A DNA stretch of 64,000 bases. Source: Pomphorhynchus laevis. Its lineage: Eukaryota; Acanthocephala; Palaeacanthocephala; Echinorhynchida; Pomphorhynchidae. A program made the translations under genes and the position numbers. The notes beneath the pieces were generated by a model that saw only the letters and a list, made by a program, of their open reading frames with translations, had not been told where the DNA came from and made no database searches. Positions 1-64,000 of the stretch are shown here, piece by piece (positions within the stretch are counted from its first letter, which is position 1; every line of letters begins with the position of its first letter). The DNA is taken from assembly GCA_012934845.2 (NCBI GenBank), contig WNNJ02000867.1, positions 49,229 through 113,228 of the forward strand, written 5' to 3'.

Positions 1-1682
1 AATCAATCTTTAAGACGATTTATTTTCATTTCAGAACTAATATTATGAGAGTTATTAAGAAAACGGATGGAAACACCAATGAAACAAAAGAAAAAATAAA
101 ATATAAGCACAAGGAAAAATTACAAAAATATTAATTAAGAATAATAAAAATATTTTAAATTTGAAATGAAACTATTGGTAATTTAATTGTAGATTTTAAA
201 TCGACTAATTAAGTGGAATTAGTCAGCTTTTGAAATTTACTCATTAAACCTGAATTTTAATTGTGTCATTTCACATTCAACGCTAAAACGCCGAACAATG
301 ATTGCTGTGTTGTTTATACCGGTGCCCATGTTGAAAATATAAAGAAGAGAAGTTGACAAATTATGCAAGCTGATGAGTTATAACTAGATCAGCGAGTTTC
401 CAGCTTTTATATGCCTAATGGTAATCGTTAAGCATATGAAGTTATTGATTATATTTGCTAAATTGGCAAATCCAATGTCTCGCACTCAAGCGGTTCCAGC
501 ACTTTTATTTAAAAGCCTTGACTTAGATAGTAATTGTAAACCTATGTGGTCATAATTGTTCCAATGTGCTGTAGCCGAAATTTGCTCTGAAGTACAGATT
601 ATCCAATAAAATATAGTAGAAATTTCGTTATCAAATATTTCGTTTTCAAAAAGTGATATGTAAAGGGTGACTGTAGATATTTAGGAAACCTGAAAAAGAA
701 TAAATCTTTACCAATAAATATTAAAAGGCTGTATTCTTTAAACTAAGAGGATTCTTTGAACTAAATATCTGTAAATTATCCAAAGCTTAGATGAATAAAC
801 ATAACGAAGTGTGACTTAATAAATAAACCGTAGAAGTTACAATGTGACTTAAGAGCATATCATAATATTTTTAAGTAAAAACTCCCACTAAAGTTCAACT
901 CTTAAAAGCATTACAAATATTAGATCAAAATTAGTAAATATTAAATATCGCTCATATCCAGATCAAGGAGTCCGCTTTTCTCAATACTCATTTTCCAGTT
1001 AAACCGTCATCACTGTAAGTACAGAAAACCGTTCACCCTTTCATTTTTACAAACGGTCTCGGGGACGCTAATCAAATCCTTATTTAACATTAAACAGTAA
1101 TATAAATTACTTACTTAATGCATATTCATTATGAAAAAAATAATCAATTGTAATTAAGATCTACCAAATTATAAAAAATAGATTTCTACTATAAATTGCC
1201 AACTAAATCAGTAGCGTAAAGTAGCTGATGAGGATTGGAAGCTGATCAAGTCCATTTATACTAAAACGTTGTGTGCTGCTGTTGGCTTATAGATAGAATT
1301 GAAGCAACGTGCAGTGTCATCAAAAATTTCGATTCATCTACTAGTAATAATTTTATTATTTTTGTCATCTAAAATATTACAAACTGAATAAATTATACTA
1401 AATTACAGCAGTATAATAAACTGCTGGTTTGAAGTTTTGCTGAGTAATTTAATCATAACAATGCCTTATTATTGTTTAGCTAGTTTTTCGGATTTAATGT
1501 CGTTTCGCGTCCTGAATATTCACTTAATATTTTTAAGTTTAGAAAATATTTTTATTTTACATCAAACCCTATCGCTTTTTGTCATCCTGACCTTAAATTT
1601 GACTTAAAAATCGTTTAGTCCGTTGAAAATATATACATAAAAATTTTCACATAATAAAATTGGATCGCAATAAAAGTGCTCT
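1..1682. other. AT-rich stretch without a recognisable gene
   Basis: Both strands are broken by stops throughout. I see no conserved protein motif, RNA gene or transposon end. It is ordinary AT-rich intergenic or intronic DNA up to the TATA box of the 1.7 kb gene. Confidence 0.5.
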
Positions 1683-1690
1683 TATAAAAG
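1683..1690 (+). promoter_or_regulatory. TATA box of the 1.7 kb gene
   Basis: The sequence TATAAAAG lies 57 bases before the ATG at 1747. This is the right spacing for a core promoter with a short 5' untranslated region and no intron before the start codon. It is seen directly; the function is inferred. Confidence 0.45.
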
Positions 1691-1746
1691 CATTAACCGA
1701 TAACGAAATATTGCCAACAGAATTCATATCTCCTTAGTCACGATCG

Positions 1747-2169
1747 ATGAACCACAATAGAAATATTTGGTTTCAGGGACAACAATCTTCAAACCCTTAT
1801 GGTAGTAGAATCAATCGAGGATATAATCAGTGGCATAATTTATACGGAGGAGCTCAATACAGTAATATAAATTCTGGATTTTATCAACCGTATCCTACTT
1901 ACGGAGGACAATCGCCATATGGTAATATGGTATCAGCATTCAGTCAAGCATCATACCCTTTATACGGCGGGTATCAGCATAGCATCATAAATCCTGGATT
2001 TAATAGCTCATATAATAGAAGATTACACTCATACCATAATATTGATCCTGAATATAGTCATTCTCAAAATGAACACACAGAATTCGAGTATGATAGCAAT
2101 GATATGGAGTTTAGATCACATTCGCCATTTGATACACATGATGTATTTGACATGATGGATTTCGATTGA
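1747..2169 (+). CDS. Small Tyr/Asn/Gly/Ser-rich repeat protein, 140 aa, function unknown
   Basis: A complete intronless reading frame begins with ATG 57 bases after a TATA box and ends at TGA. The N-terminal two thirds is built from three diverged copies of a roughly 20-residue unit containing YGG (LYGGAQYSN, TYGGQSPYGN, LYGGYQHS, at about residues 33, 52 and 73). The unit is rich in Tyr, Asn, Gly and Ser. The last 45 residues change character: they are acidic, with His/Asp/Glu/Phe and no YGG. No signal peptide, membrane segment or cysteine is present, so a secreted disulphide protein is unlikely. The composition is that of a low-complexity, prion-like or RNA-binding-tail protein. I do not recognise a family. 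Possible AATAAA signals lie downstream (for example near 2436). The main alternative is a chance open frame, but the repeat structure and the promoter argue against it. Confidence 0.55.
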   Translation: MNHNRNIWFQGQQSSNPYGSRINRGYNQWHNLYGGAQYSNINSGFYQPYPTYGGQSPYGNMVSAFSQASYPLYGGYQHSIINPGFNSSYNRRLHSYHNIDPEYSHSQNEHTEFEYDSNDMEFRSHSPFDTHDVFDMMDFD

Positions 2170-3205
2170 AATTCGTTTACTGCAATTTATCACTTTAGAA
2201 GCAAATGTCAAACTCTACATGGTTTTAATACGCAAAAATTCAGTATTTGAATAATCTTTAATGTTATTTCAACCGTAATTGCTTATATTTTAGAATCGCT
2301 GATTTCTGTACTGCTAAAACAACACGCTTTTTAAGCAAATTCACCATCTCTAAATTCTTTTAAAGAATATTATAAATTATAATTTTTAGTTTTATTCTAA
2401 AAAATAATAAATTCTTTATCGTACCATTATAATTCCAATAAAAATTTAAAACGACAATTAATTACGATATTACATGTTCCAATATAAAAAATAATAAAAT
2501 ACTAACTACGAATTCGTTATCATACTTGTATATCGACAAAGGAAATTTAAAATGAGCGAAAGCCTGAACATAATTGAAGCATTTTTCATGATGCAAAATC
2601 CTTTATTTAATATCCTTTAAATCCTTTATTTTTTATAAACTCCCATGATAGAGGTATCATGACTGCAAATATCTTAATATTGTATTTTTAAAATGCAATA
2701 CAAAGTCAAAATTTAATATCAAAAAATTGTTTATATAAAAATGTTATATTACGTTATTAGTACTTTGTATGTTATAATAGCATTATTGAAAATATCCATT
2801 TATTTTTTCTTATATTATATTAGTTTAATAATTAGTTTTAAGATTTTTATGAAAATTATCAAAACAAATAATATATAATATTTATTTTATAAATATTAGA
2901 ATATATATTTATATATAACTGATATCTGATTATTAGTTATATATTATCTGGTTATTAGCTGATTATTATCTGGTTATTAGCTGATTATCCAATTAATATT
3001 TTAAAATAATTGGTGATACTCTATAATTTAAAATTAAAACTAATAAATTTAAACTGTTTTAGTCTCGGTTCAAAATTTAAAGTTTCAGTTTTAAGTTGTA
3101 TTATGTTTCACATTATTATCTTATTATTTTTGAGTGGCCTATGAAAGATGATGTAAAAATTTTAAGATTTCAGAACTTAGTTTTAATCAAATAATATCGA
3201 TGAAA
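2170..3205. other. AT-rich stretch without a gene; short 22-bp tandem repeat
   Basis: No coding signal was seen. A 22-bp unit beginning TATCTGGTTATTAGCTG is exactly tandem at 2945-2966 and 2967-2988. The rest is A/T-rich DNA downstream of the 1.7 kb gene. Confidence 0.5.
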
Positions 3206-3368
3206 ATAATCAAGACAATCATAACCCCTATGATTGTCTTGATTATAGTAGGGGTTATATTATAACCCCTACTAAGGGGTTACTAATATAACCCCATAGT
3301 AGGGGTTACGTCGGAACCCCTACTAATGGGTTCCGACGTAACTCCTACTAAGGTTTTAGGTTAAAACC
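3206..3368. repeat. Cluster of four adjacent near-perfect hairpins
   Basis: Four inverted repeats follow one another. 3206-3222 pairs with 3230-3246 (17 bp, 7-nt loop). 3247-3259 pairs with 3261-3273 (13 bp, 1-nt loop). 3297-3319 pairs with 3328-3350 (23 bp with one G:T, 8-nt loop). A smaller one lies at about 3352-3368. The core AGTAGGGGTTA and its complement recur between units, so the hairpins are related to one another. The flanks are ordinary AT-rich DNA, and the GGGG/CCCC content makes the block stand out. No transposon ends or coding function are visible. Confidence 0.85.
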
Positions 3369-5100
3369 TCTTAAGGTTTTAGCTTGAAAATATTATTGGG
3401 CAATTTTTCATTATAAATTAAAACACTAGTATAATTTGATATGTTATCATTATATATAAACTTATTAAATAGAGTTAAAGTTTTCATTATATAAGGAATT
3501 TCTAAATATTTTTTTCTGGTTAGGGGCTCTGATAATTTTTGTTTTGACAATATTTTAAGATAAGATTTATTTATAGCCCATTCAGTACAACCACATCGCA
3601 TTAAACTAATTCCTATAATTTAATTCTAATTTAATAATTAATAATTTTATTAAATTATAATATAATTTAATATAGTTCCTATCTCGTTTTGCTATATAAA
3701 AAAGGTACATTGCCAATGCGATTAAGCATTTTTTAAGAATATAAGAATTTCACGATATAGCCTCAGGTAATATTTCCATTTTTAAAAAACTAGAAAATAA
3801 CTTTTAAAAATATTAAAAAAATGTCAGCTACAATTGGAACACCTTTTATTTGTCTTTTATTTGATTATCAAAATATTTAAGATTCTATTGATTCAATTTT
3901 ATTTATATATTTATTTACTTAATGGTTTAACTTTTGTTAGATATGCGTTATGGCTATTATAACGAATATAAGATTAATTAATTTTACTAACGCTTCTTTA
4001 ATATCTACTAAATCTAGATTTGTATAAAGTGTACTAAAATCGTATGTATTTATATTTTAAAAATTTATTCCTTTTGCGTGTTCTAAAAATTCATCTGTAG
4101 AATCAATACTGAAATAGTGTTTTATACCAGTATTAATTTCGATTACCTTACAATATTTTTTAAAGTGTGCTTTAATTACTTTAAGTATTTTATTCATACA
4201 GACAGAAAGTGGTTTTAATGTACATTTAAACGCACTACATATGAACCTAGGTTTTATTGGATTTTTATGTAATTTTGGATTCCAATATAATATAGGTATA
4301 GATTATGATTTTGTTCAAATATTATACCTTTTTGTCCTATTAAAGAAGTGATCAAATCACTACGTTCATTTGTTGTGCTTACATTTAAATAATTATAATT
4401 TATCACAATAAAGCTTTTTTGCATATTAAGACAATACTTTTTAATTTAGTTTAATTTTGTAAGTTCTAAATGCATATCTTTCGTTTTATAATTGTTTGCT
4501 ATTTTAATTCCTTTTAATTTAATAAAATATATAATCTTTCCAAATTCTAATCTTAAACGTATTCAAGGTCTATTAATAATCTTACCAAATTTTAAATTTA
4601 AGTCATTATATAAGGAATTGTAAATTTTATGTTTATACGCTGTGATAGAATTTCCTTAATTCACAATTTTCAAATAATTTTATATTAAATAATTATTATT
4701 TTATACAGATTAAGACGATTATAATAATATACAATAATATAGATTATTACATTATATTATATAATAATATATTTTAAATTATATTACAATAATATAGATT
4801 ATTGGTAAAGCCGAGACGCTAATAAAGCTAATTGCACCAAAACAGCCAACCTGTCAACCTGGGCATATGCCGATAAAGCCGTTAAAATTAAACGCGATAT
4901 TGCCTTTGAGATTTCATGCTTTGTGTCCCATGCCTCCGTGCAGCAAGATCAAGATAATAAATGTTCAAAAAGTTTATTACTTCTAAAGATAAATTAGTTT
5001 TGTGAATTACAAGCTAATTTTTCGTCCTAGTGAGGGTACCTTGTTTTAAAAATATATTTACTTAAATCTGATCGTGTGACTACATTCATGAGTGTCGTAG
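3369..5100. other. AT-rich stretch without a recognisable gene
   Basis: Short open frames occur, but they have the amino-acid content of AT-rich noise (Ile, Asn, Lys, Tyr). No motif was recognised. From about 4800 the composition becomes less AT-rich, leading into the RT remnant that follows. Confidence 0.45.
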
Positions 5101-5139
5101 TGATAGGAGAACTGTAAAGGTAGTCAGATCCAAAAAGGT

Positions 5140-5715
5140 TGTTTTCACAAAGAATGGACGCCTGGCGGTTCTGTGTTCTCTGGACGTGTCTGTGGCTTTT
5201 GACAACCTCACACTCGACTCAGTAATGGAAACTTTGAAAAAAAGTTGTTTTATTGAAGATTCAGTGTCAAGTGTGGGGAATGTTTAAGCAGAAACTTATA
5301 TCTTGAAGACGCAAGGGTCCTTTTAAGAGCTATTCAAGGGTCCTCATCGAGGGTTCTCTTTGTCGCCAACCTTGCAAATGATTACGACAAGGGATATTGG
5401 ATGAATTCCTAAATAGGAACACTAGTGGTACTATATACTCCTATGATACATCACTGGTATTTAAAAGGGACTCTGTCTGAAGTCCTTTACAAAACAGAGT
5501 TAAGTGTGGAGAATAGAATTGTTAGAAGTCTGTGTAAGTTGGGTTTGTCGCTAAACATAACGAAAATCAATTTCATTTACTACAGATTTCGCAAGCCAGG
5601 ATGTCACACTAAATTATTTGATGCTCTTCCGGTTTCCCGGAAGAGCATCAAAATAAGGATACTGGGATTGATGTTTGTAATTTTTCTGATGATGACAGGT
5701 GTCAAAATACTGTAA
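5140..5715 (+). pseudogene. Decayed non-LTR reverse transcriptase fragment
   Basis: Translated in shifting frames, the region gives RT-like peptides: LDVSVAFDNLTLDS near 5180, matching the RT palm motif with the first catalytic Asp (the LD...AFD pattern), then a degenerate stretch in which the YADD-box position is broken by a frameshift (YTPMIHHW in one frame, YDTSLVFK in another). This is followed by a Leu/Lys-rich helix, LCKLGLSLNITK. The match is to RT of the jockey/R1 type. It has frameshifts and stops and no endonuclease or tail, so it is a dead fragment. A perfect 13-bp snap-back hairpin (5620-5649) sits inside it. Confidence 0.55.
5620..5649. repeat. Perfect 13-bp hairpin, 4-nt loop
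   Basis: GATGCTCTTCCGG (5620-5632), loop TTTC, then the exact complement CCGGAAGAGCATC (5637-5649). It is GC-rich against its surroundings and lies inside the RT remnant. Confidence 0.9.
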
Positions 5716-8700
5716 TATTTGAAAAACTAATTTATTATTCCTGTAAATTTTTAAAAATGTTTAAATAAATATTTAAAAATAAACATATAAATCAGTATTT
5801 TAATCAATATTACTGTATTTTAAATCTAATAAATATAAAACTAAGATTACATTCGATGAAAATAGAACTTTAATTTATTTTTTTACACCACACTGCATAC
5901 CTCTAGCAACACATGTTTTGTCGTTTTCAGCAACTAAATTTAAACAGTTTATATAATATTGACTAAGTAAAACTATAATGGGGAAATAAAATGCGTTTTA
6001 CCCAGCAAAACAATTAACTTTGTTTTATAAAGTATCAGTACAGATGAATTGCAAATAAAAATACATTTTTACATACATAAAAATGAAGATAAAGTATTAT
6101 TAAATAACATAAAAATGTTATTATTTCACAAAAACATTAATTATTAATTAAAATACGAATCTACACTTGAGCAAAATGTCAAAAGTTTTATAAGAAAGGT
6201 TTCAGTCTACTACTAACTATTTCATAACAATAAGATATTGAATTGAATTTGAATGAGGAATGCGACGGTGTGATAACATTTAAATTTGAAGAAAGATAGC
6301 AAAAATCATCGCAAAATTTATATAATTGACTATTTCGATGCCTCTTCAGCAATTGTAATGAGCTTGAACAATTATAAATTTTCTTCATATTGCATTCTTT
6401 ATTGCATTCTTTATTACAAATAACTTTCAAGTGCTGACTCGATTTTGCCAACTTTGTTGACAAAGTTGATTTGCAATTGCTATCTTTATTTAATCTCTTA
6501 ACTTATTTGCTTAAAATGTAGGCAAATAATCATAAATGCAAAAGATATTATATTTTAAGAAAGCTTAACTACTAAGTAGTTAATCAATTGTAAGTGGTTA
6601 ATCCATTGTAAGTAGTTAATAATTAACTACTTACAATTGCCGAAGATGATGCCATCTAGGCATCGAAATATTCAATTAAATAATTTTGCGATGGTTTTTG
6701 TCATATTTCTTCTAATTTAAATAAGATATTGTATTGACGATCTTATTATTAGCGTATCACTTAATGAGATCGGCGTCATATATATTAAATGAACTTAAAT
6801 TTCAACTATTTTGTAAGACAAACATTTGGTAACTAGAATTATTTTTTATATCAATTAAGATTACATTACATTCGATGAAAATGGAACTTTAATTTAATTT
6901 TTATACATCAGAAAATTCAATAATAAAAATAATGTTCTCTAGCTTTCGGCTATGCAATAGCCCTCTTTAGGACTTTTCTCTGTAGCGACTGGTTCATTAG
7001 TATTACATACACATGCATTTCTGAAAAAATGCGAGTAATCTTCAACTTTAAATTTGTTATCGATATCCTTAAGTTGCAGTTATCTTTGTTGCCTTCCATT
7101 ATGTTTCTATTGCTTTTAATTTAAATCGATTCTTTTATGAGCCTTCTTTTCCAATCACTTTCTATTTCGATTATTCTGGCATTATATAGGTCAATACAAT
7201 GATCATTTAAGATTATATTCGATAATAGATGTTTTTAAATTTAATTTTTATACATCGAGAAAATTTAATAAATATAATGTTCTCTAGCTTTCGGCTATGC
7301 AATAGTCATCTTCAGAGTTGAAACTTCTCTCCGTGTAGTTCATTAGTATTATATGCTATAATTAATCGATATATAAATATGTTCAAAAGCAATGGGATGT
7401 ACTGATAACAAATTTAAAGTTAAATGATCACGCACATTCTTTCATTATTTGCCAAGTCTCATTGATTTGGTAATGAAATATTTAGTGGAAAGATTGAATT
7501 ATGAAAATTTATTAAAATTATACAAAATTTAATAAATCCGAGAGATATTTATTGATCAGATTGTTTTCAAATAATCAAATTAATTTTTTTAATTATCTCT
7601 ATTTAGTAGTCAAATGAGTAAATACTTTGATTTTAGACAAGTTTGATACTCATACACAGCGATTATATTAAACCAAATTTGGAATTTTTGACAATTCTGC
7701 AAAGGGGATGAGATTAAATGGAAATGAAAATTGATTGAAGTTTTAGAACAGTTTATGATAATAGTTAATATTATATTATAATATATAATATTGATCAATT
7801 GTTACTTTATTGCTTATACAACAATTAAAATGTATCCATCCTTGCCTGTATTTTAATATTATTATTTCTCTTGCAATTATTGTTTTCAATTGTTTCTTTT
7901 TAATGAATGACTCTGTTCTATAATAGATACATATGATCAGATTAGAACAATTTTGTTAATATTGATAATATTGCTTTTCAATTACATTTTCAATAAATTT
8001 AAACGTGAATTCAAATTAAAAACATTTGACAAAATGTTGGCACTGTTCTATAATAGGGACATATGACACTGTACCTTTGACACAACAACTTATTTACAGA
8101 TTAGAACATTTATCAATATTTTTAAATATTTGATCGACGCAACTGTTTGTCTTTTATCAGTCGCAAGACATAAATAATAATTTCGCATCATTAATTCTCA
8201 AAAATCTTTTCGTTTCCAAGATTCGTTTAAAGTTTAAAAATTTTAAAATTTGCCAGAAATAATGTAATGCTTATAAATTTATTATTATTAGAAATTATTC
8301 TTTTCTCAGTCAAAAATCCCAATTTCTATCACTTTGACCGTAATTTATAACTTTGACCGTAAGAGTTTGAGAATTTATTCCATTAATTTTGTGCTTATTT
8401 GTGAAAATTACCTTTGAGTTAGAAAGCGTGTTGGGGCTAGTCTCTTTGGCACTGTTCTATAAACTGTTTTATAGGACTTATTTAGCATGTACATTATTAT
8501 TATTTTTTATCAAAGTAAAGGTGAAAATAAAAACATCATATTTCTCAAAAATATTACAAATGATCGCTATAAATTATCAGGTTATGATAAAGGTATGATA
8601 TCAGGTTATGACATGTTATGACGGGTTATATATCAGGTTACGACGTGAATTCACATGAAAACATTATATTGGAATTTAATTGTAAATCTACGTCAAATGT

Positions 8701-9042
8701 TGATATCATAATATATAATTGCTAAATTTGAATTCTTTTTTATTTCCTAGTCCTAGAAAGACAGATTTGCTACATCTGATTTGAATATCTAAAGCATATT
8801 TTATAAATATAACATGCAAATGTCGATTACTGAAAATTAGCGACATAAATCCAAACTCGGGTGATTTTTATATTGTGATGACGAATTGTGGTGTTCAAAA
8901 TCAGGCAGATTTTCGGTGCTCTCCTCTCTAAATTCACGTATTTTGTAATTTAAATACAAGGTGTATGAACATGGAGATAATTTGTAAGTGGCTACAAATC
9001 TTCAAGTGGTGAATTTTACAAATCTAAATAACAAGACACACC
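5716..9042. other. Gene-poor DNA with a dispersed repeat family
   Basis: No gene was recognised. A repeat of about 150 bp occurs at 6856-7010 and 7206-7360, with its 5' part also at 5843-5900. It starts AAGATTACATTCGATGAAAA and continues to a conserved core TTCTCTAGCTTTCGGCTATG and a CATTAGTATTA end. The phrase CTGTTCTATAATAG..ACATATGA recurs at about 7910, 8045 and, partly, 8450. Short tandem copies of ATCAGGTTATGAC lie at about 8575-8645. Open frames in the region have no support. Confidence 0.5.
6605..6637. repeat. Perfect 16-bp hairpin, 1-nt loop, with extra partial copies
   Basis: ATTGTAAGTAGTTAAT (6605-6620), one A, then its exact complement (6622-6637). Two more diverged copies of the arm (AATTGTAAGTGGTTAAT and ACTACTAAGTAGTT) lie directly upstream from 6566, so the motif has been copied several times in both orientations. 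Confidence 0.85.
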
Positions 9043-9231
9043 TTGAATAAAGACAAGATCAATTGCCACCAGAGTGGTGATACTGGATATCCATATGATC
9101 GCATAATGCTACCTAGATCGTATTACAATGGTCTCAATCATACATACCATTCCAATGCGAGCATCAATTTGCCCAAAAGTTATCCTAAACTAAATGAAAC
9201 AATGCTAAAATCAATTTTTGGAAACTTTTAA
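9043..9231 (+). CDS. Candidate 3'-terminal exon, weak
   Basis: An open frame ends at TAA (9229-9231) and has a less AT-biased residue mix than the noise nearby (PYDRIMLPRSYYNGLNHTYH). No in-frame ATG precedes residue 22, so if it is real it must be a spliced downstream exon. Tyr/Asn/Pro/Ser content recalls the 1.7 kb protein, but there is no repeat in common. No family was recognised; a chance frame is quite possible. Confidence 0.2.
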   Translation: MNKDKINCHQSGDTGYPYDRIMLPRSYYNGLNHTYHSNASINLPKSYPKLNETMLKSIFGNF

Positions 9232-12200
9232 CCGTTTTTGTACTTACTAGGTGTTGATTGTCATCAATCGTAAACTAGCAGTCAATGTTAAATTAAAAAT
9301 TAAACCGTTTTTGCTTCGACCGATAGTATATGGTTATATTAAGTTAGTAGAATTTATTTGTATCCTGAAATCACGGATTTCTGAGTTTTGCTGCCTAATT
9401 ATGGAAAAGTAAATTATTTTCTAATAGATCTCGCATTTTAATAAAAACCAAAGATATCTGTATGTAGCTGCGAATTGATCATCACTCGATTTACTTAAGT
9501 TACTCTACACATTTAATTGATTCAATTACAAAATCACTAGTTTTTGAAGTATAAATTTATATTCTCTAATAAAATGGATAATTTATGATATCATGAAATT
9601 ATACTTTTATTTTTTCAAAAGAATAAATTTTATTAATACATTATTAAAAATACACATATCCAAACGTGTTCTTTCACGATTGTTTAAAAATGTGAAATCA
9701 TTGCTCTAGAAAACTATGTTTTGCTGACTGCAATATAAATTACCTACTTTATGTTAAATAAGAACAAACCTTTTAGTTAAGCGTAATCTTAACGTCATCA
9801 AAAAACAGGGACACACTTCAAGGGACACATTCTGAGAATTTGTCATTCAACGTGTGTCTAATCATCTGTAAATGAATGTAATCACACTAAATATGGAAAT
9901 ATCTTATTAAGCAGAAATTTCTGTAATTAAATATATAGACACGCACATGTGCAAGTGATCATTTGTAGTGATAAAACAATAAAAAACCTTAAGAACAAAA
10001 ATATTGAAATATCACAAATTTGATCTCAATACAAGAAGCATATCTCAACCAAATCATTCCTATATTATTTTGTAATGTTTTCATTTCAAACGAAATGACT
10101 GTAGCTTAAATTTTAATTAACAAAACCCTTATATAATTATAATATATATTTATATGACTAATATGTTGCATTTTTGATCTATCATTGAAGTTAAATAGCT
10201 CGAACAACGAAAACAGAACCAAAACGGATACTGAAACTATGGACGAATACTTTTCTACAACTTTATCACTGATCATCACATGAGCACGTAAATGAAAAAT
10301 CTACTTTAGGAAAATCCCAGAAGTACTTCACAACAAATAAAGTTGATTTCGTTATTTAAACAACTGTTATGCAGTCAGAACCAGGTTGCATTACTGATCC
10401 CCTGGAAGGATTGAGACATAAACACGAAGCAAGTTTTTCCTAAATTGCCCAACGTCAATTAACCTTATAAAAGGGGATAATTTATCTGCATTGTTGTACT
10501 CATGCAATCAATTTTGACAATGCAAGGCTATCAGAAAATAAATCTTAGCAGGAGATTATTAGAAAAGCGCCGACATATTCATTACAATGGAAGGCTACAA
10601 ATCCCTACATCACTTGCTTATTAAACAGCTTTAATTACATGACCACCCTGCCATTATTGAGTAAAGAAAACATTCTATAAATCTGGATATTTAAAGTCAT
10701 TTTTGATCTTTTGTCAGAAGCCTTTTATATTGGCAAAAATTAAAGATTTAACAATTAGGAAAGCCAATGTATGAATTTACTCCGAAGGCAATATCCCACA
10801 TGACTTAAAAAAATTATTTAAAATTATCAATGAAAACAAAATTGAACACAAAAATTAATAAAATTCAGGCTATACGAACGGTTTTGTCTATGATATTGTA
10901 TGTGATATACAATATTAAACACTTGCAAAATTAATCTAAATATTTTAGACTTATCTTGAACAGTACATATTTTGAACTTATCTATGCTTCACTTTACGGG
11001 TTTGTTTGTAGAAAGCGATTATTTGCAACTCAGAAGATGCTTGTACATAGGAAAGATTCAACGCTGACTCAATCACTAAGGCAAATAAAATTCGTGCTTT
11101 TTGTACATCAAAAGTAGTTGAGAACAAAAGTAGTTGCCATTTGTAAAGAACATACAATTGACGAGTTCTGTCAATTAGCTTTAACTAATAGAAGTTACCG
11201 TTATGTGATAATGTTACAATGTTGTATCTAAATTATTAACAAAACAGCCTTTACCGTCAAAGATATATTTAAAGTATACTAACTAAGATCTTACTTAATA
11301 GTAGTTCCTTCTTTTATACTCGTCATTGCCAAACCAATAGCGGATAGTCAAGACAAGTTCACACCTGATTTTTTAGATAAAATATAAAATTAAAGTTATG
11401 TTTACTTTCAATTGATAACTTAAATTTATCAAACGTGATGCCCTAAAAGTTAGAGGGTTTCTCCGATTCAATGAAACACCAAGCTTAAAATGCACAAATA
11501 TTTTTGAATGTACAAAAATTGTAAATGAAATAATAATTTATATAATTTACAAATAATGTACAAATATTTTTATAATGGAAGGCACCAAATTCCAAATTGC
11601 ATCTGGTTCATAGCAAATAATACACCAATCTTTCAATTCCATGCAAATAAAACATTTTTTTTCGCAAAGAAAATAATTATAAATAATCAAAAATCTGTTG
11701 ATATATTGAACATATTTATATAAAATATAATATTAGCTTTATTATTTACCATTTTTAGTAAGTAATTAGTAATCAATCGTAAAAAATTAGCGCATCGGCA
11801 TTTTGTCGGGTTAATAACTATTTTAATGTAAGCTATTAAACCTATTAACCTTTTTTAATATAAATTTACTTTTTATATACTTTTTAGTAAAAGTAAGGGA
11901 ATACCTTCATCCACTTGATAGTATTTCATTTAGTCATAGCAGCTATAATGAATGAACACTGAATTTGAGGAACATCGGGCACCGACATATTGTTCGTATT
12001 GAAGCATTTTCAAAATTTTCGATTTGCATTCTTAAAATTTTCGATTGTGAATAAGGATGTCAGCAATACAACGTAATAAAATGTATGAAACGTAAAAGCG
12101 ATTAAATCAACACCTAATTGCAAAAATATTGCAAAATTACGAAATTTGAAAATTACGCTGATAATAATATCGCTCTGAGAGCAATTAGAACGAGGCTATC

Positions 12201-12632
12201 GAATGCAACGTATTGACTGAATGTATAACTTGATTTTTGAACATTCCATTTAAATGATATATTTGACTTTTAATTCATTTTCAACTATTCCACTTCCTAT
12301 TTAATCAAACAAAGTTGATTAGAAGGAAAACAAAAACGACAAGTTGAAATAATTATACTTTTAAATCTACATCTATTTTATGCATCAAAGTCGAAGTTAG
12401 TTTTTTGAAAGAGGACGGTAAAATTGTGAAAGACTGTTGTCGAAAACCTTCGTAAATACAAAGTTTATTTTTAATAAATCTGATAGAAGTTAAAAAGTTG
12501 TCTCACATTTTTTTACAGTCTTACTTAATAAATGGCTAATCGCTTCCAATAACCTTCTCCGTTTACACCGATTGCCGCCATCCATTGCTAGCAATTATTC
12601 AACGAGTCTTCCATTGCATTATAGTAGCTTAT
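9232..12632. other. Gene-free AT-rich stretch
   Basis: No open frame of interest, transposon end, RNA-like fold or repeat family was recognised in this 3.4 kb. Confidence 0.45.
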
Positions 12633-12696
12633 GTACTCTTCTAACCAATTAATGCATCCTGGAAGTACTCTTCTAACCAATTAATGCATCCTGGAA
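12633..12696. repeat. Exact 32-bp tandem duplication
   Basis: The unit beginning GTACTCTTCTAACCAATTAA occurs twice with no gap (12633-12664 and 12665-12696), so it is a recent duplication. It lies 3' of the minus-strand gene candidate. Confidence 0.9.
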
Positions 12697-12822
12697 GCCG
12701 GCAGCAATTTAAAAACATCCGGGTGGAATCATCCCTGTCATTGCTAATAGACCTGAAAAACTTTAATATTCAAAATCCATTGATTGTTTAACATAAACAA
12801 TCTTTCGATTGAACGTTACTTG

Positions 12823-13374
12823 TTATGTTGGTAGTGGCCTGGCCGTCACCACCGTCCCCTTAGGAAATGTTGTATGATGAAATTCCTCGGTAATTGGTTC
12901 GCTCGCGGCATTTACAAGCAAATTCAGTACATTGACCTGAACATTGCGGAGTAATAAACGAACTCTCATATTACCGGGTTGAAATCGCTTATAAAGTTTT
13001 TGCTTGCGTGCCGTCAACGTAACAAGATCGAGAATTTCAAGCTGCTGCGGAGAATTTCGCTAAAAAACGAGAAAGAATATTTTCAAAACTGTAAATACAA
13101 TGAGATTAATTGAAGTGTTATATAAAAATAGAATAGCGGTGTTATTTATAAAAAGATTAAATGCAAATCCAGAGATACCCATTTGTTCGAGACCAACGCA
13201 GAATTCCAAAAACTGATGATATTCATTTTCAAAAACCTGAAAGTTTAGTCATAAATGACAGATAAAAACGCACAAACTTCTGTTAGCTTCAGTGTGATCT
13301 CAGTCTGTATAGACCATTTAAGTTCACGAACGCAATCTAACGTTGACTTGTGACAACGATACATCTCTGTTTAT
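12823..13374 (-). CDS. Unrecognised spliced gene, C-terminal exons
   Basis: On the minus strand three coding-like blocks follow one another. Block 1 (about 13350 down to 13266) reads YRCHKSTLDCVRELKW and ends ..KLTE. A 41-nt intron with a good branch point (TGACTAAAC) and TTTCAG acceptor follows. Block 2 (from about 13240) reads VFENEYHQFLEFCVGLEQM. After a TTTTTTAG acceptor, block 3 (about 13050-12823) reads NSPQQLEILDLVTLTARKQK and ends TARPLPT, stop. Block 3 is distinctly more GC-rich than its flanks. The 3' end of block 2 is uncertain: a 39-nt intron beginning GTATTTAC keeps the frame but gives a poor-looking exon end, while the donor after LEQMG breaks the frame. No family was recognised. 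The upstream exons and start are not resolved, but an ATG precedes block 1. Confidence 0.5.
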
Positions 13375-13379
13375 TTTGT

Positions 13380-15880
13380 TGTATTATGTGTGAATGAAGC
13401 CGCCGGCTCTCCCACTAAAGTAAATCTTGATAACATCACAAATACAATTTTGTTTTTCAATAGCAATTTTTGAATCATCACTACAAATTTAATCAAAGTT
13501 GAATTTAGTTTAAAAAGTATAAATTGAGCAGAATTGGCAGTTCATTGTCTATTAAATTATAGTCGAACTTATTTAAAAGCAAGAGTCTAATGCTCTTTCA
13601 CAAAAATAGAGCACGCATTCGATTACATAATAAAAACGATTTTTATTATTTTGCAACCAATCCCTGGTCAATTGAACAATTGTGATTTCCGTTAATTTCA
13701 GCATGTCGAAGGTAAGTTTCTCTATATCAGACAATGCGTACTTTATAAAACTTTATTGTATAAACTCGTCGTACTTAATACAACATTACTTCAATTCAGT
13801 TTAATTTTTCTCAAATCATTAAAAAATATCGATGTAATGTATTTTACAAATTGCCAACGTATATTTATCAATTTCTATTATTTATTTTATCTTAATTATT
13901 TTCAAATTTACTCAAAACATTCAAAGCATATCTAAAAATTTCACTTTTAAGTATGCAATGTAACATGAGGTTAATTTCAATTTTTATAAGAACGCTTAAC
14001 GAATTTATCGCTTTAACTCAATTAATCAAATGAGAAAATATGTTAATCTCACACGTTAAATTCAATAACCAAAATCGGTAATTCACGGTCAAATTCTGCT
14101 CATTAAAAAACAATAAGAGTCAATGAGCACTTAAGGCACTTTGTGTTGTAGCCAATTGTATTAAACACTTTGCAAACAATTACAAAACTGTACTCTAGAT
14201 AAGGACTGTACTAGATTAAACTGTACAAGAGAACTAAATTTATTCAGATAAATCGTAATAAAGATGATACTTTAAATCTCAAAGTCGAAGATTCAGATAA
14301 AAACAGATTATTTTTAAAATTATATAGTCAAATATAAAAATACAGTCATCTATATCGTACATTTTGATAAAAGGTTCAATTACTAATACACAATGTTAAA
14401 ACTTTGTAAGATTATTTTTAATTACATTTATGTCGATAACTGCTGTGTACAAATGATTAAAGCAAGATACGTTTATAAATTCAATAACAACATTAGAAAA
14501 AAGTTAGAGTAAATGATGACTCATTACTTAGTGCTTCTTAAGAATCATAATAGTGCTGCGACTTTTATCACTTTTATTTCTACATTACTGCGTTTCTAGT
14601 ACAGTTTTAAAACAAGTCATTGTCGGCTTAGTGGCTTTGAAAGGCCAACGTTATTAAGAAAATCCACTAAAGGAATCGTGTGCGCACTGGATTGAACAAT
14701 AACAATACTTGAAAGCAACCGTGTCAATAGTAAAGATAAAAAATTAGAAACCAAATAAATATGATGCTTTCGGTAGACAATACCAGATTAGGGGTAGATA
14801 ATACCAGATTAGGTAGCCGTAGCGGAGATAGGTCACAATTCACAGTACACTACGATAACCAATAGCTTCTGGGATTTGAATTTTTTGAAATCATCAATTC
14901 CTAAAATCAGAGCTTTAATGATTTAAAGCAAAAAACAAATGACATTTTCTTGCTCAAAATATGAAAATTCTCCAGAACCGAGGATGTTTACGGAGAACTA
15001 AGAAATTGAAATATAGATACATCCAAAACCCAACTTTATACGAGTTGATAAAAAGTTTTGAAAATACTTTTATTTGATACTAAAGCTCTAGAATATATGC
15101 TACATTAGATAACTCCACATTTAAATTTATTTACCCTAAACTTAGGGAACGTTGTCCACAACAATATTATTCGAATAATATATACGTAAAGTTCATTATT
15201 ATACCGCATAATTCGTAAATATTAATATTGTGATAGTACCGAGTTGTTATAGTACGTTATAAAGTTGAATGCAATTTAATTTAGCGAACCTTGAGTAAAC
15301 AAAATCCAAATCGTATTTTATTGGATATTCGGCTGTATCTGATAAATTGCATTTAATCCTTAAATATAATAAAATAATAATTCCCTGTACATGCATAATG
15401 GTATTCTGATATTAATCGCAAAATACAAATCATTAGATATTCTCGTATAAGTCCTGTTTATTTGTATTGATCGACTATGCATTTGCACATCTACTCCATA
15501 ACATTTTTATTGATGCCTAGCAAACAATTTATTTATTAAGTATTAATATTACATATTTATAATATTAGATATTATTAAATGTAATATTAAATTACATTAT
15601 TAGTCAATTTATAAAAATTGAATTTTAAAAGTCTTACATAAATTTAATGAATGGATAATAAACAATATACTTTGTATTAGAATAAGATGATTCAGATATT
15701 ATTATATTGAGTATTGATCAACTCATAAAAATTGATTTTTATTTTAAATTCCTAATTTTTGTAAATATAAATAATAAAAATATTAACATTAAAATATTGT
15801 CTTGTTATATAGTACAAAATACTGGACTCAGTTAACTAATCTGATTTTGGTTTTAGAAACTAAAATTCTTTGGTTTTGTT
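13380..15880. other. Gene-free AT-rich stretch
   Basis: No supported gene. A 10-bp candidate micro-exon (CATGTCGAAG between an ATTTCAG acceptor and a GTAAGT donor, about 13702) was considered and rejected for lack of a continuation. A 21-22-bp unit (TAGAYAATACCAGATTAGG) is tandem at about 14774-14814. A copy of a dispersed repeat (GGATAATAAACAATATACTTTGTATTAGAATAAG, related to intronic copies at 47-54 kb) lies at about 15650-15690. Confidence 0.45.
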
Positions 15881-15892
15881 TTTAGTGATGAG

Positions 15893-16152
15893 TACATGAA
15901 TGATTTTCCAGTTTCCCTAATGTCAGTTTCGCAAGAGGGAATGAATGCGAATTGGTCTACGAACCTAATAAAGATATAGCACAACAAAACAACTATAGTG
16001 GTGATCTAGACAATTCTACTTTCCATAAAAAGACACATCTACATTTATGTTGTTCAATGTCGCAAATTAACATGGCAGCAACTACCAATAATATAAAAGC
16101 AAATTACCACAGAAATCTCAACATCGCATTCACTTTCAAATCAACATCATAG
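15893..16152 (+). CDS. Candidate terminal exon, weak
   Basis: Open from about 15909 to the TAG at 16150. It has no ATG near its start but a possible TTTTCCAG acceptor at about 15911. The reading includes ECELVYEPNKDIAQQNNYSG and a CC-containing middle (LHLCCSMSQINMAATT). Asn/Ser/His/Thr content is higher than in nearby noise. Family and partner exons were not recognised. Confidence 0.2.
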
Positions 16153-17711
16153 TCACTACATAGAACCTCAAGTCTTTGTTTGTTAATTTAAAATATCCTA
16201 ACTTGTTATTCTTTGCTAAATAAAGCATTATTATTAATCCACAATCAATTAGAATTTGATGTCCCAATTGTCTAGATAAACATTATGGATAAACGAAACA
16301 GGACCTGGCGACAAAGCAACACTAATATCGGAAATAGTCAATCACTGATTTGGCTTTATAGTAACGCTAAAAGTCCTAGAGAAAGATAGCAGTTAGCAAA
16401 GACCAAGAAATCAAAGAAATAATTGTTAGAAGTAACCCATTCACAATGGAAGGAAGGATAACTGGAAATTGACATACCAATAAGCAACAAAATCTTCTCT
16501 CTTACAATGCATGCACGCTACAATATCAAAAATGTCAAAAATTTGATAAATCCCCAAGACGGAAGACTCCCACCATCAAGACTTCTAAGATATAAAGGGA
16601 GAAATTAGTTCAGAATTAAACAATCTCTGATCTCATAGTCGTTATATACGAATTTTGTATTTAATATATAGATTTATCATTGCAGTTTTGCCGAAATATT
16701 GAAGATTTGAATTTTGTTTCTTATTAAGTAACTCAGTATAAATTCGAAATAAATAAAAAAACTTTATTTCTTATCGATTAGAAACATAACAAAAGGACTA
16801 TTGAAAAGTCCCTCCAGTGGAAATATGTGGACTTTATTTTAATCTTCCTCTCAATGTTTAACGTTCTGAATAATTTAAGAGCAGATCGAACGGATCATCA
16901 AGAAATTTAACATTTATCGTTTTACGGAAATATTTAAATATATCATAGCAAATTGAAATAAAACAGAGCGTAAAACGGCTTAGAAGCAGCCGGTTAATTA
17001 AAATATGCTTTTGAAACTAAAATTTTAATTGATTCTTACGTCGTTGAAGGTATTGATCAATTTCTTAATCAAACAGAAGCAAGTCTAACCATTTCATTTA
17101 AAATGATAAAAGTTGGCATCTTTACTATCGATAGTGACGCGATTTCAAGTTTAATCAGAGATGACTGATTTTGATCACCTGTCAAAATTTTAAATTGCAA
17201 TTTCGTATTTAATGTGATGGATTCACATTAAATGTGACGCATTCTATCCAAATCGAATATTCAAAACTATTAAATAACGACTTGAGATTTTATGGTGGCC
17301 AGTGAATTATATGCTCAAAGATAATTTACTCATCTAATTGAACTTAAATGTATACTGATACGCATACAATATACATACCGCGTCCTTCTGTGCAAGAAAG
17401 CGTTTCCGTTTCATTCGAGCCAACATCAGACATGCAGCATTTTCAACTTTACCAATATACTTGACAACCATTTTATGAATTGTGATTATAATCACTCTTG
17501 TTTGAACAATCTGAACAAATTCGGCAAAATATAAACACTTTTTATATCCACACTCTTATCTCTAAGCAACAATAAGCTTTCTTTTTTTGACAGTTTCACA
17601 AGAGCTAATTGCAATGGAGTTATATATAGAGCAAATAACACGAAAGAATTTAGAACAATAAATCTGCATGACTGAAATAGTAATACGTCACAAAAAATAA
17701 TATTTCACTTA
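16153..17711. other. No recognisable gene
   Basis: A patch at 16290-16620 is less AT-rich and reads like broken coding sequence (EIKEIIVRSNPFTMEGRITG on the plus strand between stops), perhaps an old retroelement piece. I cannot name it. The rest is AT-rich. Confidence 0.35.
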
Positions 17712-18405
17712 ATACGAATAAAGGTGTTAAACATCCAAATAATTACAAGATATGCTATATATTTTGCCACGGAAAGTATATTTCATGAGTTCATAGATAG
17801 AAAATTGTAATTTGGCAAAATTGATATCATCAAAATTATTGCTTGGCAGAGTTTTGCTAATGACATCCATGTTGGTTCAAATAAAATAGGATAATAATAA
17901 TTTATTTAAAGTGTCAAATAAGTACCAGCTGCACGCTTACAAGTCCACTAACTAACAAAACACAGCAAAAGTCATACAGATAAATTAGTTAAATTATTCA
18001 AATATGATCGGATTTGGCGTTTGAAGCACGACATTGAGGTTGATTGGCGGATATGAATGGGTAGATGATTCCACGATAGAGAAGCAGCCGCAAGGGAGCC
18101 GAAGCCATAAGAGGTAGAGTAGTTTGGGACATGTAAAGTCAAGGAATTTCGGGAATGAAAGGAACAGTAAACAGAACGAGAATTGTCAAGACAACTGACA
18201 ATCGAAAATTAGCAATTTTTACGAATAAAGGTGTTAGACTGTGCATCCAGATCCTTACAATATGCTATATATTTTGCCACAGAAAGTATATTTCACGTGT
18301 TCATATATATAATTGTACCTTGGCAAAATTAATATCATCAGAATTATTGCTTGATAGAGCTTTGGTAATGAAATTTACGTTAGTGTTAAATAAAATGGGA
18401 TAGCA
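17712..18405. repeat. Direct repeat, two diverged copies of about 185 bp
   Basis: 17712-17895 and 18219-18405 share ACGAATAAAGGTGTTA, then GATATGCTATATATTTTGCC, then an ATTATTGCTTG..AGAG segment and a final AATAAAATRGGATA, with scattered differences (about three quarters identical by eye). The spacing is about 510 bp. Short open frames inside the second copy are therefore repeat, not gene. Confidence 0.75.
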
Positions 18406-18664
18406 GTCATTGATAAATTAAATTAGTGACAAGATAAAAATCCTTATTATGAAGGCCCTTAATAAAAATTCTTATTATCCTAGTATTTTGCTTAATGCAC
18501 ATGTAATTGACTTGAAAATGTCTAGGGGCATATCAAGACGAACTAATAATCTTGATATTTTTGCAATAAATTTTTCTCGTATTGACAATAATTCATTAAT
18601 GGCCAAAATGGAGCTTTGCGTAAAGATAATAAAATTATTGATTGGACAGAAGAGTTAAAAAGCA

Positions 18665-19152
18665 TTTAACTCACACGATATGATGTGCATGTGGAGCTGT
18701 CCTAGATTCATCACAATCGCAATCATGTCGGAATGGCGGGACAACAATAATACGCCACGACTTAATCCGTAACCTAATAGCTAATGAATTGGATAGCATA
18801 TGTAAGGATGTCGTATTAGAGACTTTCCTATATTGGAAAGTTCCCAAATGAAAGTCACTCATACCACGCTAATCGTAAATTCGCAAAATATGGGGAGCGT
18901 ATTGCTGACATCGATCATTCCCTCTTCGTAACACTTACGTTTTTGACATGCGGAGGAATAGGTCCGGAAGCTCACAAAATGATCAAATGGCTGGCAAATC
19001 AAAATGCTATTAAACAAAAGACTTCGTACGCTAGAGCTATTACAAGAATTCGATCAAGAATCAGTGTCGCATTGGCGCGTGCCGCGTCAATGTGTATTCG
19101 TTTCCACACGCTTATCTGTCAAAGAGCAGATACATCGAATCACGACGAATGA
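18665..19152 (+). pseudogene. Remnant of a retroelement C-terminal domain (Cys/His then helical)
   Basis: In one plus-strand frame, with two stops, the region reads CACGAVLDSS.., NGGTTIIRHDLIRNLIAN, LDSICKDVVLETFL, then YHANRKFAKYGERIADIDHS, TCGGIGPEAHKM and RIRSRISVALARAASMCIR. This order (CxCG, GG..RHD.IRD, VC.DV..E, R..KY..R..EI.H..F..L, GG.G.EA, then R+R+S.AL.RA..+C+R) is one I know from the C-terminal part of retroelement polyproteins in many invertebrates. The part between ET and YHA is shortened and carries a stop, so it is a remnant. A hairpin and A-rich tail follow at 19220, as expected for a LINE 3' end. Confidence 0.55.
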
Positions 19153-19219
19153 ATCGTGAAGCAAAAATGACCAACCTTGGTGATAAATATATTTATTAAT
19201 TGCACATGAATGCAACTTT

Positions 19220-19290
19220 ATGGGTAGAAACCCGTTTGATGGAACCTAATAAATAATGTATAATAAAAGAAATTAAAAAATAAAAAAAAA
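19220..19290 (+). other. LINE 3' end: hairpin plus A-rich tail
   Basis: ATGGGT (19220-19225), loop AGAA, ACCCGT (19230-19235), followed within 20 bases by AATAAATAATG and a long A-rich run. It sits 70 bases after the retroelement remnant. It has the same layout as the 3' ends at 25249, 26470, 30910 and 39935. Confidence 0.55.
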
Positions 19291-19299
19291 TAAAAAAAA

Positions 19300-20220
19300 T
19301 AATGAAAAATCATAATCTTTCACGAAAGAGTCACTGAGATTGGACAAACGTCAAATAAATTATTACTACTCTCGGGTGGGTAAAATGCCTTTTAAAACTA
19401 TTATAAGCTGACACAAGAATGTAATTCTATTAGAAGATTTTAATATTACTTAGTGGAATTTTCGATAGCTGGTTGTTGTCATCATCAGGACAATACTTTA
19501 AAAATACCGACAAATTAATTTTTTGTCCTTGTGATAACTGCGTTTTCAGTCAACTATTTAAAATTCGACTAATTTTCCAAATTTATTTCACTCTCTTCTG
19601 TTCAATCAATAATTAAAGCATAGAATTGTGAACCATCGGTTTACAATCAAATGTTCTACTTAACAATCGTTGATACAATGTCAATTTCCTTTATTGTAAC
19701 ATATTTTGTACTGAATATGATAACGGTCAGCTATCGAAAACTCGACTAATTTTGAAGGAACATTTAGTTCCATTTGAAGTAAATATTCCATTAGTGATTA
19801 ACAGATCTTGATGCGAGCGACAAAATGATAATTGACGGTCCATTAAAATATATGCAATAAGCAGATACACTTAATGGAAAAATTCAACACGTAGATGAGG
19901 TAAACAGGTATTGGAATAACTTCGAAATAATTAAAAAACTGGCAGAAAAATTGAATAAACATAAAAATTTATAACTGAACACTATAACAAACGCACCAAC
20001 GACATGCACTACGAAAGCTCACACCCTCCCAACGAAGCTCGGGTAAAATAAATTTCACTTAAGTGCTTCTAAATGAAATCATACAATATCTTGTTATCAT
20101 AGTTTTAATTTACTGATTAAAAGATCCTTGGATTCAGAATTATTTTTAATTGGAATATTTATAGCATTTCAATTAATTACAAAGTGTGAATTTCCATGTC
20201 CCCATACGAATAGTAACTTA
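19300..20220. other. No recognisable gene
   Basis: AT-rich stretch between two retroelements. A sequence TTTCGATAGCTG (about 19458) reappears inverted as CAGCTATCGAAAA (about 19730); nothing else was noticed. Confidence 0.4.
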
Positions 20221-20260
20221 TCGCCTTTAATTTAGTTAAATAACAAAACAAAACGGTAAA

Positions 20261-23110
20261 TCAGGTGTCGAGAAGATGTGAACGGAGGAGGTGTTTGAAT
20301 GTGATATAAGAGGGGGTTCGGCGGACGTCGAGAAGGAGTTGATTCCAGGCGAGTGAGGCGGCGACGAGGAATGATCGAAGACCGTAGTTGTTGGAGTAAT
20401 TGGGAACGTGGAATAAGAGGGTATGACGGGAACGCAGCGATAGCGAAGTGGGGCGAGTTTCGTCTAAGAAAGGAAGGTTGATGAGCGATGGGGAGCCGAC
20501 AGCGATGAGACGAAAAGTAACGAGAAGAACACGGAGTTTGATGCGGATGTAGATGGTGGACCAGGAGAGTTGGGCAAGATATGTGGATGTGTATTCGAAG
20601 CGACAGAGACGAAATAGCAATCGAACGGCGGAGTTGATTATTCGTTGTAGGGGTAGGATGATGGATTCTGGAGAATTGGCGAAAAGACTAAGGCAGTAAT
20701 CAATTTTAGGGAAAATAAGCGATGAAAGAAGAGACATACAAGAACGGAAGTCCATAAGGGAGCGGATACGGCGGATGTCACGGAGAATTAAGTTAGATGA
20801 GCGGACCTTGTCACGGACGAAGGGTTTAAGGGAAAGGTGATCATCGAAATGGAAGCCTAAGAAAGTGAGATTGTGTACTATGGGGATGATCGATGAGGCA
20901 AAATATACAGTGGGAGGAGATATGTTTGGTTTACGGGGGAGGATCCACATTATTTTGGACTTGCCGGGGTTTAGAACGAGAAGGAGATTGGAGAGACATT
21001 TGTAGATAGAAGAAAGACAGTTGAAGGCAGAAATGCCGATATCGTGTAAGCGATGTGCGGGTGCATGAGCATAGATGAAGATGTCATCGGCGTATTAAAG
21101 GAGTAAAGTTTGATAAACGGAGAGAGATCGCCAAGCAGAAGAGAGAAAAGCAGGGGACCTAGGACTGAACCTTTGGGACCCCGCAAAGATAGGGATGGGA
21201 GGGGAGGATGTTGAATTAGAACAGACGCGAAAGGAACGGTCAGATAAATATGAGGCAAACCATGCTACGGAGAAGGAAGAAAAGCCGTAATCATAACGAA
21301 GGCGAAAAAGGAGGACGGAGTGATCGACAATGTCGAATGCGGAGGAGAGGTCGAGGGAGATGAGAACACTATATAAACCTTGTCTCGAGAAATGAGTAAG
21401 TCGTTGTACACTTTTATGCATGCGATTTCTGTCGAGTGATTAGAGCGGAAAGCGGATTGGAAAGGAGGGTACAGAATGGATGAGGAGAGATAAGCGTTGA
21501 TTTGTATTAAGATGAGACGTTCTAAGAGCTTAGAAAGAGTAGGGAGTAGTGAAATGGGGCAATAGCTAGAAGGAAGGGAGGGACCAAGCGATTGTTTCTT
21601 AACGAGGGGACGAACCATTGGGAATTTCCAGTGTGAAGGGAAGATACGACTGCGGATGGACGAGTTAAACAAGGTTGTGAGAAATGGGGATATCGATGAG
21701 CATACAGATTTGTATATGTTAATAGGCATGGAATCGGCAGGTGAGGTTTTGTTGGGCAAGGACATGAGGACATATGATACTTCTGCAGGTGAGACAGGGA
21801 GAAGATGAAAGAGTTCCGGAAGGATTAGGCTAGACTGGGCGGAGTGAGATAGGATGGAGACCGGGGTGTGAGGGAGCAACGTGGATACTTTAGTCTGGAG
21901 AAATGACGAATAATCATTGGCGTTGATGTTGCACGGCGAAGAGGAGCGGGCAAGGATTGAGTTAAATGTATGCCAGAGAGTCTTAGAGTTGAATGAAGTG
22001 ATGATTTTATGCTGCCAGAAGGAGTTGCATTTGGTACGTAGTAGGTTGAGATGAGACCGGCGAAGAGCAAGATAGGAATCACGGAAAGACGGAGTGATCG
22101 AACGGAAATCACGTCTGAGAGAGCGGTGATAGACTCGAAAAGCATGGCGGAGTCAACGCTTTGAGAGGTGGCATTGGATGTCAAACCATAGGGCACGTTG
22201 CAAGCGACGGCGTGGGTGAGACTTGAAGGGCAAGAGAATATCGAGAGTGGATGTAAGTTCAGAGTCGAAAAGAAAGGCGAGATCGTGAGGATAGATGTTA
22301 TTGTGGGTAATGATAGAGACGATTTGAGTAAGGCAGAGCGGAGAAGGGAGAGGTCGAGATTTATCCAAGGGCGACGTATGCTTGTAGGTGTGTGAGGAGG
22401 GGTGTGGTTGTGAGCGAGATCAAGGGTGATAAGAAAGTGATCAGATAGACCAGGATCAGAGATGGACAGTGAGGTGTAGGCAGCAAAATGATCGGGGACA
22501 GCGATGATGTCGAGTGCCCCACCAAGTATATGTGTGGGGGCAGTGGAGATTAGTTTGTAATTGTAGTTGGATAGAATGTTGATGAACCGGATGGAATCCG
22601 TGTAAGAGGGGCGGTCTATGCGGATATTGAAGTCGCCTAGAACGAGTGAAGGGATTGAGGACAAAGAACAATGAGAAAAGAGGTCAGCGAGTTCGGTAAA
22701 AAATAAGGCTGTAGGAGCTGATGAACCAGGACGGTATACAATGGCGAGATCTAGAGTGATCGGGTTAGAAGAACGAATAGTGAGCAATTCAAAAGAGCAA
22801 GGACTGAAAGGGGGATTGATTTTGCGAAGAGACGCGGGGTGACGCGCGAATGCGACGATGCCGCCATGATTAGAGAATTTAGAAGGACATGAGCTGAGGG
22901 GGCGGGCGGATTTGACTAGGGAGCAACCGGCAGAGAGCAGACGGCGAATGGAAAGGTCATCGGAATCTGAGTGCCAGGATTCGGTGACGCAGAAGAGATC
23001 GATGTATTGCTTGGTGAATAGGTTGAGGATAAGATCGGATTTATTGAGAATATATCATGTGTTCAGGAGACCGAGGCGGAAACCGTGTGCTGTGGCGAAA
23101 GAGTCTAGTG
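20261..23110 (-). pseudogene. LINE ORF2, endonuclease-reverse transcriptase, copy A
   Basis: Endonuclease pieces include VYRPGSSAPTALFFTELADL and LVLGDFNIRID (the GDFN motif), then GGALDIIAV and DPGLSDHFLITLDL (the SDH catalytic motif) near 22700-22400. RT pieces include NKTSPADSMPINI, SYCPISLLPTLSKLLERL, LDLSSAFDIVDHSVLL and SVLGPLLFSLLLGDL. The YADD box (21083-21094) is in a different frame from the preceding sequence because of a deletion just upstream. The last 229 codons (20950-20261) are still open: thumb/C-terminal domain ending SLAWNQLLLDVRR..LRSHLLDT. There are multiple frameshifts, so it is not functional. Confidence 0.8.
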
Positions 23111-23864
23111 GAGAAGACACATAGGAGAGATAGAGCGCCATCGAATTTTTGGACGGGTGTGGACAACTTGAAAATTTCCGTCTATGTTTCGGATGGAGAA
23201 TGATGTTTCGCCGTTTTCCTCGCGACGGCGTTTTTCGATGCGGGCTGAAAAGATTTGAGCGATTTCAGAAGGGGCACAATCGGGGAAAATTCGAGTGGTT
23301 GAAGATGACATGAGTTTGAATCGTTGAGAGGGGACAGAAGACGCGTGAGAGCAATGCTTGAAAACAATTTTTAGGAGAGGGGGCTGGAAAGGATTAGATT
23401 GAGAAGATTTGTTTAGACGGATGAATGCGATAGGAGAAATGTCCTTGAAAAATGATGGTTTATCCACAGGAACAATAGACGAGAGGATGGATCTGTGGCG
23501 GAAACATCGTAGTCCGGACGTGCTTGTGGAGATAAGGAGTTGGAAGGCGTGATATTAGTGACAATGACGCAACGATCGCGAGAAGGAAAGCGCTTCCGTA
23601 AAGGAGGACGACTGACGTGAGTAGGTGAGATCACGATAGAATAGCTGGCAGTTGATGATTTGGAGGGATTTAATTTGACGACGGGAGACATAGAGGATAA
23701 TGATAATTAAGAGGGTGGCAAGATATGTGAGGAAAGGTTATGAGTGGAAGGATAGTGGAGGTTGTTGGAGGTGATTTTGATTGATGGATGCAAGTTATTG
23801 AGAAACGAGACGGGAAGACGGGACGTGGGGTGTCGGGGAGTGAAGATGACATGGAAATAATCAT
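23105..23864 (-). pseudogene. LINE ORF1, copy A
   Basis: The minus-strand reading starts MIISMSSSLPDTPRPVFPSR and passes through three frames (breaks near 23680 and 23440) to a C-terminus PPLLKIVFKHCSHASSVPSQ.., IRNIDGNFQVVHTRPKIRWR. The same C-terminus occurs at 27718-28008 in copy C, so it is a genuine conserved ORF1 product. It is Ser/Pro/Arg-rich and basic, as expected for a nucleic-acid-binding ORF1p. No zinc knuckle was seen. It overlaps the start of ORF2. Confidence 0.65.
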
Positions 23865-24252
23865 ATATTTTCAAAAGTTGAGATAACGTTTGTTATGTTT
23901 TATATTCGTTATAACTATTTTGAGATAGTGTCGAAAAATAAAATTTTATATCTACTGTAAAATATCATTCTGTTAAATATACTGTTAAATATCTACCCAC
24001 GGTTAAATATCATTCGCGAACGTTCTCCCCACGGACCCTCAATAGCAATCAGTTTACTTGCAGCAATCATTATCAATAAATGAATTCGACGGCAGATATA
24101 ATTCGATACGACGATATTCCAAGATCTCTCCTGAGATCTGTCGATGCTGGGAATCATGCAAACTCTTAACAGATTGATAGCAGCATTTCTGCCCAAAAGT
24201 CTGAACATGTTCCATATGCCACGTCTACTCACATAATGTCACTCTCTCATAA

Positions 24253-25173
24253 TTCTGCACTGTCTTAGGTCCACTACTTTTCAACATTTATCTAAACACA
24301 TTGTTAAAACATCTACACTGTCCGTATTTGTCTTTTGCCGATGATCTTAAAATCTGGTATAAAATTACATCGAAAAGCGACATTACTGTATTAAAGCAAG
24401 ATTTAAAGATTATTCACGAATGGAGTATTCTGACAGGAGTAATGATAAATGTAGGTAAATGTGTTCATTTACGTTTTGGTCGGAGTGACATACATGCTGA
24501 TTACATGTTAGGCGATAACATTGTATCTAGAGCGAATCACACACATAACCTTGGCACAATTGTTCAGTCTTATCTCAAGACTCGTATGAACACAGACAGA
24601 ATATGTTTAAAAGGGCGAAGTGTTCTTAACTTATTGAAGAATTGCTTCAAATATTTGCCAGTAAAATGTTTTAAGCTACTGTACAACGCATTGGTTCGTC
24701 CTCGCATTGAGTACAGCATTCAATCGTCATTTCTGTGCACTAAAGAGGAAATCAATTCACTTGATAATATATTAAGGCGAGGGTCTCGATTATGTAAAGG
24801 AGTTGGACAGTTTCCTAATGCGAAGAGACTAAGAATGCTAGGCATGTGTTCTATCCGGTCACGTTTAATGTATTTAGATTTGGTAGCGTTGTATAAGATC
24901 GTTAAAGGTTATGACGGATACCCAATAAATTGTGTAAGTTTGAATCATCGTGCCTATCATCGAGCCCATATTTTGCATCTTAAAACTCAATATAATGGAA
25001 GTTGCCCTCGAATATATAGTATTTCGCATCGAGCTGTTAGCGTGTGGAACAAGTTACCGGACTTTTTAATATCTATCCATGACATTGATATATTCAAACG
25101 AAAATTATTAGAATGGATACGACATCCTGATCAGCAAACTATCCGAATGGCATACCCGTCAGATCAACGATAA
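24253..25173 (+). pseudogene. LINE reverse transcriptase, 3' half (5'-truncated copy)
   Basis: An uninterrupted frame of about 307 codons starts inside RT with CTVLGPLLFNIYLNTLLKHL and continues through the catalytic box LSFADDLKIWYKI (Asp-Asp at about 24341-24346). It then covers the thumb (MINVGKCVHLRFGR), RPRIEYSIQSSF and the C-terminal region ending SHRAVSVWNKLPDF..LLEWIRHP. There is no endonuclease upstream, so the copy is 5'-truncated. It is a different LINE family from copies A-C (FADDLKIW rather than YADDILIY) and related to the RT remnants at 34 and 43 kb. The frame is intact, so insertion is fairly recent. The 3' hairpin follows at 25249. Confidence 0.8.
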
Positions 25174-25248
25174 TTTCAACAATTTAACCTCGCTTTTTCT
25201 CTCTCTTTTTTTGTTTTGTTCGTCTATCTTTCTATGTGAGCAGACTAA

Positions 25249-25290
25249 AAAGCCTACGGGCTTTGTCTTGTGTATTAATAATAGCGGAGA
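25249..25290 (+). other. LINE 3' end: hairpin plus AATAATA tail
   Basis: AAAGCC (25249-25254), loop TACG, GGCTTT (25259-25264), then GTCTTGTGTATTAATAATA. It lies 75 bases after the stop of the 24.3 kb RT frame. The wording after the stem (CTTGT..AATAATA) resembles the 3' end at 39935. Confidence 0.6.
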
Positions 25291-25316
25291 TCTGACATTT
25301 TGTTAAACACGTTAAT

Positions 25317-25470
25317 TAAGATATTTTAGCTTTCATAGACACCTGGTTCCATGGCGACATCTCTGATCACGAAATCAATATCGCTGGTTACTCACCAGCT
25401 AGAGCTGATCGTAATATTTCAAAAGGTAGATGAGTACTTCTCTATCTAAAGTGTATGATATGCTTATACA
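25317..25470 (+). pseudogene. LINE endonuclease fragment
   Basis: In one frame with one stop: DILAFIDTWFHGDISDHEI, then AGYSPARADRNISKGR and VLLYLK. This matches the AP-endonuclease pattern I.ITETW....ISD.EI.I.GY...R.DR..+GGGV.+Y+K. It is a short piece, probably the internal part of a LINE truncated by the adjoining copy B. Confidence 0.55.
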
Positions 25471-25750
25471 CGATTCTGTTCTAATCAATCCTCCTCCCCT
25501 CCCATCCCTGATTTTTGCGGGGTCCCACAAGGTTCAGTCCTAGGTCCCTGCTTTTCTCTCTTCTGCTTGGCGATCTCTCTCCGTTTATCAAACTTTACTC
25601 CTTTAATACGCCGATGACATCTTCATCTATGCTCATGCACCCGCACATCGCTTACACGATATCGGCATTTCTGCCTCCAACTGTCTTTCTTCTATCTACA
25701 AATGTCTCTCCAATCTCCTTCTCGTTCTAAACCCTGACAAGTCCAAAATA

Positions 25751-26440
25751 ATGTGGATCCTCCCCCGTAAACCAAACATATCTCCTCCCACTGTATATTT
25801 TGCCTCATCGATCATCCCCATAGTCCACAATCTCACTTTCTTAGGCTTCCATTTCGATGATCACATTTTCCTTAAACCCTCCGTCCGTGACAAGGTCCGC
25901 TCGTCTTACTTAATTCTCCGAGACATTCGCAGTATCCGCCCACTTATCAACTTCCGTTCTTATATGTCTCTTCTTTCATCGTTTCTTTTCCCTAAATTCG
26001 ATTACTGCCTTAGCCTTTTCGTTAATTCTCCAAAATCCATCATCATACCCCTACAACGAATAATCAACTCCGCCGTTCGATTGCTATTTCGTCTCTGTCG
26101 CTTCGAATACACATCCACATATCTTGCCCAACTCTCCTGGCCCACCATCTACATCCGCATCAAACTCCGCTTTCTTCTCGTAACTTTTCGTTTCATCGAT
26201 GTCGGCTCCCCATCGTTCATCAACCTTCCTTTCTTAGACGACACTCGCCCCACTTCGCTATCGCTGCGTTCCCGTCATACCCTCTTACTCCACGTTCCCA
26301 ATTACTCTAACAACTACGGCCTCCGATCCTTCCTTGTCGCCGCCCCACTCGCATGGCATCAACTCCCTCTCGACGTCCGCCGCACTCCCTCATTTATCAC
26401 ATTCAAACACCCCCTCCGTTCACACCTTCTCGACACATGA
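25751..26440 (+). pseudogene. LINE ORF2 C-terminal domain, copy B
   Basis: The 229-codon open frame starts just after the RT active site (MWILPRKPNISPPTVYFASS). It contains FLGFHFDDH, the DYCLSLF and LQRIINSAVRLLFRLCRFEY segments, and the conserved terminal pattern SLRSRHTLL..VPNYSNNYGLRSFLVAAPLAWH, ending RSHLLDT. This pattern (a.RSF..aap.lWN.LP...r) is typical of the C-terminus of CR1/L2/jockey-type RTs. It has no RT palm in frame, so it is not functional. Confidence 0.75.
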
Positions 26441-26469
26441 TTTACATTTGTTTTTTGTTTTTAATTAAA

Positions 26470-26485
26470 GCGTGCGCTGGCACGC
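26470..26485 (+). other. 3' UTR hairpin of LINE copy B
   Basis: GCGTGC (26470-26475), loop GCTG, GCACGC (26480-26485). AAA before it pairs with TTT after it past a short bulge. The homologous hairpin in copy C (30910-30926) has GCGTAC/GTACGC, a compensatory base-pair change. Confidence 0.7.
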
Positions 26486-26589
26486 ACTTTCCACTTTAAA
26501 ATATATCTTTTTTATGCCTTTACTTTATTGTTCGCTGACTATTGTTTCCTGTTCGCTATTGCTTTGATGCGTATATATATTTAGCTATT

Positions 26590-27717
26590 GAGTAAAATTA
26601 GAGAATGAAAGTAACCTGTTGTTAAAAAAAGTTTTATTTTGCACGTGTTGTCACATAAAACACTCACTTTTTTGCCTATGCTAAATATGTTTAAAGCGAA
26701 TTTCGATCGTATTCAAGCAGCGCTATCAAGTATATACTGGCCAACTTCATAAATCTATGAGTAAAACAAATTGGATCTTAAAGTCCGCACTCCTGAATGT
26801 GCTCACCTACTTCCCTGTAAAAATCACAAAATCCGCTCATATGCATCGATTTGACTTATATTAAAAATCCGAATCGCGGTCAAGTGTCGTGACATACTAT
26901 TTTCCATGTATAAAAAGGTTCGGGGCCCCTTTTCGAATTATAAGTCTGCAAGAAATAAGGTTACGTCATTAAAAAGATAGAAACGGAAAAACTGCATATG
27001 TAGGATTTGTTCATCACAGCAACGAACCCTAGAGATTCTTCAGTTATCTTAAACTGAAAAGATCCCAAAGAAAAATGGCTAATATTTTCCTTGATCAAAA
27101 AAATCAAATCACTTACTGCTAAACCTGATGACATCATACATCTCCTTCTGTGCGAACTTATCCCTATTATTGTTGATCCTTTATATGATCGCAAGTAAAT
27201 GTAGGCGGATGCCAGTTATTCTAAGAATATTAAACTACTGGATAAACGTAGCTTTTGCTTAGCTTACTCTGCGTTTATTTTCACCGGTTATCACTCCTCA
27301 GTATCGGACATTAATCACAATATTTTTAGTCATTTTACGTGAGGCTATACATGTGGTTCATTATCTTCGGTTGATTCCATTTGCAGACAGGATTACTAAA
27401 TTAAACTTTTTTAGTTGAGCGATCTCTTGATATGTCTGATTTAGTGTTTGTGTAGAGATCCCTAACATCTCAAAGTAACCCGTGTCGCCACCTGTTCTCT
27501 TTGCAATCGAGTGACGAATTATGAGGACACAAGCTTACAATTAAACGACACACCGAATGCCAAAGAATCTTGACAACTATAGTACACCGTATTAGCAAAT
27601 CGTGACAGTCTTCCAGACTGAACGATTTCAAATGCAACAATCAACGAATTCAAACCGAGTATTAAATTGTTGACTTAATTTCACTATTTAATTGATTTTG
27701 AATCCACTAAATCAAAT
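26590..27717. other. No intact gene; possible RT scraps
   Basis: At about 27100-27190 one plus-strand frame reads KSLTAKPDDIIHLLLCELIP, IIVDPLYDRK, which resembles the LT..PDDIP..LLKE..P...DPL segment of LINE RTs. It is short and flanked by stops. The rest is unannotatable AT-rich DNA. Confidence 0.35.
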
Positions 27718-28008
27718 CATCTCAGTCCTCCACTCTTAAAAATCGTTTTCCGACATAGTTCACATGCCTCTTCGGTACTCTCCCAACGTTTTAAACTTCT
27801 TACCACTTCATCTACTTGCCGTATCTTTCCTGACCGCTCCCCTTCTGATATTGCCCAGCTCAATTTAGCTCGCATTGAAAAACATCGACGTGAAACAAAC
27901 GGCGAGTCATCCTTATCTATACGTAAAATCAACGGAAATTTTCACGTTCTTCACACAAGGCCAAAAATTCGATGGCGTCCCATCTCTCCCCCTTGTCTTC
28001 TTCGCTAG
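27718..28008 (+). pseudogene. LINE ORF1 C-terminal part, copy C
   Basis: Reads PPLLKIVFRHSSHASSVLSQ.., FPDRSPSDIAQLNLARIEKH, IRKINGNFHVLHTRPKIRWR and ends at TAG 28006-28008. It is homologous to the ORF1 end in copy A. It overlaps the ORF2 ATG (27972) by 37 nt in a different frame, the arrangement expected for LINE ORF1/ORF2. The front of ORF1 is lost to 5' truncation. Confidence 0.65.
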
Positions 28009-30880
28009 TCGATCTCGCTCCTAAGCATACTTTTCGTCTTAGTCTATTCAATACTCGCTCCATTCTTCATAAAGCTGATATGCTTCTCGATATCTTCGAT
28101 CAATTATCTATCGATATTCTCTGCATTACCGAATCCTGGCACACTGACTCCAACGATCTTGCTATTCGTCGTCTATGTCGCTCTGGTTGTTCTCTAGTTG
28201 AATCAGCTCGTCAAATTACATCTCATACATCTACTGCGTCTAACCATGGCGGTATTGTTGCCATTGCTCGTCACCCAATGTCTTTACGTAAAATCAACGT
28301 TAACATCCGTTACACCTCGTTCGAATTACTCATATGCAGATTATCAACGCCTTTCCCTCTGGAACTTGTGATTGTATACCGTCCAGGTTCAGTTGCCCCA
28401 TCACGTATCTTCTTTAACGACCTTGCAGATCTAATGTCTCACTGTTCATTGTCTTATACTCCTTCTTTTGTTCTCGGTGACTTTAACATTCGTCTTGATC
28501 GCCCGTCTGACTCTGACTCTATCACTTTAACTAATCTTTTTCTGATTTTAACTATAAATTACTTTCAACAAGCCCAACTCATATTCTCGGCGGTGCTCTC
28601 GACATCATTGCTGTTCCTAACTGCTTCAATGACTATACCTCCTTGTCAATTACTGATCCTGGTTTGTCCGATCATTTCCTTGTCACTCTTACTCTTACTC
28701 GTCCCCATCCTCCTTCTCCGCCTTTACCATTATCTACACCAAGTCGACCCTGGAAGCTTCTCGATATCCCTATTCTCTGCACATCCTTACTCAATTCTTC
28801 ACTCTTTTCACTTCCTCTTAACTATCTCTCTCCCGATGATCTCTGCATTCTGTTTGATTCTGAACTTACGTCGATCCTCAATAACCTTCTACCTAGTCGA
28901 CTTCGACGTTCCCAGCGCTTGCGCCATGCTCCCTGGTTCGATTCTGACTGTAGTCTTTCTAAGCGTCGACTCCGTCACTCTTTTCGTATGTATAAACGCT
29001 TTCTTAAACGTTCACCCAACTCACTCCCTCCAAATCTTCGTGATTCCTACTTTTCTCAACGCCGTTCACATCTCATTCTTATACGTACTAAACGTACTCT
29101 CTTTTGGCGAAATCAACTCGAGTCATCTTCCAACTCGAAATCTCATTGGAAAATCTTAAACTCAATTCTTTCACGATCATCTACCCCTTGTAATATAAAT
29201 CCTGATGAATTTTCTTCTTATCTACAAACTAAGCTATCTAATTTACTTTCCCTACTACCCATAGCCCCCTTGTACCCACTCTTATCTTTAAATACTTCCC
29301 TCCCAGAACTATTCCACCTTCTTCCCGTTTCGTCTGATGAAGTTTCTTCGGTTCTGCTGTCATTACCTAATAAAACCTCTCCTTCTGACCCAATTCCCAC
29401 TCACTTACTTAAAAATATCTGCACTTTTATCTTACCCTTCCTAACCACATTGTTCAACTCGTCCATCCGTAGCTGTACATTTCCTTCCATCTGGAAATGC
29501 GCCACTGTTCGTCCTATCATCAAAAAGCAATCTCTCGACTCTTCACTACCATCTTCGTACCGTCCAATCTCACTTCTCCCAACCCTCTCTAAACTCCTTG
29601 AGCGTCTCGTTCTTAAGCAAGTTAATACATATCTCTATTCCTCTAACTTATTTCCTCCCTTCCAAGCCGCTTTTCGCTCTAATTACTCTACCGAAATTGC
29701 ATGTCTTAAAGTTTATAACGACTTACTCATATCGCGCGATCATAAATTATGTAGTGTCATAGTTTCTCTTGATCTATCGTCTGCTTTTGACATCGTCGAT
29801 CACTCGATTCTTCTCCATCGCCTTCGTCATGATTATGGCTTCTCTTTACCCACTGTATCATGGTTTTCTTCATATCTATCAAACCGTACATTTCGCGTAT
29901 ATTCTAACTCTTCTCTCTCCCATCCTTCGTCCATTCCGTCCGGTGTTCCGCAAGGCTCCGTATTAGGCCCTATACTTTTCTCTCTTCTTCTTGGTGATTT
30001 GTCTTCGATTTCTCATAAATTTAACTTCCATGTTATGCAATATGCTGATGACATTCTCATCTATGCTCATGCACCTGTTTATCGTATTCGCGATCTTAGT
30101 GTTTCTGCTTCCGACTGCCTTGTCTCAATTTCCAATCATCTTTCTTCCCTTCGCCTTTCTCTGAATCCTGATAAATCCAAAATTATGTGGATCCTACCTC
30201 GACGCCTCGGCTTCGAACCTCCCTCCGTATCATTAAATTCTAAAATTCTTCCTATCGTTGATAATCTCGTTTTCCTAGGCTTCCATTTTGACAACCGACT
30301 TTCACTTAAACCTTTCGTTAGAGATAAAGTACGCTCATCTACCTTGATACTCCGCAACCTCCGTCAAGTTCGTAGATTGATCGATTTCCCTTCTTGTATG
30401 ACTCTCATATCATCTCTCCTTTTTTCTAGACTCGATTATTGTCTTAGTCTATTTTCCAACTCACCTAAATCCACTCTTCTTCCCCTACAACGCATCGTCA
30501 ACGCAGCTGTCCGAATTCTCCTCCGTCTTCGTCGTTTTGATCACACATCCTACCATCTTGCTTCTCTCGATTTGCCTACAATTTATTGTCGTGTTCAAAT
30601 TCGTCTTCTTATCGTTGCTTTCCGCCTTGTAACTTTTCATACCCCTTCATTTCTCAACCTTCCTTTTCTTGATAATTCTCGTCCTGTTTACTGCTCCTTG
30701 CGTTCCTGTAATTCCCTTCTTTTACATGTCCCAAACTACTCTACCTCCTTTGGACTCCGCTCCTTCCTGGTGGCTGCTCCTCTATCGTGGAATCATCTGC
30801 CCATTCATATACGCCAATCAACTTCCCTGCAGTGCTTCAAACGACAAATCCGATCCCATCTGAACAATTTAACTGCTTGA
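27972..30880 (+). pseudogene. LINE ORF2 (endonuclease + reverse transcriptase), one frameshift
   Basis: It starts MASHLSPLSSSLVDLAPK. Endonuclease: FSLFNTRSILHKADMLL-like opening (LSLFNTRSIL), DILCITESWHTD, VIVYRPGSVAP, VLGDFNIRLDR, then after the frameshift SITDPGLSDHFLVTLTL. RT: NKTSPSDPIPTHLL, SYRPISLLPTLSKLLERL, LDLSSAFDIVDHSILL, SGVPQGSVLGPILFSLL and YADDILIYAH (YADD at 30041-30052). The C-terminal domain runs to HIRQSTSLQCFKRQIRSHL. The only disruption I see is a one-base loss in the T run at 28537-28541 that switches frame (first frame runs on to 29159; second frame runs 28643-30880). About 970 codons in all, a normal length for the CR1/L2 group. Confidence 0.85.
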
Positions 30881-30909
30881 CTTTCTCATTTTTGTTTGTG
30901 GACTTGTAA

Positions 30910-30965
30910 GCGTACAGCTTGTACGCATTTGCCACATTAAATAAATTTGTATTATTATTCGGCTT
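30910..30965 (+). other. 3' UTR hairpin and tail of LINE copy C
   Basis: GCGTAC (30910-30915), loop AGCTT, GTACGC (30921-30926), then ATTTGCCACATTAAATAAATTTGTATTATTATT. The stem is shared with copy B with a compensatory A-T to G-C change in the last pair before the loop. Confidence 0.7.
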
Positions 30966-31198
30966 CATGAGATTAAGTATTCTTCAGCTGTTTTACAAAA
31001 TAATATAAATGTAATATAAAAATACTTTATTCAAGTAACACAGAAATCATCAATAGTCATAAAATAAGAAATTAACATAATTTATATATTTTTAATAATA
31101 ATGAAGAGTGAACCCGCTCCATCATCGGCTGCCCCTACGTCTTTCGACAACGCGATCTTGTAGCTTTGACTTGTGCTTACTGAGAAGTCAATATATAG

Positions 31199-31265
31199 TG
31201 CATAATCGAGGTTTGAACACCGTACATGGAGTTTGCAATGCACACGCCTCTCATTAGGCCATGCG
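31199..31265 (-). pseudogene. tRNA-like sequence (tRNA pseudogene or SINE head)
   Basis: The minus strand reads GCATGGCCTAATGAGAGGCG (A-box-like, TGGCCTAATGAGAGG) and, about 30 bases on, GTGTTCAAACCTCG (B-box-like, TGTTCAAACCT), ending in ATTATGCA. The ends pair over 6 of 7 positions (GCATGG with the terminal ATTATGC, counting G:T). The anticodon and T stems do not pair properly, so it is not a functional tRNA. It lies next to the Ty3/gypsy remnant. Confidence 0.35.
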
Positions 31266-31757
31266 GGTAGTATTGGTTTTTTTTTCTGATTTATCAGCAG
31301 ATAGCAAAATATAAAATTGTTTTATTGATCTTACTTCAAAATGTCAAAGCCTTTATATATGATAACTAGTCGGCGCATTCCGCTGTTGGTAGTGACGACT
31401 ACAACCTGTGCTCGTCAAGGTGACTGATATTTTTCGATGACTTCTGATTGCAGCAATCGGGAAATTTCAGATCGGATGAAGTACATATGATGAGCAGCGA
31501 ATCGTCGAGATTTCACATAAATTGGATGGCAATTTGCTGTTAGTGATGAAAATAGAGTAGGCGTGTTATGTGCTACTCATTGTACTGATTATTACCGAAG
31601 ATCGTTTTCCATTGAGGTGCATGTTGAGAAACTTGTGCTGTGATAGATATAGATTTCCGAGAATTATGTCGCAACATAGATTAGCGAGACAGAGCAAACA
31701 AATATTCTTATAACATTTCCCTTGTATAGTCATGCCTACAAAGCAGCACGACCTCAG

Positions 31758-32207
31758 TCATCCGTGCGATATGGACGCCATAGTGATTTTCCGGCAAAAT
31801 GACACAGTAGAAATATTCAACCGTTTGACTATCGCGCCACTGATGAAGTTTTCCGCATTCCCTGTATCTATCAAGGCATTTAAGAAGTAATTTTCGACGT
31901 TGACAGTTATTTGAGCTCTAGAAGTATCGTGAATTTCTGGGGATCTGGATGGTATATAATCTACTGATTGTAATGTGTTGCTTGACAATTGAATCGAGGA
32001 AATCGAGACGATATCATTTATAGGTATATAATGGCATACGGTAACGAAATATCCATCTTTGCCACATTTCTTGCATTTAGCAAATCGGGCCGGATATATC
32101 GTGCGAGAATGCCATTGCCGTCCACAAAAGAAGCACATTTTGGAAAATATCGATGTTATTATTATAACATACAATACTATAGTCATGCAGTTGTTTTGTC
32201 TGCTCAC
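31758..32207 (-). pseudogene. gypsy-type nucleocapsid zinc knuckles and aspartic protease
   Basis: The 149-codon frame shows CFFCGRQWHSRTIYPAR and CKKCGKDGYFVTVCH (two CCHC-like knuckles, the second with Tyr instead of the usual His, so probably degraded). Then, after a spacer, ITVNVENYFLNALIDTGNAE follows, the DTG/DSG active site of retropepsins followed by NFIS. The frame stops after the protease and resumes in another frame, so the polyprotein is broken. Confidence 0.7.
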
Positions 32208-32268
32208 GGAGTATGAGCAGACAAAACAACTATCGGGGTATGTTGTCTGCTCACAACATACTCCGATA
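32190..32268. repeat. Two adjacent snap-back hairpins
   Basis: 32190-32206 pairs perfectly with 32214-32230 (17 bp, 7-nt loop CGGAGTA). 32231-32246 pairs with 32253-32268 (16 bp with one G:T, loop CTGCTC). The loop and arms of one hairpin reuse words of the other (CTGCTCA, GGAGTATG), so they arose by serial copying. Confidence 0.85.
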
Positions 32269-32596
32269 ATCCTGGATATACCACTAGGTAAGATGCTTTT
32301 AGGTGGGTAAAGGCACAGCAGAAGCCGCAGATGAATTTGTCACTCCGATACTTGGACATGCTGGACGATTTAAACTTCAGCACTGTCCAAACATCACAAT
32401 CATTAGTGTCACATCCAACTTCCAGCTGGGTGAAGGAAGAATCAGAATCATACTTTAACCTTTTTTGAGCTAGACTTTTTAGGACGTCCCATTGACTATT
32501 TTATACTGAATTTCAATACGTAGCTTGTAAGTAGTTATAACAAAGGAATTCTTTATCCCACAAAAATCTGGATTATATGATATCTCTTTAAAACGT

Positions 32597-32800
32597 TGTA
32601 TAGATCGTTGTAAGATCGTTGTTTAGATCGTTGCATAGATCGTTGTAAGAAGATCGTTATAAGAAGATCGTTGTAGGAAGATCGTTGTATAGATCGTTGT
32701 AAGAAGATCGTTGTAAGAAGATCGTTGTAAGAAGATCGTTGTATAGATCGTTGTAAGATCGTCGTTTAGATCGTTGTAAGATCGTTGTATTCAATATCGT
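32597..32800. repeat. Minisatellite, AGATCGTTGTAAGA-type units
   Basis: About 14 imperfect copies of a 12-16-bp unit (AGATCGTTGTAAGA, AGATCGTTGTAT and variants) lie between the gag and nucleocapsid parts of the gypsy remnant. An open frame through it (LYNDL.. repeats) is a by-product. The units have no constant-length spacers, so this is not a CRISPR array. Confidence 0.85.
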
Positions 32801-32864
32801 TGTGTGTTTAAGCTCTTTAAATTTTTGTATGTGTTTATTATTCATCAAACTTTTTTTAAGGTAG

Positions 32865-33429
32865 CTAAGCATCACGAGCTGTTGACATGGCATTATGTTG
32901 TTTTTGTTTCGCATAGCCAATACGTAAATATATAGATGTTGTGTATGCTTCTGCATTGCGTTGAGTTATTTCAAGTGTTCTGACCTTTTCAATTGATTCA
33001 TCTAAGGTTAGTTTTGGGATTTCCAAGAGTTTTTGTCTGATATTCTCAGATTTGAGCCCCCATATAAAGGCGTATCTAACAACTAGATCGCGATGTTCAT
33101 CTAATTTGACATCAGTAAAGTCACAATCCTTACTCAGCTTATTTAGTGTTTGCACAAATTCGTCAATCGATTGATCGTTCGTTTGTTTGCATGTGCTTAG
33201 GCAATGTTGGGAAAGCACATCGTTCTTAGGTTTTAAGTAAAGTCGATCTAATTGATTCATTGCTATGTCAAAGTGGTCTAACTTGAGGTGATATATGGTT
33301 GAGTAGGGCATCGATTTTGTCAGCGTCCTCAATATTTTCGATTTTTGCAAGAAATTTTGTAAAGCTACGCTTCAAGTGCAACCAACTAACCTCATAATCC
33401 GATATGTTGGGAAGTGTTGTAAAGCATTC
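32865..33429 (-). pseudogene. gypsy-type Gag capsid remnant
   Basis: The first part (33429-33242) reads LPNISDYEVSWLHLKRSFTK, FLAKIENIEDADKIDALLNH. The second (33350-32865, other frame) reads HFDIAMNQLDRLYLKPKNDV, ..FVQTLNKLSKDCDFTDVK, ..VVRYAFIWGLKSENIRQKLL and ends with a Lys/Gln-rich tail. This is the order of Ty3/gypsy capsid domains (W..F+..F, then a QS..EF...L..L...C motif, then F..GL....+..LL). One frameshift separates the parts. Confidence 0.65.
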
Positions 33430-33544
33430 GGACTTTAGAATCTTGTTTATTAAAATACAATATTTGAATAAATTGAACTGAGTAGAGAATTCAAAACGGG
33501 AGTTTTATTCAAATATCTAAAAACGCCCATGTACGATTGTCATA

Positions 33545-33668
33545 TGTTCGATTGTCATAAGTATATATACAACATCGGGATTTTCTTAAAGTCTGTGGAT
33601 AAGTCACATGTACGATTGTCATAAGTATATATACAACATCGGGATTTTCTTAAAGTCTGTGGATAAGT
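33545..33668. repeat. Tandem duplication, 64-bp period
   Basis: TGTTCGATTGTCATAAGTAT.. (33545-33604) repeats as TGTACGATTGTCATAAGTAT.. (33609-33668) with nearly no change over 60 bases, ending GTCTGTGGATAAGT. A third start (GTACGATTGTCAT) precedes it at 33531. Confidence 0.85.
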
Positions 33669-33949
33669 TACGGGTAAAGAGTATTTAAGGATGGGTAGAA
33701 TATATGATCAAAATAGTGGCTTGTACATTGATGGACTTATCCGATCAAAAGACTTAAAAAACATCCATAAAATACGATAGCTTCGATTACAAATATACCT
33801 AGTGTTGACATTAATTTTTAGCTACTGGTCATCATCACATCAAGACATTTAAATTTACTTACTTGCCTTATATGAATCTAACATATCTGATACGATGAGT
33901 TGAGTGAAGAACCAACGGACATGTGCGCACATTTAGTGGGGCTAACCAT

Positions 33950-34990
33950 CAAAGCATTGTCCGATGCTCATTTTTCTAGACATTTCAGATCATCTTGAAA
34001 GATCTTAATGTCCATCCCATCTCTAATACGCCGCCATATCTTAACATCGTCAGCATACAAAAGGACATCAGAACGAATTGCAGTTGGAAGACCATTGATA
34101 TAGACAATAAAAAGAAGTGGTGAGATAACATTACTCTGTGGAACCTCAGCATGAATAGCGAATGAGGTGGACATATCTGCACCTACACGTACTCTGTAAG
34201 AGCGTAAACTTAAGTAATTTGCAATCCAGGAGACATACATTAGACAAACACTAAGTTACCTCAATTTGTGAATGAGACGATCATGCGGAACTGAATCGAA
34301 ATCATTAGAGAAATCTACGAAAATTATATTCGATTAAACTCGTCCATCTAATGGAGACTGTCATGAGTTGGAAAAAACCAAAAGGTTACTTATTGTTGAT
34401 CTATTTGGTCTGAAACCGTGTTGTGAGTCAGTGAGCTTATTGTTGCTTTCCAAATCAGAAGATATGTTTTTGACTATTAGCTTTTCAAGCAACTTACAAA
34501 TAATGCATGTCAAATCAACTGGGCGATAGTTCTTACACACTTGTCGATCTCCCTTTTTATACACGGGAACTACATTGGACTCCTTTCAAAGTGAAGGAAT
34601 TCGAGATTGGACTATATAAAACTGAAACACGGAAAACATATGAATATATTTGAAGAGCATTTTTAAAAAAGAATTGAGGGAGATCCGTCCGGACCTGCAG
34701 CGGTGTTCGGTTTTAGTTTACAGAGAAGCTTCAAAACATCGTTAGCAAAGAACCACAGATTATATCGATCGAATGCTTCTGAACCCTTTTCTGATTCAGA
34801 ACTACACGATGTCCGTGAAGATCAAAACATTGATGAGAACTCTTGGGCCATAATACTATTATATGTGACCTCGCTTTGAGAATCATCCTTCAACGATACT
34901 AGTGAAATATTCGAGCCCCTAATTTTGCAAATGTAAGAGAATAGAACCTTGTCATCTATAGAACTCAACTTTTCCTAAATATAATATGCA
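33950..34990 (-). pseudogene. LINE reverse transcriptase remnant
   Basis: Minus-strand reading in several frames: LKPNTAAGPDGSPS (about 34700), YKKGDRQVCKNYRPVDLTC, LTDSQHGFRPNRSTISNLLV, IIFVDFSNDFDSVPHDRLIH, WIANYLSLRSYRVRV, PQSNVISPLLFIVYINGL and LLYADDVKIWRRI (about 34060). This covers the N-terminal and palm domains of a LINE RT of the same sort as at 24.3 and 43 kb. It has stops and frameshifts, and the C-terminal part is missing below 33950. Confidence 0.75.
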
Positions 34991-35263
34991 TATTATTCAG
35001 CCGATCTTAACTCATCCATATTCATGATTCTATCAAACTAGGATTCATGCAACCTTATCAGAATCGACAAATGTGTCTGTTTTATATGCAACACGTAAGT
35101 GCTATCTCTTAATCCTTACTATACTATATTTCCTTCAAAACTTTAAAATGCGCACATATTTCTCAAGTTATTTTTGCCCGAATCTTTTTAATCATTCTCA
35201 ATCCCAGGATACCAACCCACATCATCCCCACCATATCTTCTCTTAAATCGAAAATTTGTCCCA

Positions 35264-35485
35264 ACAATCCATCATGCACATAATAAACTCGACAAAATCT
35301 TTCATTTGATTTTAAATTACATGATCACATGAAGTATTTGTCCAAACAAGCTTAAATCGATACTAAAATCGATGCTTAAATCGATACATCACTTATTTAT
35401 CCCAACAAGCCATCATGCACATAATAAACTCTACAAAATCGTCCATTGTATTTTAAATCTCATGATCACATGAAGTATTTGTTTC
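35264..35485. repeat. Direct repeat of about 85 bp
   Basis: 35264-35345 and 35401-35485 share CATCATGCACATAATAAACT, ACAAAATCKTYCATT, TTTTAAAT and CATGATCACATGAAGTATTT. They lie just upstream of the 35.6 kb LINE and could be part of its 5' region. Between them is a run of ATCGATACTAAA-type triplication. Confidence 0.7.
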
Positions 35486-35823
35486 ATCTCGTACGAATCG
35501 TTCATCGATGTAGTATCTTCTGATTTTATTATTCCTATCGAGTATCTTTGTAATTCCAAATGATTTATGGTTATAAGACGAAAAAAGGTGAAAATTTAAA
35601 CAGTTGCTGAGCTTCAAAAGGAAACAATTCAAGCAAAATGGACATTTCGAAAGGTAAAACATTGATTTCTTCTACAATTCCTGAAAAACAAGTAAGTGAT
35701 TTTTCTGCTGTTAATTTGCCGGGTGATGAGGTACTCCCCAATCCCTAAACTTAAAAACCGTATTGTTATCTCAATGTCACAGCCTTTGGAAAGACAATTT
35801 TTCAGTCTTTTTAAGACCATTTA

Positions 35824-36780
35824 TTGAACAGAATACTGTTCAATTCGGTCAAATTTCATGAATCAGAAATAAAAATTTCCTTCGCAACCTCTGATATTGC
35901 GAAGGATTATGAGATCTTTGATTCAAATCTGAAACATCTAAGTTCGATTCACTTTAAACCCATTCTAGCATTTGTCAAAGTGAACAATCTTCCTTCGCAT
36001 CTAGAGGAAAATGATATCGAAGCTTTAAAAAAAGTTTACAAAATTTCAAACTTCCGGTCTGTTATGTGGAAAAGTGGATTTCCACTTCCTGTAGGTTTCT
36101 GTTCATCACCTATCGAGCATGCCAAAACCCTTGCCAAATCGTCATATAATCCCTTTTTAGGGTACAACTTACGCTTTACTCTTAGGAGTGCAGAGGATCT
36201 TACCTACCCCACTGTAACACATGCCATAAGTGGGGGCACTGGGGATCAAACTGGTCCAGATCAAAGACCTTCGGAGTCTGTAGTCTCCCATCATGCAATA
36301 GTATTGGTTCTGGGGAGAAGTGCGTTTTATCCGCCCTATGCTCAAACTATGGAGGCAGCCATCCTGCATGGTCTCGTAAATGTGCATGCTTTAAAGATTA
36401 TCGGAACAACTTCTCCAGGTGTGCTGTAGTCAAGAAACCCGATTCAACTTATTCTGGCGCGGCCTCAAGGATGACAGACAAGGACATCCTGAGTGTTATG
36501 GACCTAAAGATACATTCTGCCGTCAAAAATGTGGAAAATATGGTCTCCGTCTTGGTCTCTGCACGTTATTCAAGTCCGAGAGTTTCCACTCAGCATGCTA
36601 TACCTAGCTCGAAAAAGAGGGGGCATCGGCTCACGTCGTTCTTCCCCATTAAGAACGAGAAGCTCCTGAAGAATGACGAGTCGGATTTACAGGGAAATGA
36701 ATTCAATGCCCGTGGGCAAGTGCTTGCCCAGGACAGAGTTGGTTGTGGGAAGGGCAACCTTTTCGCCCCTAGCTCTGTCT
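35824..36780 (+). pseudogene. LINE ORF1 (gag-like, zinc knuckles)
   Basis: Reads FKPILAFVKVNNLPSHLEEN, DIEALKKVYKISNFRSVMWK and NPFLGYNLRFTLRSAED. Then, after a frameshift near 36200, it continues CHKWGHWGSNWSRSK, CSLPSC..GSGEKC and CSNYGGSHPAWSRKCACFKD. The last is the C..CGG.H.A...+C..+K knuckle typical of jockey/I ORF1, here with Cys replaced by Tyr. The first knuckle has also lost Cys positions. ORF1 ends in another frame (..SVMDLKIHSAVKNVENMVS) before 36780. Confidence 0.65.
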
Positions 36781-36816
36781 AGGTATGAGGCAATCCCACT
36801 TAGTTGACCAAACACA

Positions 36817-39300
36817 ATGCAGAGTACTCGTGAGCCTTTTTCACTGAATATTCTTCAGTGGAATTCGGGAGGAGCTTCTGCCCTTAGACTTCTATCTGGT
36901 AGAGATGCAGATGTTATAGTCCTTCAGGAGACGCGGTCTATCCGTCTCCCCCAGGACATTACTCGATTCATCCCTAAGCACATTTGTTCCCACTATACTC
37001 CGTACATAACCCCGCCTCACTCATCCTCATCTCAATGACTCTTTACCTTAGTTTAATGCTCCTTAAGATCGTCCTTCTACTCAACTATTCTTGTCCAGCC
37101 CTTTCTTGTTCAGTATTTTCATTCTGTAAGAACGGTAAACGCCTCAGTCTAAATAATGTGGAGATTCACAAGTACCGTGACTTCCTGGATAGGATTATTG
37201 ATAGCGGCTATGACACGGTACTTGGTGATTTCAACGACAGAAGTGGTCGTTAGATTAATGCAGTACTCCGCAGAGACAGGAACGGTTATCTTATTTACAA
37301 ACCACCATCCCCCACCTTTCATTGCACATCAACGAATTCACCCCGCGACTTATTACTGCTCCATGAGAGGTGGTTGTTGAAACCCCATTGTACGGATCAG
37401 TCGCGACAACATCTGTCCACCTCTCATGACTCGATTCGCTGGCGGATAGAGAAGGATACGCTGCTTAGAAGGAGATTCCACTTCGATCCTATCAGAGTGG
37501 CTTTCTTTCAGGCAGCTATCCAGCGCTTTCCCCGAATAGGTAATGAGAGTCTAACCGAATTTAAATCCTACCTATATTTGCAACCCACCGCGATGCTTTC
37601 GACAACCTATAATGGCCGTGTTTACAGTCCCACTCCGACAAAACTCAAGATTTTAGCGTATATGCTTCGTCTTCCCAATCTCTCTGCTTCCACCAGGCAA
37701 GTTCTCTCGAAAGAATATTGGAGTACTAGATATAGGTTCCAACTGGGTAAGGATAGGGCAAGCATTGCTTCCCTTAATCCTGCCCAGTCTTCCTTCTGGA
37801 AGATATTCAAGAAGAAGTTCGTTTGTTGGAAGATTAGGGCATTGGTTTGAATTGACAATATAGGTCTTGCTAAAGTTTTGGAGGAGTCACTATTCCTACA
37901 TAATTATGGAGCCACTCAATCACCTCAGCCAATCCCGCCTCGATAAGACTTCAGAAGTAGCGATTTATCTGTCACAGATATCCTTAACTCACGGGGGCCT
38001 CTTCCGGGAACCCCTAAATTCGTCGCTTCACTCTTTTCTCGTGTCTGTCAGCTTTTGACAGCCAATATGAGAAGAGAAGTGGCCGTAACAATGCTATTAG
38101 CCGCCCCATCTGATGTGGCCGGCGTCAACATTAATAGACGTATATTTCTACCTCAGAAAAACCCGGTCTAATGTCCTAAAGTTCTGAGGTCCATATCGAT
38201 ACAAAGAATCCGCGATCATTTAAGTATGCGAAATCTAATCCCACCAAGTTTCCATGGGTTCGTCAAAGTCGCTAGGTCCATTCAGCTGTAGATAAAGTGC
38301 ATCAGTTCTGTCAGGATAATAGGAATCAACTTGCTGTGGCTGTTTTCCTCGACTTTTCTGTTGCATTTGACCGCATCTCCATTCCCTTTGTTATCTCTTT
38401 CCTCAGGTCCCTCGGGTAGCCCGCGAGATTTGTTAACAGGGTGGAGATACTGCTGTACACCAAGCGATTATATTATGAAGACGACCCTGGTGCGCGTCAG
38501 TTCTACCCTATTACGGGTGTTCCCCGAGGATTTCTCCTATCTTGTTTCTTGCTGCTTCCATTGAACTCTTTAAAATATTTAAACGCGAACAACGTTTAGT
38601 GGTATACGTTGATGATACCACAACCCTGTTCTCTGGACGGAGGTGCCAAGACATAGTCCCGGACATCAGCCGTTTCTTTTTAAGATTAGCAGATCAGTTA
38701 CCCAAGTCCAATCTTATTTTAAACTCCGCTAAATCGCAGGTGGTTGTCTTTAATGGCGCCCCTGCAACAAAGCAAAATCTTAAGAGATTAGCACTCTCTG
38801 CGCTCCTCCATTTTGAATAATCAATCACTCCATGTCTTCACGAGTCGAGTAAAATACCTGGGGATCACCGTTACGGTGAACTGCTCGTCTAAAGCAGATC
38901 TGGATAGACTTATACGTATCCTGAAGAGAGCTAGATTGGCTCTGAAACGGGCCCAGCATCTGTCATTGAAAGGGAAAAGTCAGGTGCGCCTCTGCGGCAC
39001 TTGGGCTATCTCGGGATTAGTCTTCTAGTAAAGGCTAAGGTTTATCAAGTTCTTTGTCTCTCGATTACCCAGCATAGTCCGCCTCGATTGGACCCGTCGG
39101 GGGGGGGGTGAAATACCCCGGGTGGTTCATTCGGAGAGCGGCATGTTGGATTGGCTGGAGGGCTCAGATCCCACTGGACCTAAGGCCGTGACTCATGTAA
39201 GAAGATTAAACAGTGTCATTATATCGATTCGTTTTCTTCTTGTTTTTGTAGCATTCTGTTTCTCTGTTTCCGACGATGAACCCTTTGCATTATTTATTTA
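36817..39300 (+). pseudogene. LINE ORF2 (endonuclease + RT with YVDD)
   Basis: ATG at 36817 begins MQSTREPFSLNILQWNSGGA and continues DADVIVLQETRSI (the AP-endonuclease N-terminal Asn/Glu pattern). VLGDFNDRSGR follows at about 37220. An alpha-helical linker region is open at 37374-37850. RT: AVFLDFSVAFDRISIPFV at about 38340, ITGVPRGFLLS (degenerate GVPQGS) at about 38510, VVYVDDTTTLF at about 38605, VKYLGITVTVN at about 38850. There are multiple frameshifts. Confidence 0.65.
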
Positions 39301-39934
39301 AGAAAACCTTTAGTATTATGGTTATAAGAATTATTTAATTTATGAACATTTCGATAAGTGAGACTATTTGACGCTATTACAGTTACTACAAATAAGTAAC
39401 TATAATGAAAAATAGCTTGTAAATAAGGATTTGGAAGGAATTGTTCAATTCAAAATAACTTTTTAATATTGTTCTGCGGAGGTGGCATTCAAATAATTAA
39501 TTTTTACAAGTGGATTGCAAACACGAGTTATTTGCAAACCGTTACTATGTGTTAGAGTAACATTTTAAAATTGTAAAAGATACCGTTTGCGTTTTTTGAA
39601 ATCATTAAAATGTCTATGTCTGTTTGATTATTACAAGATCAATTAGTCAAAATTCCATAAAATAATGCGAAATTCAAATAACGTTCAAAATAAAATATAT
39701 AATTCAAATAATATTCAAAATTCAAAAAATGCTGAAACTAGTTTCTGAAGCACGTAACACATCCATAGTTAGAGATACATTCTGCTTTGTAGATCAGTCT
39801 GATGTACTTTTTTATTCTATAAAATAAATTGAGATAATTTAAATCATCATTAAGACATCATTTTGCTTGTTGACTTCCTTTTCTTCGTGTCTTATTTTTT
39901 AGTTTCATTTTTTTAAAAACTGTAATCAGGCAAA

Positions 39935-39975
39935 ATAGCCTTATGGCTATACCTTGTAAGAATAATAATAAATAC
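39935..39975 (+). other. LINE 3' end: hairpin plus (AAT)n tail
   Basis: ATAGCC (39935-39940), loop TTAT, GGCTAT (39945-39950), then ACCTTGTAAGAATAATAATAAAT. It matches the layout at 25249 (hairpin, CTTGT, AATAATA). It is either the true 3' end of the 36-39 kb LINE or a very short 5'-truncated insertion. Confidence 0.55.
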
Positions 39976-40483
39976 AAGTAAATCGATATTTTTGTCTCAC
40001 GGATAATATTTGAAAACAAATTACAAGTGAAATCATAATTCTTTGTGGGTAGTAAATTCTATCAGTTTTTTAAATTCAAAGTCCTAATCATAATTTCACT
40101 TTTCATTTTTAAATGATTTTAAATTTGGCATGTGTTCAAATTTTTGATTGTTTGTAAAAATTGACAGCTGAATGTTATAATTATTTGGATAACCATTTGA
40201 TCTTAATTTTTCAGGATATTCAATTTTGCTGAAACGCAAAATCTAAAATATATTTTTATCTCAAAGAATAAAATGTTAAATTTTAATTTCAAATTCAAGT
40301 TATTGTTATTTTCTTAAAATCACTAATTTTACGAAGATTATAAATTCAGTTTTATAAAAATATGCGACTTTTAAGAAGAACATGGTAGCCCATGTATGCT
40401 TTTAATTGTGATTGTTTTTAGACATTTGCTGTTTCCCTAATTTTTTAGTAAAATGATATATTGATTTGTTTCCATGCCCGACC

Positions 40484-40542
40484 ATGGTATCAGTTAGTTC
40501 TCAAAACGGTAAAATGAACGGAGTAACTACAAATGAGTATAG
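40484..40542 (+). CDS. KIF13-like exon 1 (putative start exon)
   Basis: ATG in a strong context (CGACCATGG) opens a frame MVSVSSQNGKMNGVTTNEY that ends at a GTAAGA donor in phase 2 and splices into exon 2 over 47 nt. The residues are not conserved in KIF13. An in-frame TGA lies upstream at 40455-40457, just after a strong acceptor (TTTCCCTAATTTTTTAG, ending 40448). So an mRNA entering there, by cis or trans splicing, would have to start at this ATG. An acceptor at 40492-40493 (TATCAG) could instead make it an internal exon. Confidence 0.5.
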
Positions 40543-43500
40543 GTAAGACTTAATAATTGCCGTAGAACGTTTTAAATTTATATTTTTAGCATGCTCGTAG
40601 ACAATCTGCAGAGAGCGAATAGGGCAGTGCTCGAGGCTAATTTCCTAGTTAAAGAAATGCATTTAAGTTTAGAACAAATATTTTTATCACTGGAAATTCC
40701 GGTCGATAATTTTAAGCCAAAGGTTCTTTTTGATAAATTTAATTACTTTATCTCAACTACTGCATTCAATAGTTAATATGATAACACAACAGTTTGTTGC
40801 TGTGATGTTTCTCAGCTAATTTTTTAAATATATCAGCTGCCTTTATTATTCATATAATTATAAAGGCAGCTGGTTATAATTACAATAATTATTTTAATTT
40901 TTATATTTCAATTATTTGAAAATTTATTTTAAAAAATTATTTGAAAATTTATTTTATTGAAAACATATTTTAAATGGACAATTTCCTTTTGACGTAACGT
41001 AAAATATTTTTAAATGCAGAATTATTCTGAATTTTAAATGTAGATATCCGCACAACAATCAATTAGTGTTCCAAAATTTATTAAATTGTAGTCTCGATGC
41101 TCCGTCCTTTCTGTATTTGACACCATTTCGTTGAGCTCGACCGTCAAAATATGTTACGTTATATATAGTTAATTGAAACTATTAAATTAAAAGTATTACT
41201 TTGTAAAAATTGATATAAAAAATATTTTGTAAATTTTCTGTTTAGTGATTTCAAATACATAGTCGACTTGAAAATTTGTATAATTTAAAATTTGACAAAT
41301 TTAAATAATTTATTGTTATTGTATTTACACAAGATAATTTGGTTTGGTTTCAACAAAGTTATATAATCACAGAAAATTATTAACTGATCAAATTAGATTA
41401 GTTAATTATACTCCAAATTATATTAACTCTCTCCTTTGATCTGTTACAGGGTTATGCAATTTTATATACCCATTTATTCGATTTTATATACCCATTTATT
41501 GAATTTATATACCCATTTTTCAATTTTATATACCCTTTTTTGCATTTTTTAAACCCCTACTATGGTAAGGAAGACAAGAAAGGCAATGACAAAAGAACTA
41601 CGGGATTTAGTGTTGGGAATGGTGCATGAAAATAAATTCACCATCAAGAAGATTTCTGAGATTTTTCAATTGGATAGAAAAACAATTAGAAAGATCGTTA
41701 AAGATTACGATAGTGGGATGCAGTTCGTGTCGGCGAATGAGAAGTGCCGAGAGACCTGCAAGCTAAGGAATCAAGCGTTAAAGCCAGAAGAACGTGGTAT
41801 CCTCAGCGTCATAAGCTGCAACAACTCTTTTATTCAGAAGGAAATAAAAGAGAGGATAAACGAACAATTTAGAGTTACGATGTCGCAGGCGACGATATCA
41901 AGAAAGCTTAAAAAGCTTGGAATCACAAGGAAGAGACTAACTTGCATTCCAATCGAGAGAAACACTGAAAGCAGACTTGACGATTATGCAGTATACACGT
42001 CCGATATTTCTGCGTGAGGCAATAAAAATATTGTTTTCCTTGATGAGACAGGTTTTAATCTGCACACCAGCAGGTCCTATGGATATTCTCCTGCAAATAC
42101 GAAGGTTTTTTTTATCTGTTTCTGCAATGAATTTATTAAAATTCATTTAATAAAGTATTATTTTAAGCCTTATTTTAAATAGAAGAATTCTTCTCAATGT
42201 TAATTATTATTAATGTTTTAAGAGCTCATAAAAGCATGGCTTAATTGGCTGGTTCACTGCAGAAAAAAAGAAAATATAATAAAAGTATCACAAATACGGA
42301 AAAGCAGCTTTCCCCATGGCATCCTCCATCCGTAATTTCTTTTTGAATTCGTTGATATTGCTACTGCACACTGTTGACTCTCCAAGCCTATTTCACAGAG
42401 ATACAACTCGCCGATCAAATTGGACAGCTCGTGATTTTCTTATCCTTTCACTTCGCAGAGTTAAGCAATGGCCTCGAAGAATATTGTATGGACGCAAATG
42501 AAGTCAATCTCGAAGTGAATGATTCGGTTTATTAAGAATTTGCGAGACCATACTCATATCGATGTACTTGCGGGTCCACGTGATAGTCTGAAGTCTAAGT
42601 GCTTTTAATCGATCAGGGTACGACAAAAATTTCAGTTGCGGTGCTAGCTTGGTAGCTCTATGAAGTACCCTCTTTGAACTAACATGTTATTTTGAATTTT
42701 GGGGATACACACAGCGCAGCATATAGAAGACGGCTCAACACATGAGCAAAGATTAGCAGACGTAGGGCAAATTGATTAAGTGCAATGACAGTGCGTCGAA
42801 GTTGACCGATTGTCCCCAACGCATTTGAACAACCATGTTCAGTATGTGTGACGGTACTCAAGTCACTGTTTATCCACACTCCCAAGTCCTTATATTTGTT
42901 CACTCGTTCTATATCACTGCTTTGAAAGCTATAATTAGCTAAAGATTGAGCATTTCCGCCACAAACACGTAAATGTTTGCATTTTGATATATTTACAATC
43001 AACCTATTGAGCAGAGCCCAATTTTCGACTTCATCGATATCCCGTTGCAGTTTGACTATATCATTGGGTGAACGAATTGCCCGCCAGATTTTCAAATCGT
43101 CTGCATATAAAAGCATCCGAGAATCAATAAATTCCGGGATATCGTTGATGTAGACACTAAATAACAATGGACCCAATACTGAACCTTGAGGCACCCCTAT
43201 ATTACATGGCCGCGAAGAAGAGTAAAAATTATCTACATGCACACAATAACTACGATTGCTTAAAAACGATTCAATCCATCTAACAAGCAAAAATGGAATG
43301 CCACTTTTCTCTAGTTTATTTAGGAGGAATCTATGGTCTACTCTGTCAAATGCCTTAGAGAAATCGAAGAATATGATGTTTGTAGCAATGGATACCGCTT
43401 TTTATGCTGACCAATCAAGATGAGCTGCGAGTAGATTGGTAACTGTCGAATAACCCTTACGAAAACCATGTTGCTCAGAAGCTATTACATTATTCTCACT

Positions 43501-46500
43501 ATTAAACTTGACCATATAACCATGTATAATTCAATCTAACATTCTACAACATAAGCAAGTAATACTTACTGGTCTATAATTGTCTACTGAAGATCTATCA
43601 CCCTTTTTGAAGATGGGGTGAATGATCGATTGTTTCCACTCTTTTGGAAGATTCGTATCAATAATAGATTGTCGAAATATGTTACAAAGTGGTGTATATA
43701 TTGAGTCTGCTATTCGACGAAGATATATCGAATGTAACAAATCAGCACCTTTGGAGTTTATCTCTTTAAGACGATGCAGTTCAGCTAAAACTTTCTCACG
43801 AGTTATCAAATTAGCTATGTCTAAACTAGGATATGAAACACTAGCACCTCTTATCGTCTTACTGTTCTGGATAGGTTCAGAATACTCGTTTGTAGTCTCT
43901 TTGTACAAGTAAAAATGCCTTGAGAACATCTCAGCAAGGTCGTCTTCAATAACGCTATCAAAATATTGGCCAATTGTTTTATTAGCGTTCCTACTACTAT
44001 TCACATATAGAAAGAGAGCTTTGGGATCATGTCTACAACTATGAGCTAGACCATTTTCAAATAAATAGCGCTTATGTCGCTTTAAAGAATTGAAGAAATT
44101 TCTCGCCTGCTTATAAACACCATATTCACAAAACCCACCCTTAAAGCATTTGAAACTGAAGTCATGAGCCTTCATCGCAGTAGCCAGCTCAGTATCAAAC
44201 CAACGAGCGCTTTCCCGACTAGTCTTAGACTTCAAAGGTGAGAATTTTACCATTAGAGAATAAAGCGTCACGCGAAAATGATCCAAGGCCTCGTCAACTC
44301 CGACAACAGCCGGATCAGGCCAACTTACTCTATGCAGCTTTGATGTAATAACATCATAGTTCGCCTGAAAAACATTACTGGTCTGTAATTGTCTACTGAA
44401 GATTTATCACCCTTTTTGAAGATGGGGTAAAGGCAAGATATCACGAATGAAAGGCGAAAACTCCGGAGATTACAATTGAAAATGCCCTTCATTAGTTGTT
44501 GACTACAGGATTGCCCTACAGAAGTAAGTGTAACGGATTTTTCTCTAATATGAGAGAATGGATTGAAAAAGCGAGACGTCGTGAAAAATTCATTTAATAA
44601 AGTATTATTTTAAGCCTTATTTTAAAGTATATTTATTTCTTTTATTATATTCGATGGGTATATAAAATTAAATAAATGGATATATAAATTGAATAAATTG
44701 GTATATAAAATTGCATATATGGGTATATATAAAATTGCCTGTAATAATTTTTATGAGTGAACAACAAATTTTAACAGAATTTTTTTTAAATCCACTCATG
44801 AGAAAACAATGAAGGAGATATTGAAGACGGTATCACGATCGCCCTAAATTTTTGTAAATTCATTATCACAAATTCCATTAATTAAGTGATTTGGGTTATA
44901 CATCATCGATCTACTATGGTCCTTACGCTGAATATAGTCATCTAAGTTTGCGCTCATACAATATACAAAAATTAAGTTCATCAAATAATATATCGTATAT
45001 AATAATAGTATTCCGTCAATAAAAACATTTTCTGCATATACATATTTTTTATTTTACCACGATGTATACCACATCAGTTCACTCTAAAAATCTTTTATAT
45101 TCGTTATAACACAGTGTACATAGCAAAACATTCATTCAAAAATACACAATATATTAACCTGATCACAAAATTGAATGTAATTATCATTTTTTAATAAATA
45201 AAATTATTTTATTCTAAAATTGTATGCACTTTGTGTATATAAATGATGTGTATTTTAATATTATTGGCAAAAATAGTTTATTTAAATAATAAATAATATT
45301 TAATAATATTTAATATATTATTAAATAATGTATAATTTAAAATATATGATTGAAATTATTAATATAATTGAAAGTATTTTAGTGAAAGTATTTTACTTAA
45401 AAGGTGGATCGTTTAATTGAAAATATTTCATTTATATAGTTTAATTTTGATCTTAGGTATTTGAACACTAATTAGATCAAACATATAATCCACAGAAAAG
45501 TGATTGATTATTTAATTATTTAATCAGTAAATTTATTCAATTATTCAATTCAATTTGATTCATTCTTGTATAATTTGTTATCGAGTGTTATAAAGTGTGC
45601 AATTTATTAATATTTTATCTCATTGGTGTATTTGGAATCTATTCCGCTATGTAATCTAGACACTATTTTATAAGTGGTCGTTGATTGATGTATTTTATTA
45701 TATCATTTTTAAATTAGCTTCAAAAGAAGATAAGATGTAAACCGTTTGTTTACATGTGCGAAAATAACAAACGAATTCGATGTATTTCAATAGACGAATT
45801 TGAACATTTGCTTTCCGATGCACGTGAGGCTCTTCGCAATGAAGTAAATTTATATTCTTCTCAATTTAATTTATTTGATCTTACGTTATTAGGAAATTAA
45901 TCGTGATTGCCTTTTTGGATTTAATCAGCCCCATCCTACGTTGATAGGTGTTTGCAATTTAAGCTTGCGTCCATTATTGTACGACATCCGTTTCTCTTAT
46001 TCTGTTTCTGTATTTGGTACACAAGGCGAAGTATAAAATTTTGATAATATGCTAATATGTAATATTTTCTTCAACCAGGTAATTGGCTATCTAAAGTGTG
46101 AACTTAAAAGATTAAATACTTCAGACGGATCATCTTGTGAGGTAATTTTTTGTTTTAACTTGCAAACATTTTTTGATAAAAGTTAAAAATTGTAAGATTT
46201 AAAAATTGTAAATCGTAAATTTTATTTTATTTTTTTTTGATAAAAATTGTAAAATTAAAAAATATTTGAACAATTAAAACTAAAAGTTTAATCAAAAGTA
46301 GTTTCAGTGAAACACTTTTATACAGTATCAAAACGTTAGTAATCATGTTTTAGTTCTGAAATCTTTACAAATTCATAGTCACATATTCGGTGTCATTGAA
46401 ATTTTTTGTAGTTCTACATCCCACATTTACATAAGGCTGAATATAATCATCCAAGTACCCATTGACAAAAATATAATACTTACGTTCATAAGATGATTTT

Positions 46501-49500
46501 GCGGTAATAGAAACGTATTTCGTTAAGCTCGCTTTTTACAAAATCTTACGGCCAAGGAGTCTGTAAAGCTCTATTTTGTTAATTTTCCTAATATGCGATA
46601 TATTTAATTTGGTTGCAAATAGGGATATATATTATTTGTCATTGCAAAAGAGTTTATCTCTCATTATTTACAAATATTTTTCTGCGAAATGTGCGCTATT
46701 TTGTTATTTAGAAAAATTATTATTTTTTAATTAATTATTATTTTTTAAATAAAATTTCTAATGACATATGTGTAAAGATGCTCTACATTAAAGAGTATTA
46801 AGGTATACGCTGCAAACAAACGTCATCAAATGTAATTCAATTAATTACATTTTGATATTTACATCTTGATATTATTTTGATAACAAAAAAATTTAATTTT
46901 AGGTAAAAGTTAGGGAAATAAACGATGTTCCATCGGGTTTCAGCAACTTTGTATTTTGCCAATATACATTTCCTTGCGCCGACGATTCAACATTTGTGCT
47001 GCCATTAAAGCAGTTTGCCCACTTGTCGGCACTTGGAGCAATCAATTTCAATCATACGGCTGTAAGTTTGATATGTAAAGAATTTGTATTTACAAAATAT
47101 TGTATAAATTTAATATTCGATCAAATTAATAATAAAATAAAAAAATAGATTAAAATAATAAAATTTTATTATTTTTTTAATTAAACTTTTAATGATGTTG
47201 AATAATATTTTTAAAATTTAAATGCTCAAAGTTCATTTAGTCTTATTAGTTACAATGCCCTACTATAATGATACTCAGGAAATATGTTTTATTTCGCGTT
47301 AACAATCAAACGAACACGTATCTGCACAATCAGTAGAGATTCAGTTTAGCAAATATTTTATTTTTTCAAAATATTTCAAATACCTCTAATCCTTATTCTG
47401 ATATATCGTATGTTATTAATTGGTAAATATTGTAAAATACAATATAAATAGTTAAATATATAAATCAACACAATAATCTAAAAAATATAACACAACATAA
47501 TATAAAAAATAAATTTAAACTCATTAGCGGAAAATTTGTATGGATGGATAATAAATAATTTACTTTATATTTGAATAAGATACTTGATAATCAAAAAAGG
47601 GCGAAACTCTTATTTGATATTTCTCTAACATCGGTTAGCATCTTCAGAAAATTAAAAAGAAATATTAAAAATAAAATAAAACTCTTAAGCAGAAAATGTT
47701 TATGGATAGATAATAAATAAAATACTTTGTATTAGAATAAGATACTATCTAATCAAATTTCATCAGAGGAAATACGTCATTAGCATGTATTTGGCCAAAC
47801 TACTATATTAGATAGTAAAATATTAGACGAATCTTGATATTACGAATCCCTATATTCCTTATTCTAATGCATCCGATATTATTTAGTCAATATAATACGT
47901 AGGCTCAGTTAGCTGATATAGGTCTCAGTAATTACTGATATTCAGTAATATGTGAGACGGTTGATGTATAATGTATAATGTCACATGTCACATTTTACTA
48001 AGGAGTATACAGAAAAATATCAGTGCATTTTAGTTCTAAAGATACACAAGCCTCGGAATCACGAATTTAATTAGTTAAGGCTAAATATTGCAAGTATTTA
48101 TCATTATCAACGGGATCTTTGTCAACTAGCTCGTTGTTGCGGTATTTTGAAGCAGAACAATCAACGCACTTACAATCTGCATTTACACCATTGCAAACTT
48201 TAACAAACTGCGTTCACACCACTGCAAGCGCATCATTTTGAGTTGTTAAAATTGAGTTAAAGCAATCATTGTTCATAATAACTAAATCATCAATAAAGTA
48301 TGAGTCGTTGAGCTGAGAGGAAATACTGTAGGTTATTAGCTCTTTCTCAGGAAAATTGAATATAGGCAGATAGCTAGCCAGAGAGATTCAATTCTCATTA
48401 ATTGTTTGCTGTGTTTGATTCGTCTTATCTCTGACTCGTCTTTCGATTCTTTGTAATCATTTCTCTTCAGATTTGCAATCAGTTATGTTTGTGTATATTA
48501 TTGTATGCATAATCTCTTGAATATTTGAACTGGTATCTATGTATATGTATAATATACGACATCAAAATAAATGTTTTAACGTTACTGTTTCGATACGGAT
48601 GATTGAGGATAATTGGCCCAGCCGAATCTTCAATGTTGTCGTTTGACTGGTCGTTCCAAATTTTCCAACCACTACTGTAACAATAGGCTTGCAAAAAACT
48701 ATAGCGTTTTCTAAACTTAAGAGCTATTATATAAATGCAATTTGTCAGAGATCTTAAGCCGCGAAAGGATTGACAGAAAAAAAACGTTTGATTTGTTGCA
48801 AGGCCATATTTTCCAAAAGAAAATACTTTGTGTATATTATCTCTCATATTTTTTAAGTCTGTACAATATTATTTTTTATACAATGTTTTATACAATATTT
48901 AAAATAAAGTAAAAAACAGAAAATCGTAAAATATATGAATCAACACAATACTACTAAAAATAAATTTAAAATCATTAGCGGAAAATTTTTATGGATGGAT
49001 AATAAATAATATACTTTGTATTAGAACAAAGTACACTAAATAAGCAAATTTCATCAGAGGAAATACGTCATTAGCATGTATTTGGCCCCATCGGGGAATA
49101 GGGGCCAAAACCTGATAACAAAGCAGTTCCTCTTGATTACTCCTAATCCTTATTCTAATACAACAGAATTATTTATTAGTCATTTAATAGAAGTTGACTT
49201 TTATTTTAAATTCAATTTTAAATTTTAACACTATATAAATTATAATGAGATTAGTCTATTTTAACTTGAAATAAATATAAATTGTAGAAAATCTCATATA
49301 ATTATTTATTATTTATCTTTAGTTTTGATTTATTTATAGTAGAAACTTTTGGCAAAATGAGGGCGTTATAACCTCGTCAATATAAAAATGAGAGGTTAAA
49401 TGTTTAAGAATATAATAATTTACTAAGCTTTATAAATATGTATTATGATCAATAATGACGGATATATCGCTAAATTAATTTGCATGAAAAATAAGTATTT

Positions 49501-52500
49501 TAAATAAGAATTTATGCAAAAATCGATTTAATGAGGTATACTTATTTTACAGTAAAATAGTTTATAAACGGAATTAACTAGAGATAAAAGGGAAATTAAA
49601 CGTGTTAAATACGATTATATGTTATTTTCATCAAAATTATTTTTAAAAATAACCTCATGGTATGGATGTTTTGCTTAAATTCCAATTTAAAATACTTATC
49701 ATAAAAATAAATATAGCGATAGATCCGTCATTATTAATTATAGCAAACTAAAAATGTACACATCTATAAATACTTATTTTATTATTATACTCTTAAACCT
49801 TTTAACTCTCCTTGATTATAATTACGAGATCATAACACTCATTTTTAAAGGATTTGATGCCTCTAGCTAGAAGGACCCAAATTTTGTCTCTATTCTTCCT
49901 TTGCATTGTCTGATTATGTCATATAATAGATTTTAAATTTTACATATTTTTCCGACGATAACTATAAAAAGGTGCTAGCGTTTTCTTTCATCAAGTTAAA
50001 TCAAACATTTCGGCTTGGATTCAGAAATCCTTTACAAAAATGTCATTGTTAATTAACGCTTCCTTAAATTCAGATCCATTACATATTTATTACTTCATTA
50101 TTTGCCACGTCCCGATTTATTTTCTATATTTTATTATTATCAAATTTGTCTTTTTTGTTGTTGAAAATTCTTATTTTCATAAGGTCTTCCAAATCCACTA
50201 AATCTTATTTTTACCATCATTTAATTGTCATTTAGTTTGCTTTATGAAACGACAAACGGCAATATTTTGCTTTTGAAAAATCGACGTAATTAGATATTTT
50301 GTTGCCTATCCAATTATTTCATTTGAACAAACTTTGAAATTAGAATTACTTATAAGAGAATTTATTGTATGCCCATAAAGTAAACTGTAATGTGTTTTAA
50401 TCGCAGTTCATATGGTACTAAGTTTCCATACATTCTGCTAAGAGTAGCTTGCCCTTGTTTTGTTGATTTATTTTTTATATAATAAATTAATTTTTATCGA
50501 ATTATTTGAATTTTATTAAATTTTAATTTTTCATTAAATTAATTTAATTTTAGTCTTTTCGGTTGAAAGAAAATCTGGTGTTGTCTAATATTTTAACGAT
50601 TGAAATATGGGGCCATAAGCGTGCTTCAAGCAGTCGTCATTCTCATAATAATTCAATTGATAATAATTCGCTAATTCAGCAAATAAGTGACAAGTGGAAA
50701 GGTTCCAGATGTTTCTTAATGTTATCCGTTGGCTTAAATGAACTTAATGAAAATGGTATTTGGAATTCAGTTTCTCGTCATTGGGATCCAGCTGTATCGG
50801 GGTGTGGAGGATTCTACAAACTAAAACAGGTAAGGTTTAATTTCTAAATAACAACAAATTACACATTGTATATTTATTACAGGGTCAATCACATGTATTT
50901 CGAGTATGTGTAAAGGATCTTAGATCGTCTGGATCTTTAGCGATTACTCTTAACAGAATAGATAAAATCGAGGTCGGTTGCATTAGATGCTGTAAAAGTA
51001 CAACATCAGGCGAGCTAGATTCATATACAGATGAGGATTTGTGTCTGCTTCGAGAAATGTGGTTAAAAAAACTTGAAATTAAAAGACAATCAATCCAAAA
51101 ACAAATCGCAGAGAGCAATGAAGGTAATATTGTTTTAAGTTTCGTTTGTGGCAGTATATTAGTTGCAATATAGTTCAATGATATAATATTTATCACAATG
51201 TATTATACATGTTTTGATTATACAATATTTGAATCGAAATTTCTCCCTGTTATAATTATGTTAAATTCATAATTTTATAAATTCAAATATTTCCTCTACA
51301 GAATCATAGGGAACATTATATCTCAACAGTAATTCGCTTAAATAAAACTTAATATCATTTATAACACATTTCATCGTTTTCGATCTATACTTATATTTTG
51401 ATTACCTATAATATGATTGACAAAATGTGGTTTATGCTTTATCTTAACATGCTCATATACATTTAAGTTTGATTCAGTAGCCTCATACATATGAGCTACC
51501 TATTCCAATAATATACTTATTAAAATAGAAAAAGTATTGATCTGGGGATAATACACACTCTATTAATCCACACTAAGTTAGATACAAGTTTAGATACTAG
51601 CTTAGATATGAGCTTAGATACGGGCTTAGATATGAGCTTGATACGAGCTTAGATACGAGCTTAATACGAGCTTAATACGGGCTTAGAAACGAGCCTAGAA
51701 ACGAGCTTAGAAACGAGCTTAGATACGGGCTTAGAAACGAGCCTAGAAACGAGCCTAGAAACGAGCCTAGAAACGAGCTTGATATGAGCTTAGTTACGAA
51801 CTTAGATAATAGCTTAGACACTAACTATTGACGTCAACTTGACATTTGGCGAGTTTACGCCAACTCGTTTCTTTGAAAAATACGTCAATTCACCACAAGA
51901 TTTATGTAAAAAATAACCCCTTACATGGTAGACTACCAAGATAATTCGTTTCTCTTACATGATGATGAAGTTTATAGTGAGGAAAGATTTGTTATATTTT
52001 CCCATTTCTATAAGAGAAAATATATTGACAATTCAAGAATTTGTCTTATTGATGGAACATTTAGGGCTGCTCCTCCTAAATTCTATCAAATTTTGATTTT
52101 ATATAGTGAAATATTTGGAAGATTTTATCCATTATATATTTTGATGACTGGGAAATTAGAAACGCTTTATCGTCAAGTTTTTTCTTCCCCTTCCTTCCCT
52201 ATTTCACGAAGGTAAGCATCAAGTGAGTCAATGCTTACCTTGATGCACTTGATAAATCTTTCACGTATGTTCGAAATAAATAATTAACTTTTTTCCTAAT
52301 CTTTACTTTTAAGCATTATTTAAAAAATATGATTCAAAATTAATTCTGATTTTGATAATTAATAATTTTAATAATTTCTTAAATTTTATAATTTTTTCGC
52401 GAGTTGACGCCTTTTTCAAAAGCGAGTTGGCGCTATCCCATAAAAGCGCTATTCTGCATAACTGTTTTGGAAATAGTGTAGGTTTCCACATGTGCATAGA

Positions 52501-55500
52501 CAACAAGAGAGAATCATTTAAATTCTGTAAATTACAATTTTTCAAACCGCAATTTACAAATTTGATAAATACCTACATTTTTTATTTTTACCTCTTATTA
52601 ATATAAGAATATAAGTTTCATATTTCTGAATTAATGAAAATCTATATTGGCTAATGGGTGATTATTAATTAAATAATAAAATAATATTGATATTAATATT
52701 AATATTAATATAATATTGATTATATTAAAATAATCATTGTTGTAGAAATGGGAAAATTAAATCTTTACTAAAATTATATCAATTAAATTGAATTTTTTAA
52801 ATTAGATTGTTTAAATTGAATTAAATTGCGCGTTTACGAAACGCACGATTTATAAATCTGCGAATCAAAAAACAACTACTAATAATTTTAAGGCTTTTAA
52901 AATATTAATCATATCGCTGACGAAACGTTATCTTCTTAATAATTCAAACAAAATTATTTAACTACAATTATTCAAATTGATTTTTTAAATTTCTTAAGCA
53001 AATCAAATCAGCTAACCGAGCCTACGTATTTAATATAATTATAAAATAAACAAAACATAATAATGCTAAATCAAAATTTAATAATTAAATAATAAATAAT
53101 TGTTTTTAGATTTTCTATAATTTAAATCAAGTTAAAATAAAAAATTGAAATTTGAAAAGTCAATTTTTATTAATTGACTAATAAATAACAGACGACGTGT
53201 CAGATTTAGGATTAGAGGTCATCAGGATGAACTGCTATGCTATCAGGTTTCGGCCCTTAACTACTCTACCCAACATAGCAACGAGGACAATTTCGCGCTA
53301 ATGACGTATTTCCTCTAATGAAATTTGATTATTTAGTGTACATTATTCTAATACAAAGTATATAATATATAATATATATATTATATTAAATAATATATAT
53401 ATTTATTATATTAAATAATAAAATTAATAATTGTTTTTAGATTTTCTATAATTTAAATCAAGTTAAAATAAAAAATAAAATTTAAAATAAACGTCATTTT
53501 TATGAATTGACTAATAAATAACAGACGTTGTATCAGAATAAAACGTTTCTTTTTATTTGTAATTTAAAATGACTTTAAATACTTAAAGTCATTTAAGTAT
53601 AATTAAACGAGTTTTTTATTTGTCTCAATTGATCGTAAAACATTTACTCACATATAAATTTGTGAATTGTCGCCTATTAACTATAAACGCATGTACAAAA
53701 TACCATGCTTCTTTATAATTTTTATAAAAGAAACTTTATGTAGTGCGAAAATAAATAAATTAATCTTTTAAATTTTGTAATTTTATCTTTTGTATTGATT
53801 AAATAATTATTAAATTCCTTCTATAGTTAAAATCCGAAATGATTTTAATAGTTTCTATATTTTCATTATCTAGAACGGAATTATTTAAATGATTAATTAT
53901 TTCTATTCCAATAATGGAATTATAAAGATTTTTCCTTCTGTACCTTCTTTCTTAATATATAATTAAGGTAATATTACTTGATTCAATATATAATAAAGTT
54001 AATTAATTTATAAATATAAAAATTAGTGTAACTTTATTTATTTCAGTATTACAACAAATATCGATCTTATATTTTATATAATCATTGCATGGTATATCAT
54101 AGGCCTATTCTATTTAAGTTTCATCATTATTTTAAGCTTTTAATTTTCCTTTAATACAAATTTTTATTTATTTCGTTTATAAAAATTATAACTTTTACAA
54201 TTATAAATATATTAATTTAAATATATATAATTATATTATTAAAAATATTTTTTAATATATTTTATTTAAATAAAATTTTTTAAACTGATATCAGGCATTT
54301 TATAAACCTAATAACATAGCAGTTCATCTTGATGACTTCTAATCATTATTCTTATACATAGTCTGATATTTATTAGTCAATTAATAGAAGTTGACTTTTA
54401 TTTTAAATTACAATTTTTAATTATAATATCAGACGTTGGTGTATATAATATACACAAATTATTTATTATTAACATCATTATTTATTATTAACATCATTTT
54501 TAATTGATAAATATATAATACAATGTGGTAGATAAATTTATTTACCCGCGTAATCTTTCGGTAGGGATTGAAAAACAAGCAAATATTGCAGTCAGTAAAG
54601 AGGCAATAAAAAATATTTAATATCAGTTATCAACATGCTAATACTTCAATAGGAATTTAGACTGGTGTGCGATATATCAGGATCTGACGTAGTTTGCCAA
54701 TATCAATTAATCCTAATTTAGACAAATGTGAACAAGAAAAAACATGCAGCAAGGATGCACAGGGAGAGCTACAGAAAATACATTTACATTGAAGGGAGAC
54801 TGGATGAATTGGGCATATTAATAATAAAAAAATTATCATGATAACTATGAATAGAAAGCCTGCATAGTAACGGTCTCTTAATATAACAAGCCTGCTGCCA
54901 CTAAGTCTGTAAAAATATGGGTCTTAAATAAATCTCAATGTTAAGTTTGGATCTTTTCGAAATAAATTCAGATTTATTAATCGAAAACGCTTGAGTTTTT
55001 GGCAAATTGAAGATCGCGCGAGTATAATTAGGGCACGTAGAAATACGAGATAATATGGCTACAGATGTAGAAGAATCTCTCACTGAAATTCCCACAATGT
55101 ACTTAATAAATCTGTTCTGACAGTTACCAATTTGAGCAAAAATCGAAGAAAATAAGTCCGACCATATTACCGATAAACTGTATGTCAAAATTGGTAATAG
55201 CATTACACGAAAGTATTTAATAGCACCATCGTATGACAGAGGACCCAGATTACTTACACTACAGGTAGCCACAGTAATATTCGAAGCTATTTCCTCGACA
55301 TGAGAGGTAAAGGACAATCTAGAATCCAACTGTAACCCAAGATATGTAATATTCTTGCAGAATTTAAAAAGCTGATTCCAAAATAATCTTATCCTTTTTC
55401 CAAAATGGACCTCCACGCCTAAATTTTACGACTTTAGACTTGTGCACTTAATTTTCAAATAATTGTCCACACAATATTTAGATAATTCATCCAAAGCTAG

Positions 55501-58500
55501 TTGTGATTCATACATATTTGTAGACATAATAGCTAGGTCGTCCGCGTACATTACCGTCGTTATTAAGCTTCTACTATTACAAATTGTACGAGGTAAATCC
55601 GCTACGAAGAACGGAAATTAAGTGGGACTCAGGAAGTCGCCCTGCATGACACCCTGTGTAGATAAGAAATATTCAGAGTAATTTAGGCCGTCAAAAACTT
55701 TAAGGTAGTTTGGTTCTAAGATGTTTATAATTAACGGTAGTAATCCACCATTTTTGTAAAATAATGAACTTATTTAAAAAAGCATCATTAGGTGATTACC
55801 AGAGTCAAAAGCCATAGTAAAATCTGTGAATATGGTATATAAAGGCTTTTTAACAAAAAATGATTTATGTACTTGATTCCTGACAATATTTGACGCATTT
55901 AAAGTTGAGCAATTAATACGAAAATCGAATTGTTCACGTGGAAACAAATATTCGCGAACTTTCATGATGGGACGAGTCACGGCGAAGGATACGAGCTTAT
56001 AGGTATGGTTAATAAGAGGTATGATTAACCATACCATATAGGTATGGTTAATCACGATTTAAATGATTACGAGAAATCATTATTTGATGGGGTCTCAAAT
56101 GTTTACTAACAAACCAGTAAAATTCATAGTTGAGCAAAATACACTCAGAAATGCAACAATCAAATAAAAACTGAAATAAATTAAAAACTTAAATAAATTT
56201 AAATAAATAAACTTAAATAAATATAAAAACTTAAATAAATTTAAGTTTTTACATCATAGCTTTTAAAACATTCGTTACAATTCATTAAATTTATTAAACA
56301 ATATTCTTATGGTTTGAATAAATTAAATTAAAAAATTTAAATCAACTAAAGAAACAATTAATTTATGAAAATGTAATTTTTGTAAAATGTTAATAATGAA
56401 ATTCAGTCAGAAATAAAAAACTCACAGAAAAACACTTCTGATATTAATAGTTTTTTGATTTATTTTGAAATAATTTTATTTTAGAATTAATAAATAATAA
56501 ATTAATAAATTTATTAATAAATTAATAAATATTAATTTTATTTTGTATTTTAAATAGTTTATTATACATATGAAGTTAATGTTTAACTTGGTATTTGAAA
56601 TATACAGAAAATAATATCAATGATTTTTGATAAACATAATTTTTATAAAATATTCAAATATATCGATAATTACTAATTTGTTTTCTAGTACTTTATAAGA
56701 ATCATTTCGAAAATATTCTCTACAATCCACTTTAATTATGGGAATATCGGAGTCTCTTATTTTTTGTCTTTTAAAAGTGTATAATATACTAAGGGGTATA
56801 ACGCTAACAATATAGCGGAAATGGCACATATTGTCATTATTACTGAAAACGCATATACGTTGAACGAAATCATCTCGAATACGCAGTTTTTCGAGTAGGC
56901 ACATTGATATGTGCAATTACTGCTATGACATTCCAAGCAACAGAATCGATCCTGAAATCCGCGTGGTAGGTATAACGTTTCATTTCTTGTAGATGTTAAA
57001 ACATTTAAAGATGAATTAGATCCCGTAGGAGGAGACCCGGTAGAATTTGATTCAGTGGGAAGTAGTCCAGTAGAATTTGATTCTGTGGGAAATATCCCAG
57101 TAGAATTTGATTCTATGGTAGGAAATCCGGTAGAATTTGATTCAGTGGGAAGTAGTCCAGTAGAATTTGATTCTATGGTAGGAAATCCGGTAGAATTTAA
57201 TGTCGAATTGTTCGTCGGGAGCTGGGTAGTCGTTAAGTTTGTAAAATAATTATATAGGTTTACTGATTCTGGGCGATAGCAACATTTATACTTCTGCGCT
57301 ACTTTTGCACAACTTACCTGAGTGTCGAGTGTCATATTCAACTGTAGACATTTTTCACGGTATTCATAGATATCCGCATTAGCTGTATCCATTGCAAATG
57401 ACAGTGCAATTATAAGAGCTTGCAGCATAAGTAATAGTATTCCTAAGATTGGATACATGAACTTGGAAAATGTTTGCAAAAATTTATTATTTGCAAATTT
57501 GTCCAATTCGGATATTAAAATTGCTAAAAACAACAATATCATGATCAGTGCAATGCAGATTTGAAATATTAGAATATTCGTTATTGAATTGCCGTATATA
57601 TTTTTGTGTTGGTTATATTCGATCAAATACATGATTGCACTAATGAATACGGCTATACCACAACAAAGACAGGCCACACCAGCGAAAACAACATTTACCA
57701 CTGACTTTTTCTTCATCTCCAATTCTTTGTCCCTTGTTTCTTATTTTCACTAGAATTTAGTTTCGAGCATTTTTTATGTAGATATATATATATATTAATG
57801 TACTGTACGGCATAGCTGAAGCAAAAGCGGTAATTGTGGAATTATAACAGGTGCGATATGACCTCATGGAATGTATCGTCTTCTATATTGTACATCGTCT
57901 TCGATATTGTAATATAAATGGGATTCAGGATCAGCTTTTAACATATGCTGATATAGTTAAATTTAGGTGTCAATATGTTGAGTTCAATTCTCCTAATTGA
58001 GAAGGTGTTAAAATACAACTGACACTTTAGCTGAAGAATAGAATAAGCTATAGAATTAGCTGAAGAAAACATTCAGGTTTCTTCGTTTATGGAATTTTTA
58101 TATTTCAAAATGTTACGAATAGGATATCAAAACAATATTCAACTATTACACTATATATAGGGAATCATTCATAATTTAAAATATTATGTTAATGAGCATG
58201 TAATGTATTACAATAGTAATGCTTAGATTTATGCTTGCATCCGAAATTGACTAATACTAATTTGATGACTTTATTCTACACGTTGATTCAATTCTATTTA
58301 TAAGCCAACAGTAGTACGCCGTACTTGCTGTATGCTCTTTTTAACTTTAAGAAAATTAATATATATATTATCTGAACGATTAAATTTATTTAAGTTTGAT
58401 CCAATACAATATAAACTTTATTTTCATTTGTGCAGAACCAATGAAATAGTAACAATATTCATTAATTTTCGTATTTCGCAAAAATTAATGAATTATTAAT

Positions 58501-61500
58501 TAATAAATTATTTTTTAATTAATTAAATTAATTAATGAGAATAAAGCAATTCAAACTGAAAAATTATTTTTTAGCAAAATCGAGATATAAACATTAATTA
58601 TTAATTTATTTCATTGTTAATATTTAAATTTTGATGACTATTTCTATTCTGCATGCTACTTTAATCTTATCTACAAGCCAACAGCAGCACGCTACATTTT
58701 AGTATTCGCAAATCTCATCAGCTACTGAATAAATACCTACGCTTCACGTTTCGGTCCTTTTAATGTTGGCTGACGATCACTCGACTCGTCTGATTTATTG
58801 ACAATTGTATTTAATGAAAGACTTTCTTCTTACATTTTGCAAATTTAATTGAAATCATTTCTGATTTTAAATTAAATCTGCGTTGATTTAATCTAGTCAT
58901 CTATATTCTGCATGCTGCTTTAATCATATATTTAAGCCAAAAGCAGTACGCTACATTTCAGTATTGGTGGACCTCATCAGCTACTGACCCAATACCTACG
59001 TTTCATCTCTTTCCTCCTTTAAATATTGACTGATGATCACTCGACTCGTTTGCTTTTATTGACAATTAGATTAAATGAAAAACTTTCGTCTTTCATTGAA
59101 TGAAAATTTTAATCAAATTTGTAAATTTAATTAAAATCATTTATGATTTTAAAATCACTTTCATCTCTTTCCTCCTTTAAATGTTGACTGACGATCACTC
59201 GACTCGTCTGCTTTATTGACAATAAAATTTAATGAAATACTTTAGTCTTGAATTTTTCAAATATAATTGAAATTATTTCTGATTAGAGGTCATCATTGTC
59301 TGATGACCTCTAATTCTTATTCTGATACAACGTCTGTTATTTATTAGTCAATTCATAAAAATGACGTTTATTTTAAATTTTATTTTTTATTTTTATTTTT
59401 TAACTTGATTTAAATTATAGAAAATCTAAAAACAATTATTAATTTTATTATTTAATTATTAAATTTTGATTTAGCATTATTATGTTTTGTTTATTTTATA
59501 ATTATATAACAATACGTAGACTCAGTTAGCTGATTTAATTAAATCAGTGTTGGTAGGGGAAGGTGCTACCTTCAATTTGAAAAATTGAAAGACTATGAGA
59601 GATTTGAAAGAAAATATAAAACTTTTGCCTTACATTTTTTAACCTAATGAAACTAGTCACTCTTTCGTTAACCATCAAACTAGTCATCTAAAGTTTGTTT
59701 TCTAATTTTCAGTTGATATACCAAAGCATTCATTGCTACCATTGAAATCTTAATGGCGCAGCTATTTTAATAGTCATCAAAATTTCAAAATTCAATAAGC
59801 AGACTCATCTACTCTAAAACATGAATTAAGGTTCATTTGTCCTTAATATGACTTAATATATTACCTGATATGTTTCTTAAGGATCGGCAATGAAATGATA
59901 TCAATACCTGGTTGATATGATTAAAACTTTTAATAGATTTAATCTATCAGCAATACATTAAATAATTTTAGAAAGTCAATTTATTATTTAATCTATTAAT
60001 TAATTTCTCTGGCTAGAAATTATTGTCGAATAAATAATTTTTTTGTTTATATGAAATATATTTTCAGGTTCTATTTGTTGGAATTTTCTCTTCTCTTCTC
60101 TGAGATTAAATTGATTTTATCGAGATTTAATTGATTTTATCAATTTTAAATAATAAATAAGAAATAATTATTATATAAGACTATATTATATATAAGTCTA
60201 ATTATTAATAAAAGACCTTCGTCTGACATTTTGCAAATTTAATTGAAATCATTTCTGATTTTAAATTTAATTAGCGATGGTAGTGGAAGGTGCTATCTTC
60301 AATTTGAAAACCTGTCTATTTTTCATAATGATTACTATTATCAATATCAAACTAGTCATCTAAAATTTGTTTCCTAATTTTAAATTGATATACCTGAGCA
60401 GTCAATGCTAATATTGAAATTTTGATGACTATTTTATTCTGCACGCTACTTTATATCAAGTTAAAATTTAAAATTTAAATTTAAAATAAAAGTCAATGTT
60501 TGTGAATTAACTAATTTTTGTGAATTAACGGCCGTATTATGGAAATAATACCAACACACATTAATCAAGAAGTATCTGATTACTATCCACGTTTCACTCT
60601 GGATAGTAGCTATCCAGAGTGAAACGTTTTAGTGGCCTAGCAATAGCTGTTTGTAAGAATGATAATTGTTACAATTATGGTAATTGATACATTATATGAT
60701 ACCTTTGTGTGTTTTTATTTAATTTCAAAGTGAATATATGCCTCGTTTTATCTGAAATAATAGTGATATTAGAGCAAATTGGAGTGATAAATCAAATAAG
60801 CTCACCGCAAATATTGTCAGCAATCATAAGTTTAAAAACTAAACTTTTTGATATTTACGTATATTATATGATGCTTCAATTAATGCAAAATTAGATGTCT
60901 GCTGATATCTAATTTTAAATATAGAAAGACATGGCTCAAAGATTTATACTTTTTTGTATGCAAAGTAAATCAGAATGTAGTATATGTTTGTTTAGTATTA
61001 TTAGGAAATATAAATACTAATTGTTTTATATAGATTTTACCTTAATTATTCGAAGTGAATAGATACGATAGATAGTATTAATACTATTATATAATAGTAT
61101 TATATAATACTATTATATAATAGTATTCCATCTATTGCATATATGTAACGGATGAGTTTAATCTCTGTAATAAATGGAATACTATGACATGCAATCTATG
61201 TAATAGATCGTTATGTGGACATTTTACAAAAGCTTTGTGAATACTGTAAACAATGTTAACTAACAGTCGAAAGCTTTAAAAGAATATTAAGATTTATTTA
61301 AATATTTATAATTTTACTAATTTTATGACGAAAACCATTTCAATTAAAATTTTTGAAAAAAAATCACTAATTTTTTACTAGTTCACATCCACGCTCAATT
61401 AGCGTGGATGTGAACGTGGATGTAAAAATTTAATTAGTATAATTGGCCTTTCAAAATATATTCACAAACTCCCGTTATGAATTGAGAAGTTTAATATATT

Positions 61501-63629
61501 TATTAAAAGATAACTTTATATTGTATCATTATAAATCAATACTTTTAATAATTTTTACACTTCCCTCAGTTTATATATAACTGTGATAGATAATCCTTAG
61601 GCACTCTTAGAGTTTGAACTCTATCGATGAAGCTCTTTTAGCAGAAATGTTTTTAGGGATTTGATTGTTGATAGACTGCAGTGATTTTCTCCAACATTTT
61701 TATGTATGTACCTCTTTAATCTATTAACATGCTGTATCGTTATGCAACCGGAATGCGCGATAAAGCATTATTTCTTCAATACCACATCACTTTTGTGACC
61801 GCTAGTGGACTAAGATGGTATGGGTGTCATGTAATAATCCTTCTTGTAATGAGTCCTTCTATACTCATTCTAAACTTTCAAATATAGTACCCGGAAATAC
61901 TCTTAAAGGTAGGTTAATAATATTACTCTATCAAGAATATTTACCCGACTTTATCATTTTTATACTCAATTGATACACCTGAATGATTCCAGCGATATAC
62001 CATAACATATCAAGTAATGCAACATTAATATTCTTAGTATGTAAAATATTGATATTTTTATTATATAATAAATCGTATTTTCGGTAATACGTAATTGTCG
62101 AGACAATTGTCAATTTACTTTGCCTATATTTTAATTAATTTTTTTGTATGCGACGAACAAGCATTTTTAATATAAAAATTATCTCATCAATGATGTAGCA
62201 TCAATGATTGCAAAACTTTTGTTCTTAGTAGATTAAAACTTGTTAGTTGTTTATTTTCAACAATTTAACATGGAAATTTAACATTATTATCATTTTCAAC
62301 ATTAACAATATCAACATGGCTGTAAGTATACAGAACGGTAATACATGAAAACAAAAGCTACAAATCACATTTGAATAATTCAAGTAATTTGGATAAATTT
62401 ACCAGATTATAAATTTTCATTTGAATACAAATAAAATTGTTATTGTTTTTATCATCAATTTTAAAAAATATTCGCGTATGTATTCTTTGCTTATAATCAT
62501 TTTGTTATTGATTGCTATCAACACTATTTTTAATTTGTAAAAAATAATATAATTGTTAAATTTAATATATTAATTTACTTAATAAGATCAAACATGTAAA
62601 TTGTATATAATATATTTAATATTAAGGGTTCGTACGAATTCAGTTTTTTATCATTAAGTATATTGAATATATTAAATATATTAATATTAAGTTTTAGTTT
62701 TAAAGTAAATTACGAGAATGAGCTTTCGTCGATAGAATAAATTTTTTTCACTAAAATCTGTACAAAAAAAATAATAATTTTTGATTTGAGTAAAAAACTA
62801 TTTTTTATTCAAATCAAAAGTATAACATTTCGTGCGAATTTAGTTCTTTATCATTATTACATTATTAGTTTTATTTTTAGCCAACGAACAATGCCTAATT
62901 GATAATTTAATATCTGTAACCGAAGAGCGCAATATTGTAGAATTACCACCGGCCGGGTCTGGCATCCCTGGTAGTCCTGCTGATTGGAACCCACCTCCCG
63001 GTGTCGAGAAACATACCCCTTTATTGTTATTATCGAATCGATCTAGCGTTGATATACCAATTGCCGCAGAAAGAGCGGATGAATTTATAACCCTGTCTAG
63101 CTTCATTCCCACCGAAGTTACACCGACATCAAACACATGTTCATCAAGTATGCTGCATGTTCAATGCCATTGGGATGCTGCCACACATGAGTCTGCTTGG
63201 CTAAATCAAATATCAGATCCAGACCTTTTTGTGTTTCTTATAATGAGAATTCACGTAAATTTACAAATTGGGATCTCCTCCTCTCCGAAAACGCGAACCG
63301 TTATTTTAAGAAAGCGAATTCCTGTCCAGATTGTAAAGCGCAATGCAAATAGTAGTGTTGCTTGGATGTCAAAGCTACTACCTACTGTCGGATCTTCAAC
63401 TAGTACACGTAGTAATAATCTATCACATGACATTGGAGTAATCTACGATCTAATTCACGAAATTCCCAGCTCCATCTTGGAATCAGAACCAAGAGAAAAA
63501 ATCGCCCGACTAGCAGCTCAATCTGTTCGTGGCATTAAGAGCATATCAGAGGAAAGTGGAGTTCTTTCTGAATATCTAACACTGCTACAGTCTATGGATG
63601 ATCTCCTAGACCAAGATCAAAATCACCAG
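40484..63629 (+). CDS. KIF13: KIF13/Khc-73-type kinesin-3, tail half (nine exons, continues beyond window)
   Basis: Kinesin-3 heavy chains of the KIF13 type carry vesicles and membrane cargo along microtubules; the part after the coiled coils holds conserved cargo and regulatory regions. Nine exons join with every phase matching: 40484-40542, 40590-40722, 45718-45843, 45893-46030, 46079-46141, 46903-47061, 50554-50829, 50883-51123, 62881-63629. Together they make about 648 codons. Landmarks in KIF13 order: LQRANRAVLEANFLVKEM, LIGVCNLSLRPLLYDIRFSY, GFSNFVFCQYTF, LTIEIWGHKRA, GGFYKLKQGQSHVFRV, ..SYTDEDLCLLREMW, TEERNIVELP, GSGIPGSPADWNPPPGVE, VILRKRIPVQI. No motor (GQTGSGKS), FHA or proline-rich C-terminus is in the window. 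The match is by memory of the family, not a search. Confidence 0.88.
40590..40722 (+). CDS. KIF13-like exon 2
   Basis: Acceptor TATTTTTAG. Reads MLVDNLQRANRAVLEANFLV, KEM.., SLEIPVDNFKPK. It corresponds to the KIF13 segment LVRANTLVREANFLAEEM..LQIPAANL that follows the coiled coil. The donor is the weak GTTCTT at 40723, chosen because it keeps phase 0 with exon 3. Reading through it reaches a stop at 40774. Confidence 0.8.
40834..40872. repeat. Perfect 13-bp hairpin in intron 2
   Basis: CAGCTGCCTTTAT (40834-40846), 13-nt AT loop, then the exact complement (40860-40872). Confidence 0.85.
41562..42117 (+). pseudogene. Tc1-like transposase, N-terminal part
   Basis: ATG after the left terminal repeat: MVRKTRKAMTKELRDLVLGM, with a helix-turn-helix at about residues 25-48 (FTIKKISEIFQLDRKTIRKI) and a second one at about 100-125 (MSQATISRKLKKLGI), the paired-type DNA-binding region of Tc1 transposases. 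A TGA at 42015-42017 interrupts the frame. In the same frame after it comes KNIVFLDETGFNLHTSRSYG, which has the first catalytic Asp of the DDE domain. Coding similarity ends at about 42117, so the second Asp and third acidic residue are absent. Confidence 0.8.
42180..44430 (-). mobile_element. LINE nested in the Tc1-like element
   Basis: Minus-strand non-LTR copy. The 3' end is near 42190 with an ATTAATAATAATTAAC tail and a small stem (AAGC CAT GCTT, 42229-42239). The C-terminal domain lies at about 42680-42290 (YPDRLKALRLQTITWTRKYI, SLNRLGES-like, EFKKKLRMEDAMG), RT at 43530-42679 and the linker/RT N-terminus at 44286-43531. It is 5'-truncated, with no endonuclease seen. The 5' junction carries a 54-bp copy (44375-44428) of its own internal sequence 43566-43619 in the same orientation (about two differences). 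Confidence 0.8.
42679..44286 (-). pseudogene. LINE reverse transcriptase (nested copy)
   Basis: Upper frame (44286-43531): SARWFDTELATAMKAHDFSF, ..LHRLKEINSKGADLLHSIY, WKQSIIHPIFKKGDRSSVDN and YRPVSITCLCCRMLD, then a stop. Then GFRKGYSTVTNLLAAHLDWS, IIFFDFSKAFDRVDHRFLL between frames. Lower frame (43290-42679): LVRWIESFLSNRSYCVHVDN, NIGVPQGSVLGPLLFSVYIN, LLYADDLKIWRAI (catalytic Asp pair), LIVNISKCKHLR, VNKYKDLGVWINSDL. It has only a few stops. The family is shared with the 34 kb and probably the 24 kb remnants. Confidence 0.8.
44496..44597 (+). pseudogene. Tc1-like transposase, C-terminal tail
   Basis: Open frame ending at TAA 44595-44597: LLTTGLPYRSKCNGFFSNMR then EWIEKARRREKFI. The CNGFF.NM...I.+...RE pattern is like the C-termini of Tc1/IS630-type transposases, and its position 145 bases before the right end fits. 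This is inferred; the match is short. Confidence 0.45.
44744..45717. other. Remainder of kinesin intron 2
   Basis: AT-rich intron DNA between the Tc1-like element and exon 3. No gene or recognisable element was seen. It ends in the acceptor ATTTTTAAATTAG (45705-45717). Confidence 0.55.
45718..45843 (+). CDS. KIF13-like exon 3
   Basis: Reads LQKKIRCKPFVYMCENNKRI, RCISIDEFEHLLSDAREALR then NE, donor GTAAAT. It corresponds to the KIF13 stretch EPAIQV..KG....WS.EKLENRL.DMRDLY. Phase 0 on both sides. Confidence 0.8.
45893..46030 (+). CDS. KIF13-like exon 4
   Basis: After a 49-nt intron. Reads EINRDCLFGFNQPHPTLIGV, CNLSLRPLLYDIRFSYSVSV, FGTQGE. It matches ..LIGVANVFLE.L.YDV+L.YAV.I...QGE of KIF13. 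Donor GTATAA. Confidence 0.88.
46079..46141 (+). CDS. KIF13-like exon 5
   Basis: After a 48-nt intron (CTTCAACCAG). Reads VIGYLKCELKRLNTSDGSSC then E. It corresponds to VAGRLHVEVMR.. of KIF13. Donor GTAATT. The following intron is 761 nt with nothing recognised in it. Confidence 0.75.
46903..47061 (+). CDS. KIF13-like exon 6
   Basis: Acceptor TTTAATTTTAG. Reads VKVREINDVPSGFSNFVFCQ, YTFPCADDSTFVLPL.., INFNHTA, donor GTAAGT. It matches the VKIKEATGLP..LSNFVFCQYTF motif of KIF13, one of its best-conserved tail regions. Confidence 0.88.
47514..47925 (+). repeat. Dispersed repeat copy in kinesin intron 6
   Basis: Shares ATTAGCGGAAAATTTKTATGGATGGATAATAAATAAT.. ACTTTGTATTAGAATAAGATAC, TTTCATCAGAGGAAATACGTCATTAGC and the end sequence TACGTAGGCTCAGTTAGCTGAT with other copies in this gene (48950-49290, 53006-53560, 54290-54440, 59282-59540). 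The internal part is duplicated (two copies of the ACTTT..TTAGAATAAGATACT block). Confidence 0.65.
48080..48847 (-). pseudogene. Coding-like patch in kinesin intron 6, unrecognised
   Basis: This block is clearly less AT-rich than the rest of the intron. On the minus strand a 122-codon frame (48847-48479) starts MRDNIHKVFSFGKYGLATNQ and includes SSGWKIWNDQSNDNIEDSAG, PIILNHPYRN. Further down (about 48400-48080, another frame, one TGA) it reads LPIFNFPEKELITYSISSQL, NDSYFIDDLVIMNNDCFNSI and ..CKCVDCSASKYRNNELVD. The residue mix is that of real protein rather than noise. No family was recognised. It could be a nested gene with undetected introns, or a dead copy. Confidence 0.35.
48950..49290 (+). 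repeat. Dispersed repeat copy in kinesin intron 6
   Basis: Contains the ATTAGCGGAAAATTTTTATG start, ATACTTTGTATTAGAACAAAG, TTTCATCAGAGGAAATACGTCATTAGC, a 9-bp hairpin TTTGGCCCC/GGGGCCAAA (49081-49109) and the 3' part CCTAATCCTTATTCTAATAC.., TTATTTATTAGTCATTTAATAGAAGTTGACTT. It is the reverse complement of 53160-53350 in large part. Confidence 0.65.
49291..50553. other. Remainder of kinesin intron 6
   Basis: AT-rich; no gene or element recognised. It ends in the acceptor TTAATTTAATTTTAG before exon 7. Confidence 0.5.
50554..50829 (+). CDS. KIF13-like exon 7
   Basis: Reads SFRLKENLVLSNILTIEIWG, HKRASSSRHSHNNSIDNNSL, ..SDKWKGSRCFLMLSVGLNEL, NENGIWNSVSRHWDP.., GGFYKLKQ, donor GTAAGG. It matches KIF13 ..L.IEVWGHR......DRW......+.++V.+.ELNE.GEY..VE....D..TGGIFQLRQ. 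A Ser/His/Asn-rich insert follows the GHKR motif. Confidence 0.9.
50883..51123 (+). CDS. KIF13-like exon 8
   Basis: After a 53-nt intron ending TATTACAG. Reads GQSHVFRVCVKDLRSSGSLA, ..DKIEVGCIRCCKS, ELDSYTDEDLCLLREMWLKK, LEIKRQSIQKQIAESNE and ends in phase 1. It matches KIF13 GQSRRVQV.VKP+..SGTLPL......+S+GC+.......LDSYQEEDLN..RE+W...L..RR.YL..QI. Confidence 0.9.
51590..51805. repeat. Minisatellite, GAGCTTAGATAC-type 12-bp units
   Basis: About 18 imperfect copies of a 10-12-bp unit (GAGCTTAGATAC, GAGCTTGATAC, GAGCCTAGAAAC and variants) lie in kinesin intron 8, directly before the MULE left end. Higher-order repetition (CGAGCCTAGAAA three times in a row at about 51735-51775) shows recent unequal copying. 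Confidence 0.85.
51925..52215 (+). pseudogene. MULE transposase fragment, 96 codons
   Basis: Open frame MVDYQDNSFLLHDDE.. with the segment RICLIDGTFRAAPPKFYQIL at residues 38-57 and RFYPLYILMTGK at 66-77. This is the DGTF...P..F.QL......PL.Y.L...K signature of the MULE/FLYWCH-associated transposase; Asp43 is the first catalytic Asp. The frame ends soon after, at TAA, so the rest of the DDE domain is missing. It is either a deletion derivative or a domesticated short ORF; the first is more likely. Confidence 0.7.
52209..52241. repeat. 11-bp hairpin at the MULE frame end
   Basis: AAGGTAAGCAT (52209-52219), 11-nt loop, ATGCTTACCTT (52231-52241), perfect. Confidence 0.75.
53006..53560 (-). repeat. 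Dispersed repeat, paired copies in kinesin intron 8
   Basis: Minus-orientation copy starting TCAGCTAACCGAGCCTACGTATT (53008-53030) and reaching TTAGAGGTCATCAGGATG (about 53212). The core AATAATTGTTTTTAGATTTTCTATAATTTAAATCAAGTTAAAAT occurs twice (about 53095 and 53425). GACTAATAAATAACAGACG also occurs twice (about 53178 and 53507), so two partial copies are merged. It is inverted relative to 59282-59540. Confidence 0.65.
54290..54440 (+). repeat. Dispersed repeat, partial copy
   Basis: AACCTAATAACATAGCAGTTCATCTTGATGACTTCTAAT..TTATTCTTATAC, then TTATTAGTCAATTAATAGAAGTTGACTTTTATTTTAAATT. It matches the 3' half of the copy at 48950-49290. Confidence 0.6.
54657..56055 (-). pseudogene. LINE reverse transcriptase remnant in kinesin intron 8
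   Basis: Minus-strand pieces in order: FRINCSTLNASNIVRNQVHK, LYTIFTDFTMAFDSGNHLMM (palm motif, 55774-56055), LSTQGVMQGDFLSPT (about 55640), VMYADDLAIMSTNMYESQLA (YADD about 55540), then an open 171-codon frame (55416-54901) NITYLGLQLDSRLSFTSHVE.. ending RPIFLQT, and a Cys-rich end (CIFCSSPCASLLHVFSCSHL, about 54740). The GVMQGD and C..C...H..C features are those of the R1/jockey-type C-terminal region. It has stops and frameshifts. Confidence 0.7.
56002..56035. repeat. 12-bp hairpin with a third direct copy
   Basis: GGTATGGTTAAT (56002-56013), 10-nt loop, ATTAACCATACC (56024-56035). GGTATGGTTAATC returns at 56041-56053. Confidence 0.85.
56225..56250. repeat. Perfect 12-bp hairpin
   Basis: AAAAACTTAAAT (56225-56236), loop AA, ATTTAAGTTTTT (56239-56250), within a run of ACTTAAATAAAT repeats from 56160. 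Confidence 0.8.
56757..57722 (-). CDS. Tetraspanin-like four-pass membrane protein with sequon repeats, 321 aa
   Basis: Complete intronless frame on the minus strand, nested in kinesin intron 8. It has four hydrophobic segments at about residues 9-32, 47-70, 88-111 and 287-316. The first extracellular loop is very small (about 33-46) and the second large (112-286), the tetraspanin topology. The large loop has Cys pairs KCCYRP (147-148) and FCCLECHSSNC (261-270), but the canonical CCG is not exact, so it is a divergent tetraspanin. Residues 175-238 are tandem 10-residue units SNSTG(F/L/I)(P/L)xTE, each with an NST glycosylation sequon; about 68 residues of the loop are this insert. Cys-rich juxtamembrane residues (CLCCG, 18-22) suit palmitoylation. 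A TATA-like run lies at 57780-57797 upstream. Membrane organiser role inferred from family. Confidence 0.72.
   Translation of the reverse strand: MEMKKKSVVNVVFAGVACLCCGIAVFISAIMYLIEYNQHKNIYGNSITNILIFQICIALIMILLFLAILISELDKFANNKFLQTFSKFMYPILGILLLMLQALIIALSFAMDTANADIYEYREKCLQLNMTLDTQVSCAKVAQKYKCCYRPESVNLYNYFTNLTTTQLPTNNSTLNSTGFPTIESNSTGLLPTESNSTGFPTIESNSTGIFPTESNSTGLLPTESNSTGSPPTGSNSSLNVLTSTRNETLYLPRGFQDRFCCLECHSSNCTYQCAYSKNCVFEMISFNVYAFSVIMTICAISAILLALYPLVYYTLLKDKK
57009..57200 (-). repeat. 30-bp coding minisatellite in the tetraspanin-like gene
   Basis: About six in-frame copies of a 30-bp unit (plus-strand form GTAGAATTTGATTCTATGGT.. or ..TCAGTGGGAAGTAGTCC) encode the SNSTG-type decapeptide. 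Two alternating unit types (GLLPTE and GFPTIE) indicate duplication of a 60-bp pair. Confidence 0.9.
57723..58245. other. Upstream region of the tetraspanin-like gene
   Basis: It contains a (TA)n TATA-like run at 57780-57797 on the minus-strand promoter side. Otherwise it is AT-rich kinesin intron with no element recognised. Confidence 0.4.
58246..60460 (+). repeat. Diverged tandem and dispersed repeat array in kinesin intron 8
   Basis: A unit of about 265 bp is tandem at about 58632-58896 and 58897-59157. It contains TATTCTGCATGCTRCTTTAATC, AAGCCAAMAGCAGYACGCTACATTT, CTCATCAGCTACTGA and TGACTGAYGATCACTCGACTCG. A 3' part repeats at 59158-59285 and 60205-60265, and a 5' part at 58255-58320 and 60410-60455. 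A second motif, GGAAGGTGCTACCTTCAATTTGAAAA, occurs at about 59558 and 60276. The copies are interrupted by the repeat at 59282-59540. Confidence 0.7.
59282..59540 (+). repeat. Dispersed repeat copy with terminal 14-bp hairpin
   Basis: It begins with the hairpin ATTAGAGGTCATCA (59282-59295), loop TTGTC, TGATGACCTCTAAT (59301-59314). It continues TTATTCTGATACAACGTCTGTTATTTATTAGTC.. and ends ATACGTAGACTCAGTTAGCTGATTT. It is the same family as 53006-53560 in the opposite orientation. The hairpin looks like an inverted duplication of the element's own end. Confidence 0.7.
60589..60627. repeat. Perfect 18-bp hairpin, 3-nt loop
   Basis: ACGTTTCACTCTGGATAG (60589-60606), TAG, then the exact complement (60610-60627). 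Confidence 0.9.
61075..61130. repeat. Iterated palindrome of ATACTATTATATAATAGTAT
   Basis: Alternating forward and reverse copies of AATACTATTATA/TATAATAGTATT run without a gap from about 61078 to 61126. Confidence 0.85.
61381..61415. repeat. Perfect 15-bp hairpin, 5-nt loop
   Basis: GTTCACATCCACGCT (61381-61395), CAATT, AGCGTGGATGTGAAC (61401-61415), followed by a further partial copy GTGGATGT. Confidence 0.9.
61430..62880. other. End of kinesin intron 8, no gene seen
   Basis: AT-rich DNA. Short open frames in the region lack motif or compositional support. It ends with the acceptor TTTTATTTTTAG (62869-62880). Confidence 0.5.
62881..63629 (+). CDS. KIF13-like exon 9
   Basis: Enters in phase 1. 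Reads ANEQCLIDNLISVTEERNIV, ELPPAGSGIPGSPADWNPPP, GVEKHTPLLLL, ..TLSSFIPTEV.., VQCHWDAATHESAWLNQISD, PDLFVFLIMRIHVNLQ, TVILRKRIPVQIVKRN, IGVIYDLIHEIPSSI, ..REKIARLAAQS and ends ..SMDDLLDQDQNHQ before a GTAAAT donor in phase 0. The GSGIPG.PADW.PPPG.E block is almost invariant in KIF13 proteins. The order then follows the conserved kinesin-3 tail (shared with KIF1/KIF13, DUF3694 region) to the LAARS helix. Further exons must lie beyond the window. Confidence 0.92.
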
Positions 63630-63756
63630 GTAAATTTAAATTCTAATACTCGTTTTTATCTTAAAAATTTAATAAAATTAGGAATGTATTTATTATAAAT
63701 AACAATTTGACGATAACAATATTAATTGTAATTTGATTTAATATACGTGGTGTAGA

Positions 63757-63901
63757 GTGATCCGTCTTCGGCGGTTGGGAAGTGCTTTGTGCGCGAACAA
63801 CTTTTGTTGAATTTGGCTTATCTTGAAACACCTATACAGTCGACTGTTGTTTACTTTCGGGCTCATACGCGTAAATCCACGATTCATCACCTGTCACGAT
63901 T
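63757..63901 (-). pseudogene. mariner transposase fragment
   Basis: The minus strand reads IVTGDESWIYAYEPESKQQS followed by TV, a stop, VFQDKPNSTKVVRAQSTSQP. VTGDESWIYAY with its Asp is the first catalytic block of mariner (DD34D) transposases, and the following VFQDEP..TKV..+RS wording is also typical. It covers about 48 codons only. It lies in the intron after kinesin exon 9. Confidence 0.85.
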
Positions 63902-64000
63902 AAATTGATTTAACGTAAATTATTAATCGTGGTATTTGCCATTATTACAATAAAAATTATACTAAAATTACAATTAATATACAAAATATACGTCTATGAC

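Follow-up and report, generated by a model that had tools for sequence, protein, structure and literature searches.

KIF13A and KIF13B, represented in Drosophila by Khc-73, and, among the other kinesin-3 proteins, KIF1A/UNC-104 and KLP-6 are the closest described systems to the gene analysed here. In Khc-73, the MBS domain is reported to bind the Dlg1 GK domain and the stalk to carry a 14-3-3 motif that leads through NudE to dynein, both links of the tail being independent of the motor (PMC7215838); in KLP-6 and KIF13B, the MBS domain is described as helping to lock the motor (PMC9314371). Loss of KIF1A/unc-104 is reported to be lethal early in both mice and Drosophila (PMC5011141), so that one would not expect an animal to lack kinesin-3 motors altogether. 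Kinesin tails that are free of a motor and can bind cargo exist as laboratory constructs, but these are truncations made by experimenters, where the present case would be a natural gene, and the titles and abstracts of the open-access literature that we searched held no natural motor-less KIF13 gene.

Here, we analyse a 64,000-nucleotide stretch of the Pomphorhynchus laevis genome (the window), which corresponds to bases 49229–113228 of contig C3156 (113,228 bp, without N), together with the rest of this contig and the assembly it belongs to. We lean towards reading the locus as a stand-alone KIF13 tail gene, which extends from a putative MBS domain to at least DUF3694, with no kinesin-3 motor to be found in the assembly.

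When spliced, nine exons with GT–AG borders and consistent phases yield 648 codons free of stops (Table 1), which agrees with the original prediction of nine phase-consistent exons. The introns between them, from A–B to H–I, measure 47, 4995, 49, 48, 761, 3492, 53 and 11757 bp. As exon I ends at a donor, at least one more exon is expected, and the contig stops 371 bp past it, at window position 64000. The span first given for the gene, 40449–63629, thus has to be corrected in its meaning, as 63629 closes the last visible exon and not the gene.

Table 1 Features of the KIF13 tail gene and of the contig end, in window coordinates.
Feature	Position	Strand	Description
Exon A	40484–40542	+	Counted from the ATG (ATG, 19 codons and 2 bases); candidate first coding exon
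Exon B	40590–40722	+	Start of the putative MBS domain (KIF13B 683–726); 16/44 identities with Hyla KIF13B over the aligned stretch
Exon C	45718–45843	+	Putative MBS domain; little conserved, 7/42 identities with Hyla KIF13B
Exon D	45893–46030	+	End of putative MBS and region after it; supported by splicing, tblastn, tail profile and alignment
Exon E	46079–46141	+	Supported by splicing and alignment; too short for the profile to detect alone
Exon F	46903–47061	+	Supported by splicing, tblastn and tail profile
Exon G	50554–50829	+	Supported by splicing, tblastn and tail profile
Exon H	50883–51123	+	Supported by splicing, tblastn and tail profile
Exon I	62881–63629	+	Best DUF3694 stretch at tail residues 479–553
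Dispersed mariner-like repeat (by eye)	63746–63900	-	Lies 100 bp short of the contig end; also on 21 further contigs (82–96% identity)

That these exons encode a KIF13 tail, as first proposed, is borne out by domain and homology searches alike. The spliced protein carries DUF3694 (PF12473) with a Pfam match above the curated cut-off (E 3.6e-9). While no relatives of the 648-aa tail were found in solved structures or, within its own length range, among 7997 scored sequences, widening the length window brought up three proteins among 7992 scored, namely KIF13B of Hyla sarda (30% identity, E 1.5e-48), KIF13B of Trichomycterus and KIF13A of Brachionus (25% identity, E 1.5e-35), all of which carry a motor. 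The tail is collinear with roughly residues 683–1357 of Hyla KIF13B, with conserved blocks in most exons and residues kept in frog and rotifer alike. Among the 3469 six-frame ORFs of the window, a tail profile detected six of the nine exons at E ≤ 4.3e-4 and a profile of the N-terminal half, covering motor and FHA, detected nothing (best E 0.44), which places the match beyond chance. Exon I had no relatives in viral and prokaryote contigs.

The locus therefore shares with KIF13A and KIF13B the order and content of the tail, from a putative MBS through DUF3694, at about 25–30% identity, and differs from them in that the motor, neck and FHA region were not found and that the MBS domain is shorter in exons C/D; this comparison covers the tail to exon I, as the CAP-Gly part of KIF13B would lie beyond the contig end here. 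With KIF1A/UNC-104 and KLP-6 it has DUF3694 and, putatively, the MBS region in common, but again no motor or FHA was found. The likeness within kinesin-3 is also seen in a structure search, where PDB 7wrg ('Kinesin-like protein'), which we take to be KLP-6, matched the MBS region of KIF13B (E 6e-7). Because motor and FHA, two defining features, were both sought and neither was found, we do not class the product of this locus as a kinesin but as a tail derived from KIF13.

The gene would start at exon A or B. Exon B begins at the position of KIF13B residue 683, six residues later than the crystallised MBS construct (5b64, which starts at 677), and the gene would thus start at a domain boundary. 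As for exon A, an in-frame TGA lies upstream of its ATG, at 40454, and the ATG context is GACCATGG, both as earlier described. Its donor is good, as about 2% of 20-nt stretches would be expected to match it, and the 47-bp intron A–B falls within the short-intron class of the gene. The acceptor at 40448, in contrast, had been called strong, which was overstated, since 453 of the 3075 AG sites in the window (about 7 per kb) score as high or higher; with such acceptors this common, its reading as the border of a 5' UTR or as a spliced-leader acceptor is weak. Acceptors inside exon A (exon starts 40494 and 40498) score far below all real sites of the gene, which makes it unlikely that exon A is internal to a longer gene, and a transcript that skips exon A and joins an upstream exon to exon B is possible. 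The case for exon A as the first coding exon is modest: the exon shows no conservation in KIF13 and its acceptor is weak, both of which count against a stand-alone gene.

According to the original prediction, inspection by eye showed no plus-strand motor or FHA exon in the 40 kb upstream of the tail within the window, and this extends to the whole contig of 113,228 bp, including the 89.7 kb upstream of exon A, where we found neither. In the window, a tblastn search with the KIF1A motor gave nothing above the reversed-sequence control, and searches with the three full-length KIF13 proteins matched the tail exons, with no motor or FHA signal above the reversed control. On the six-frame searches we rejected a motor at another place in the window, whichever the strand, and on the whole-contig search one in a longer upstream intron of contig C3156. 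The sensitivity of the profile approach was gauged by mixing pieces of Brachionus KIF13A into the window ORFs and seeking them with a profile made from the two vertebrate proteins. At piece lengths of 60, 40, 30 and 20 aa, this recovered 33/33, 29/35, 27/36 and 21/37 motor pieces, 15/15, 16/17, 12/18 and 6/19 pieces of linker and FHA, and 49/71, 30/73, 20/74 and 5/75 tail pieces. Applied to the nine exons of the window, the same two-vertebrate profile detects five at E < 0.01 and exon B at 0.12, and a motor exon would be easier to detect than the tail exons already detected. Between the contig start and exon A, the plus strand carries ORFs that resemble separate genes, although an ORF is no proof of a gene. 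At C3156:42380–42880 (+), upstream of the tail gene and on its strand, lies an intact 167-aa ORF for a secreted, Ly6/quiver-like protein (PF17064 E 0.008, below cut-off).

The search was extended to the assembly (249 Mb in 3242 contigs), in which no kinesin-3 motor of KIF13 or KIF1 type was found with PF00225, KIF13B or the KIF1A motor. A genome-wide search for a set of KIF13 motor exons had been proposed along with the original prediction; it returned none, and neither a motor joined to the tail on contig C3156 nor a second locus with the motor half only turned up. PF00225 gave 24 matches on 11 contigs, none of them C3156, which reduce to 10 motor loci as C108 apparently duplicates one exon of C2175. 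Full-length KIF13B gave 13 matches at E ≤ 1e-3 (19 candidates), comprising eight motor exons of other kinesins (32–50% identity), exon I and four matches in the CAP-Gly region on contigs other than C3156, and the KIF1A motor, with 14 candidates, gave 12 at E ≤ 1, each on a contig that PF00225 had listed too. That an upper limit of 31 on the candidates examined could have concealed kinesin-3 exons was considered and rejected, as both searches stayed below this number and the one for chaperonins returned 39.

By searches against solved structures, the motor on C1986 is placed in kinesin-1, that on C14 in kinesin-4 and those on C1169 (best structure 5x3e, presumably ZEN-4) and C1029 (KIF20A at 5e-29 versus KIF1A at 3e-23) in kinesin-6, and the one on C317 is not firmly classified (best KIF3B at 8e-16, KIF13B at 8e-10). 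By eye, C2149, C832, C596 and C2175 are kinesin-13-like and C1170 is kinesin-7-like. None of the P-loops read at nine of the ten motor loci is the GKSYTMMG of KIF13 and KIF1A; that of C1029 is GKSYTMRG, within a kinesin-6-like GITNSGK context. For kinesin-2, -5, -8 and -14, for which the search relied on the PF00225 profile, no member was recognised; with few motor loci (10) in all, the kinesin repertoire may be strongly reduced, or some motors may have been missed. Such reduction is seen in lineages that have lost many genes, and about 40% of metazoan BUSCO genes are reported as missing in Seison and Acanthocephala (PMC12256650).

The FHA domain gave a similar picture, with six loci in the assembly, of which one carries a protein kinase (Chk2-like) and five are, by eye, kanadaptin-, SNIP1-, NIPP1-, nibrin- and SLMAP-like; tblastn with KIF13 produced no match to its FHA at any of the six. 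DUF3694 was found at this locus alone in the assembly, at an E value (0.0016) that fails the cut-off, a sensitivity at which a second, diverged copy might go unnoticed. The genome search was also less sensitive than the local one, as the KIF13B query recovered exon I alone of this tail. We also rejected a haplotig or further copy of the tail with the motor attached, on the grounds of a single DUF3694 and a single tail match, both from searches of limited sensitivity.

How far these absences can be trusted depends on the assembly, which looks fairly complete. For chaperonins, where nine genes are expected (eight CCT subunits and HSP60), 41 matches fell into nine main loci, on contigs C2582, C913, C777, C1420, C1372, C2165, C211, C1056 (with C2418 as a likely duplicate) and C3151, besides C1245, which has stops, and three partial places; the comparison is one of locus numbers. 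For the proteasome, with 14 genes expected, 18 matches lay at 13 places, one of them perhaps a copy, so that 12–13 of 14 were recovered and single genes can be missing. Animals normally have several kinesin-3 motors, and a chance joint absence of all of them from the assembly is less likely, an argument weakened by the lack of recognised kinesin-2, -5, -8 and -14.

It is against this background that an ordinary full-length KIF13 has to be weighed, in which the motor and FHA exons would lie past the left end of the contig, behind an intron longer than 89 kb, or in a gap, and exon A would be a chance structure or the first exon of a short isoform. We regard this as unlikely, but by no means negligible: a full-length protein is the rule among the three matched KIF13 proteins, introns in this gene reach 11.8 kb and bear repeats, the contig itself ends at repeats, and the proteasome control leaves one or two of 14 genes unseen. 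A motor could lie past the left contig end, which is 89.7 kb away from exon A. However, the motors of at least two genes, of KIF13 and KIF1 type, would have to be absent where all nine expected chaperonin loci were found, and the plus-strand ORFs upstream of exon A look like separate genes, with the reservation that applies to any ORF. The original idea of a KIF13 tail without a motor is in this respect strengthened, by the lack of a motor in the 89.7 kb upstream and of a kinesin-3 motor in the assembly, and falls short of proof in that motor exons could lie past that left end or in a gap.

The tail could also be a pseudogene that recently lost its motor half and has gathered no stops so far, in keeping with the missing motor and a diverged exon C, but 648 codons and eight introns with no stop and no broken splice site, together with conserved blocks in most exons, make such a decaying remnant improbable. 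Still less probable is a split gene, with the motor half encoded at another place, separately or in strongly diverged form, and brought together with the tail at the protein level or by trans-splicing; the motors on C317 and C1170 that are not firmly classified (the latter judged by eye only) leave some room for it, but no kinesin-3 P-loop was seen at the nine loci read and no kinesin-3-like FHA was found. Finally, a contaminant contig, from an organism otherwise unrepresented in the assembly, would account for a tail without any kinesin-3 motor, but hardly seems credible and was rejected, as contig C3156 shares repeat families, among the matches listed, with C596 (a kinesin motor) and with C695 and C2840 (FHA genes), its terminal dispersed repeat recurs on 21 contigs, and the base composition of the window is within the range of other contigs.

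We therefore return to the stand-alone gene, which is most likely what this KIF13-derived tail represents, judging from the exon structure and the searches described above. The wider scenario, that the lineage lost every kinesin-3 motor, including KIF1A/UNC-104, and kept a KIF13 tail starting at the MBS domain as a gene of its own, is a tentative proposal that could well be right. If true, it would provide natural evidence for a selected function of the KIF13 tail that needs no motor of its own, and would make it possible to study the tail where it is unable to pull cargo, with scaffolding (Dlg, dynein bridging) set apart from transport.

Such a protein would not walk. As there would be no motor for the MBS domain to lock, a scaffold is the natural reading, and the tail would most likely hold cargo or cortex. 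Dlg would be the first candidate partner of the MBS domain: the same genome has a Dlg-type GK exon, whose best match is a Dlg1 structure (E 1.9e-22), and exons B–D align over the crystallised MBS domain. However, since exon C is poorly conserved and about 12 KIF13B residues of the MBS domain are missing in exons C/D, we offer binding to Dlg as a hypothesis. Any movement would be borrowed, either from dynein, through a bridge of the 14-3-3/NudE type as in Khc-73, or from kinesin-1. If no kinesin-3 motor is left, the role of a dominant partner, also raised in the original prediction, is unlikely.

The window holds several further features. At 20261–30880, several ORFs of LINE-type reverse transcriptase and endonuclease lie on both strands, with Pfam matches to RVT_1 and Exo_endo_phos on the plus strand. 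Intron B–C contains the N-terminal part of a Tc-like transposase at 41553–42017 (+), with helix-turn-helix matches below cut-off, and intron H–I a short-repeat array at 51590–51830, recognised by eye, with a gagcttagata-like unit. The same intron carries, at 56757–57740 (-), a single-exon ORF of 327 aa that combines several hydrophobic segments with a Thr/Ser/Asn-rich repeat; it is tetraspanin-like by eye and has no match in Pfam. At the other end of the window, at 1738–2166 (+), a 143-aa ORF without a Pfam match is rich in Tyr, Gly, Ser and Asn and contains repeats, and looks eggshell-like by eye.
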